This document shows positions 1-64,000 of a DNA stretch of 64,000 nucleotides, in pieces (positions within the stretch are counted from its first letter, which is position 1; every line of letters begins with the position of its first letter). The translations under genes were made by a program, and so were the position numbers. Location of the stretch: contig RQOL01000282.1 of assembly GCA_013076295.1 (NCBI GenBank), positions 53,851 through 117,850 on the forward strand. The letters run 5' to 3'. The DNA is from Sanderia malayensis. Its lineage: Eukaryota; Cnidaria; Scyphozoa; Semaeostomeae; Pelagiidae. Under the pieces are notes generated by a model. The model was not told the DNA's origin. It saw nothing but the letters and a program-made list of their open reading frames with translations, and ran no database searches.

Positions 1-2550
1 TACCTCAAGATATTGAGCACGATGAAGTACGCCAATACATCAACGCCCGGTATATTGGACCTCATGAAGCTGTTCATAGAATATTCCAATTTGCCATGCA
101 CGAGAAAAGTCACACTATCAAACGTCTGCATGTTCATCTACCTGATCAGCAGACCGTATACTTTCAGGATAATGGCCGTGTCGAACAATTACAAAACATC
201 AATGAAAAAACCACACTGACGTCTTGGTTTGAATTGAATGCACAAGACCCGGCTGCACGCCAATATCTCTATCACGAGATTCCTGAACACTATGTTTTCA
301 ACGAGCGCACCAAAACATGGAAAGCAAGACAGCGGAGAACACTGCCTGTCATAGGCAGAATATATCAAGTTCACCCACGACCATGTGAGCAAAGGTTCGC
401 ACTGAGACTATTGCTTCTCCATAAACGGGGTGCCACGTCGTTTGAAGATCTTCGTACGATAGAAGGAAACCTATGCAATTCCTTCAAAGACGCTGCTTTA
501 GCTCTAGGTCTGTTGGAAGATGATGCTGAAATCATACGCTGTTTGGAGGAGGCAGTTATTTTCAACATGCCAGTACAACTGAGACAGTTGTTTGCAACAT
601 TACTCCTTTTTCAAACACCTTCAGATATCGCAGCACTCTTCAACATGTTCAAAGAAGCATTGAGTGAAGACTTTGTACGACGTGATCAAGTCAATCATCC
701 GATATGGCCATAGCTTTTGAAGACCGACACATGTATCAATGTCTACATGACATTGACGAAAATTTGAAAGTACATGGTCAATCGATCACTAATTATGCTG
801 ACCTTCCTCAACTTCCAGCCGACTATGTCATTCCTCAACAAGGTACTAATGTGTTATTTTAATATGTACTATTTAGTAAGAATATAATAATGTATCCTAA
901 GATCGTGCAGACAAGGGCATTTACGTATTTTTGCACATTGATTCTCCTAGCTTTCTTTCCAATTTTATTGCAATATATTTCACTTATTATTACAGAGGAA
1001 GATGACATGGATGTTGGCAATGCCAGAGAGGAAGGAGAACGAATGCTGGCCGCATTGAACCCTGAACAGCGAGCCATATACACGGGAATCACTGATGCTA
1101 TCAACGCGCAATCCGAACAGAACTGTCACTTTGTTGACGGGCCGGCTGGAACCGGGAAAACTTTCCTTTACAACACGTTGGTTCACAATCTGCAAGCCAA
1201 TGGACATAAAGTTCAGTGCATGGCGTGGTCAGGAATTGCTGCAACACTGCTCATAAATGGTAGAACTTCACATTCTACCTTTCAAATTCCTATACCACTT
1301 CAAGCTGAATCAACGTGTAATGTCAAGAGACAGAGCAGGAGAGCACAGGTATTGCGCGAAACTACACTATTCATATGGATGAAGCTTCCATGATTCCCGC
1401 ACTTGCATTACAAGCAGTCGACCGACTGCTTCGAGACATTACACATGTCGACAGACCATTTGGTGGCAAGTTCATGCTACTTGGTGGTGACTTCAGACAG
1501 GTTCTACCTGTCGTCACGAAAGCAGGAAGGGAAAGAATTGTAGCAGAGACTCTAAAATCACACCAGATCATTGATCTATGGACAAAGTTTCAGCAGCATC
1601 GTTTACACACCAACATGAGAGCCGTTCAAGATGATTCATACCGTGAATTCTCAGAATGGCTTCTCAGACTTGGCAACAAGCAAGAAGCACACGATGCACT
1701 GGACAACGTAATTCTGCCACAACAGATATGCACTTCGTCTAAAGAAGACATGCTGAACTTTATTTTTCCCAGGCCGAACACACCAGATTCACACCTAATG
1801 ATGGATCCTGTAACAATGTCTGAACGCTGTTGTCTGACTCCAAAGAATGACTTATCGCATCAAGTAAACGACTTAATTCTGGACAGACTTCAAACAGCCG
1901 AAAGAACTTACTACAGCACAGACAGTGTTGTCACAGACGATCCAGATGAGGAAGAGGCCTACCCCATTGAATTTCTCAACCAACTCACTCCGAATGGAAT
2001 GCCGTTGCACAGACTTAAACTCAAGGTAGGAAGAGTACAATATTTCATCCTATTAACATTAAATTATTATGTGCAAAGGTAGTGCACCATAAAAAAGCCG
2101 TCATTAATCACAATAATATTCATTGCATTAGGTTGGTGCAACGATCATTCTTCTGCGGAATCTCAATCCAAAGAAAGGTCTTTGCAACGGAACAAGACTC
2201 ATAGTTCGGCATCTCCGACGTCACGTGATCACAGCAGAGATCATTACGAAGGAGCACAGAGGACAACGGGTCATGATTCCCAAGATCACAGTCTCCACTC
2301 AGGACACGGAAATGCCGTTCAAAATGAAACGCCGACAGTTTCCAGTCAGACTTGCATACTGCTTGACAATCAACAAGGCACAGGGGCAATCCCTGAGGTA
2401 TGTTGGTTTGTACTTACCTGAGCCCGTGTTCACACATGGTCAGTTATATGTGGCCATGTCAAGAGCAACATCATTTAACGGGCTCAAAGTATTCCTCCCA
2501 GAGGAAACACACAGGAAAACAAAAACATTGTTTTCCAAGAAGTCCTGTAA
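1..2550 (+). pseudogene. Helitron Rep-helicase, copy A, C-terminal part, frameshifted
   Basis: This is the C-terminal half of a Helitron transposase (Rep-helicase), whose helicase part unwinds DNA during rolling-circle transposition in the nucleus. Exons by GT/AG and comparison with copies B and C are 1-842, 996-2025 and 2132-2550. Helicase motifs seen: Walker A GPAGTGKT (1139-1162), Walker B region at about 1370-1385, LLGGDFRQVLPVV (motif III), the NKAQGQS segment, and [11 protein letters not shown] (motif VI). A G is missing in the Walker B codon run near 1376, where B reads ..IWDEAS.., so the frame breaks there. A second one-base loss near 2525 destroys the usual Helitron C-terminus. The N-terminal Rep/HUH half lies outside the window. 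Family assignment is certain. Whether the indels are real is not. Confidence 0.95.
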
Positions 2551-5500
2551 AGGCTTCATCCTAGAGCGACCATCTGCACAGTTGCTCTACAGAGGGCTGC
2601 CTACCAAAACGCACATACACACATTCAAGGGTACGGGTATTGTGTGTCAACGCAGATCACGTCGCACATAAGTGTGATGTACAGCCGTTACTGGCACCTT
2701 TCTAGAATGCATTCATTCTAGATAACACTGATCTGCGGAGACCAACTGGACATTACCCCTCCACATGTCCAGGGGTGACTGCACCACACACAGCAGTCGG
2801 CACAGTCCTGAATCCTGCGTAGCGCCCGATTATTAAGAGTTATGCGTTGCCATTTTCTCCGATATTGCCTATGGGAAAGTGGATTTCCTTACTCTGTGAA
2901 AACTGCAAGTTGTCCCTTAAGGATAGTTACTTTTTGCAAAATATCGCACTGTCAATAACATCCCCCCCTCTCCTTTTAATACATGAAAACTTGATCTATA
3001 ATCTATAGAGGTCCCTTTAGTGTTTACTGTTATATACTTCCAAGTTTCAATTGCAGTTTTCACCAACAAGGAAAACTCGAACAAAGGTTACTCCTTGACG
3101 CTGGTGTTCGAGCTTTTCACTAATGTAACCGGCAATCTTATTCTTTTTTTTGCTATGTACAAACGTAATCCTCAAAACAAATGACCGCCGTTATTGAAAG
3201 AATACATTCACACAGTGGCACAGATGTATCTTGCTGAGAGTGAAGTGCTATTCAAGAATCCAATGAGGTACTGTCATTTTGGTAAGCACGTCGCTAAGCC
3301 AATCAATTTTGCAACCTGAACTACGGATTGTGTGGATCAATTTTTATTGATATTGACAATTCACCAATTTGAATAGTAGAGTTTATCATGACTGAACCCT
3401 TCGCATTTTACTTCGCATACAATACAAATATCTATCCACGTCCTTTCAAAACATATCTTTGTACTGTATTGTATATCTTTCAGATCTTCCGCATTAATAA
3501 TAAGGTTTTTAAATTGCGATTTACGTTTTCAATAGTAGATAGCCAGGAGATAGATACTTTATCTTCTCACAGTTTCATTATTGATATATTTGTGTATTTG
3601 TCACATTAAATCTCCATTCAATAATATCATAACAAAATTTATTGATTTCGTTTTTAATTAGATGCATTTCTGCTAAGATCATTGAAACGAGGCGAGACTT
3701 CTGTCTCTCATTTCAAACGCCTTTGTACTGTCTATGTATGATTTTCATCTATGTTATGTCTCATCATCGCACTATTGTTGCCTGTCGGGTCTAAGTTTTT
3801 GTCTCCCAACAAATGGCATCCAGTTGGATTTGGTTGCTGAACTCAATGAAATTATACCTCATAAAGCCTTCCTGGCTTAAAGGAAACAACTACCTTGCTG
3901 TTCACCAAAGGTAAACAAGGTTCATTTTCATTTTGCACAATCAAACAATGGATATTCAGATTTATAACCAATTTGATACTGAAATGAGAGAAAATAAAGC
4001 TCATGTAGATGTATACCCTTATTGACTTAAAGGAGAAAATTAGGCTGCTATGAATCAGAGGTCAACAATGTATATTTTCATTTTCATCCCTTTGAATTTG
4101 ATATGTTGAATGGAAATTGCTTAGCTTAGCCATTTCTACTTTACTCACGGTTTACATATAGTTTGTTAGGCCAGAATTCTGGAAATTTTCCAATGTTTTT
4201 TCAGTACTTTGTTTTCAGAAGAAATGTGCATTGCTCTACCAACATCTTCCTGGGGCTTTTATCTCCGTCAATATAGTTCCTAACCAATTTATTTACTTTG
4301 TGGCTGCCTTCTTTGTTTTACAAGCAAAGCTCATTGATATCCCACATGAACCTGCTTTCTACTTTCTGTTTATTGAACATGTTTAATTGTTGTGATGTAC
4401 ATGAAGGAAACCAGTGAAAGTCAAGTTCAAACCCTGGGAAAAATCCACACTTTATTTGCTTACCACCTTCCTCATTGCACATGCATTGCATATCTCTTTT
4501 GTCTACCACACTCATTAATTTTCTATTTTTTGTACAGATTCATTTAGTTAAAGGCAATGGAAAATTCAATCTATGGTTCAAAATGTTCTCTTCAAATTAT
4601 TTCCCAAGTCAGGTATAATATTCAAGGTATGGGGCTCTCTGTTCCAGATCAATAGATAAATCAATTAATGCACCCTAATTGAAAAGCAAACTGAATAAAT
4701 AAAGGCTGAATACTATTTCTACATTGACTATCACTAAATGTTTCTTAACGAATCACTTACAGTATTCTAATCCTGTAGGTACTTAATTCTTCCTCATTGT
4801 CACTTAATGATATTCCTTATCAGGTAGATGTGTTGTTGTAAACTCAGTGTGCCAGGCACAGATGACAATGATTTCACAACCATTACAACACAAGATTTTC
4901 AAATTTATTGGCAAGCATACATTGTATCAATCACTGATACAATCCTCCATTACACTGGACAAAACAAGCTAAGATGGCTCTTACCACACAAGCAAACATT
5001 ATTAATGCATTTTAATAATCTATATGTGCATAAATATCTCTTTGTTATCTTACTTCAATATTGAAAGTCTTGCATGATAAATTATGATGTATAGTGTATG
5101 GTATCTCCTCATTCATTCACTGTGGGACAGTGCCTGACAAAGTATTTCTGTTTTTTTTAGTCGGCAACATTCTCATTGTATATATCACTGACACTTGCTT
5201 GCATTTATATTTTATGAAGCTTTTTCATATGTTCACCTCTTATCTCTTCACATAGCAAAACGATGAATTTGAATGTTGTTCTTGCATCTGTACTAATTAT
5301 GTCCACCAAATGCCAATTTAAAATTAAACAACTTTTAGAACTACAAAGTGGTCAAAGAGATCTCAAAATAACGAACTTAAACAATTAGGCCCTCAGCAGC
5401 TAGGTTCCTTATAAAAAGAAGCGTGTATTCTCATCGCAATTGTAATTTGTAATTCTAATAGTTATCGCATAATTCCAAGTTTTCTTGCTCTTGAAACTAC

Positions 5501-5584
5501 AATCACAATACGATCAATGCAACACCACGTAATGTCCTGGAGCTAATACTATTATCATCAGATATTCACGGGAATTTCGGCGTC
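2551..5584 (+). other. Helitron A 3' flank of Rep-helicase (module D)
   Basis: AT-rich, with no convincing long ORF. It matches 32723-35820 of B, and parts match 52354-54600 of C. An exon-like segment ends in CAAAG followed by gtaa near 3910. Another lies between ..tgtacag at about 4539 and ..tcag/gtataat at about 4613; it is open in A but carries a stop in B. The segment around 4080-4330 resembles 7850-8100 farther right, so this module appears twice per element. A minus-strand GT donor at about 5231 marks the start of the next promoter module. Confidence 0.5.
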
Positions 5585-5884
5585 CTAGCAACAACAATTG
5601 CGGCGCGAAATTTAAAATTTGTCTGCGTCATAGAGGACTTAGCGTGCGTAAAATTTTTTTCAACTCACCACGAGAAAAACAGCAATTTACTTAAGTACAT
5701 GTATTTTTAATGTTGCTTTCACTTTCACATGAAAATACAGGCTATTTATAACTAAACAGCTTTAAAAAAGCTCAAAGTGCTATGTTTTATGTCACAATTG
5801 CCATTGCAGTGGATATTATCACAATAACAATTTTATCTTTAACAGGTTCACTTGAAATAGATAATTTTCGCGAATACTGCTGCC
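5585..5884 (+). promoter_or_regulatory. Promoter and 5' untranslated exon of small gene A
   Basis: A GGCGCGAAA site (5602-5610) matches the E2F consensus on the minus strand. It is followed by an AT run that is shared with the equivalent places in B and C. A short exon, 5846-5884 (39 nt), sits between an ..aacag acceptor and a gtaagt donor. The same 39-nt exon exists at 37300-37338 in B. The coding exon begins after a tatatag acceptor at 6110-6111. Transcription start and E2F use are inferred, not shown. Confidence 0.5.
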
Positions 5885-6118
5885 GTAAGTTCATGTATTC
5901 AGTTCTGCATTATCTGCCTGCCTTTAGTCTTTCCTCTTCATTGTAAGAAAGATAATTATTATTATTCATTATCTGCAGAAAATGAAAGTCTGTCATATTA
6001 ATACATTAAAAGTATATATTATTGTAACATCAACAGAACTGTACAGGCAAATTCAAACAACTCATAGCCTATTAAGTCCCTTACATTGACTGACAATATA
6101 TTTATATATAGTGCAAAA

Positions 6119-6782
6119 ATGGATACAGACCACGAAGTTCCCACGAATGATGAAACTGCAACAGTTGTGGATGAAGTTGTCGATGAAGTTGTCGATGAAG
6201 TTGCGGACACTGTGCAAAAGGATCATACAATGATTCACTGTGGCAAGGAAGTGGAGGTAACATTACAAAATACTTCCATCCCTATATTGATAAACTTAAT
6301 AAATGTTGTGAACACCAACGTTATCCAACTGCCTTACAAGGGAACACAATTGTATCCTACCTTTTAACAATATCAAGTCACTCTTCTAAATTCATCATGC
6401 CCTATTTGTCGTAGCTTTTCAAATTCAAAGATATCTCTTCACTGAAAAGAGAGTGTGCAAATAAATTCATTGCAATCAAAAAAGAAACAAAATTCAATTT
6501 TGTGAGCCTCCAGGGAAGGCACCTCACTAAGAATGAAATAGAGTAAGTTGCAATGCTAAATACCTATCTCATTCTTGCGTAAAACATGTTGCTCACTTTC
6601 AACTCTTTTTCAAACAATGTATTCTTTCCTACAGGACATGTGAGGAAATAAAAATTAAAATTCTTGATAAAAAAAGAATAAAAAAGGATAAAAAAGAAAA
6701 TAAGAAAAGCAAACAAAAAAGATCGCAGGCAACACCCGATGCATGTGGGCACATGTGCCCACAGAAGAAATCATATCTTTAG
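6119..6782 (+). pseudogene. Helitron-associated small three-exon gene, copy A (late frameshift)
   Basis: I do not recognise the family. Coding exons: 6119-6256 (from ATG), 6415-6542 and 6635-6782, all with GT/AG borders identical in position to copy B. Exon 1 encodes an acidic stretch with an expanded in-frame VVDE repeat (a 12-bp tandem repeat near 6168-6205). Exon 2 encodes the conserved core, including SSLKREC and TKFNFVSLQGRHLT. Exon 3 starts with a very Lys-rich segment that may be a nuclear localisation signal. Relative to B, one base is gained or lost near 6732. The conserved C-terminal MW-x-x-VPTEE segment is therefore still encoded, but in another frame (through 6800), and the written frame stops at 6782. 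The partner copies are intact in B and C. Confidence 0.65.
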
Positions 6783-7660
6783 TTAGGGGAATTGACAAAT
6801 GATTGTACCTGCTACTGTTTTAATGTTTCTCTTTTGTTGCTTTTCTTTTCATGTTTGTAAATTTTCTTAAATAGTTAAAATGTGTAGTTCACTAGAAATT
6901 ATTAAATAATAATTTATAATAATATTAATAATAAGAAAATGATAACAGACTCTCACCTTTGAAAAACCATGCACTTTGCCAAAAATATTTATCACAAAAA
7001 TACCTTTCAACTCTTCTTACACGCGATTTGACACAAGCCCTACAAATTTGCAGGAAATGTATCTCAAAAACACGTCTTTATAAATGAACTGGCCTTTCGG
7101 ATGCGTAGATGGCCTTTCGGATGCGTAATGATCTCCTATAATTCAATACATACCTGAAGAACAGTCAAAAATTGCCTCCATTGAAATCGCACCGCACAAA
7201 TCCCATATGAACAGAGTAGCACAGACAGTACCCAAAATGGACGAATAGAACATGTAATAGAAACTAAAAAGAACAGAATCTTATATCATTTTCCAGTACA
7301 GACAATGTATCTTATCTCTAACATCCGTTTTTCTTAAATGTGGCCTATTCTCAAGGGATTTCGTCAAATACTATATTTCCTAAACTCTTATACGCTACCA
7401 AAATGAATGAAAGCCTTGACAAAAATGCTACAGATTTATTTTAAAGATGTATCTTGAAAGATCGCAATGATATAATACGATCTGGAAAAACTTACTTACC
7501 ATCGCCAGTGACCCAGTCAGAGAAAGAAAAGATGAAAGGAAGGACGCACTGGCAGCATGTTCTTGTTCACTTGAGTTCTCTTGGGTCACGTTCATTATTA
7601 GCCAATCCACTTCAATCAGATCATTACGTTAAGACGAGGCTGCATAACAACATGATTTTT
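6783..7660 (-). other. Minus-strand spliced exon remnants (module U) right of small gene A
   Basis: On the minus strand there is a 37-codon open exon at 7500-7610 that begins with ATG and ends at a gtaagtaag donor. Two further donor-like sites sit at about 7153 and 6955. Donor order and spacing resemble those at 42655/42395/42145 in C and at 38885/38543/38400 in B. This looks like a decayed gene convergent with the small gene. No protein family is recognised. A direct 20-bp duplication (ggcctttcggatgcgta..) lies at 7091-7128 and is absent from B. Confidence 0.35.
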
Positions 7661-8930
7661 GTATGATTTTGATTTATCTTATTTTTTGTCAACGTAGCAA
7701 TTTTTCACGCTGGTGGTTGTGCTGTCCCAATAATCGTTTGCCAAATCTTGGATCGCAACGGAACTTGATGCTGAAAAAGAGAAAGTAAACCTGACAGAAA
7801 CATTCATTTTTCCCCAGCTCAGGGGTAAGTAGAGTTTATTTTTAGTTTCACCCCATTCAAGTTCCCATATAATTGCTTAGGCCAATTGTATTTCACTCAT
7901 TGTTAACATACCTATAGTTTTCTTGACGCCAAAATTGACAACTCCGCTTATATTTCATGGCTTTTTATATTTAATGTTTTGGGAAAGAATGTTTAATGCT
8001 GTACCCACATGTTCCAGTGGCTTTAATTTGGTTATAATATTTTTGTTCACGATTCTCTTCAATTTGTGGCTGCCTTCCTTGCCAAGCCTAATACTCCTAT
8101 GAAACTCCTTTCACCATGCAATTCCCATCCCATTGATGATGATTATGAAGTACTTTTGCATTGGTTATCCACGGTGTCCGGTCCGATGCTTATCCTTATG
8201 TTCTATATGATTGAAACTAATGCAAAACCAATCCCAGCCGTGGAAATCTTTGTATACTTGATTTAATTTAATAAAGCTTTTTCGTGGCAATTGCATTACA
8301 TGATCTGTTTTGTCTGTAATGTCATACTGTAATGTCATGTCATACTGATCAATATTCATTTCTTTATTTCTTTTCATATTGACATACATTAAATCAACAT
8401 CAAAGGAAAATTAAACTCCACAGATTCTCCACATCCAAATCCAATAATTTTTTACCCTTGATAGTAATATACCAACATGTTAAGTGGAATATAGTTTTGT
8501 CTCTTTCACTTTGTAGATCTACTCATTTACATCAATACACAAATGCAAGTATTGGAGGCTTCATACCTAATGCTTTATCAAAAATCAATGCATCAGTGTC
8601 ATCTCATCATGGAAACAACACTATACCTCTGTAAGTGAACATAATTTAAATTCTGGATGCTCATCACAGATCATCCTTTACTGTTATATTAGCTTCACAA
8701 AGGACACAGCCAAGTGTCAATGCATGCACTCAACTAATAGCAGACTAATTGTTGTTGTCCCTACAACATAACAAACTTTGATCTTGCATCTTATATACTG
8801 TACCATCAGTACGAGGCTTACCTGATGAAAACGAGGATTTTGAAATGAAAACGAGGCTGATCACTAAACTAATTTCCATGCATGTTAAACATTACAATCG
8901 TGACAATAGATAGACAGGGGAGCGAGGGCA
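7661..8930 (+). other. Second 3' module (D') of Helitron A with a conserved exon
   Basis: AT-rich, and homologous to 39100-40300 in B. One exon candidate, 8517-8630 (114 nt, between ..tttgtag and gtaagtg), is open in one frame for 38 codons and contains NASIGG. The same-length exon in B (39885-39998) is open in the same frame. Of 38 codons about 12 differ, mostly by amino-acid changes, so I see no strong sign of purifying selection. The gene it belonged to is unrecognised. The rest of the module shows nothing further. Confidence 0.35.
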
Positions 8931-9061
8931 GCCAAACCACTGTACGTGGGGTGGCAAATGGGCATGAGCGTTAGCGAATGCAGCGCACGAAGTGCGCAAC
9001 CACATTAACTTTTTTACTTGAGGGACTCCGGGAAGCGAGCGTAGCGAGCGCCCCCGGCTAG
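8931..9061 (+). repeat. Helitron A 3' terminal block: hairpins and CTAG end
   Basis: The block contains a perfect hairpin GCGCAC-GAA-GTGCGC near 8979. A second stem, CCGGG..CCCGG, encloses the GCGAGCGTAGCGAGCG direct repeat. CTAG follows immediately (9058-9061). Helitrons characteristically end in a GC-rich hairpin near CTRR. The same block closes B, C, X1-X5, X8 and, in modified form, X9. Confidence 0.85.
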
Positions 9062-9108
9062 TCTATATAACTATTAAATCTACGATCACACGTGACCCGC
9101 CGACTGTG

Positions 9109-9156
9109 AACAATGGCTATTGTCTTTTGAACAATCGACGTTCGACCAAACAATGG
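9109..9156 (+). promoter_or_regulatory. Iteron-like AACAAT repeats at the X1 5' end
   Basis: AACAATGG (9109-9116), AACAATCG (9130-9137) and AACAATGG (9149-9156) are spaced 21 and 19 bp apart. TTCGACC-type spacers lie between them, and the first repeat is 47 bp from the 5' terminus. The arrangement is kept in the divergent elements X9 and X10. Rep-binding iterons are an inference. SOX-type sites are the alternative reading. Confidence 0.45.
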
Positions 9157-10050
9157 GATCAAAGGAATCGTTGTATCAAAGGCTTTTTTTCTGGGGGTCA
9201 ATAAGGGTGCAAATGGTATAAAATGATCGCTGCATTGTGCTGATGAACTAAAGCTTTCCGCTAATTTCTAACCCCAGCGGTTCGAGAGTTATGGCCATTT
9301 TGTGTTCCGACCTTCTAGAAAGTTCCGAGGACGGAGTTAATGAGATGCAAACGAGCAGGGAGAAGCACGTGTTTTTTCGGTTGAACGGGCGGCAAGTTGC
9401 TCGGTTTAAACGTGAATACGTGCCGGAAATCATTGTAAAAGACGTGTCAATTGTTGTCAAGACCTGTGGAGACAATTGGTGAACAATTATTTCAAGGTAT
9501 TTCCTTTATTCAATTGTTTTTGGCTTTAAATAGCACGAGTTTGTTTTGTTTCAACCTCACGTTTTTCTTTCGGCTCGAGGGCCTAACCAAACACGAAGAC
9601 AATTTTTGATTTTCTCGGGTCGTTCTGGGCCGATTTTCTCCATTTAAACTTTCGATAACTCTTTATTTACACCAAGAACTAAAGTTATATGGCTTTGTTT
9701 TTTTTTTTTTGTGATTTTCCTCTGATTTTGGACAGTTTTGGCCGAGTTTGGGTTTTGCTGGAAAACACGAAATTTTCAAGAACACGCGTGTGTTTTGCAT
9801 TTGCGAAAATTATTTTTAACCTGCCAAAACTTTGTTTTTTCACCCAAATACTTTCGATAAATGTTCGCACAAGCTATTAGCTTCATTTTGATATTTTCGT
9901 GGGTTCTGTAGCACGAAAATTCGCCACGTTAATTTAATTTGAAAGTTTTAGTGTTTTTAAAGTACGTTGATGAATTCATTTTTCACTTTCAGAAGAAAGC
10001 TTTTAGGGGGGCGGCAGGGGGCGCTGGATGGTCGCTGCCAGGAATATGGG

Positions 10051-10640
10051 GTATGTATGGTAGGGGTATGTATGGTAGGGTATGTATTGTAGGGTATGTA
10101 TTGTAGGGTATGTATTGTAGGGTATGTATAGTAGGGTATGTATTGTAGGTATGTATTGTAGGTATTTATTGTAGGGTATTATTGTAGGTATGTATTGTAG
10201 GTATGTATTGTAAGGTATTATTGTAGGGTATGTATTGTAGGGTATGTATTGTAGGGTATGTATTGTAGGGTATGTATTGTAGGGTATGTATTGTAGGGTA
10301 TGTATGTAGGGTATGTATTGTAGGGTATGTAATGTAGGGTATAGTATGTAGGGTATGTATTGTAGGGTATGTATTGTAGGGTATTATGTAGGTATGTATT
10401 GTAGGGTATCTATTGTAGGGTAGGTATTGTAGGGTATGTAATGTAGGGTATGTATTGTAGGGTATGTATTGTAGGGTATGTAATGTAGGTATGTAATGTA
10501 GGGTATAGTATGTAGGGTATGTATTGTAGGGTATGTTTGGGGTATGCATTGTAGGGTTGTTATGTAGGGTATGTATTGTTGGGTATGTATTGTAGGTATG
10601 TATTGTAGGGTATGTATTGTAGGGTATGTATGTATGTATG
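10051..10640 (+). repeat. 14-bp minisatellite (GTAGGGTATGTATT)n, X1
   Basis: Degenerate tandem 14-mer with many units missing one G. It then grades into (TATG)n before the first hairpin block. The long minus-strand reading frames through it are repeat artefacts. Confidence 0.95.
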
Positions 10641-11075
10641 TATGTATGGGCATGAGCGGCAGCGAATGCAGCGCGCGAAGCGCGCCAACCAGATTAAGCT
10701 TGTTTAATTGACGGGCTCCGGGAGGGAGCGAAGCGACGAACCCGGCCCATGTATGTATGTATGTATGTAGTGTATGTATGTAGGGCATGAGCGGTAGCGA
10801 ATGCAGCGTGCGAAGCGCGCCAACCAGATTAAGTTTTGTTTACTTGACGGGCTCCGGGGAGGGAGCGAAGCGACCGAACCCGGCCCATGTATGTATGTAT
10901 GTATGTAGGGTATGTATGTAGGGTATATGTAGGGTATGTATGTAGGGTATGTATGTATGTATGTATGTATGTATGGGCATGAGCGGAGCGAAGGCAGCGC
11001 GCGAACGCGCCAGCCACATTAAGCTTTTCTACTTGATGGGCTCCGGGGAGGGAGCGTAGCGACCGGCCCCGCTAG

Positions 11076-14000
11076 TATATACTATTCTACGATCACACGT
11101 GACCCGGAGGCGCTGAACAATGGCTATGTTGGTGAACAATCGACCTTCGACCGAACAATGGGATCAAAGGAATTTCGTTGTATCCATAAAGGCTTTTTTC
11201 CTGGGGGTCAATAAGGGTGCAAATTGGTATCAAAATGATCGCTGCATTGTGCCGATCACAGTAAAGTATGTGGCTAATTTCTACTCCAAACGGTTCGGAG
11301 TTATGGCCCATTTTGTGTTCCGACCTTCTAGAAAGTTCCGAGCAGGGAGTTAATGAGATGCAAAACGAGCAGGGAGAAGCACGTGTTTTTTGTTGAACGG
11401 GCGGCAAGTTGCTCGGCTTTAACCCACGAATACGTGCCGGAAATCAATTGTAAAGACGTGTCAATTGTTGTCAAGACCTGTGGAGACAATTGGTGGACAA
11501 TTATTTCAAGGTATTCTTTATTCAATTGTTTTTGGCTTTAAATAGCACGAGTTTTGTTTTGTTTCACCTCACGTTTTTCTTTCGGCTCGGGGGCCTAACC
11601 AAAACACGAAGACAATTTTGATTTCTCGGGTCGTTCTGGGCCGATTTCTCCATTTAAACTTTCGATAACTGTTTATTTACACAAGAAAAAGTTATATGGC
11701 TTTGTTTTTTTGTTCTTGATTTTCCCCGTTTTTGGAGAGTTTTAGCCGATTTGGATTTTGCTGAAAAACACGAAATTTTCAAGCAACACGCGTGTGTTTT
11801 GCATTTGCGAAAATTAATTTTAACCGCCAAAACTTTGTTTTTCACCCAAATACATTCGATAAATTTCGCCAAGCATTAGCTTTATGTTGATATTTTCGTG
11901 GCATGTGTAGGAACAAAAATTGGCCACGTTAATTTAATTTGAAAGTTGGTGAATCGTGTTTTAAATGCTATTTTTTTCACGGGTTTGATTTCAGGGCTAT
12001 TTTTGATCAACAAAATCATGTCTTGGACTTCAAAAATGTACAACTAAATTGGGAAAACAGCATTTTAAATGCACCCAATTACTTTCGATACTTATTCGCC
12101 AAGGTATCAGCTTTCATGTTGGTGTAATTTGAGTTCAAATGGACACATTGTGACCAAGTTAGGGAATTTTGTGTTTTTAAAGTTGGCTGATGAAATAAAT
12201 TTTTTCACGGCTTTTGTCTTGGCTGCACTAAATACTCGCTTAAAATTCAGAACAAAACTGTTAAGAAATGTGAATATATTTATCGGATTCGCTGTTTCCT
12301 TAGCTACAGTTTGATATATATTTTATTAGAGATTGAGTTTAAATTTTCCAAGATTGATTAAATTTTTGAAGGCAACTTTTTTTTTCAAACTTCACACTGA
12401 AGCTATCAACCTTCGGCTTTCAGGGGGGCGGCAGGGTGGGCGCAGGGCGGTCGATTGTCAGGGGAAGATTCGAGCTCCCACCTTTACTTTCTTTAGAAAT
12501 GTTGCTCGTATAGTATGTATTGTAGGTATTATTAGGGTATGTATTGTAGGGTATGTATTGTAGGTATGATTGTAGGGTATGTATAGTAGGGTATGTATTG
12601 TAGGTATGTGTTGTAGGGTATGTATTGTAGGGTATGTATTTTAGGCTATACATTGTAGGGTATGTATTGTAGGGTATGTATTGTAGGGTATGTTATGTAG
12701 GGTATGTATTGTAGGGTATGTATGTAGGGTATGTATTGTAGGGTATTTATTGTAGGGTATTTATTGTAGGGTATGTATTGTAAGGTATTCATTGTAGGGT
12801 ATGTATTGTAGGGTATGTATTGTAGGGTATGTGTTGTAGGGTATGTATGTAGGGTATGTATTGTAGGGTATTTATTGTAGGGTATGTATTGTAAGGTATT
12901 TATTGTAGGGTATTTATTGTAGGGTATGTATTGTAGGGTATTTATTATAGGGTATGTATTGTAGGGTATGTATCGTAGGGTATGTATTGTAGGGTATGTA
13001 TTGTAGGGTATGTATTGTAAGGTATTTATTGTAGGGTATGTATTGTAGGGTATGTATTGTAGGGTATTTATTGTAGGGTATGTATTGTAGGGTATGTATC
13101 GTAGGGTATGTATTGTAGGGTATGTATTGTAGGGTATGTATTATCAGGTATTTATTGTAGGGTATGTATTTTAGGGTATGTATTGTAGGTTATGTATTGT
13201 AGGGTATGTATTGTAGGGTATGTATCGTAGGGTTTGTATTGTAGGTTATGTATTGTAGGGTATGTATTGTAGGGTATGTATTGTAGGGTATGTATCGTAG
13301 GGTATGTATTGTAGGGTATGTATTGTAGGGTATGTATTGTAGGGTATGTATGTAGGGTATGTTATGTAGGGTATGTATCGTAGGGTATGTTATGTAGGGT
13401 ATATATTGTAGGGTTTGTATTGTAGGGTATGTATTGTAGGGTACGTATCGTAGGGTATGTATTGTAGGGTATGTATTGTAGGGTATGTATTGTAGGGTAT
13501 GTATTGTAGGGTATGTATCGTAGGGTATGTATTGTAGGGTATGTATCGTAGGGTATGTATTGTAGGGTATGTATTGTAGGGTATGTATTGTAGGGTATGT
13601 ATTGTAGGGTATGTATGTAGGGTATGTTATGTAGGGTATGTATCGTAGGGTATGTTATGTAGGGTATGTATTGTAGGGTTTGTATTCTAGGGTATGTATC
13701 GTAGGGTATGTATCGTAGGGTATGTATCGTAGGGTATGTATTGTAGGGTATGTATTGTAGCGTATGTATTGTAGGGTATGTATCGTAGGGTATGTATTGT
13801 AGGGTATGTTATGTAGGGCATGTATTGTAGGGTATGTATTGTAGGTTATGTATTGTAGGGTATGTATTGTAGGGTATGTATTGTAGGGTTTTTATTGTAG
13901 GTTATGTATTGGAGGGAGCGAAGCGACCGAACCCGGCCCAGGTATGTATGTATGTATGTATGTATGTATGTAGGTAGGTATGTATGTATGTATGTATGCA

Positions 14001-14108
14001 TGGGCATGAGCGGGAGCGAATGCAGCGCGCGAAGCGCGCCAACCACATTAAGCTTTTGTTGCTTGGGGGGCTCCGGGGAGGGAGCGTAGCGACCGGGCCC
14101 CCGGCTAG
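11076..14108 (+). mobile_element. Non-autonomous Helitron X2
   Basis: 3.0-kb element starting directly after CTAG of X1. Its first TC has been lost, so it begins tatatactattctacg. It has the same 5' motifs as X1, then about 1.2 kb of AT-rich sequence and a GC-rich patch (12421-12475). A long minisatellite follows (12512-13908), then one hairpin-block fragment (13911-13940), (TATG)n and the terminal block ending CTAG at 14105-14108. No gene is seen. Confidence 0.85.
12512..13908 (+). repeat. 14-bp minisatellite, X2
   Basis: About 100 units of GTAGGGTATGTATT with variants (GTATCG, GTTATG, GTATTT). Runs of the same variant order recur, for example the GTATGTAGGGTATGTTATG block near 13345 and 13610, which points to higher-order duplication. 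Confidence 0.95.
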
Positions 14109-17100
14109 TCTATATATACTATTCTACGATCACACGTGACCCGCCCACTGTGAACAATGCCCATTGTCTTTTGAACAATCGACGTTCGACCAAACAATGG
14201 GATCAAAGGAAATTCGTTGTGATCCAAAAGGCTTTTTTCCTGGGGGTCAATAAGGGTGGAAATGGGTATAGAAATGATCGCTGCATTGCGCTGATGACAG
14301 TAAAGCTTTCCGCTAAGTTCTACTCCCAACGGTTCGGGAGTTATGGCCCATTTTGTGTTCCGACTTTCTAGAAAGTTCCGAGGACGGAGTTAATGAGATG
14401 CAAAACGAGCAAGGAGAAGCTCGTGTTTTTTTAGTTGAACGGGCGGCAAGTTGCTCGGGTTTAAGCGTGAATACGTGCCGGAAATCAATTGTAGACGTGT
14501 CAATTGTTGTCAAGACCTGTGGAGACAATTGGTGAACAATTATTTCAAGGTATTTCCTTTATTCAATTGTTTTTGGCTTTAAATAGCACGAGTTTTGTTT
14601 TGTTTAGCCTCACGTTTTTCTTTCGGCTCGAGGGCCTAACCAAAACACGAAGACAATTTTGATTTTCTCGGGTCGTTCTGGGCCGATTTTCTCCATTTAA
14701 ACTTTCGAAAACTGTTTATTTACACAAGAACTAAAGTTATATGGCTTTGTTTTTTTTGTTTTGTTGATTTTCCTCTGTTTTTGGACAGTTTTGGCCGAGT
14801 TTGGGTTTTGCTGGAAAACACGAAATTTTCATGCCACACGCGTGTGTTTTGCATTCGCGAAAATTAATTTTTAACCTGCCAAAACTTTGTTTTTTTCACC
14901 CAAATACTTTCGATAAATGTTCTACAGGCTATTGGCTTCATTTTGATATTTTCGTGGGTTCTGTAGGACAAAAAGTGGCCACGTTAATTTAATTTGAAAG
15001 TTGGTGAATCGAGTTTTAATTGCGAATTTTTGCACGGGTTTGATTTCATGGCTATTTTTGATGAAGAAAATCCTGTCTTGGACTTCAAAAATGTACAACT
15101 AAAATTGTGAAAAGTATTTCAAATGCACCCAATTACTTTCGATACTTATTCGCCAAGGTATTAGCTTAATAATGGTGTAATTTGAGGTAAAATGGACAAA
15201 TTTTGACCAAGTTAGGGGAATTTTTGTGTTCTTAAAGTTGGCTGATTTATAAATTTTTTCACGGCTTTTGTGTTGGGCTGCACTAAATACTCTCTTAAAA
15301 TTCAAAACAACACTGTTAAGACATGTGAATATATTTATCGGATTCGCTGTTTCCTTAGCTACAGTTTAGTATATTTTTTATTACACATTGAGTTTAAATT
15401 TTCCAGGATTGATTAATTTTTTGAAGGCAACTTTTTTTTTCAAACTTCACACTGAAGCTATCAACCTTCGGCTTTCAGGGGGGCGGCAGGGTGGGCGCAG
15501 GGCGGTCGACTGTCAGGGGGGAAGATTCGAGCTCCCACCTTTACTTTCTTTAGAAATGTTGCGTCGTAGTACGTATTGTAGGTATGTATTGTAGGGTATG
15601 TATCGTAGGGTATGTTAGTAGGGTATGTATAGTAGGGTATGTTATGTAGGGTATGTATTGTAGGGTATTTATTGTAGGGTATTTATTGTAGGGTATTTAT
15701 TGTAAGGTATGTATTGTAGGGTATGTATTGTAGGGTATGTTATGTGGGGTATGTATTGTAGGGTATGTATTGTAGGGTATGTATTGTAGGGTATGTATTG
15801 TAGGGTTTGTATTGTAGGGTATGTATTGTAGGGTTTGTATTGTAGGGTATGTATTGTAGGGTATGTATTTTAAAGTATTTATAGTAGGGTATGTATTGTA
15901 GGGTATGTATAGTAGGGTATGTTATGTAGGGTATGTATAGTAGGGTATGTATTGTAGGGTATGTATTGTAGGGTATGTATTGTAGGGTATGTTATGTAGG
16001 GTATGTATTGTAGGGTATGTATTGTAGGGCATGTATTGTAGGGTATGTTATGTAGGGTATGTATTGTAGGGTATGTATTGTAGGGTATGTATTGTAGGGT
16101 ATGTATTGTAGGGTTTGTATTGTAGGGTATGTATTGTAGGGTTTGTATTGTAGGGTATGTATTGTAGGGTATGTTTTGTAGGGTATGTATTCTAGGTATG
16201 TATTGTAGGGTATGTATTGTAGGGTATGTATCGTAGGGTATGTTATGTAGGGTATGTATAGTAGGGTATGTTATGTAGGGTATGTATTGTAGGGTATGTA
16301 TTGTAGGGTATGTATTGTAGGGTATGTATTGTAGGGTATGTTATGTAGGGTATGTATTGTAGGGTATGTATTGTAGGGTATGTATTGTAGGGTATGTATT
16401 TTAAGGTATTTATAGTAGGGTATGTATTGTAGGGTATGTACAGTAGGGTATGTTATGTAGGGTATGTATTGTAGGGTATGTATTGTAGGGTATGTATTGT
16501 AGGGTATGTATTGTAGGGTACTTATTGTAGGGTATGTATTGTAGGGTTTGTATTGTAGGGTATGTATTGTAGGGTATGTTTTGTAGGGTATGTATTCTAG
16601 GTATGTATTGTAGGGTATGTATTGTAGGGTATGTATCGTAGGGTATGTTATGTAGGGTATGTATAGTAGGGTATGTTATGTAGGGTATGTATTGTAGGGT
16701 ATTTATTGTAGGGTATTTTTTGTAGGGTATTTATTGTAAGGTATGTATTGTAGGGTATGTATTGTAGGGTATGTTATGTAGGGTATGTATTGTAGGGTAT
16801 GTATTGTAGGGTATGTATTGTAGGGTATGTATTGTAGGGTATGTATTGTAGGGTTTGTATTGTAGGGTATGTATTGTAGGGTTTGTATTGTAGGGTATGT
16901 ATTGTAGGGTATGTATTTTAAGGTATTTATAGTAGGGTATGTATTGTAGGGTATGTATAGTAGGGTATGTTATGTAGGGTATGTATTGTAGGGTATGTAT
17001 TGTAGGGTATGTATTGTAGGGTATGTATTGTAGGGTATGTTATGTAGGGTATGTATTGTAGGGTATGTATTGTAGGGTATGTATTGTAGGGTATGTATTT

Positions 17101-18005
17101 TAAGGTATTTATAGTAGGGTATGTATTGTAGGGTATGTACAGTAGGGTATGTTATGTAGGGTATGTATTGTAGGGTATGTATTGTAGGGTATGTATTGTA
17201 GGGTATGTATTGTAGGGTACTTATTGTAGGGTATGTATTGTAGGGTTTGTATTGTAGGGTATGTATTGTAGGGTATGTTTTGTAGGGTATGTATTCTAGG
17301 TATGTATTGTAGGGTATGTATTGTAGGGTGTGTATTGTAGGGTATTTATTGTAGGGTATGTATTGTAGGGTTTGTATTGTAGGGTATGTATTGTAGGGTA
17401 TGTTTTGTAGGGTATGTATTGTAGGTATGTATTGTAGGGTATGTATTGTAGGTATGTATTGTAGGGTATGTATGTAGGGTATGTATTGTAGGGTATGTAG
17501 TCTAGGGTATGTATTGTAGGGTATGTATTGTAGGGTATGTGTTTGAGGGTATGTATTGTAGGGTATGTATTGTAGGGTATGTATTGTAGGGTATGTATTG
17601 TAGGGTATTTATAGTAGGGTATGTATTGTAGGGTATGTATAGTAGGGTATGTTATGTAGGGTATGTATTGTAGGGTATGTATTGTAGGGTATGTATTGTA
17701 GGGTATGTATGTATGTATGTATGTATGTATGTATGGGCATGAGCGGTAGCGAATGCAGTGCGCGAAGCGCGCCCACCAGATTAAGCTTTGTTTACTTGAC
17801 GGGCTCCGGGGAGGGAGCGAAGCGACCGAACCCGGCCCATGTATGTATGTATGTATGTATGTATGTATGCATGTATGTAGGTATGTATGTCTGTATGTAT
17901 GGGCATGAGCGGGAGCGAATGCAGCGCGCGAAGCGAGCCAACCACATTAAACTTTTTGTACTTGACGGGCTCCGGGAAGCGAGCGTAGCGAGTGCCCCCG
18001 GCTAG
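14109..18005 (+). mobile_element. Non-autonomous Helitron X3
   Basis: 3.9-kb element from TCTATATATACTATTC to CTAG (18002-18005). It has the 5' region with E-box and AACAAT repeats, AT-rich middle, GC-rich patch (15471-15540), the longest minisatellite of the window, and two hairpin blocks (17736-17839 and terminal) around (TATG)n. A 73-codon ORF near its 5' end is shared with X4 and X5 but broken in X1 and X2, so I do not call it a gene. Confidence 0.88.
15567..17735 (+). repeat. 14-bp minisatellite with higher-order structure, X3
   Basis: About 150 units. Marker variants recur in the same order: a GTATTTTAA..TTATAGTAG run near 15866, 16398, 16914 and 17096, and a GTATTCTAGG run near 16187, 16589 and 17290. 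Blocks of several hundred bases were therefore duplicated as units. It ends in (TATG)n. Confidence 0.92.
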
Positions 18006-19466
18006 TCTATATATACTATTCTACGGTCACACGTGACCCGCCGACTGTGAACAATGCCCATTGTCTTTTGAACAATCGACGTTCGACCAAACAATGGGAT
18101 CAAAGGAATTTCCTTGTGATCAAAAAGGCTTTTTTTCTGGGGGTCAATAAGGGTGCAAATTGGTATCAAAATGATCGCTGCATTGCGCTGATCACAGTAA
18201 AGCTTTCCGCTAATTTCTACTCCAAACGGTTCGGGAGTTATGGTCCATTTTGTGTTCCGACTTTCTAGAAAGTTCCGAGGACGGAGTTAATGAGATGCAA
18301 AACGAGCAAGGAGAAGCACGTGTTTTTTTAATTGAACGGGCGGCAAGTTGCTCGGGTTTAAACGTAAATACCTGCCGGAAATCAATTGTAAAGACGTGTC
18401 AATTGTTGTCAAGACCTGTGGAGACAATTGGTGGACAATTATTTCAAGGTATTTCCTTTATTCAATTGTTTTTGGCTTTAAATAGCACGAGTTTTGTTAT
18501 GTTTAACCTCACGTTTTTCTTTCGGCTCGAGGGCCTAACCAAAACATGAAGACAATTTTGATTTTCTTGGGTCGTTCTGGGCCGATTTTCTCCATTTAAA
18601 CTTTCGATAACTGTTTATTTACACGAGAACTAAAGTTATATGGCTTTGTTTTTTTTGTTTTGTTGACTTTCCTCTGTTTTTGGACACTTTTAGCCGAGAT
18701 TGGGTTTTGCTGGAAAACACGAAATTTTCACGCAACACGCGTGGGTTTTGCATTTGCAAAAATTAATTTTTAAACTCCCAAAACTTTGTTTTTTCACCCA
18801 AATACTTTCGATAAATGTTCGCCAAGCTATTAGCTTCATGTTGATATTTTCGTGGGGTGTGTAGGACAAAAATTGGTCATGCTAATTGAATTTGAAAGTT
18901 GGTGAGTCGTGTTTCAATTGCTATTTTTTGCAGGGTTTTGATTTCACGGCTATTTTTGATGAAGAAAATCATGTCTTGGACTTCAAAAATTTACAACTAA
19001 AATTGCCAAAAGCTTTTCCTATGCACTCAAGTACTTTCGATATCTATTTGCCAAGGTATTAGCTTCATGCTGGTGTAATTTGAGTTCAAATGGACAAATT
19101 TTGACCAAGTTAGGGGAGTTTTTGTGTTCTCAAAGTTGGCTGATGAATAAATTTTTTCACGCTTTTGTGTTGGGCTGCACTAAATACTCTCTTAAATTCA
19201 AAACAACACTATTAAGAAATGTGAATATATTTATCGGATTCGCTGTTTCCTTAGCTACAGTTTGATGTATTTTTTATTACAGATTGAGTTTTAAATTTTC
19301 CAAGATTGATTAAATTTTTGAAGGCAACTTTTTTTTTCAAACTTCACACTGAAGCTATCAACCTTCGGCTTTCAGGGGGGGCGGCGTGGGCGCGGGGCGG
19401 TCGCATGGCGGGGGGGGGGAAGATTCGACCTCCCACCTTTACGTTCTTTAGAAATGTGGCGTCGTG

Positions 19467-20099
19467 TGTATTGTAGGGTATGTATGGTAGGGTATGTATT
19501 GTAGGTTATGTATTGTAGGGTATGTATTGTAGGGTATGTATTGTAGGGTATGTATTGTAGGGTATGCATTGTAGGGTATGTATTGTAGGGTATGTATTGT
19601 AGGGTATGTTATGTAGGGTATGTATTGTAGGGTATGTATTGTAGGGTATGCATTGTAGGGTATGTATTGTAGGGTATGTATTGTAGGGTATGTATTGTAG
19701 GGTATGTATTGTAGGGTATGTATTGTAGGGTATGTATTGTAGGGTATATAAAGTAGGGTATGTTATGTAGGGCATGTATTGTAGGGTATGTATTGTAGGG
19801 TATGTATTGTAGGGTATGTATGTATGTATGTATGTATGTATGTATGTATGTATGTATGTATGTATGTATGTATGTATGTATGGGCATGAGCGGCAGCGAA
19901 TGCAGCGCGCGAAGCGCGCCAACCAGATTAAGCTTTGTCTATTTGACGGGCTCCGGGGAGGGAGCGAAGCGACCGAACCCGGCCCATGTTTGTATGTATG
20001 TATGTATGTATGTATGTATGTATGTATGTATGTATGTATGTATGTATGTATGTATGTATGTATGTATGTATGTATGTATGTATGTATGTATGTATGTAT
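19467..20099 (+). repeat. Minisatellite and (TATG)n tracts, X4
   Basis: 14-bp units to about 19815, (TATG)n to about 19880, one hairpin block (19881-19986), then an almost perfect (TATG)n of about 110 bp. Reading frames here (MYVC.. and IHTY.. repeats) are artefacts. Confidence 0.95.
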
Positions 20100-20363
20100 G
20101 GGCATGAGCATAAGCGAATGCAGCGCACGAAGTGCGCCAACGACAGGCGAGCGTAGCGAGCTAACCCATTGTATGTAGAGTTGAAAAGGGCATGAGCGTA
20201 AGCGAATGCAGCGCACGAAGTGCGCCAACCACAGGCGAGCGCAGCGAGCTAACCCATTGTACGTGGGGTTGAAAGGGGCATGAGCGGGAGCGAATGCAGC
20301 GCGCGAAGCGCGCCAACCACATTAAGCTTTTGTTGCTTGGGGGGCTCCGGGAAGCGAGCGTAC
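20100..20363 (+). repeat. 88-bp tandem repeat, three units (hairpin-block derived)
   Basis: Units start at 20100, 20188 and 20276 with gggcatgagc. Each holds the hairpin with GAA loop and, in the first two, an aggcgagcg..gctaaccc tail. They resemble the first half of the Helitron 3' block. The same pair of units precedes the X5 end (23006-23182) and lies inside X9. Confidence 0.9.
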
Positions 20364-20547
20364 ATACATTATACATACATACATTATTATAATTGTATGT
20401 ATGTATGTATGTAGGTATGTATGTATGTATGTATGTATGTATGGGCATGAGCGGGAGCGAATGCAGCGCGCGAAGCGCGCCAACCACATTAAACTTTTTG
20501 TACTTGACGGGCTCCGGGAAGCGAGCGTAGCGAGTGCCCCCGGCTAG

Positions 20548-23287
20548 TCTATATATACTATTCTACGATCACACGTGACCCGCCGACTGTGAACAATGCC
20601 CATTGTCTTTTGAACAATCGACGTTCGACCGAACAATGGGATCAAAGGAATTTCGTTGTGATCAAAAAGGCTTTTTTCCTGGGGGTCAATAAGGGTGCAA
20701 ATTGGTATCAAAATGATCGCCGCATTGCGCTGATCACAGTAAAGCTTTCCGCTAATTTCTACTCCAAACGGTTCGGGAGTTATGGCCCATTTTGTGTTCC
20801 GACTTTCTAGAAACTTCCGAGGACGGAGTTAATGAGATGCAAAACGAGCAAGGAGAAACACGTGTTTTTTTAGTTGAACGGGCGGCAACTTGCTCGGATT
20901 TAACCACGAATACGTGCCGGAAATCAATTGTAAAGACGTGTCAATTGTTGTCAGGACCTGTGGAGACAATTGGTGAACAATTATTTCAAGGTATTTCCTT
21001 TATTCAATTGTTTTTGGCTTTAAATAGCACGAGTTTTGTTTTGTTTCACCTCACGTTTTTCTTTCGGCTCGAGGGCCTAACCAAAACACGAAGACAATTT
21101 TGATTTTCTCGGGTCGTTCTGGGCCGATTTTCTCCATTTAAACTTTCGATAACTGTTTATTTACACGAGAACTAAAGTTATATGGCTTTGTTTTTTTTGT
21201 TTTGTTGATTTTCCTCTGTTTTTGGACAGTTTTAGCCGAGATTGGGTTTTGCTGGAAAACACGAAATTTTCACGCAACACGCGTGTGTTTTGCATTTGCG
21301 AAAATTAAATTTTAACCTGCCAAAACTTTGTTTTTTTCACCCAAATACTTTCGATTAATGTTCGCCAAGCTATTAGCTTCATTTTGATATTTTCGTGGGT
21401 TCTGTAGGACAAAAATTGGCCACGTTAATTCAATTTGAAAGTTGGTGAATCGTGTTTTAAATGCTATTTTTTTCACGGGTTTGATTTCACGGCTATTTTT
21501 GATGAAGAAAATCATGTCTTGGACTTCAAAAATGTACAACTAAAATTGCGAAAAGCTTTTCATATGCACCCAAATATTTTCGATATTTATTTGCCAAGGT
21601 ATTTGCTTCATGCTGGTGTAATTTGAGTTCAAATGGACAAATTTTGACCAAGTTAGGGGAATTTTTGTGTTTTTAAAGTTGGCTGATGAATAAATTTTTT
21701 CACGGCTTTGTTGTTGGGCTCCACTAAATACTCCCTTAAATTTCAAAACAACACTGTTAAGAAAAGTGAATATTTTTATCGGATTCGCTGTTTCCTTAGC
21801 TACAGTTTGATATATTTTTTATTACAGATTGAGTTTAAATTTTCCAAGATTGATTAAATTTCTGAAGGCAACTTTTTTCTTCAAACTTCACACTGAAGCT
21901 ATCAACTTTCGGAAGCGGCTTTCAGGGGGCAGCGTGGGCGCCGGGCGGTCGCGTGGCAGGGGGGAAGATTCGACCTCCCACCTTTACTTTCTTTAGAAAT
22001 GTGGCGTCGTGTGTATTGTAGGGTATGCATTGTAGGGTATGTATTGTAGGGTATGTATTGTAGGGTATGTATTGTAAGGTATGTATTGTAGGGTATGTAT
22101 TGTAGGGTATGTATTGTAGGGTATGTATTGTAAGGTATGTATTATAGGGTATGTATTGTAGGGTATGTGTTGTAGGGTATGTATTGTAGGGTATGTATTG
22201 TAGGGTTTGTATTGTAGGGTATGTATTGTATGGTATGTATTGTAGGGTATGTATTGTAAGGTATGTATTGTAGGGTATGTATAGTAGGGTATGTTATGTA
22301 GGGTATGTATTGTAGGGTATGTATTGTAGGGTATGTATTGTAGGGTTTGTTTTTAGGGTATGTATTGTAGGGTATGTATTGTAGGGTATGTATTGTAGGG
22401 TATGTTATGTAGGGTATGTATTGTAGGGTATGTATGTAGGGTATGTATGGTAGGGTATGTATTGTAGGTTATGTAGTGTAGGGTATGTATTGTAGGGTAT
22501 GTATTGTATGGTATGTATTGTAGGGTATGTATTGTAAGGTATGTATTGTAGGGTATGTATTGTAGGGTATGTATTGTAGGGTATGTATTGTAAGGTATGT
22601 ATTGTAGGGTATGTATTGTAAGGTATGTATTGTAGGGTATGTATTGTAGGGTATGTATTGTAGGGTATGTATTGTAGGGTATGTATTGTAGGGTATGTAT
22701 GTAGGGTATGTATTGTAGTGTATGTATGTATGTATGTATGTATGTATGTATGGGCATGAGCGGCAGCGAATGCAGCGCGCGAAGCGCGCCAACCAGATTA
22801 AGCTTTGTCTATTTGACTGGCTCCGGGGAGGGAGCGAAGCGACCGAACCCGGCCCATGTTTGTATGTATGTATGTATGTATGTATGTATGTATGTATGTA
22901 TGTATGTATGTATGTATGTATGTATGTATGTATGTATGTATGTATGTATGTATGTATGTAGGTAGGTATGTATGTATGTATGTATGTATGTATGTATGTA
23001 TGTATGGGCATGAGCATAAGCGAATGCAGCGCACGAAGTGCGCCAACCACAGGCGAGCGTAGCGAGCTAACCCATTGTATGTAGAGTTGAAAAGGGCATG
23101 AGCGTAAGCGAATGCAGCGCACGAAGTGCGCCAACCACAGGCGAGCGCAGCGAGCTAACCCATTGTACGTGGGGTTGAAAGGGGCATGAGCGGGAGCGAA
23201 TGCAGCGCGCGAAGCGCGCCAACCACATTAAACTTTTGTTGCTTGGGGGCTCCGGGGAGGGAGCGTAGCGACCGGGCCCCCGGCTAG
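20548..23287 (+). mobile_element. Non-autonomous Helitron X5
   Basis: 2.7-kb element from TCTATATATACTATTC to CTAG (23284-23287). Order: 5' region, AT-rich middle, GC-rich patch (21905-21970), minisatellite (22014-22715), hairpin block (22752-22856), (TATG)n (22857-23005), two 88-bp repeats, terminal block. It closely resembles X4, including the tail order. No gene is seen. Confidence 0.88.
22014..23005 (+). repeat. Minisatellite and (TATG)n tracts, X5
   Basis: About 50 units of the 14-mer, then a hairpin block, then a near-perfect (TATG)n of about 150 bp. Confidence 0.95.
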
Positions 23288-24690
23288 TCTATATATACTA
23301 TTCTACGATCACACGTGACCAGGAAGCGCTACACAATGGGCCATTGTCTCCGGAACAATCGACGTTCGACCGAATAATGGCAACCTTCGACCAAACAATG
23401 GGATCAAAGGAGCGGGGCTTGATATCATAAAGGCTTTTTTTCGGGGTGCGAATAAGGGTGCAAATTGGTACAGAAATGATCGCTGCATTGTGCTGACCAA
23501 AGTAAGGTATGTGGCTGATTTCTACTCCAAGCGGTTCCGGAGTTATGGCCAATTTTGTGTTCCGACTCTCTAGAAAGTTCCGCCCAGGGAGTTAATTAGA
23601 TGCAAAACTAGCAGGGAGAAGCACGTGTTTTTTAGTTGAACGGGCGGCAACTTGCTCGGGTTTAAGGGTGAATACGTGCCGGAAATCAATTGTAAAGACG
23701 TGTCAATTGTTCTCAGGACCTGTGGAGACAATTGGTGGACAGTTATTTAAAGGTATTTACTTTATTCAATTGTTTTCGGCTGAAAATAGCACGAGTTTTG
23801 TTTCTTTAACCCCACGTTTTTTGTGTTGAGCCGAGGGCCTAACAAAAACACGAGGACAATTTTGATTTTCTCGGGTCGTTCTGGGCCGATTTTGTCCATT
23901 TAAACTTTCGATAACTGTTTATTTACATGATAACTAAAGTTATATGGCTTTGTTTTTTTGTTTTGTCGATTTTCCTCTGTTTTTGGACAGTTGTGGCCGA
24001 GTTTGGGTTTTGCTGGAAAACACGAAATTTTCATGCCACTCGCGTGTGTTTTGCATTCGCGAAAATTAAATTTTAAGCTGCCAAAACTTTGTTTTTTTCA
24101 CCCAAATATTTTCGATAAATGTTCACCAACCTATTAGCTTCATGTTGCTGTAATTTGATTTCAAATGGACCAATTTTGACCAAGTTAGAGGAATTTTTTT
24201 GTTTTTAAAGTTGGCTGAGGAAAAATTTTTCCACGGCTTTTATCTTTGGCTCCAGCAAATGCTCAATTAAAATTAAAAACAACACTGTTAAGAAATGTGA
24301 ATATTTTTATCGGATTCGCTGTTTTCTTAGCTACAGTTTGATATAATTTCTATTACAGATTGAGTTTAAATTTTCCAGGATTGATTTAATTTTTGAAAGC
24401 AACTTTTTCCAAACTTCACACTGAAGTTATCAACTTTCCGAAACGGCTTTCAGGGGGCGGCAAGGTGGACGCTGCCAGGGGGAAGATTCGACCTCCCACC
24501 TTCAAGTGTTTTAGAAGAGTCATAGTATGTATGTATGTATTGTAGGGTATGTATTTTAGGGTATATATTGTAGGTTATGTATAGTAGGGTATGTATGGTA
24601 AGGTATGTAGTTTAGGTTATGTATTGTAGGGTATGTACTGTAGGGTATGTATGTAGGGTATGTATGTAGGGTATGTATGTATGTATGCAA
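23288..24690 (+). repeat. Helitron B 5' region, shared with X elements
   Basis: Same order as X1-X5: AT-rich terminus, CACGTGACC, AACAAT repeats (here with one extra aataatgg copy near 23374), AT-rich middle, GC-rich patch (24451-24500) and about 160 bp of minisatellite. It is more diverged than X3-X5 are from one another, and it lacks about 180 bp of the middle. No gene is seen. Confidence 0.8.
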
Positions 24691-25559
24691 AACAGACACT
24701 GTCCTTCTTTTTGAATAAATGATCTTCAATTAACAAATCTTATAATGAACTCACCTCACTATAATAATGTTCACAAGGAATGACCACAAACATTCACTTT
24801 ATGTCTGGGCACCTGAAAAACAAGAAGGAACCATGTAATATACTTTATAGCATGTTGGCCCATCTCAGTTCTTTTTATGTGGCCTCAAGTCTATTAATGT
24901 AAGTCATTTATTGTAATTGCAAATCATTAATTACCTCCACCTCATGTATTCACCCAGTCAAACAACGTAGTAAACCTTCTTAACTTTGGTCAACCTTCCA
25001 TGGCCTACTCCTTTTATTGGTATTTTTACCAACAGCAATATTTCTGAAGATATAACACATCACCAAAGATAAAATCAATGTATTTCATTCTCCATGTGTC
25101 CGTGGTGGAACATGTTTTTCCTGTAGTTGTGTTCAACAACCTTCACCATCAAAACCCCCATAACGCCATGGTGAGAAATGATCTATTTCTAGATATCTTG
25201 CATAATAAAGTCCACCAAATTATTTCTTCTTACACTTAGAGATTCCACAACGAACAACATCGTTTTTCTCTTCGCTGCCAAGTACATGCTGTTGCTGTTG
25301 TTCTTTTCAACTGCCTTGCTGTCGAATGAATCATCATAATAATAACAACGAGGCACGCCACCAAATAGAGGCCACAAAACTTTCAAATTGGTGCGAATTT
25401 AAAATAGCAATTGCGTGTTTACTTTCTTGCTACAGCAAATGTAAAATTTTTGTTCAACATCTAACGTTGTTAAAAATTGAAAGAAAATATATTAATATCG
25501 ACAGAAAATTATCTACATAGTCAGAAAAATCTTACAAAGATTGTTTTACTTTGTTATTG
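24691..25559 (-). promoter_or_regulatory. Module U of Helitron B: promoter region of Rep-helicase with minus-strand exon remnants
   Basis: The left part carries minus-strand sequence matching 42058-42500 and 44456-44780 in C. It includes a ..ctcacc donor at about 24751 and a short exon, GCCATGGAAGG..AAAG, at 24992-25012 whose donor is degenerate here. The right part holds the conserved gcctctat..ctcgttg segment (minus side) and a weak E2F-like GGTGCGAATTT (25390-25400, plus side). The first exon of the Rep-helicase transcript probably ends at 25559 before gtaagt. Confidence 0.45.
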
Positions 25560-25928
25560 GTAAGTTGACTGTTGAAATTTACCTTTCCTAAACAATCCAT
25601 ATTTACACCAACAGCGTCTTCTTTAAGGCCAGGTTGTCTTTCATTGTCTGTTTTACCGTTTCTGTCATCTTGTTTTTAGCGTTTCTGTCATCTGGCTTCT
25701 GGGTTAATATCCAGCCAGTTTTGTTGTAAAATAAAGTAAAGTAAAGTGAAGTTTTTTTATAAAGTAAGTATTTCACTCCTTCACTTCAGCATGACATTTT
25801 ATTCTTATTTCAATCAACACAATAATATACAAGTTAAACATGTTAAACATTCCTTAGTATTAATGGCAACTTTCTCTTTACAAGTTAATAAATTCATCCA
25901 AATCATCTTTCTTCTTTTCTGAAAACAG

Positions 25929-26237
25929 GGTTTCAAGAAAGTTGATTCCTCAGAATATTTGGTGAGTGTCACAACAATTGTTGTTATACAAAGCCTATTT
26001 TAATTAATGTTTAAATGCCTCACCCTGTAATGTACATTGATATCCCAAATCTGAAGCTTAACTACTTAGCTGAACAATCGCCAACAATTTCTTATCAATA
26101 AAAAGCAAATTAACTGCATAATGCAAATAAAATCTAGCCTTCACAAACATATCAAATGGATGATTAACTTTTCCAATTTATACATTATCACAACTGTTTT
26201 CCTTTTAGTTCTTGAAGAACACGATAGGAAGAGTGAT
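25929..26237 (+). other. Two short 5' exons of the Rep-helicase transcript, copy B
   Basis: 25929-25961 (33 nt; ..aacag/..atttg/gtgagt) and 26209-26237 (29 nt; ..ttttag/..gtgat/gtaggt) have exact-length counterparts in C at 45597-45629 and 45927-45955. Exon sequence is better kept than the introns. The two can be read as one open frame (GFKKVDSSEYL then xLKNTIGRV), but that frame runs out in the next exon. I regard them as untranslated or as remnants of an N-terminal extension. Confidence 0.45.
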
Positions 26238-26369
26238 GTAGGTCATAAGATAAAGTGCTCCAATATTTTTATTTGGGAACTTTAAATAACAATAATCTAA
26301 TTCCACGATCAAGAGTAATTTCAAACATTTCTTACCATTATGCTTTAAATTATTTATTTTATCTTGCAG

Positions 26370-29300
26370 CTCACCACAAAACAACAAAACCCATCCACTT
26401 GCTCACAAAATCACTCTTATTTCAAATATTAACATTTTCACTTAAATTGGGTTGCATAAAAAACACATTTTTTTTCTTTTTTTATATCATCTCTCGCAAA
26501 ATTCCAAAAAAGCCAGAAAAAGCATCACCGGCTCAAGGCGCTGCGATCAAGTAAGGAAAGCAAATCGCCGAAGTCGTGAGAATAACCAACAGCCTCATCC
26601 AGTTCATTTACCACCTGATAATATGGTACAGGGAGCAGTGAATGATCTTCACCAATTGCAGCAAGAATACCCTCAGCAACCAGCCCGACAATATCAACCA
26701 CTACCAGTTCATTATCCACAGATGCAGGCATTGTATGTGCCATGGCAACTACCTGCGATGCTTCCCCACTATGGACTTATAGCAGTACCACAACCAATAA
26801 ACATTGGCTTACAATATCCTGCAGCACTGGCCCCTCAACTTCAGGTACACAACTCGATAATTTCTGCTAAACTTTTCCAATCACGTCAACCATATAATAT
26901 ACAGCTTTTTGTAATTAAAAACTATCAAAATTAAATCAGTTATTATATCAACCACATTATCAATATTTTTCCATCCGCAGGTACCACCGATGGTTATGCA
27001 GTTGCAACCACCCCTTCTGATTCGTAATCATGAAGGTCCGGCAGCAATAGAAACGGCAAATGTGGAGATGCTTAATGTAATTCAAGCTCAAAATCACAAT
27101 GAGGTAAAACAAAATTGTTAACACAAGTTAACTACAGTTAGGCAACTCCCTTTCCCATTTACCTATTTCAGACATGTACAATTATAAGTCCCCACGTATA
27201 TTTATATCAATGGGAACTGTATATTAATAACATTACAATTTCCAATAACTAAAAACTTAATGTAAATGATTTCATTTAATGTTCATTTCAACAGATAAGG
27301 CCAATGCAGATGCAACCCGAAACACATATTGAAAATGAAAATAATAAAATTAAAAGGCCAGCACAACCTGATGAAATCAACGTGGAACAACACATTCCAA
27401 TTCCACATGATAATCAGGTAAAACAGACTACCATCACAATTGGCTTAATATACACCAGTCATTCTCCATAGCACCATGTCAAGAAATTATTTTGCCCTCT
27501 AAATGGACATATCTTCACAAGTTCCAGTTTTATGCATTTCAAAACACATGATTGAATTATATTAACTTAGACTGCATTGCATTTCAGGATCCACAAATAT
27601 TGCCTGCTGCTATGGAATTGCAACCCAACCTTGAAAATGAGAATGAAGAGAATCAAATAGCAGTACAACCACAAGAAGTTGAAATGCATGACGAAATCCC
27701 ACCACAACACCAAGATCATGTCCCCCAAGTCATCGAACACCAAGAAAGGGAAGTAAATCAACCTATTCTTGAAACTCCTCAATTCTCCCCAATGCCTCAT
27801 CATCTTGGGAAAATGACCAGAACATGTATTCACTGTGAAGCGAAGTACTTCCGAGAGGAACTCAACTCAAAAAAGCAATACAACAAATGTTGTATGGGAG
27901 GATTAATAACTCTCTATCCCATTCAACCACCCCCGGCAAATGTGATGCATTTATACACTGGAACTACTGATGAATCTAAATATTTTCTCAACAATTTCTG
28001 TAGATACAATTCATTAATGGCGATGCCATCCTGGACAGCTAACGTTGTAAGACACGCTAATGCAGGACCACCAGTCATCACCATACATGGAAACGCATAC
28101 CATATGACAGGTAAATATAACGTCCCTCTCTTAGTAGCTCTTATATTATGCTACATTTTCATATAATAGCTTCACGTGATGAAACGGATGGTAAAAGAAC
28201 GCTCAAGTCCTTTCCCACCCAATCTACAATAGATTAGCTCTCTACTTTCCTTGCCTTCATATTAAGAGTTACCAACAGCAATATTTCTGAAGATATAACA
28301 GATTACAAAAAATAAGAAAATCAAGGTGCTTAATGATGCTTTCGTAACAAAGCACTTGCTGCATTGAAAACTACAGTTGATATAACGAAGTACAATTTAG
28401 AATGTTTCTTTCAATTCAACAGGGGTAACTGAAACCGACAGATCCCGAAAATATGCAGAACTATATATTATGGACACCCAACAAGCACTGCAAGAACGCC
28501 AGAACACAGCCAGAGAACAAAACTTGGACTTAGACATGGTGGCGCTGCTGCAAAACGAATTGATGGCAGTAAATCGGTTTGCTCAACATTTTAAAATAAT
28601 CGGAGAGCTACTGGAAGAGCAAAGGCAGCAAGCCATTGCCAATGATCAGCCAATTCCCACATGCAAGATGATTATTACCGGTCGCCCAGAACAAGATCGA
28701 AGATATGATAATCCTACTGCCAGAGAAATTGGAGCAGTCTACACTACACGCAATGGCGGTGCTCCTAATCCCGAGGATAGAGAGCTTCAAATTCGAACAA
28801 GGCGTGGTAATCTTATGAAGATTAATGCCATAGATCCTGTTGCGGATCCTCTAACCTATCCATTGTTGTTCTTTCAGGGTGATCGTGGATACAGCGTGGA
28901 CCTTCAACGTCTACCTACACGTGAAGGACAAGGCCAGCAAAATGCTAATCGTAACCACCGTACCAAACTTACAATCCCAATATTATTCGTACCGAATACA
29001 AGTCAGAAATCAACTGTCCACCATCCACAGGGCAACACTTCTCTTTCAACAATATTTGGTGGATGCATACACCAAAATAGAAAGAAACAAGCTCAACTGA
29101 ATTTTGCACAATCAACGGCAATTACGTGCTGACAGTTATCGAGGCCTGAAGGATCACCTGAACAGAAGGGCTGAAATCGAAAATCAAATGGCCAGGGCAA
29201 ACAATCCCAACGAACCTCTTCATATTGATGTCGGTCGTGTTGTCATACTTCCCTCATCTTTTTCAGGTAGTCAACGAAATATGTACCAGAACTTTCAAGA

Positions 29301-32300
29301 TGCAATGACCATCGTAAGAAAGTATGGCAAGCCTGACATCTTCCTAACCATGATGGCCAATCCCAAATGGAAGGAGATTTCAGAAAACATTCTACCGCAC
29401 CAGTAGGCGAATGACCGGCCTGACATCGTCACATGAGTATTTCAACAGAAACTACAAGAACTACTGGAAGATGTCCTTCACAAGCACATTCTCGGACACA
29501 CTATTGCACATGTATATGTCATCGAATTTCAGAAAAGAGGACTACCACACGCTCACATGATTCTGTTCCTCTCTGAGGCTGATAGACCACGAACACCTGA
29601 AGAGGTAACATCTATAGCAATAATCTATTACAGAGTAAAAGATAGATTTATTATAGATTTATTATTGAGTATGAAATATTATCATCCGTTGTATTGCTTA
29701 GTAAAAACACAATGCATTTTGATCTGTAGAACTTACATGTGATATTTTTCCTCGAAACCTACAGGTAGATCGACTCATATCAGCTGAAATTCCGGACCCA
29801 CAGGATGCAAGATATCACAAATTAGTACTGAAGCACATGACACATGGACCATGCGGTGATATAAACCCCGGATGTGTTTGCATGGAGAATAACAAATGCA
29901 AGAAACGATTTCCGAAAGATCGCACTGCCGAAACACAAGTCAATGCGAATGGTTATCCACTCTACAGACGACGCTGTCGTCACCCAGTCAATCTGGAAGA
30001 TCGACTTCTAGATGATACATGGGTTGTGCCACATAATCGCCATCTTCTATTCAAGTATCAGTGTCACATTAATCTCGAAATATGTAGCACTGTGAAGTCT
30101 GTGAAACATATTTTCAAATATATTCATAAATATGGCACACGTGGAAATTCTTGAAGGACAGCAGCAACAAGTACCTCAAGATATTGAGCACGATGAAGTA
30201 CGCCAATACATCAACGCCCGGTATATTGGACCTCATGAAGCTGTTCATAGAATATTCCAATTTGCCATGCACAAGAAAAGTCACACTATCAAACGTCTGC
30301 ATGTTCATCTACCTGATCAGCAGACCGTATGCTTTCAGGATAATGGAAGGGTCGAACAATTACAAAACATCAATGAAAAAACCACACTGACGTCTTGGTT
30401 TGAATTGAATGCACAAGACCCGGCTGCACGCCAATATCTCTATCACGAGATTCCTGAACACTATGTTTTCAACAAGCGCACCAAAACATGGAAAGCAAGA
30501 CAGCGGAGAACATTGCCTGTCATAGGCAGAATATATCAAGTTCACCCACGACCATGTGAGCAAAGATTCGCACTGAGACTATTGCTTCTCCATAAACGAG
30601 GTGCCACGTCGTTTGAAGATCTTCGCAAGATAGAAGGAAACCTATGCAATTCCTTCAAAGACGCAGCTTTAGCTCTAGGTCTCTTGGAAGATGATGCTGA
30701 AATCATACGCTGTTTGGAGGAGGCAGTTATTTTTAACATGCCAATACAACTGAGACAGTTGTTTGCAACATTATTCCTTTTTCAAACACCTTCTGATATC
30801 CCAGCACTCTTCAACATGCTCAAAGAAGCATTGAGTGAAGATTTTGTATGACGTGATCAACTCAATCATCCAGATATGGCCATAGCTTTTGAAGACCGAC
30901 ACATGTATCAATTTCTACATGACATTGACGAAAATTTGAAAGTACATGGTCAATCGATCACTAATTATGCTGACCTTCCTCAACTTCCAGCCGACTATGT
31001 CATTCCTGAACGAGGTACTAATGTGTTATTTTCAAATATGTACTGTATTAGTACGAATATAATAATGTATTCTAACATCGTGCAGACAAGGGCATTTACG
31101 TATTTTTGGACATTTATTCTCCCGCTTTTCTTTCCAATTTTATTGCAATATATTTCACTTATTATTACAGAGGAAGATGACATCGATGTTGGCAATGCCA
31201 GAGAGGAAGGAGAACGAATGCTGGCTGCATTGAACCCTGAACAGCGAGCCATATACACGGGAATCACTGATGCTATCAACGCACAATCCGAACAGAACTG
31301 TCACTTTGTTGACGGGCCGGCTGGAACCGGGAAAACTTTCCTTTACAACACGTTGGTTCACAATCTCCAAGCAAATGGACATAAAGTTCAGTGCATGGCG
31401 TGGTCAGGAATTGCTGCACCGCTGCTCATAAATGGTAGAACTTCACATTCTACCTTTCAAATTCCTATACCACTTCAAGCTGAATCAACGTGTAATGTCA
31501 AGAGACAGAGCAGGAGAGCACAGGTATTGCGCGAAACTACTCTCTTTATATGGGATGAAGCTTCCCTGATTCCCGCACTTGCATTACAAGCAGTCGACCG
31601 ACTGCTTCGAGACATTACACATGTCGACAGACCATTTGGTGGCAAGTTCATGCTACTTGGTGGTGACTTCAGACAAGTTCTACCTGTCGTCACGAAAGCA
31701 GGAAGGGAAAGAATTGTAGCAGAGATTCTAAAATCACACCTGATCATTGATCTATGGACAAAGTTTCAGCAGCATCGTTTACACACCAACATGAGAGCCA
31801 AGATGATTCATACCGTGAATTCTCAGAATGGCTTCTCAGACTTGGCAACAAGCAAGAACACACGATGCACTGGACAACGTAATTCTGCCACAACAGATAT
31901 GCACTTCGTCTAAACAAGACATGCTGAACTTCATTTTTCCCAGGCCGAACACACCAGATTCACACCTAATGATGGATCCTGTAACAATGTCTGAACGCTG
32001 TTGTCTGACTCCAAAGAATGACTTATCACATCAAGTGAACGACTTAATTCTCGACAGACTTCAAACAGCCGAAAGAACTTATTACAGCACAGACAGTGTT
32101 GTCACAGACGATCCAGATGAGGAAGAGGCCTACCCCATTGAATTTCTCAACCAACTCACTCCGAATGGAATGCCCTTGCACAGACTTAAACTCAAGGTAG
32201 GAAGATTACAATCTTTCATCCTATTAGCATTCAATTATTATGTGCAAAGGTGGTGCACCATAAAAAAGGCGTCATTAATCACAATAATATTCATTGCATT

Positions 32301-32722
32301 AGGTTGGTGCAACGATCATTCTTCTGCGGAATCTCAATCCAAAGAAAGGTCTTTGCAACGGAACAAGACTCATAGTTCGGCATCTCCGACATCACGTGAT
32401 CACAGCAGAGATCATTACCAAGGAGCACAGAGGACAACGGGTCATGATTCCCAAGATCACAATCTCCACTCAGGACACAGAAATGCCGTTCAAAATGAAA
32501 CGCCGACAGTTTCCAGTGAGACTTGCATACTGCTTGACAATCAACAAGGCACAGGGGCAATCCCTGAGGTATGTTGGTTTGTATTTACCTGAGCCCGTGT
32601 TCACACATGGTCAATTATATGTGGCCATGTCCAGAGCAACGTCATTTAACGGGCTCAAAGTATACCTCCCAGAGGAAACACACAGGAAAACAAAGAACAT
32701 TGTTTTCCAGGAAGTCCTGTAA
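26370..32722 (+). pseudogene. Helitron Rep-helicase, copy B, full length but disabled
   Basis: This is the transposase that nicks, transfers and unwinds Helitron DNA. Exons: 26370-26844, 26981-27103, 27295-27417, 27588-28110, 28423-29604, 29765-31014, 31171-32196, 32303-32722. Domains in order: a Gln/His/Pro-rich N-terminus (exons 1-3), a zinc knuckle (CIHC..KCCMGG), the Helitron N-terminal domain (PSSFSGSQRNMYQNFQDAM), HUH motif LPHAH (29548-29556), the tyrosine motif, then a Pif1-type helicase with GPAGTGKT (31314-31337), WDEAS and [10 protein letters not shown]. It ends [10 protein letters not shown], a usual Helitron C-terminus. Lesions versus A and C: ATG to ATT at the start, -1 near 28976, TGA 29098, TAG 29404, TGA 29434, first catalytic Tyr to His (30107-30109), -8 near 30130, TGA 30849, -4 near 31802 and -1 near 31856. 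Confidence 0.95.
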
Positions 32723-35700
32723 AGGCTTCATCCTAGAGCGACCATCTGCACAGTTGCTCTACAGAGGGCTGCCTACCAAAACGCACATACACACATTCAA
32801 GGGTACGGGTATTGTGTGTCAACGCAGATCACGTCGCACATAAGTGTGATGTACAGCCGTTACTGGCACCCTTCTAGAATGAATTCATTCTAGATAACAC
32901 TGATCTGTGGAGACCAACTGGACAACAAGGAAAACTCAAACAAAGGTTACTCCTTGAAGCTGGTGTTTGGGCTTTTAACTAATGTAACCGGCAATCTTAT
33001 TCTTTTTTTTTGCTATGTACAAACGTAATCCTCAAAACAAACGACCGCGGCTATTGAAAGAATACATTCACGCCGTGGCAGAGATGTATGCTTGCTGAGA
33101 GTGAAGTGCTATTGAAGAATCCAAATTGAGGTACTGTCATTTTGCTAAAGACGTCGCTTAACCAATCCATTTTGCAACCTGTACTACGGATTGTATGTAT
33201 CAATTTTTATGGATATTGACAATTCACCAATTTTAATAGTAGACTATATCATGACTCAACCTTTCGCATTCGTACTTCGCATACAATACAAATATCTATC
33301 CACGTCCTTTCAAAACATGTTTTTTGTACTGTATTGTATATCTTTCAGATCTTCCGCATTAATAATAAGGTTTTTAAATTAGCGATTTATATTTTCAATA
33401 GAAGATTGCCAGGACTGTAATTTTATCTATCGTTACAGTTTAAATATTCCTATATTTGTGTATTTGTCCCATATAAATCTCCATTCAATAATATCATAAC
33501 AAAATTTATTGACTTCGTTTTTAATTAGATGCATTTCTGCTAATATCATTGAAACGAGGCGACACTTCTGTCTCCCATTTCAAACGCCTTTGTTCTGTCT
33601 ATGTATGATTTTCATCTATGTTATGTCTCATCATCACACTATTGTTGCCTGTCGGGTTTAAGTTTCTGTCTGCCAACAAATGGCATCGAGTCGGATTTTG
33701 TTGCTGAACACAATGATATTATACCTCATAAAGCCTTCCAGGCTCAAAGGAAACAACTACCTTGCTGTTCACCAAAGGTAAGTCAGGTTCATTTTCATTT
33801 TGGACAATCAAACAATGGATATTTAGATTTATAAGCCAATTTGATACTGAAATGAGAGAAAATAAAGCTCATGTATACCCTTATTGACTTAAAGGAGAAA
33901 ACTAGGCTGCTATGAATCAGAGGTCAACAATGTATATTTTCATTTCCATCCCTTTGAATTTGATATGTTGAATGGAAATTGCTTAGCTTAGGCCATTTCT
34001 ACTTTACTCACGGTTTACAAATAGTTTGTTAGGCCAGAATTCTGGAAATTTTCCAATGTTTTTTCAGTACTTTGTTTTCAGAAGAAATGTGCATTGCTGA
34101 GGCTTTTATTTCCGCGAATATAGTTCCTAACCAATTTATTGACTTTGTGGCTGCCTTCTTTGTTTTACAAGCAAAGCTCATTCATATCCCCACATGAACC
34201 TGCTACTGCTTTCAACTTTGTGTTTATTGAAAATGTTTAATTGTTGTGATGTACATGAAGGAAACCAGTGAAAGTCAAGTTCAAACCCTGGGAAAAATCC
34301 ACACTTTATTTGCTTACCACCCTCCTCATTGCACATGCATTGCATATCTCTTTTGTCTACCACACTCATTAATTTTCTATTTTTTGTACAGATTCATTTA
34401 GTTAAAGGCAATGGAAAATTCAATCTGTGATTCAAAATGTTCTCTTCAAAGTTTTTGCCAAATCAGGTATAATATTCAAGGTATGGAGCTCTCTGTTCCA
34501 GATCAATAAATAAATCAATTAATGCACCCTAATTGAAAAGCAGACTGAATAAATAAAGGCTGAATACTATTTCTACATTGACTATCACTAAATGTTTTCT
34601 TAACGAATCACTTACAGTATTCAAACCCTGTAGGTACTTAACTCTTCCTCATTGTCACTTAATGATGTTCCTTATCAGGTAGATGTGTTGTTGTAAACTC
34701 AGTGTGCCAGGCACAGATGGCAATGATTTCACAACCATTACGCCACAAGATGTTCAAATTTATTGGCAAGCATACATTGTATCAATCACTGATAGAATCC
34801 TCCATTACATTGGACAAAACAAGCTAAGATGTCTCTTACCACACAAGCAAACATTATTGATGCATTTTAATAATCTATATGTGCATAAATATCTCTTTGT
34901 TATCTTACTTGAATATTTAAAGTCTTGCATTATAAATTATGATAGTTTCCCGTTGTAGATATCTTCTCAACCAGAGCCTCATAGTGTATGGTATCTCCTC
35001 ATTCATTCACTGTGGGAAAGTGCCTGACAAAGTATTTCTGTTTTTTTAGTCGGCAACATTCTCATTGTATAGGTATATCACTGACACTTGCTTACGTTTT
35101 CAGTATATAGAAACTGTATTACATGAACTGCAGTACCACCTTACAATGTATTTTATATCAAAAAGAGCTTTGCCATACAACTAACATGCAAGCACAGAAA
35201 CTTATTGAATCCTCAGAACAATTACAACATAATGGCAACTTGAAGTTACAAGCTTTTTTATAAGGAACTGTTGATAAGGAATCTACATGTATAAGGTAGA
35301 AAACTTAAGGAACCTTTACTACTACAGGCCAAATCACTAAGGAACTTTTTAATTTTCAATAATATTAATATTTCCGCACAATTTAAAGTTAAGAAGCCGG
35401 TTCCATTGATTTTCAGTACTTTCACATTATATGCAGCTCCTTCATGTGTTAACCTCTTACCTTTTCACACAGCGAAGCGATGAATTTGAATGCTTTTCTT
35501 GCCTCTGTACTAATTATGTCCACCAAATGCCAATGTTAAAACTGAGAAACTCTTACAACTACAAAGTGGTCAAAGAGATCTCAAAATAGCGAACTTAAAC
35601 AACTAGGCCCTCACTTAGATTCCTTTTAAAAAATACGTATATTCTCAAGGTAATTGCAATTCTAATACTTATTGCATAATTACAAGTTTTGTTGCTCTTG

Positions 35701-35850
35701 AAAACTACAATCACAATGCAATCAATGCAGCACCACGTAATGTCCTGGAGCTAATACTATTATCATCAGATCTTTACGGCAATTTCGGCGTCCTAGCAAC
35801 AACAATAAGGGCGCGAAATATAAAATTTTTCTTGCGTCATAGAGGACAAA
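32723..35850 (+). other. Helitron B 3' flank of Rep-helicase and left half of next promoter module
   Basis: Collinear with 2551-5640 of A, except that about 313 bp (A 2752-3064) are missing at about 32925. An exon-like segment ends AAAG/gtaagt at 33779. The exon candidate at 34391-34466 has a TGA where A has TGG. About 150 bp near 35095-35250 and 35280-35400 are extra relative to A. An E2F-type GGCGCGAAA lies at 35810-35818. No long ORF is seen. Confidence 0.45.
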
Positions 35851-37092
35851 GGGCCCATCTACACGAGAGCTTGAAACATGACCAAGTCCGTCTAACCCAG
35901 CGTGTTGCGTAATGCAATTATCTAATTAATGCGTATCCGACTTGAAATGGTCCAAATTTTTAGCAACAGGGTCTCTTCTCATCAAATAAGACCTGTCAGC
36001 AACAAGCAAATTAACATGTAAACATGTATATCATGGTCGCGCTCATTTTGTTTCATTCAAATACAAACGCATTCAAAAAACAACACCTTCAAACAAAATT
36101 GAAACTTCTATCAAAATGGCTGGCTTTAAACGTATTGCAAACAACAAATAATATATATATATTCATATAATTCATAGCGATGAATTATATGAAGATTCTC
36201 AAGATCAGTATTCCGAACAACAAGATTGTTTATATATTGTTGAACTGCTTGATTGCTGCGATCTGCATTTGATAATTTTTTATGTTAAACATGTTAGCAG
36301 CAAATGACACAAAGCTATGCATTCTGATACAACCTCTACTTTGTTCGAGAATACAAACAAGGGAGAAACATAATATATTCCTCGTCCGATATTTTGTCTT
36401 CCTGCGCGCACCCTCGATGTTGTTGTACATCGAATAGAAGACAAAATAATTCATCATGACAGGCGAGATTAGTGAAACAATAGAAATAAGAACGTTGAGC
36501 ACCTCAGTGAGGTGCTCAACGGCTTCTTTCATTTGTCATCAAAATCGTGCTCACAAAAAGAGATCAAAAGCCCTATTTACACTACACAAACTAACCCGGG
36601 TTCGCCCCGGGTTAAGCTAACCCGGGTTAGCTTTTCGTAGTGTAAATGCAACTAACCTGGGTTCGCCCCGGGTTAAACTAACCCACCTCGAGAGGTGGGT
36701 TAGCTTAAAACTAACCCGGGTTAGTTTTACGAAAATGTAGTGTAAGCGGGAGGCTGGGGCGAACCCAGGTTAGTTTCTAGTATGAGCATGCCCACTCGTG
36801 TTGAAAACAACATTTGAATTTTCGGAATCGTTTAGATCGTATAGTTTACGTGCTTACGCATGTGCATTTCGGCTAACCCAGCTTCGCCCACTGGTGAGCG
36901 CTTAAACTACAAACGAAAACTAACCCGGGTTAACCTAACCCGGGTTAAGTTAACCCGGGTTAGTTTGTGTAGTGTAAATAGGGTTAAAAATGAACATCTA
37001 CACGGGTAGGGATGCTCATTTCAGGTGCTAATTCGCTTAATCCCTTGAAGAATTTGAGCATGCCTGTTTTTTACTCTCGTGTAGATGGGCCC
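35851..37092. mobile_element. TIR DNA transposon (1242 bp) inserted in the small-gene promoter module of B
   Basis: The ends are perfect inverted repeats: GGGCCCATCTACACGAGAG at 35851 and its reverse complement ending at 37092. The empty site in Helitron A is gaggacttagcgtg near 5635. Flanks here read gacaaa / aaagcg, so the target duplication is AAA, or CAAAG if the palindromic GGCCC is assigned differently. A 100-codon minus-strand ORF (36230-36532) has no recognised domain and is probably chance. The insert contains a 27-bp perfect palindrome (36494-36520) and a second nested element. Superfamily not determined. Confidence 0.8.
36571..36983. mobile_element. Nested palindrome-rich MITE, 413 bp
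   Basis: Ends CCCTATTTACACTACACAAA.. and its exact reverse complement. The inside is built from repeated AACCCGGGTT palindromes and a 26-bp perfect palindrome centred on CTCGAG (about 36678-36703). It should fold into one long branched hairpin. No target duplication is evident. No ORF. Confidence 0.75.
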
Positions 37093-37299
37093 AAAGCGTG
37101 CGTAAAAAATTTTTTAACTAACCACAAGAAAAACAACAATTTACGCGAGTACATGTAATTTTAATGTTGCTTTTACTTTCAACTGAAAATACAGGCTATT
37201 TATAACTAAACAGCTTTAAAAAAGCTCAAAGTGCTATATTTTACGTCACAATTGCCATTGCAATGGATATTATCACCATAACAATTTTATCCTTAACAG

Positions 37300-37338
37300 G
37301 TTCACTTGAAATAGATAGTTTTTGCCACTACTGATACT
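37300..37338 (+). other. 5' untranslated exon of small gene B
   Basis: 39-nt exon between ..ttaacag and gtaagtt, same length as in A (5846-5884). The TIR transposon lies between this exon and the E2F-type site at 35810-35818, so it enlarges the first intron or separates promoter from exon. Confidence 0.5.
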
Positions 37339-37570
37339 GTAAGTTCATGTATTTATTTCTGTGTTTTCAGCCTGCATTTTGTCTCTCCTCTTAAATGTAA
37401 GAAAGATAATTATTATTCATTATCTGTAGAAAATAAAACTGTGTCATATTAATACATTAAAAGTATATATTATTGTTACATCAAGAGAACTGTAGAGGCA
37501 AATTCAAACCACTGATAGCCTATTAACTCACCTTTCATTGAATGACAATATATTTATATATAGTGTAAAA

Positions 37571-38252
37571 ATGGATACTGAACACGAAGTTGCCAGTCAA
37601 CATTCAATTGTGGCTGAAACAAATGAAACAGTTGTGGGTGAAGTTGCCAACATTGATGAGAATGAGCACACAATGATTCATTGTCGTGAGGAAACAGAGG
37701 TGAAATTGAAATTACCTTCATCTTTATATTGATAAATTTAATAAATGTTGTGAATACCAACATTATCCAACTGTTTCACAAGGAAACACGATTGTATCCT
37801 GTGTTTTAACAATATTGAGTCACCCTTCTAAATTCATTGTTGTCCTATGTGTCGTAGCTATTCAACTTCAAAGATATTTCTTCCCTGAAAAGAGAATGTG
37901 GCACCACGTCTAAATCAATTAAAAGGGAAACAAAGTTTAATTTTGTGAGCCTCGAAGGCAGGCACCTGACGAAAAATGAAATTGCGTAAGTTGCAATGGT
38001 AAATACCCATCTCATCCACATATAAAACATATTGCTCATTTTAAACTCTTTAAACAATGTATTCTTTCCAACAGAACATCTAAGGAAATAAAAATAAAAA
38101 TTCTCACCAAAAGAAGACTCAAAAAAGATAAAAAAGGAAAAAAAATAAATAAAGAAAAAAAGGTTGAAGACAAAACCAGGTGCATGTGGGCAAATGTGCC
38201 AACGGAAGAAATTTTATATTTGGTTAGGGGCAGGGACAGTAACAAAAAGTAA
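37571..38252 (+). CDS. Helitron-associated small three-exon protein, copy B, 144 aa, intact
   Basis: Family not recognised. Coding exons: 37571-37699 (129 nt), 37858-37985 (128 nt) and 38075-38252 (178 nt), joined in frame with GT/AG borders. The start is the ATG just after a tatatag acceptor (37562-37563), with the same context in A. Residues 1-43 are acidic. Residues 44-86 hold the core (FKDISSLKREC, then TKFNFVSLEGRHLTKNE). About 25 residues rich in Lys follow. The C-terminus contains RCMWANVPTEEI. No signal peptide, membrane segment or zinc motif is seen. The frame is open throughout, although the Rep-helicase of the same element is full of stops. A role in transposition, DNA binding or silencing evasion is conceivable but unsupported. 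Confidence 0.7.
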
Positions 38253-40299
38253 TTGTATGTGAACTGTGTTAATGTTTGTCTTTGTTCGTTTTCATTCACT
38301 GTTATTTGTTTGTTTCGCTTCATTGTTAACATGTGTAGAATGGTAGATTTGAATACTAATTAATAATAATAACATTGCAAAAATAATAACACGACTATTA
38401 CCTTTCAAAAACCATGCACTTCGCCAACAAATATTCATCACCAACAGTACCTTTAAACCCTAAAAATTTGCAAACCCGTATTTATAAATGAACTAGATGG
38501 ACTTTCGCACGAGTCAACGGCTCCTATACTTCAATACTTACCTAAAGAATAGGTAGTCAACAACTGGCCTCATTAACACGCTTATTGACTTAATCGCACC
38601 ACACAAACTATGCACTACCTAAAATTCACAAATAATACATGAAACAAAACGTAAGAAGCACAGAATCTTATCTCATTTTCCAATACATACAATGTGTCTT
38701 AACTCTAGCATCCCTTTTTCTGAAATGTGGCCTACTTTCAAGGGACTTTATCAAATACTATATTTCCTCAAGTCTTATACACTGGGAAAATGAATAAAAC
38801 CTTCACAAAAACCCTACAAATTTATTTTAAAGATGTAACTTCAAAGATCGCAATGATATAAAACGAGGTGGAAAACCTACTTACCAACGCCGGTGACCAA
38901 GTCAGAGAAGAGAAAGAATGAAAAGAAGGACGCAATGCCAGCATGTTCTTTATTCAGTTGAGTTCTCTTGGGTTGCGTCACAGAATAAGGAGAGATTGCG
39001 TGCGTTCATTGTTCAACAAAGAACGGTTAGCCAATCCAGCTCAATTGCATCATCACGTCAACACGAGGCTGCATAACAATAGAATTTGTTCTATGATTTT
39101 CATTTATACTATGTTTCTTCAACGTAGCAATTTATCATGCCGGTGGTTGTGCTCTCCGAATATTCGTTTCCCAAATCGTGGATCGCAACAGGACTTGATG
39201 CTCAAATAAGAGAAAGTAAACACAAGAGAAACATTCATTTTGCCACAGCTCAGGAGTAAGTAGTGTTTCACCCTATTCAAGTTCCCATATAATTGCTTAG
39301 GCCAATTGTATTTCACTCATTGATAACATATAGTTTCTTGAGGCCAAAATTGACAACTCCGCCTATGTTTCATGGCTTATATTTATTGTTTTGGGAAAGA
39401 GTGTTTAACGCTGTACCCACATGTTCCAGTGGTTTAATTCGGTTATAATATTTTTGTTCAAGATTTTTTCCACTTTTTGGCTGCCTTCTTTGCCTTACCA
39501 GCCAAGCCCAATACTCCTATGAAACCCCTTTCACCATGCAATTCCCATCCCAATCATGATGATTATGAAGTACTTTTACATTGGTTACCCACCGTCTACG
39601 GTGCTTATATTTATGTTCTATATAAAGCTTTTTTGTGCCAATTGCATTACATGATCTGTTTGGTCTGTGATGTCATACTGTAATGTCATATCATACTCAT
39701 GAATATTCATTTCTTTATTTCTTTTCATATTGACATACATTCATTCAATCAACATCAACAATTTTTCACTAAGAGCATATTTAACTCCCAACAGCTATGT
39801 TATCCAAATCTAATTCTTTATTAACCTTGATAGTAATATACCAACATGTTAAATATAATATAATTTGTCTCTTTCACGTTGTAGATCTACTGATATACAT
39901 CTTTGTACAAATGCAAGTATTGGAGGCTATATACCTATTGCTTTATTAAAAATCAATGCGTCAGTATCATCTTATCATGGAAACAAAACCATACCTCTGT
40001 AAGTCAACATTAATTTAAATTCTGGATGCTCATCGTAGATCATCCTTTACTGTTTGTACTAGGTTGACAAAGTACCACAGCCAAGTTTCAATGCATGCAC
40101 TCAACTAATAGCAGGCTAATTGTTGTTGTCCCTACAACATAACAAACTTTGATGTTGCATCTTATCTAATGTACCATCAGCACGAGGCTTAACTGATGAA
40201 AACGAGGATTTTCAAATGAAAACGAGGCTGATCGCTAAAACTAATTTTCATGCATGTTAAACACTACAATCGTGACAATAGATAGACAGGGGACCGAGG
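38253..40299 (+). other. Helitron B region right of the small gene: minus-strand exon remnants and module D'
   Basis: Matches 6783-8920 in A. Minus-strand donors persist at about 38400, 38543 and 38885, but the first-exon frame that is open in A contains a stop here. The plus-strand exon candidate 39885-39998 (114 nt, containing NASIGG) matches A 8517-8630. No recognisable gene. Confidence 0.4.
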
Positions 40300-40436
40300 G
40301 CGAGCCAAACCACTGTACGTGGGGTGGGAAAGGGCATGAGCGTTAGCGAATGCAGCGCACGAAGTGCGCCAACCACATTAAACTTTTGTTACTTGAGGGA
40401 CTCCGGGAAGCGAGCGTAGCGAGCGCCCCCGGCTAG
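40300..40436 (+). repeat. Helitron B 3' terminal block
   Basis: Hairpin GCGCAC-GAA-GTGCGC near 40354, then the CCGGG..CCCGG stem and CTAG (40433-40436). The next base starts the TCTC terminus of Helitron C. Confidence 0.85.
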
Positions 40437-41490
40437 TCTCTTATATAATAAGATTGTTCCACACGTGACCCGCCGACTCTAAACAATGACCTATTGTCTC
40501 TTTAACAATCGACGTTCGAAAAACAATGGGATCAAAGGAATTTGGTTGTGAACACAAAGGCTTTTTTTTGGGTGGTCAATAAGGGTGCAAATCGGTATAG
40601 AAATGATCGCTGCATTGTGCTGATGACAGTGTACTATTTGGCTAATTTCTAACCCCAGCGGTTCCGGAGTTATGCCCCATTTTGTGTTCCGACTTTCTAG
40701 AAAGTTCCCCGGATGGAGTTAATGAGATGCAAAACGAGCAGGGAGAAACAGGTGTTTTCGTAGTTGAACGGGCGGCAAGTTGCTCCGGTTTAAGTGTGAA
40801 TACGTGCCGGAAATCAATTGTAAAGACATGTCAATTGTTCTCAGGACCTGTGGAGACAATGTGTGGACAATTATTTCAAGGTATTTCCTTTATTTGATTG
40901 TTTTTGGCTGAAAATAGCATGAGTTTTGTTTTGCTTAACCTCACGTTTTTCTTTCGGCTGGAGGGCCTAACCAAAACACGAAGAAAATTTTGATTTTCTC
41001 GGGTCGTTCTGGGCCGATTTTCTCCATTTAAACTTTCCATAACTGTTTATTTACACGAGAACTAAAGTTATCTGGCTTTGTTTTTTTTGTTTTATTGATT
41101 TTCCTCTGTTTTTGGACAGTTTTAGCCGAGATTGGGTTTTGGTGGAAAACACGAAATTTTCAAGCAACACGTGTGTGTTTTGCATTCGCGAAAAATAATT
41201 TTAACCCACCACAACTTTGTTTTTTTCACCCAAATACTTTCGATAAATGTTCGCCAAGCTATTAGCTTCATGTTGATATTTTCGTGGGCCACGTTAAATT
41301 AATTTGAAAGTTGGTGAATCGTGTTTTAAATGCTATTTTTTGCAGGGGCTTGATTTCACGGCTATTTTTGATCAACAAAATCGTGTTTTCAACTTCAAAA
41401 ATATCCAACTAAAATTGCAAAAAGCTTTTCACATGCACCCAAGTACTTTCGATACTTATTCGCCAAGGTATCAGCTTGGTGTTGGTGTAG

Positions 41491-42010
41491 TAGTATGATA
41501 GGGTATGTATGTAGGGTATGTATTGTAGGGTATGTATTGTAGGGTATGTATTGTAGGGTATGTATTGAAGGGTATGTATTGTGGGGTATGTATTGTAGGG
41601 TATGTATTGCAGGTTATGTATTGTAGGGTATGTATTGTAGGGTATGTATTGTAGGGTATGTATAGTAGGGTGTGTATAGTAGGGTATGTATTGTAGGGTA
41701 TGTATGTAGGGTATGTATTGTAGGGTATATATTGTAGGGTATGTATGTAGGGTATGTATGTAGGGTATGTATGTAGGGTATGTATGTAGGGTATGTATGT
41801 AGGGTATGTATGTAGGGTATTTATGTATGTATGTATGTATGTATGTATGTATGTATGTATGTAGGTATGTATGTATATTATGTATAGTATTTTTATATAT
41901 AGTATATAGAGTATGTATTTATGTATATATTTATGTATAGTATATTTATGTATATATTTATGTATTTATGTTGATGTATATATTTATGTATATCCTTATG
42001 TATAGTAATG
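41491..42010 (+). repeat. Minisatellite, (TATG)n and AT-rich microsatellite in Helitron C
   Basis: 14-bp units to about 41820, (TATG)n to about 41875, then degenerate (TATTTATG)n to about 42000. No hairpin block follows, unlike X elements. Confidence 0.92.
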
Positions 42011-42057
42011 TTAATGTTAATATGTAATGCTTCTATTTCTAACTTTTGTAAATCTTC

Positions 42058-42970
42058 AAAAAAGATGACTGCAAAGCAGACACTGTCCTTCTTTGTGAGC
42101 AAATAATCTTCATATCAACCTTAACAAATATTAACATGAACTCACCTGATTATAATAATATTCACATGGAGTGTTCACACACAACAAGCATTCACTTCAT
42201 GTTTGAGCACCTTAAACATAAGAAGACATCATATAATATACTTTATAGCATGTGTTGGCAAATCTCAGTTTTTTCATCTAGATTTAAGTCTGTAAATACA
42301 AGTAATTCATTTAAACTCCAAATTATTAATTACCCTTACCCCATGTATGCACCCAGTCAAACAACCAGTATGATTACCTTCTTACCTTTGCTCAACCTTC
42401 CTTCCATGGCCTTAGCCTACAGATCATGACATTCATAACAACAGCTAACAAAATCCGCACAACCCGTTTGTGAAAAATTATCTATTTTTCTACATATTAT
42501 GCATTAAATTCACCAAATCAATCACTTCTTTTTATACTCACAAGTTCTCCTTAATAATTTTCCTCATCAAAGTAATAATCTTTGAGAGACATTTTTTTAA
42601 GGTTAACGTTAACGACTAATAAAAATAATGATACATCAATATGGAAAAACTAACCTTGGTCTTTTGAGAACCTGAATATTCCCTTGGTATGGAGCCAGGC
42701 ATCATCACAAGTGAATCTTCTAACCGTTCCTGTTCGAACAATTGATTACCAAAAGAATCATCTCTTCGTCGCAAAGAATCGAATTTGTAGGCAAACAGTA
42801 TTGCAACAGCAATCATAAACGAAGCATCACCGAGGCGCGGCGCCGAATAGAGGCTACTCATCTCCTACCAATCAAATTAGGGCGGGAAATTTTAAAATTT
42901 CTCTTGCGCCAAGACCGTCCGTAAACACGAAAAAAAATTTTTTAACCCCACTGCAGCACCAAAATTTTTC
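42058..42970 (-). promoter_or_regulatory. Module U of Helitron C (first copy): divergent promoter and minus-strand gene remnant
   Basis: An E2F-consensus GGCGGGAAA (42881-42889) and the conserved AT run lie on the plus side, before the small gene. On the minus side is a 69-codon first exon (42655-42861, MSSLYSAP..) ending exactly at a codon boundary before gttagt. A short exon at about 42395-42425 follows (AKAMEGRLSK, gtaag donor), then one ending at about 42145 (gtgag donor) and a terminal segment with KKDSVCFA at about 42060-42100. The minus-strand product is unrecognised and downstream phase is unresolved. Confidence 0.45.
42655..42861 (-). CDS. First exon of a divergent minus-strand gene, 69 codons (tentative)
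   Basis: It opens with ATG at 42861 and runs 207 nt to a CAAG/gttagt donor. The protein has a hydrophobic stretch (FMIAVAILFAY, residues 15-25), which is too short for a clear membrane helix, then a charged, Glu/Arg-rich second half. The corresponding places in Helitron B (25189-25386) and before the Rep-helicase of C (about 44900-45060) share the nucleotide motif at the ATG, but not an open frame of this sequence. Function unknown. It may be a decayed accessory gene. Confidence 0.3.
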
Positions 42971-43139
42971 AACGTAAGTATACGCTAAATTTCATTTCTA
43001 CAATTATAAACGAAATATATATTTTAAAACATTCAGACATGACACAAATTAGCACAAGACACATATTAACACTACAACTAACTTTAAATAACCTTTTTGT
43101 CTCATTTTTAACTTTTTTAATGCAATTTCTCTCTTGCAG

Positions 43140-43357
43140 GCAATTCAACATTCAACTTTTCTCCACATACACCTTGGTAAGCATTTTGCAAACTTTGTTT
43201 CTCTTCCAACTGCCTTTACTTCTCCTTTGTCAGGAATATTTTGCTGTGACCACAATAAACAACTGCCTATAACATTTTTGTCTCAATTTTCATTTTTCTT
43301 ATGCAATTTTTTCTTTTCAAAGCAACTCAACATTCACACTTTTTTTGCACACCTTAT
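43140..43357 (+). other. Two 5' untranslated exons of small gene C
   Basis: 43140-43176 (..cttgcag / gtaagc) and 43323-43357 (..tcaaag / gtaagt) share a cAATTCAACATTCA-like core, so one may be a duplicate of the other. An earlier donor (gtaagtat) is at 42974. All precede the tcgtag acceptor at the ATG. Confidence 0.4.
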
Positions 43358-43523
43358 GTAAGTATATATTTCACAAACTTTATTTCTCACACAATGGTCT
43401 TTAATTCTCCTCTTGCAAGAATAGAGCAGTCAATTAACACTTCACAGATATATTTCCTCTCCTTGATTAACCTCTTGCAATTTGATTACCAACATGAAAT
43501 TGATACAACATATTCATTCGTAG

Positions 43524-44160
43524 ATGGCCTCCAATCAAACTGATGAGGAACTTCTTCGTGAAGATGACACTCCTATGCAGCCTCAACAACACAACATCAC
43601 AATATCTTTCCAAGGAGAAATAAAGGTTATTATCAACACTTACTAAATTACACTATACAAGTCTCAATGCCACTACTTTACTTTTTACATTGTTCACAGC
43701 AACCTTGACTTTACTTCTTTCTACACCACTTCTATCCTTTCAGATGTTCCCATTTGAAAATGTTGCCAAACTAAAAAAAGAATGTTCTGCCAACTTTAAA
43801 TTTCAAAAACACACCAAATTCAACTTTGTAACAATGCAAGGAGACCGAATTGAAAAGGAGAAGCTGAAGTAAGTTACTTCCAACATACCCATTATTATCT
43901 ACTGTCTTTCACCAATTCTTCTCTACATTGCATGAAATCCTCTATGACACAACCAAGCATTGTTTTAAAAACAAAATTTTCTTTGCAGGTCAACAGACAG
44001 GATGAAAATTAATCTAATTAGAAAAAAAACACAAAATAAGAAAAAAAAGTTTACTTTTAAGCCAGGATCAAGCAGATCACCGTTCATGTGGACTAACATG
44101 CCCACACGTGATCTACAAAAGACAATGATGGATATGGCTAAGATTTCAGAAAAAAAATAG
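43524..44160 (+). CDS. Helitron-associated small three-exon protein, copy C, 132 aa, intact
   Basis: Homologue of the small gene in A and B; family not recognised. Coding exons 43524-43625 (102 nt), 43744-43868 (125 nt) and 43989-44160 (172 nt) join in frame. The first donor (gttatt) is weak. ATG follows directly on a tag acceptor. Residues 1-34 are Gln/acid rich. Residues 35-76 are the core: FENVAKLKKEC, TKFNFVTMQGDR. Residues 77-100 are Lys/Asn rich. The C-terminus carries SPFMWTNMPTRDL and ends in a short charged helix. Against B only the core and the MW-x-N-x-PT segment align, roughly half identical there. Exon phases are conserved. This divergence with intact frames argues for a functional protein. 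It lies upstream of the Rep-helicase, unlike A and B. Confidence 0.7.
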
Positions 44161-45222
44161 TCATAACCTTTGTTATCTTCTCTGCATAATATCACAGACA
44201 GAAATAAAAATATGCCTTTCTTTTGACAAATTCTTCCCTTGCTGCAGTCTAAATTGAAAATGAATACAAACTACAAACACTATTTTGGCCTATACTGTGA
44301 TATTATGCACCCACATGCTATTTCCTTTCCATAAATTTTCTTCATGTTATTGTATTTATATATTTATCAGTGTTGTTTGGTGATATATTTGTTGTATGTA
44401 TAATAAATAAATGTTTTTGTTTGTAAATTGTTTCATTCATGCAAAGAAATCATTGCAAAGCAGTCACTGTCTATTTTTTTGAACAAATCTTTATATACTT
44501 AACATGAACTCACCTGACTACAATAATGTTCACAAGGAATGACAACACATCACAAGAATTCACTTTATGTCTGCGGGCACCTGAAACAAAAGAAGACATC
44601 GTATAAGGCTCATTGGCTAGCTCACTTCTCCTCATTTCACCTCAACTCTATGCATGTAAGTAATTTATTTTCAAATGAATTACTTAAATTAAGCAAATGT
44701 ATTCATCAACTCAAACAATAAGTATGATTAGGTACTACCTTCTTACCTTTGGTGAACCTTCCATGGCCTACTGTCATTCTGGCTTTTCTGTCTTTCAACA
44801 CACGTGTTTTGCAGCATATAACACCTGACACATAATCAATGTTGTTCATTACAATCAAATAAATTTATATGATCATTTGATGATACTTGATTGCAATGAT
44901 CTCCAAGGAATATATTCACATTCGTTCAACAAGTTCTCTAGCGCCAAGAACAAGAACACCATTTCATTCCTTTATTTTCCCATAACAAGAATCACCACAA
45001 AAGAGCAACAACGAGACAATGCACCGAATAGAGGCTACAATTCTTTCCAATTGGCGCAAATTTAAAATAGCAATTGCGTCTTTACTTTGTTGGTGTATAT
45101 ACCAAATGTAAAACTTTTTGTGCAATTTCTGACGGTGGTATAAATCGCCAGAGAATAAATGATATCAATTATATATATCGTTTGATAAAAAAATTGAGAG
45201 CAAAAGTGCATTTTTGTAATTG
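44161..45222 (-). promoter_or_regulatory. Second module U of Helitron C: Rep-helicase promoter with minus-strand exon remnants
   Basis: 44161-44450 is the 3' flank of the small gene. From about 44450 the module repeats 42058 onward. It has minus-strand donors at about 44511 (gtgag) and 44752 (gtaag), and a 21-nt exon-like segment (AMEGSPK). Between about 44521 and 44590 a minus-strand exon is open in one frame (GARRHKVNSC..). The plus side carries GGCGCAAAT (45053-45061, degenerate E2F-like) and the first Rep-helicase exon, whose donor is at 45223. Confidence 0.4.
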
Positions 45223-45596
45223 GTAAGTGGAATGTTCATATTTGCTTCTCCTAAACTTTCCTCTACACGCTATAAAGTTTAACAGCGTCTTCCTTAAAAC
45301 AACTTTGCCTTTCATTACATCGCATTTCATTGCTTTTTCTCAGGGTATCATCAATTGGTTTGTAATTGTCATTGGTGAAAGTAATTCTCAATTACTCATT
45401 TGTAAATAACAAAGTAAAGTTTTTTAATAAAGTAAGTGTTGCACTCCTTCACTTGGACATTTTTTCTTATTTCTTCACTCAATCAACATAATAATATACA
45501 AGTTTACATGTTAAACATCCGTTACTATTAATGGCAACTTTCTGTTTACAAGATAATCAATTCATCCAAAATATTTTACTTCTTTTGCAAAAACAG

Positions 45597-45955
45597 GGTT
45601 TCAAAAAAGTTGATTCCTCGGAATATTTGGTGAGTGTGACAACAATTGTTCCTATACAAAGCCTATTTTAATTAATGTTTAAATGCCTCACCCGTAATGT
45701 ACATTCATATCCCCTTAGCTACTTAGCTACTTAGCTACTATATTTAAAGTGGTATTAACAATTGCAACAATTTCTTATCAATACAAAGCAAATTTACTGC
45801 ATAATGCAAATAAAATCTAGCCTTTACAAACACATCAAATGTAGGTTTATGGATTTTTCTTTGCGAAAATGAAATGGATGATTAACTTTTCCAATTTATA
45901 CATTATCACAACTGTTTTCCTTTTAGGTCTTGAAGAACACAATAGGAAGAGTGAT
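45597..45955 (+). other. Two short 5' exons of the Rep-helicase transcript, copy C
   Basis: 45597-45629 (33 nt) and 45927-45955 (29 nt) match B 25929-25961 and 26209-26237 in length, splice sites and most bases. See the copy B entry for the possible frame. Confidence 0.45.
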
Positions 45956-46219
45956 GTAGGTGATAAGATAAAGTGCTCCAATATTTTTATTTGGAAACTT
46001 TAAATAACCAATAATTTAATTCAACAGTCAAGAGTAATTCCAAACATTTCTTACAATTATGTTCTAAATTATTTATTTTATCTTGCAGCTCACCACAAAA
46101 CAACAAACCCATCCAGTTGCTCACAAAAATCACTCTTATTTCAAATTTTAACATTTTCAATTCAATTGGGTTGCATATAAAACACATTTTTTTCTTTTTT
46201 TTATATCACCTCTTGCAAA

Positions 46220-49200
46220 ATGCCAAAAAAAGGCAGAAAGAGCATCACCGGCAATAAACGTAGGAATCAAGTACGCGATGCAACTCGCTGAGGTCGTGAG
46301 AGTAACCAACAGCCTCATCCAGTTGATTTACCACCTGATAATATGGTAGAGGGAGCAGTAAATGATCTTCACCAGTTGCAGCAAGAATACCCTCAGCAAC
46401 CAGCCCCAGAATATCAACCACTCCACTTCATTATCCACAGATGCAGGCATTGTATGTGCCATGGCAACTACCTGCAATGCTTCCCCACTATGGACTTATA
46501 GCAGTACCACAACCAATAAACAATGGTTTACAATATCCTGCACCACTGGCTCCTCAACTTCAGGTACACAACTCAATAATTTCTGCTAATCTTTTCAAAA
46601 TAAGATAACTATATATTATACAACTGTTTAAAATTAACAACAATCAAAACCAAGCCAGTTGTTATATCAACCAAATTATCAATATTTTTCCATCTGCAGG
46701 TACCGCCGATGGTTATGCAGTTGCAGCCACCCCTTCTGAATCGTAATCATGAAGGTCCAGCAGCAATACAAACGGCAGATGTGGAGATGCTTAATGTAAA
46801 TCAAGCTCAAAATGACAATGAGGTAAAACAAAATTGTTAACACAAACTAACTACAGTTAGGCAACTCCATTTTCCATAACCCAAATCCCTCATGCAATTT
46901 CCCTACTTGAGACATGTACAATTATAACTTCCAATTTTTATTTTTATCAATTTACATAATCACACAGTAATGGCATTAAAATTTCTAATAACTAATAACT
47001 AAAATAACTATTTTCATTATCAACAGATACCGCCAATGCAGATGCAACCCCAAACACATATTGCAAATCAAAATAATGAAATTGAAAGGCCAGCACAAGC
47101 TGATGAAATCAACGTGGAACAACACATTCCAATTCCACATGATAATCAGGTAAAACAGACTACTATCACAATTGGCTTAAAATACACCAATCATTCTCCA
47201 TAGGACCATGTCAGGAAATAATTTTGCTCTCTAAATAGACACATCTTCACAAGTTTCAGTTTTATGCATTTCAAAACACATGATTGAATTATATTAACTT
47301 AGATTGCATTGCATTTCAGGATCCACAAATATTGCCTGCTGCTGTGGAATTGCAACCCAACCTTGAAAATGAGAATGAAGAGAATCAAATAGCGGTACAA
47401 CCACAAGAAGTTGAAATGCATGACGAAATCCCACCACAACACCAAGATGATGTCCCCCAACCCATCGAACATCAAGAAAGGGAAGTAAATCAACCTATTC
47501 TTGAAATTCCTCAATTCTCCCCAATGCCTCATCATCTTGGGAAAATGACCAGAACATGTATTCACTGTGAAGCGAAGTACTTCCGAGAGGAACTCAACTC
47601 AAAAAAGCAATACAACAAATGTTGTATGGGAGGATTAATAACTCTCGATCCCATTCAACCACCCCCGGCAAATGTGATGCATTTATACACTGGAACTACT
47701 GATGAATCTAAATATTTTCTCAAAAATTTCCGTAGATACAATTCACTAATGGCGATGGCATCCTGGACAGCTAACGTTGTAAGACACGCTAATGCAGGAC
47801 CACCAGTCATCACCATACATGGAAGTGCATACCATATGACAGGTAAATATAACGTCTCTCATAATATGCTACATTCCCATATAATACTTTCACTTGATAA
47901 AACGGATGTTGACAGAACGCTCATGTTTTTCCCACCCAACATACAATGAATAAGCTCTCTGTATGCTTGCCTGAATATCAAGAGTTGTCCAATCGAAAAT
48001 CAAGGTGCTTAATGATGCTTTCGTAACAAAGCACTTGCTGCATTGAAAACTACAGTTGATATAACGAAGTACAATTTAGAATGTTTCTTTCAATTCAACA
48101 GGGGTAACTGAAACCGACAGATCCCGAAAATATGCAGAACTATATATTATGGACACCCAACAAGCACTGCAAGAACGCCAGAACACAGCCAGAGAACAAA
48201 ACTTGGACTTAGACATGGTGGCGCTGCTGCAAAACAAATTGATGGCAGTAAATCGATTTGCTCAACATTTTAAAACAATGGGAGAAGTACTGGAAGAGCA
48301 AAGGCAGCAAGCTATTGCCAATGATCAGCCAATTCCCACGTTCAAGATGATTATTACCGGTCGGCCAGAACAAAATCGAAGATATGATAATCCCACTGCC
48401 AGAGAAATTGCAGCAGTCTACACTACACGCAATGGCGGTGCTCCTAATCCCGAGAATAGAGAGCTTCAAATTCGAACAAGGCGTGGTAATCTTATGAAGA
48501 TTAATGCCTTAGCTCCTGTTGCGGATCCTCTAACCTATCCATTGTTGTTCTTTCAGGGTGATCCTGGATACAGCTTGGACCTTCAACGTCTACCTACACG
48601 TCGAGGACAAGACCAGGAAAATCCTGATCGTAACCACCGTATCCGACTCACAATCGCCGAATATTATTCGTACCGAATACAGTCAGAAATCAACTGTCTA
48701 CCATTCACAGGGCAACACTTCTCTTTCAGCAATATCTGGTGGATGCATACACCAAAATAGAAGGAAACAAGCTCAACTGGATTTTGCAAAATCAACGGCA
48801 AATACGTGCTGACAGTTATCGAGGCCTGATGGATCACCTGAACAGAAGGGCTGAAATCGAAAATCAAATGGCCAGGGCAAACAATCCCAACGAACCCCTT
48901 CATATTGATGTCGGTCGTGTTGTCATACTTCCCTCATCTTTTTTGGGCAGTCAACGAAATATGTACCAGAACTTTCAAGATGCAATGACTATCGTCAGAA
49001 AGTATGGCAAGCCTGACATCTTCCTAACCATGACGGCCAATCCCAAGTGGAAGGAGATTTCAGAAAACATTCTACCACACCAGAAGGCGAATGACCGACC
49101 TGACATCGTCACACGAGTATTTCAACTCAAACTACAAGAACTACTGGAAGATATCCTTCACAAGCACATTCTAGGACATACCATTGCACATGTATATGTC

Positions 49201-52200
49201 ATTGAATTTCAAAAGAGAGGACTACCACATGCTCACATGATTCTGTTCCTGTCTGAGGCTGATAGACCACGAACACCCGAAGAGGTAACATCTACAACAA
49301 TAATTTATATATAGAATTAGGAATATAATTATCAGTTGTATTGCTTAGTATAAACACAATCCATTTGAAACTGTAAAACTTACATATGCTATTTTTCTTC
49401 GAAACCTACAGGTAGATCGAATCATATCAGCTGAAATTCCAGACCCACAGGATGCAAAATATCACAGGTTAGTATTGAAGCACATGACACATGGTCCATG
49501 TGGTGATATAAACCCCGATGTGTTTGCATGGAGAATAACAAATGCAAGAAACGATTTCCGAAAGATCGCACTGCCGAAACACAAGTCAATGCGAATGGTT
49601 ATCCACTCTACAGACGACGCTGTCGTCACCCAGTCAATCTGAAGATCGACTTCTAGATGATACATGGGTTGTGCCACATAATCGCCATCTTCTACTCAAG
49701 TATCAGTGTCACATTAATCTCGAAATATGCAGCACCGTCAAGTCCGTCAAATATATTTTCAAGTATATCCATAAAGGGCAAGACATGGCACACGTTGAAA
49801 TTCTTCAAGGACAACAGCAACAAGTACCTCAAGATATTGAGCACGATGAAGTACGCCAATACATCAACGCTCGGTATATTGGACCACATGAAGCTGTTCA
49901 CAGGATATTTCAATTTTCCATGCACGAGAAAAGTCACACTATCAAACGTCTGCATGTTCATCTACCTGATCAGCAGACCGTATACTTTCAGGATAATGGT
50001 CGGGTTGAGCAATTACAAAACATCAATGAAAAAACCACACTGACGTCTTGGTTTGAATTGAATGCACAAGACCCGGCTGCACGCCAATATCTTATCACGA
50101 ATTCCTGAACACTATGTTTTCAACGACGCACCAAAACATGGAAAGCAAGACAGCGGAGAACACTGCCTGTCATAGGCAGAATATATCAAGTTCACCCACG
50201 ACCATGTGAGCAAAGATTCGCACTCAGACTATTGCTTCTCCATAAACGAGGTGCCACGTCGTTTGAAGATCTTCGCACGATAGAAGGAAACCTATGCAAT
50301 TCTTCAAAGACGCAGCTTTAGCTCTAGGTTGTTGGAAGACGATGCTGAAATCATACGCTGTTTGGAGGAGGCAGTTATTTTCAACATGCCAATACAACTC
50401 AGACAGTTGTTTGCAACATTACTTCTTTTTCAGACACCTTCAGATATCGCAGCACTCTTCAACAGGTTCAAAGAAGCATTGAGTGAAGACTTTGTACGAC
50501 GTGATCAACTCAATCATCCAGATATGGCCATAGCTTTTGAAGACCGACATATGTATCAATGTCTACATGACATTGACGAAAATTTGAAAGTACATGGTCA
50601 ATCGATCACTAATTATACTCACCTTCCTCAACTTCCAGCCGATATGTCATTCCTGAACAAGGTACTATATGTGTTATTTTCAACTATGTACTGTATTAGT
50701 AAGAATAATAATTTATCCTAAGATCGTGTAGATAAGGGCATTTACGTATTTTTGGACATTGTTTCTGCTGGCTTTCTTTCCAATTTTATTGCAATATATT
50801 TGACTTATTATTACAGAGGAAGATCACATCGATGTTGCCAATGCCAGAGAGGAAGGAGAACGAATGCTGGCCGCATTGAACCCTGAACAGCAAGCCATAT
50901 AACGGCAATCACTGAGGCTATCAACGCGCAATCGAACAGACTGTCACTTTGTTGACGGGCCGGCTGGAACTGGGAAAACTTTCCTTTACAACACGTTGGT
51001 TCACAATCTGCAAGCCAATGGACATAAAGTTCAGTGCATGGCGTGGTCAGGAATTGCTGCAACACTGCTCATAAATGGTAGAACTTCACATTCTACCTTT
51101 CAAATTCCTATACCACTTCAAGCTGAATCATCGTGTAATGTCAAGAGACAGAGCCGGAGAGCACAGGTATTGCGCGAAACTACCCTTTTCATATGGGATG
51201 AAGCTTCCATGATTCCCGCACTTGCATTACAAGCAGTCGACCGACTGCTTCGAGACATTACACATGTCGACAGACCATTTGGTGGCAAGTTCATGCTACT
51301 TGGTGGTGACTTCAGACAAGTTCTACCTGTCGTCACAAAAGCAGGAAGGGAAAGAATTGTAGCAGAGACTCTAAAATCACACCAGATCATTGATCTATGG
51401 ACAAAGTTTCAGCAGCATCGCTTACACACCAATATGAGAGCCGTTCAAGATGATTCATACCGTGAATTCTCAGAATGGCTTCTCAGACTTGGCAACAAGC
51501 AAGAAGCACACGATGCACTGGACAATGTAATTCTGCCACAAGAGATATGCACTTCATCTCAAGAAGACATGCTCAACTTCATTTTCCCAGGCCAAACACA
51601 CCAGATTCACACCTAATGATGGATCCTGTAACAATGTCTGAACGCTGTTGTTGACTCCAAAGAATGACTTATCACATCAAGTCAACCACATAATTCTGGA
51701 CAGACTTCAGACAGCCGAAAGAACTTATTACAGCACAGACAGTGTTGTCACAGACGATCCGATGAGGAAGAGGCCTACCCCATTGAATTTCTCAACCAAC
51801 TCACTCCTAATGGAATGCGTTGCACAGACTTAAACTCAAGGTAGGAAGTACAATCTTTCATCCTTTACATTAATTATTATGTGCAAGGTGGTGCACCATA
51901 AAAAGCGTCATTAATCACATAATATTCATTGCATTAGGTTGGTGCAACGATCATTCTTCTGCGGAATCTCATCCAAAGAAAGGTCTTTGCAACGGTACAA
52001 GACTCATAGTTCGGCATCTCCGACATCACGTGATCACAGCAGAGATCATTACAAAGGAGCACAGAGGACAAGGGTCATGATTCCTAAGATCACAGTCTCC
52101 ACTCAGGACACGGAAATGCCGTTCAGAATGAAACGACGACAATTCCAGTAAGACTTGCATACTGCCTAACAATCAATAAGGCACAAGGACAATCTCTCAG

Positions 52201-52353
52201 GTTGTTGGTCTGTATTTGCCACAGCCCGTTTTCACACATGGTCAATTATATGTTGCCATGTCCAGGGCTACGTCATTTGCTGGCATCAAAGTCTTCCTTC
52301 CTGAGAATGCACACAGGCAGACAAAGAACATTGTCTTCCAAGAAGTCCTTTAA
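46220..52353 (+). pseudogene. Helitron Rep-helicase, copy C, full length, many single-base deletions
   Basis: Same gene as copy B. Exons: 46089-46563 (ATG at 46220), 46700-46822, 47027-47149, 47320-47842, 48102-49284, 49412-50661, 50817-51840, 51938-52353. This copy keeps the start codon, HUH motif LPHAH (49228-49236) and both catalytic tyrosines (Y-IFK-Y, 49752-49766). Walker A is at 50957-50980 and WDEASMIP follows. The C-terminus still ends ..VFQEVL and TAA (52351-52353). Damage: TGA at 46289 (CGA in B), -1 near 46425, -1 near 48685, then at least fifteen one-base deletions between 49516 and 52140. The abrupt onset of deletions suggests sequence error rather than decay, so the true state is uncertain. 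Confidence 0.95.
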
Positions 52354-54600
52354 GTCTCTCCTCCTCTCCTATACACCATGGTGCTTTTCATTTGTACACC
52401 AGGCTACCAACCTACACAAAATATAACCACTAAGGGTGTGACTGTTGTGTTTCAAGGCAGATCGCATCACACACATACAAGTGTGTGGTGTCCAGTTGTG
52501 TAAAACACAACTAACCAGCTACCAGCAAAGCCGTAAAAAGCCGAGCACTGGTTTGAATGTCTCATTCCAGCCAAGCAGTATCTGCCGTGAGCAACTGAAA
52601 ACATCAATGAAAAGATGTTCAGTAGCGGTTGCAACCACTTTCCGCAATCGGCACATCGTCATTCCTGTGTAGAGCCTGAAAATCAGGAGTTATGCTTTGC
52701 CATGTTTTCCGATCTTGCCTATGACAACATGGTTTTCCTTCCTCCATGAAAACTGCAAGTTCTCCGTTAGCAATAGTTGCTTAAAAAATTATGAATTTGT
52801 GAATAAGATTATTTACCACCCATTACAACATGAAATACTTAACCTCGCAGATAAAGCCCACCCTTTAAAGATTACTCTTACATAATCCAAATTGAACTTG
52901 CACTTTTCATGAAAAAGGAAATCTCGAACAAAGGTTACTCCTTGACGTGGTGTTCGGGCTTTTAACTAATGTAACCGGCAATCTGATTCTTCTCCTTTCT
53001 ATGTACACAACTGACAACTGCGCATTTCTTGCACAGTGCTCTATACCTTTAAAATATATATGTCTAATATATATGTCTTCGTACAATAATACCCTCAATG
53101 AAATTCATGTGCACATTGTTTATTCTTCTACAAATATTTAATGAGATAAATTTCTGCATTTTTAATTATCCAATAGCAGGAGGTTTTGCTGCATTGAAAC
53201 GAGGCGATTGTATAAGCTTTCATTTCACAAAAGAACGTTGCCTTACTTTGATCAATGCATGGGCATTTTAAAAAAGTCGGCGCCTTTTGAAAAGTCTGTT
53301 TCGCAATCGCAGACCTTCCATGGCTAAAGAACAATTGTTTAAAAAGGACAAATTACAGGTGTGAGGATATTGCAAAACCTACAAACACGTTACCGTTGAT
53401 CTCAAACAAAGGTAAATAGCCTTCATTGTTATTTCAACTGCCGAGCCGAGCTTGCTAAATCACATTGATCACTTTGCTTAGGCCAGTTCACTCTCGCTGA
53501 ATGCTCGGAGTAAAATCAGGTTTTCCAATCAGATTCTCAATTTAGCTTTAATACTAAAGAACAAGTATTTAATGTTGTACTCAAATCTACCTGTCATATT
53601 TTTCTTTACAGCTGCTTTTTCTTCATTGCAATTGCAGTCCTCTTGGGTATATATTTGCAAAATGATTTATTTGTTATAAAAAGCATTGACTGAACCATGA
53701 GGGAACATGGAGCCAAATGTTACATAACATCTTCTGACAGTATCAGGTATGAAGTTCTTAATAGCACATGATCACATATATTCATACATTTTCCAACCAT
53801 TACACCACAGAGTCATTCAATTTTGGAATTTACATGAAATGAAAATGTCCCATCTTCATGATTTTTATTAAACCTGTCAATCAGCAAATTATTCAAAGAT
53901 GCTAATTGCTATCCAACGAGCACTCATACAATGACAACTAAACCAATGGAACATCTAACTTGCATGATTTTCTTCAATTCAAGTTATACCTGAATTCCTG
54001 ATAATTTTTCACTTTTATCTTTGAGCATAATATTTCAAGAAAACTAATAAATCTATTTTTTCCCCATTTTTAGTTTCATTCCATTTCCTGTTTGGCAGAT
54101 TTAAATCAATTTGTGGAGTCAGGTAATTCCTAACCTCATTAATTTGTTAAATCTTACCATGAGTTTCTGAACTTTGGTTTCCTCATACAGCACCATTAAG
54201 TAGCAAATATCCACTCTATCAAATTTGTTACTTGCCTTGCCTTCCCATCGAATCAGATATATTGGACCGATCAGCCAAACACACTTTTGTTTTACAAAAT
54301 TACCATTTGCTCCTTCCAATAGCCAAACCAAGTGTTCCTCCATCATCTATAATGTTTTTTTTATTTAATATCCATCACAACCAACACATAGCACAAACCT
54401 TCCTGGTGGCAGCAACAACTAATTATGCCTAAATATGTTATGCAATATGTTATCACAGGCCAATTGCCATCATATGACCCAATGCATCCAAGGATGCAGC
54501 CATATCATCAGTACGAGACTTATCTCATGAGAACGAGGATTTTAAGACGAAAACGAGGCTGGTCGCTAAAACTAATTTCCATGCATGTTAAACACTACTA
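52354..54600 (+). other. Helitron C 3' module (D)
   Basis: Diverged relative of A 2551-5000 and 7661-8900. Shared anchors are the aggagttatgc..gttttccgatcttgcc segment near 52690 (A about 2840), a CAAAG/gtaaat exon end near 53410, and the cgaggct repeats near 54530-54560. A segment near 53600-53750 ends at a tcag/gtatga donor. No long ORF or recognisable protein is seen. The region holds only one 3' module, where A and B hold two. Confidence 0.4.
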
Positions 54601-54609
54601 TCGTGACCA

Positions 54610-54765
54610 TAGATAGACAGGGGAGCGAGGGCGAGCCAAACCACTGTACGTGGGGTGGGAAAGGGCATGAGCGGAGCGAATGCAGCGCACGAAGTGCGCC
54701 AACCACATTAAACTTTTTGTACTTGACGGGCTCCGGGAAGCGAGCATAGCGAGCGCCCCCGGCTA
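54610..54765 (+). repeat. Helitron C 3' terminal block
   Basis: Hairpin block with GCGCAC-GAA-GTGCGC near 54685, then CCGGG..CCCGG and CTA. The final G of CTAG is missing and TCTCTAC follows directly. Confidence 0.75.
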
Positions 54766-56674
54766 TCTCTACATATATATAATATCTGAGGGTAACGGAA
54801 CCCACGGTCAAAGACCCCCAGCGCCGGCAGCTTTCGCACGATACTCCTAAAAATCCCCCGATAAGTTCTTTTCGAAAACCACTCACAATTCTTCCCACTA
54901 ATGTGTATGTGTGCATAAGCTATTTTGTTTTTCGAAATTCGTTTTCGTTTTCCACATATTTTCACTTTTCTCCCTCGAAAATTCTTCCGCCCTTTGTTTT
55001 CGTTTCATGTTTGCTTTGTGTACTTTGTCACATGCTGCTGTGCCGAGGCTTTTGTTTTGCGTGCGAGGGGAGATGTCCCGAGCTTCCTCGCCTACTAAAG
55101 CATTGAGTCGAACAAAACCTGTTGTGCCACGCGACCCCCGTGGCTAAATGCATTCGAAATGACGTCGTGCTTCTGGAAAGGTCGATCGTGCGTTGTTTAC
55201 CGTTTTCGAAACAATCAATCCCTGTTGCGTTTGACACTAATCCCATTGCGTCTTTTGTTACTGAGACCTTTGATTGACGAGGAAGTTCCTTCCTTCCTTG
55301 AGCGAACGTGCAGTGGATGTCCATTTTCGAATTTGGGACGGGACAAACCGAATGAAATTGCTTTCGTTGTGTTGCTGCGTTTTATTTTTGATGCCGTTTT
55401 ACTCGAGATTTCCAACTAAAAGCTTCTCGGAAATTGACTGGTAAGTTGCTAAGTTGTTTCCATTTGCCTCTACTAAACTCCTCTGTGTCCTTCTTATTTT
55501 GTTTTCGATTTATTATGATCCGTTGTTTACAGAACTTTCTGGGCGATCTAAATTCTGAATAATTTTTTGCTTTACGAATCTTTTGCGTACTAAATCGAAT
55601 ACTAAAACCGTGAATTGTCAATAATAACAGGTCTGGATGCGAGGATCTAAAGAACGAATTTCAGAAACGGCAGTTTCGTGATTTCACTGAAACGAAGCCA
55701 TTCAAAGCACACGCAGTTGTCTAAAAAGCTATTCTGCCCTTCCTTCCAATCAACTGGAATTTTACTTCCAGCTTGCTATTCAGAACTGTTTCCCAAAGAA
55801 CTTCACTGGTAAGTGGCTAAGTTTTTTTCTATATTTCCCCCTCAGTTGTATTGTTTTATTCAGCTCAGATTCCGTGATCAACAACTCGCTTTTCAAATTT
55901 CTCCAGCCGTGCAATATATTTTCAAAATTTCACTCATATTCTCTACAAATTGACTCTGATTTGTTTCAGAGAGCTCTGATCGATGAATACTAAAATTCTA
56001 AATCGATTTTTGCAGATTTGGTTGTGACATTCTAACTGGCCAGACTCGAAAACACATATTTTCATATTGCATTGAAGCACGGCGTGCTGAGAAGCATGCA
56101 AATCCCCGAAACGCTTTCTCCTTGGCATCCAGAGAACTGTTCACGACTGGCCATCCCAAGGCTAAAGTAGTGGATTTCAAGCGCGTCATTTTCGTTCTGC
56201 ATAACATAGACGTGTGCTCAAGCTGGAAACAATTGCTTCCACTTCACGTGGATTCTAAACTGGAAAAGTGCCCACCACTGAGCTACAATTCAAAATGCCA
56301 AAGTTGTGCATTTGGTCTGTGAAATATGTGAGTGAATCAACTAAAAATTTTCATGATCTGTTGTATTTGAAACCTTTTTATATATCGTGAATTTTTGACT
56401 GCGTGTTTAGATGCATCTAACTTTGGGACCCCTCTAAAATTTTCACAATGCGCTTTTGTATTGCTTTCATGGAATTCGTGTAGCTGCAAATATGTTTTTA
56501 CCAATTTGATCTGTATTTTTAATATTCTGTATTTTCTAATCGAAATTTCGCATTAAATGGATCCAATTGTGTTTTCTGATATACTATTCAATCGCAACGC
56601 TTCTCTCCGTTCGGTTTAAATCGAGACGTTTCTGGCACGCTCAGAAGTGCACGAACATTTGCATCGCGGAAAAA

Positions 56675-57120
56675 ATGGACCTGGAACAACATTCGAATGG
56701 AATGCAACCTTTCAACTTCCATGGGGGAAAAGATGGAAATACGAGGATCAGAATCATTTCAAATAAAATCATGGGAGAAAACATGGACCCAGAACAACCT
56801 TGGAATGGAAGCTGGGATCGCGGATCCCATGGACCATGCTGTGGGGCAATGGATGCAACTTTGAAAATTTGAATGATTTCAAGTTAAGTCATAGGAGAAA
56901 ACATGGACCTGAAACAACCTTGGAATGCAAGTCGGAACTCGGGGATTCCATGGACCATGTGGTCGGGGAATGGTTCTAACTATGACGACTTCAAGGATTT
57001 CAATTTAAGTCATCATGCACCTGGAACAACCTTGGAATGGAAATGGGGACTCGGGGATTCCATTGATCATATGGTGGGGAATGGATGGCAGTATGAGGAC
57101 ATCAATGATTTCAAACAAAA
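56675..57120 (+). repeat. About 115-bp tandem repeat, four diverged units
   Basis: Units start near 56675, 56783, 56903 and 57018 with a catggacctggaacaacctt-like sequence. They include a cggggattccatggacc segment and end gatttcaa. Short open frames cross it. No gene assigned. Confidence 0.75.
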
Positions 57121-57130
57121 TTCTTTTTCT

Positions 57131-57275
57131 TTGCGTGTCCCACCACTGATCTTATCGCAAACTAGGCAACTTTAATTACAACTGATTGCTTAACGTGTCC
57201 GCCAGCTGATCTCATCCCAACTTAATCAACTTTAATTAGAACGGATTGCTTAACGTGTCCGCCGCTGCGGGATGG
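57131..57275 (+). repeat. About 60-bp direct repeats at the right end of Y
   Basis: cgtgtccc/gccagctgatct..attgcttaa occurs twice, followed by a partial third copy that ends in ccgc-t-gcgg just before the X8 5' end. Confidence 0.65.
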
Positions 57276-59494
57276 TCTCTATTATATAATCTACGTCGAC
57301 ACGTGACCGGTCGACTGTGAACAATGGGCTATTGTTTGGTGAACAATCGACGTTCGACCGAACAATGGGATCAAAGGAATTTCCTTGTATCCATAAAGGC
57401 TTTTTTTTTGGAGGTCAATAAGGGTGGAAATGGGTATAGAAATGATCGCTGCATTGTGCTGATGACAGTAAAGCTTTCCGCTAATTTCTAACCCCAGCGG
57501 TTCGGGATTTTGTGTTCCGACCTTCTAGAAAGTTCCGAGGACCGAGTTAATGAGATGCAAAACGAGCAGGGAGAAGCACGTGCTTTTTTAGTTGAACGGG
57601 CGGCAAGTTGCTCGGGTTTAAACGTGAATACGTGCCGGAAATCAATTGTAAAGACGTGTCAATTGTTGTGAAGACCTGTGGAGACAATTGGTGGACAATT
57701 ATTGCAAGGTATTTCCTTTATTCGATTGTTTTTGGCTTTAAATAGCACGAGTTTTGTTTTGTTTCAACTCACGTTTTTCTTTCGGCTTGAGGGCCTAACC
57801 AAAACACGAAGACAATTTTGATTTTCTCGGGTCGTTCTGGGCCGATTTTCTCCATTTAAACTTTCGATAACTGTTTATTTACACGAGAACTAAAGTTATA
57901 TGGCTTTGTTTTTTTTGTTTTGTTGATTTTCCTCTGTTTTTGGACAGTTTTAGCCGAGTTTGGATTTTGCTGAAAAACACGAAATTTTCAAGCAACACGC
58001 GTGTGTTTTGCATTTGCGAAAATTAATTTTTAACCTGCCAAAACTTTGTTTTTTTCACCCAAGTACTTTCGATAAATGTTCGCCAAGCTATTAGCTTCAT
58101 GTTGATATTTTCGTGGGGTGTGTAGGACAAAAATTGGCCACGCTAATTGAATTTGAAAGTTGGTGAATCGTGTTTTAAATGCTACTTTTTTCAGGGGTTT
58201 GATTTCACGGCTATTTTTGATCAACAAAATCATGTCTTGGACTTCAAAAATGTACAACTAAAATTGCGAAAAGCATTTCGTATGCACCCAAGTACTTTCG
58301 ATACATATTCGCCAAGGTATTAGCTTCATGTTGATGTAATTTGAGTTCAAATGGACCAATTTTGACCAAGTTAGGGGGAATTTTGTGTTTTTAAAGTTGG
58401 CTGATTAATAAATTTTTCCACGGCTTTTGTGTTGGGTTGCACTAAATACTCTCTTAAAATTCAAAACAAAACTGTTAAGAAATGTGAATATATTTATTGG
58501 ATTCGCTGTTTCCTTAGCTACAGTTTGATATATTTTTTATTAGAGATTGAGTTTAAATTTTCCAGGATTGATTAAATTTTTGAAAGCAACTTTTTTTTCA
58601 AACTTCACACTGAAGCTATCAACCTTCGGCTTTCAGGGGGGCGGCAGGGTGGGCGCTGGGCGGTCGATTGCCAGGGGGAAGATCCGACCTCCCACCTTTA
58701 CTTTCTTTAGAAATGTTGCGTCGTAGTATGTATTGTAGGGTATGTATTGTAGGGTATTTATTGTAGGGTATGTATTGTATGGTATTTATTGTAGGGTATG
58801 TTATGTAGGGTTTGTATTGTAGGGTACGTATTGTAGGGTATGTTATGTAGGGTATGTATTGTAGGGTATGTATTGTAAGGTATGTATTGTAGGGTATGTA
58901 TTGTAGGGCATTTATTGTAGGGTATGTATTGTAGGGTATGTTATGTAGGGTATGTGTTGTAGGGTATGTATTGTAGGGTATGTATTGTAAGGTATGTATT
59001 GTAGGGTATGTATTGTAGGGTATGTATTGTAGGGTATTTATTGTAGGATTTGTATTGTAGGATATGTATTGTAGGGTATGTATTGTAGGGTATGTATTGT
59101 AAGGTATGTATTGTAGGGTATGTATTGTAGGGTTTGTATGTATGTATCGGCATGAGCGGCAGCGAATGCAGCGCGTGAAGCGTGCCAACTAGATTAAGCT
59201 TTGTCTACTTGACGGGCTCCGGGGAGGGAGCGAAGCGACCGAACCCGGCCCATGTATGTATGTATGTATGTATGTATGTATGTATGTATGTATGTATGTA
59301 TGTATGTATGCATGTATGTATGTAGGTATGTAGGTATGTATGTAGGTATGTATGTATGTAGGTATGTATGTATGTATGTATGTATGTATGGGCATGAGCG
59401 GGAGCGATGCAGCGCGCGAAGCACGCCAACCACATTAAACTTTTGTTGCTTGGGGGCTCCGGGGAGGGAGCGTAGCGACCGGGCCCCCGGCTAG
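57276..59494 (+). mobile_element. Non-autonomous Helitron X8
   Basis: 2.2-kb element from TCTCTATTATATAATCTACG to CTAG (59491-59494). It contains an E-box (CACGTGACC), three AACAAT repeats, AT-rich middle, GC-rich patch (58631-58690), minisatellite (58724-59145), a hairpin block, (TATG)n (59251-59390) and the terminal block. It is close to X1-X5. No gene. Confidence 0.88.
58724..59390 (+). repeat. Minisatellite and (TATG)n tracts, X8
   Basis: About 30 units of the 14-mer, a hairpin block (59149-59250, with a GCGCGT-GAA-GCGTGC stem) and an interrupted (TATG)n. Confidence 0.93.
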
Positions 59495-60323
59495 TCTAAT
59501 ATATATATTCTACGGAGTCACGTGATGACGCACTTTCCTTGCCAAAAACAATAGATTCGACCCGAAACAATAGGTCGAACGCCCCAAAACAATGGGCCGA
59601 AATGGCGAACGAGGTATCCATAAAGGCTTTTTTGTGAGGCCCTTAATCTGCCCTATTTTTAAGTGAGCTGTTCCTTGCCGGCTGAACCAGAAAGTTATCT
59701 ATATGAGAGCTTACAGTTTCGACTAAAAGGTTAGGAAATTCCTCGTTAAAGTTCGCCTAATTGGCTATCACAAAAAAACTACAGTTTACGGTGGCGAAAA
59801 TTCCAAATTTGCGTTGCGAACTCCATTTTCGAACCACATATTCGCTGTTCACGTGACCAGTTTCGCCTTTTGCAGCAAGTTGATTGGCTCTTTTGCGACT
59901 TCACGAGAACAGTTGCGATGCTTAGGCCTAATGTAAACATGCCCAAAGTTTTAATCAACAAATTATGATAAGGGATTATCAGGCGAGCCAAGCTGTTGTA
60001 AAAGGAGTAGGCAGAGGCATGAGCATAAGCATATGCAGCACACAATGTGCGCCCTATCAGTCAATGCTTTTTGATAATGGGTAGACAGGCGAGCGCAGCG
60101 AGCTAACCCATTGTATGTGAGCTTGACAGGGGCATGAGCGTAAGCGAAAGCAGCGCACAAAGTGCACCAACCACAGGCGAGCGTAGCGAGCTAGCCCATG
60201 GTACGTGGGGTCGAAAGAGGCATGAGCGTAAGGGAATGCAGCGCACGAAGTGCGCCAACCACAGTAAGTTTTTTTCACTTGCCCCCCTCCGGGAAGGGAG
60301 CGAACGCAAGCGCCCCCGGTTAG
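59495..60323 (+). mobile_element. Compact non-autonomous Helitron X9, 829 bp, second subfamily
   Basis: It starts TCTAATATATATATTC after the X8 CTAG and ends with the GC-rich stem and TTAG (60320-60323), a CTRR variant. The 5' end has TCACGTGA and AACAATAG/AACAATAG/AACAATGG at 59547, 59566 and 59588. The 3' half holds three diverged hairpin blocks (about 60018, 60130 and 60220). The middle is unrelated to X1-X8, so this is a separate subfamily sharing only the termini. No gene. Confidence 0.8.
59547..59595 (+). promoter_or_regulatory. Iteron-like AACAAT repeats at the X9 5' end
   Basis: Three copies spaced 19 and 22 bp apart, 52 bp from the terminus, with ttcgaccc and ggtcgaac between them. 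The arrangement matches X1 although the surrounding sequence does not. Confidence 0.45.
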
Positions 60324-61081
60324 TTCATTCAAGATTCTCCTTCTCCTTACAGTTTTGGGACGATGATCCTGATAAAGCAGAATTTTGTGAAGCCCAACAA
60401 ATTTTGATTCATCGGGTGCATTTCCATGGGCTAGCAAAACACATCGATATGGCATATTTTCCCAGTTTCACGCATAAATCTAACAATCCTTAATCATTTT
60501 TTTGATGTTCCCCGTTCCTGTACTGTTTTAGCATTGCTCGGCTTACACCCGCCGGCACTGAGTACAACGAGCAGCCACTACATCGGAATTTTGTAATTCT
60601 TCCCCACAGCTGCAAACTCATCACAAGCCTTTCAAATTTCAATGCCATAATGCGCCTACCTGTTTCTTATCATGAAAGTCAAAAAACAAATCTCGAGCCT
60701 ATCGTGTGAGAGAAAATCGATGTCAGATTTGTTGCTTCAGCACGGGAAAATGAACGGGTCACCAATAGCACCAACTATGATGTCATAGTTGACTCTACCC
60801 AGGCCTATAAGTTAACAACGAAAAAGTGGCACGCGTTGCCTTGTATCTCAAAAACTACTTGTCATATCAAAAAATATAAATGCATTCACAATCAGCGCTT
60901 TCCAATCTATAGTTTCAGCCAATAAAAAAATAAGGCGTAGAAGCACTTTAAAAGGAGATATGCTGCCTGCAAAAAGTTTTTGGACTTAGGGCTAGTGTCA
61001 AGAGTGGTAGCTGCCATCATGACCATTCTGAATATTGGAACTTGAGATGAAGACCCAGATGAATCTGCTCTTCCAAACTAT
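60324..61081 (+). other. Non-array sequence between X9 and the DUF6589-like fragment
   Basis: A ..ctccttacag acceptor at 60341-60350 is followed by an open stretch to 60492 containing FWDDDPDKAEF. It could be an exon of a host gene whose intron received X9, but I recognise no family. The rest (about 60500-61080) shows no gene or repeat that I can name. Confidence 0.3.
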
Positions 61082-62004
61082 TTGGGAGTTGGTGGCAAGG
61101 AATCCAAAAAAAGTTTCTTAAACAAATTAGCGAGCGATTTCTTCAATCGTTTCATATTACAGGCAGAACCTTTTGTGCAAACGACACAGGCAAAAGGTGA
61201 AGCAGAGGACGAATTAGCACAGCTTATGAAAACTGCAGATGAAAAATTTAAATGCCAAGAGCCTTCCTTATGGGTAAGGGTAAGACAGATCATGAAAAGG
61301 CAGCACATGGTATGCACAAAGTCATTGCTAGCAAGACTTTTGATGACAGTGATGATATGTATAAGTACCAATGTTCATAGCTGGAGTATCTTATGCTTGT
61401 GAGAAATTTTAAGGATGCAGTTTCAGAAGGGGATGGAGACCGCACCTTACGGTGTTGGAGGTTTTTTCTTCCATACCTGAAGGCAGATGGTTCTTCCAGT
61501 CGAAAATACTGCTTGGAGGGACTCTATTTTTTGTGCCAAGTCAATTGCCTGTTGTCTCCTAGAGAATCCTGTCACCTTGTATGGAATCGCGGTGTGAAAA
61601 GAAAGACAGGTTTAGGTGGCAACATTCCCATTGATTTAGCAATGGAGCATTACATACCCATTGTGAAATTACTAAAGAGAAAACTGGGACCAAATAAGAG
61701 GAATAGTCTCCAGCGATACATGAAAGCAATTGGGTGTACCAAGGTATTGCTTGAGGACTTTGATGAAATGACAGGGATAATCAAAAGGAGTGGAAAACAC
61801 GTCGCAAAATCTTCTAAAAAGGACAAAGCAAAAATTGTAGAACAACTTATGAATGAAAACGCTCTAACACCAAAGAAGAACAGAAAGTACTCTGTGTTTA
61901 ACGATTTCAAACCAAGTCTTCTTACAAACTTTGATTATCATACGTTTTACAACTGGATAGATATGCACAAGCAAGAAGTGGAGAATAAAAGAAAGGCACG
62001 CTGA
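61082..62004 (+). pseudogene. DUF6589-domain protein, C-terminal fragment, broken
   Basis: The reading frame 61393-62004 (203 codons) shows the pattern of DUF6589 proteins: EGDGDRTLRCWRFFLPYLKA, NCLLSPRESCHLVWNR, GGNIPIDLAMEHY and, near the end, FNDFKPSLLTNFDYHTFYNW. The function of this family is unknown. It is widespread in cnidarians and often found among repeats. The preceding frame (61082 to about 61265) looks like the upstream part of the same domain (NKLASDFFNRFI..). An intermediate piece in the third frame (HGMHKVIASKTFDD, about 61300-61345) ends at a TAG near 61379. At least one frameshift and one stop therefore separate the parts. No start or N-terminal region is visible. Confidence 0.65.
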
Positions 62005-62147
62005 AGAAAACAAGGAAGAACATGCAACAAATACATCCAGAATCTTGTGGCTTTGGGTTATGCCAAGGCTGACTTAAGGATAGCTCTTTTTCGGGTTGAT
62101 CTATACTTATATCTTTACCATCATGGAGTGTGTCTTAGGAACACTCT

Positions 62148-62701
62148 TCAACAGAACAATACGACTCTAACATAGAAATATCCCACATTAAGATCCTCTG
62201 CTTCAGAATCGTGTCTGATATTTACCCATTCATCTTGTAAGCTATGCATTGATTGATCAAAATCAGGTAAACCTGCAAAAGCGACATCTTCAACTATAAC
62301 TTCAAACCCAGTTTTTAATATAGATAATATGCCTACAGCATAAACTTGCGCCATATTTCAACATGATCATAAACGTCTTGCAGGGAAAATATGTTTTGAC
62401 TGCTGCTTAAAACTTGATTAATGTGCAAGGCATTGAACTCACTGTATGTGATGGGTAGAGAAATCATTCTGCTATGATCTAGAATTTTTCTGTACTCTTC
62501 AAGAAGCATTTCAAGTTGGTTTTTCTGTTCCATGTACACCTCCCGCATTTTCTTTGCTTTTGTTACCTCAATTTTCTCAGGTTTCAGTCTCATGGTTGCC
62601 CAGTCAGTACATGACGGGGAGCAGTCACATAACTTTGCACAGTTATCGTAGCAAAGGCAACGTTCTATTGCCTCTGTTTTGTAATTCTCAAAGTTCTTCA
62701 T
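62148..62701 (-). pseudogene. Cys-rich protein fragment, minus strand, frameshifted
   Basis: Two overlapping minus-strand frames (62333-62701, 122 codons; 62148-62354) read as one protein if a single base was lost near 62345, at ..HVEIWRK / VYAVGIL... The first part has a cysteine cluster (CLCYDNCAKLCDCSPSC) that could bind zinc, and a predicted helical Glu/Lys-rich middle. The second part is acidic, as in a C-terminal tail. I cannot place it in a family. A C-terminal tail of a helicase-type transposon protein is one possibility. It converges on the DUF6589-like fragment, 143 bp away. Confidence 0.4.
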
Positions 62702-62778
62702 GAGACAACTTCTGCAATTTTTTTCTTTGATATACTATACGATACATTTTTTAATCAGGTCCTCTGAGCAACATTGCA

Positions 62779-63803
62779 TCTAATAAATATACTCTGTGGA
62801 GTCACATGACGGCCCTTCAAACTCGCCAAAAACAATAGATTTGACCCGAAACAATAGGTCGAACGCCCCAAAACAATGGGTCGAAAGAGCGAACCATGTA
62901 ATCACAAAGGCTTATTCGTTTGAGGGTATATGGCGATGCATTTCACACTGAAGGTTTAGTTTCCTGTATGATATCGGTTGTGCCTGTATGGTATGAAGGT
63001 AAGCATATTGCAACTTATCCACAATTAAAATTAAATATAAATCTTCGCAAAACCAATAGTGCTTCAAAACACGTTTTCGGGTAATTAGCTACCACCGTTT
63101 GCAAAAAGTGGTAGAAAGCGAAAAAGAAAGAAGGCCAATGAAAACAACAAAAATTGCATTTGAAAACGATACAGAACTTAATTATGTCTTTTTTGGCGAT
63201 TCTATGATGAAAGCAGTACTGATAGCGATGACAGTGAATTGGGCTAATTTGACATGTCATCACATTGCGAAATAACTTAACAACTACATCATTTGAACTT
63301 TAGTCCATTCTGATGACGTCATTACAAAAATTTCAAGAGCTCATATTCTTTTCTGTATAGATTTTATGGCCCTAATTCTTATATGTTTTTTGCTTGGTTT
63401 AAAATTTTCTGTCGATTGATATTAATTATGCTGAAGTTTGATGAAAAAAATTTGATTGACACCCCAGATATGAAGTAAGCAATAACATGACACCCAGGCT
63501 GAAAATTTTTTGCCCCTGGCGGATTTTGAAGCCCAAACCCCCAGTAACATGTCTCAAAAAACAGAATTCCGGTTACCCTGATTGCTAGAATCTTATAAGA
63601 ATTTCCCTGTCTACTGTAAAGAGTGAATACTATTAGTGCTCAATCAAAGTTCAAGTCCTTGCTACTTGATAAGACACCAGTTGGAATTTTTACTGCAACT
63701 GCAACTAGACATACCAAGTTATCATTATTTGATATGCTTCAACTGGATGCTAGGAAAACTTTTTGTATAGCGAGAAATCCAGTTTGACCAAATATAATGT
63801 ATA
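62779..63803 (+). mobile_element. X10: Helitron 5' end of the X9 subfamily, 3' end unresolved
   Basis: TCTAATAAATATACTC preceded by A, as expected for insertion between A and T. GTCACATGAC replaces the E-box. AACAATAG, AACAATAG and AACAATGG lie at 62831, 62850 and 62872, the same 19/22 spacing as X9. An aaaggctta segment follows, as in all family members. No CTRR end is found before the minus-strand terminus at 63804. No gene; 63000-63800 shows nothing else recognisable. Confidence 0.55.
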
Positions 63804-64000
63804 CTAGCCGGGGTCACGTTCGCTCGCTTCCCGGAGGGGGGCAAGTGAAAAAAACTTGATGTGGTTGGCGCACTTCATGCGCTGCATTCGCTTACGCTCA
63901 TGCCTCTTTCCACCCCACGTACAATGGGTTAGCTCGCTACGCTTGCCTGTGGTTGGCGCACTCAGTGCGCTGCATTCGCCTACGCTCATGCCCCTTTCAA
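63804..64000 (-). mobile_element. 3' end of a minus-strand Helitron running off the right edge
   Basis: Read on the minus strand, the sequence ends in the GC-rich stem and CTAG (63804-63807). It is preceded by hairpin blocks (GCGCAT-GAA-GTGCGC near 63878, another near 63960) and the gctaaccc tail of the 88-bp repeat. This is the only opposite-orientation terminus in the window. Confidence 0.75.

Follow-up and report, generated by a model that had tools for sequence, protein, structure and literature searches.

Helitrons in the stretch of DNA analysed here (the window, 64 kb long, which is the final part of the 117,850-bp contig C202) are joined head to tail, and such arrays were probably built unit by unit, in the same orientation, by autonomous and non-autonomous copies, most of which inserted with base precision next to the terminus of a Helitron already in place. 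This view is based on single units with exact ends, on the many different partners beside which they are found, and on the array state of about 90% of strictly matched ends. From the present positions of the copies, we infer a preference of the family for its own ends. Across the genome, end-to-end stacking looks like the usual state of the family, and not like a local oddity or an assembly join.

Structure of the array

The joints of the window were read directly, letter by letter. A previous sequence-only reading had listed nine of them, all of which are present, and seven are letter-perfect as CTAG|TCT, with the exact sequence ...CCCCCGGCTAG|TCT at 9061/9062, 14108/14109, 18005/18006, 20547/20548, 23287/23288, 40436/40437, and 59494/59495. 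The remaining two had been described as lacking one or two bases. This is correct for 54765/54766, where the G of CTAG is absent (CTA|TCT), and incorrect for 11075/11076, where four bases are gone; there the CTAG is intact (the 3' end reads CCCCGCTAG) and the following unit begins TATATACTATT in place of TCTATATATACTATT. An additional joint is present at 57275/57276, where TCTCTATTATATAATCTACG directly follows GGGATGG and CTAG is absent. The seven letters CTAGTCT were rejected as evidence in themselves, since their occurrence in the window is near chance (7 found versus 3.6 expected, with at least 7 in 10 of 100 shuffles), and longer patterns were adopted.

The stack extends leftward past the start of the window, with joints at C202:35893, C202:38317, and C202:44494 in the 20 kb more of the contig that were read, and its right edge is at window position 60323 (CGGTTAG|T). 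In these 84 kb, a stretch chosen for holding an array, 12 of 14 3' ends directly abut the start of another unit; among those 12 starts, the one at window position 54766 is without the usual CACGTGACC box. Unit lengths in the window range from 829 to 17,149 bp, and every unit of the stack is on the + strand, in agreement with the single orientation reported earlier.

The first unit (1..9061) is the right half of an autonomous-type Helitron that ends in CTAG and measures 18.4 kb as a whole (C202:44495-62911). It carries a PIF1 helicase at 1375-2082, and the same copy has an HUH motif at C202:53213. Non-autonomous Helitrons follow at 9062..11075 (2.0 kb, with a 14-bp minisatellite in the centre), 11076..14108 (3.0 kb, with a 5' end lacking TCTA), 14109..18005 (3.9 kb), 18006..20547 (2.5 kb), and 20548..23287 (2.7 kb); the 5' 800 bp of the last differ by at most 0.9% from another sampled copy, the minimum among the window units. 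The autonomous-type Helitron at 23288..40436 (17.1 kb) contains pieces of Rep and PIF1 helicase in frames broken by introns and/or breaks. Its Rep (Helitron_like_N, PF14214) consists of two open pieces at 29101..29742 (E 2.8e-23 and 6.3e-14), the second with the HUH motif EFQKRGLPHAHMILFL at 29539, and the PIF1 helicase (PF05970) and Pif1 2B/C-terminal pieces are at 30876..32722 (E 3.4e-55 and 2.4e-11). Another autonomous-type Helitron (40437..54765, 14.3 kb) has an HUH motif at 49219 and ends in CTAG minus its last base. The divergent unit at 54766..57275 starts with TCTCTACATATATAT, contains 121-bp and 60-bp repeats, and has neither a CACGTGACC box near its start nor CTAG at its right end; we are unsure whether it is a Helitron. 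It is followed by a non-autonomous Helitron of the TCTCTATTATATAATCTACG 5' type (57276..59494, 2.2 kb) and by the last unit (59495..60323, 829 bp), a member of the divergent TCTAATATATATATTCTACGGAG subfamily that ends in CGGTTAG and then T, with no Helitron start recognised beyond.

Autonomous-type and non-autonomous units had been described as mixed, and the units of 14-18 kb do alternate with units of 2-4 kb. Two subfamilies had been recognised in the mixture, and the 5' ends of the mixed units belong to more than two types. The first 850-1000 bp or so and the last 100 bp or so of the short units are shared with the long ones, and between these common ends the short units contain the 14-bp minisatellite and ATGT runs. 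The minisatellite, GTATGTATTGTAGG, is present in about 10-155 copies inside most short units (window positions 10049-24678, 41499-42004, and 58726-59139) and coincides with a strong G-over-C skew on the + strand. To the right of the stack, an ORF with DUF6589 (PF20231, E 1.9e-12) is located at window positions 61393-62004; its best relative is 67% identical over the whole length, and its search matches are in mixed eukaryotes. Window position 63804 is a Helitron-like 3' end in the opposite direction, after which no Helitron start was recognised.

Helitron identity of the units

The assignment of the units to Helitrons is confirmed by the Helitron_like_N, HUH, and PIF1 domains and by the TC...CTAG ends. 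Both the Rep nuclease and the PIF1-type helicase that define a canonical Helitron were found, in interrupted frames, with the E-values given above for PF14214 and PF05970. In a scan for the HUH motif, four of the long units in C202 and C303 were found to carry GLPHAH. The 5' TC and 3' CTRR termini are represented by TCT...CTAG in most units, with TGTCTT, TATATAC, CTA, CGAG, and TTAG as departures. Stems were predicted in all four 3' ends that were folded, no stronger than those of shuffled sequence (z -0.82 to +0.35). Helicase searches gave matches in mixed eukaryotes, and a search for relatives in viral contigs gave no match.

The bases that flank the ends were compared genome-wide. G precedes 209 of 235 strict 5' ends (89%), and the 26 others are preceded by A (22) or T (4) and never by C. 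Twelve of these 26 loci were examined, every one with A, and they comprise five slightly changed joints, four clear host flanks, one contig end, and two other short sequences. The next base is T in 577 of the 583 strict 3' ends, including 48 of the 54 that are not followed by TCT. Both sets of flanks are compatible with entry between a host A and T, as expected of canonical Helitrons, which leave no target duplication. The four clear non-Helitron right flanks came from a pattern that demanded T; the outer ends found without this demand, at window positions 60323 and 63804, are both followed by T. Inside arrays, the base pair at the joint is G|T.

Genome-wide distribution of joints

The sequence-only reading proposed a search of the genome for CTAG joints, and in 184 Mb (918 contigs) this search identified arrays well beyond the window. 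The longer joint motif CCCCCGGCTAGTCTMTAT, with up to two mismatches, occurs at 955 places versus 2 for a reversed control; some small contigs look redundant, so genome counts may be inflated. Loci L058 and L059, for instance, are 99.5% alike. Exact matching, with strict end patterns that favour young copies, recovered 583 3' ends, of which 529 (91%) are immediately followed by TCT. Forty strict 3' ends are followed by T and then a base other than C. Among the 16 of these that were examined, 11 run into an altered Helitron 5' end (one past a 46-base insert), one into a reversed divergent element, and four into other DNA; because of these 11 cases, 91% is a low estimate for strict 3' ends. Among 86 of the strict 3' ends, consecutive ones are on one strand in 49 of 50 pairs.

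A second stack was read at C303:5284555-5328856, inside a 5.9-Mb contig, where eight units of 2.2 to 17.1 kb are joined. It starts after a host A (...CATCAA|TCT), and all eight 3' ends directly abut the next unit in this stretch, which was also chosen for holding an array; one joint has CGAG instead of CTAG. The stack then meets the divergent subfamily that closes the window stack, the two copies being 73% alike over 436 bp.

A subtelomeric location was considered, since many matches are near the ends of small contigs, and was rejected, as many such contigs are only 24-45 kb long and arrays are also present inside C45 (1.8 Mb) and C303. In the 56-kb contig C136, TTAGGG arrays at 27214-27496 and from 37130 onward face each other, with an N run after the first. 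To the left of the first, which was the one telomere-like array read, 1.5 kb of sequence contain no Helitron end, and to its right is N.

Partners and origin of the arrays

To compare partners, 30 joints were sampled among the loci of the 955-place motif search, taken from the first contigs in order and mostly from small ones. All 30 differ in their partner pair, and in none of the 435 pairwise comparisons do both sides reach 94% similarity. A comparison of 73 3' ends, in which one place occurs twice, gave 28 pairs with a common copy to the left, to the right, or on both sides of the joint; 17 of them match on a single side, seven on both, and four are intermediate. Where the left copy is shared (97.7-99.5% alike), identity ends 1-8 bases past CTAG in 12 of 14 pairs, and 69 and 92 bases past it in the other two. 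One copy in three of the 12 pairs is locus L069, whose right flank does not begin a Helitron. Three pairs have the right copy in common, and to the left of the joint they stay identical over 0, 12, and 52 bases; the 52-base stretch falls in conserved 3' sequence. All these pairs are drawn from a small number of young groups, so they are not independent of each other. Since near-identical copies have different neighbours, or in the case of L069 other DNA, the units look as if they move singly with exact ends. Directly after CTAG, L055 and L066 contain an identical 46-base snap-back (5' end letters plus their reverse complement) between two Helitrons, and the copies to the right of it are about 9% different.

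Rolling-circle concatemers, in which replication overruns the 3' end and lays copies in a row that later diverge and exchange content, had been suggested alongside repeated insertion. We consider them an unlikely main source, as C303 neighbours are not closer and near-identical copies have different right neighbours; repeated insertion is the mechanism that agrees with the different partners and exact stops. A concatemer joins a copy to itself, and read-through had been expected to leave neighbours youngest together. This expectation failed in C303, where the 800-bp 5' regions of neighbours are as distant as those of non-neighbours (0.083 in 7 pairs versus 0.078 in 21). In C202 the mean divergence is 26% for neighbours and 30% for non-neighbours, dominated by three divergent units. 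Even the closest neighbours are 3.9% (C303) and 3.6% (C202) apart, and autonomous-type units of 14-18 kb alternate with units of 2-4 kb. In two of the pairs of near-identical left copies, the different right neighbours are of one subfamily and 93-94% alike. Consecutive strict 3' ends, between which altered-end units may intervene, are of the same type in 23 of 49 pairs versus 18.6 expected (p 0.12), based on 86 of 100 listed matches (of 583) after exclusion of seven C45 tandem ends and seven single-end contigs. The initial impression that the window is not simple local copying of one unit is upheld.

In favour of concatemer formation, C45 has seven 3' ends spaced 4.2-4.3 kb apart. The one period that was read (4,303 bp) is a composite, with 2,268 bp from the divergent subfamily and 2,035 bp from the common type. 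Around it, alignments of adjoining copies match at 247 of 247 positions in one case and, with 12 gap columns, at 534 of 545 in the other. As would be expected from read-through, damage is seen at the inner 3' end, that of the divergent part (CCCCCAG in place of CCCCCGGCTAG), and the array fits read-through past this end followed by tandem amplification of the composite. This tandem composite of two Helitron subfamilies is locus L077 (C45:1351700-1356800). In addition, two loci of a single contig, L023 and L024, are separated by 5.3 kb and share their right-hand copy at 99.5%, and the circles of Helraiser, a reconstructed bat Helitron, have exact CTAG|TC joins (PMC4778049, in the part of the paper available to us).

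Less likely still, segmental duplication and unequal exchange may have distributed a few ancient arrays while new insertions were rare. The damaged joint CTAG|TATATATAC recurs in C31, C92, C125, and twice in C147, with right sides at least 99% alike; the left sides are 98.7-99.5% alike in four copies, whereas the C31 copy reaches about 95%. Both flanks are likewise shared by L062 and L071. A few of the small contigs may be merely redundant. Evidence against such spreading comes from the 30 different partner pairs among 30 sampled joints and from the 14 pairs with a common left copy, 12 of which lose their similarity no more than 8 bases from the joint and not at a random point. The two C147 occurrences (C147:5674 and C147:31085; L060 and L061) are 25.4 kb apart and about 99% alike on both sides, and are possibly a higher-order repeat.

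Homologous recombination of Helitron circles into residents, which would import a CTAG|TC join without target choice, is disfavoured and has a marginally lower probability than segmental duplication. It would account for the single orientation and the exact joins, and the common 5' and 3' regions provide homology; however, it expects a copy's own 5' region to the right of each 3' end, and left copies that are 97.7-99.5% alike mostly meet other 5' types or other DNA. Finally, an assembly artefact that joined unrelated Helitron reads at their common ends is very improbable even though many arrays are on contigs of 24-130 kb typical of unresolved repeats, as joints with unit-specific sequence on both sides are also found within C45 (1.8 Mb) and C303 (5.9 Mb).

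Side of entry and proposed mechanism

Insertion at the end of a resident Helitron can occur on either side of the joint. The sequence-only reading placed it in the T after CTAG; insertion at Helitron ends is supported, while a G^T site is not established, because entry at A^T (a host A and the first T of the resident) yields the same joint. The same choice was described for a maize pair, in which the newcomer used either the canonical AT, made up of a host A and the first base of the resident, or a non-canonical GT behind the CTAG of the resident (Du et al. 2008, PMC2267711). Age tests did not separate the two entries.

The left-edge version predicts that unit age rises from left to right. Age was estimated crudely, from how far each unit is from its closest relative in a sample of 58 or 59 sequences, and no age order was detected along the eight C303 units (Spearman +0.55, p 0.16) or in C202 (Spearman -0.11, p 0.80), where eight of the twelve units were used and the divergent and leftmost ones set aside. 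First units with a host flank (four) are also no younger than inner units of the a type (23; p 0.73), so that the left-edge version is unsupported. Searches for an empty joint, with one unit absent, gave none among the candidates scored, the best being 95% over the full join (40 of 2,358 scored) and, in another search, 96% over part of the join (40 of 2,170 scored). Nested A^T insertion into the AT run of a resident was rejected as an explanation, since left remnants (6 places) and right remnants (13 places) were never found in the same contig; in terms of ends, these are 13 truncated and 6 doubled 5' ends, with no contig having both.

For insertion at resident ends, a mechanism can be outlined in which RepHel would recognise its own termini and nick at A^TC and CTAG^T. 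Once joined there, a circle intermediate would produce CTAG|TC from either side of entry. A host A followed by the TCTATATATACTATT of a resident would present A^T with AT-rich sequence to the right, and each left-edge insertion would recreate this A^T target, making it a self-renewing landing pad. Besides insertion, a minor contribution would come from tandem amplification and from replication that runs through a damaged 3' end. More tentatively, and with slightly less than an even chance in our estimation, self-targeting may be near-obligate, so that the family's own ends are its main site, each insertion remakes the site, arrays grow in the same direction, and host genes are spared. It would then be the only sequence-specific Helitron known to us. 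Such a transposon, if the proposal is true, could multiply with little harm to the host and build satellite-like blocks.

Comparison with known Helitrons

Published systems are compared here as described in the parts of the sources available to us. Helraiser/Helibat resembles the present family in its TC...CTAG ends, A|T target, RepHel, and circles with a CTAG|TC join (PMC4778049). Nearly all of the 1,751 mapped Helraiser insertions in human cells are at AT dinucleotides, and the element prefers AT with AT-rich surroundings, most of all in the sequence next to the transposon's 3' end (PMC4778049). By analogy, a resident 5' end after a host A may offer a Helraiser-type target. No description of self-stacking of Helraiser was found in the available part of that paper.

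Exact end-to-end joints are known from the Helitrons of Myotis lucifugus (Pritham and Feschotte 2007, cited in PMC2267711, PMC5148889, and PMC5876387), which were read as rolling-circle tandem repeats, whereas neighbours are unlike each other here. Plant centromeric Helitrons likewise form long tandem arrays, of up to several hundred repeats, although of truncated units, many with several 5' ends and a single 3' end (Xiong et al. 2016, via PMC12628747 and PMC5148889). In contrast, the units described here are mostly two-ended, differ in content, and occur at several places along Mb contigs, and 12 of 14 3' ends in C202 and 8 of 8 in C303 directly abut another unit, which sets them apart from truncated centromeric tandems. 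For three tandem Helitrons in Metarhizium, insertion at the 5' end of another Helitron or a rolling-circle origin was considered (Chellapan et al. 2016, PMC5148889); those elements are non-canonical and Helitron2-like, and represent a single case. Among open-licence papers, no family was found reported as living mainly in mixed stacks of full-ended units. Head-to-tail joints are already known from maize, bats, and plant centromeres, and it is the mixed, near-exclusive arrays that look new.

Another close counterpart is the maize r1 pair (Du et al. 2008, PMC2267711), in which CTAG is directly followed by TC, a G/T joint replaces A/T, and unlike neighbours indicate consecutive insertions, with the same AT-or-GT ambiguity of order. 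Maize has one such pair, whereas here about 90% of the strictly matched family ends genome-wide are so joined, in arrays of many units. The maize pair left open both the choice between rolling-circle replication and consecutive insertion and the side of entry, and the hundreds of joints between unlike partners in the present genome make both questions answerable by sequence comparison.
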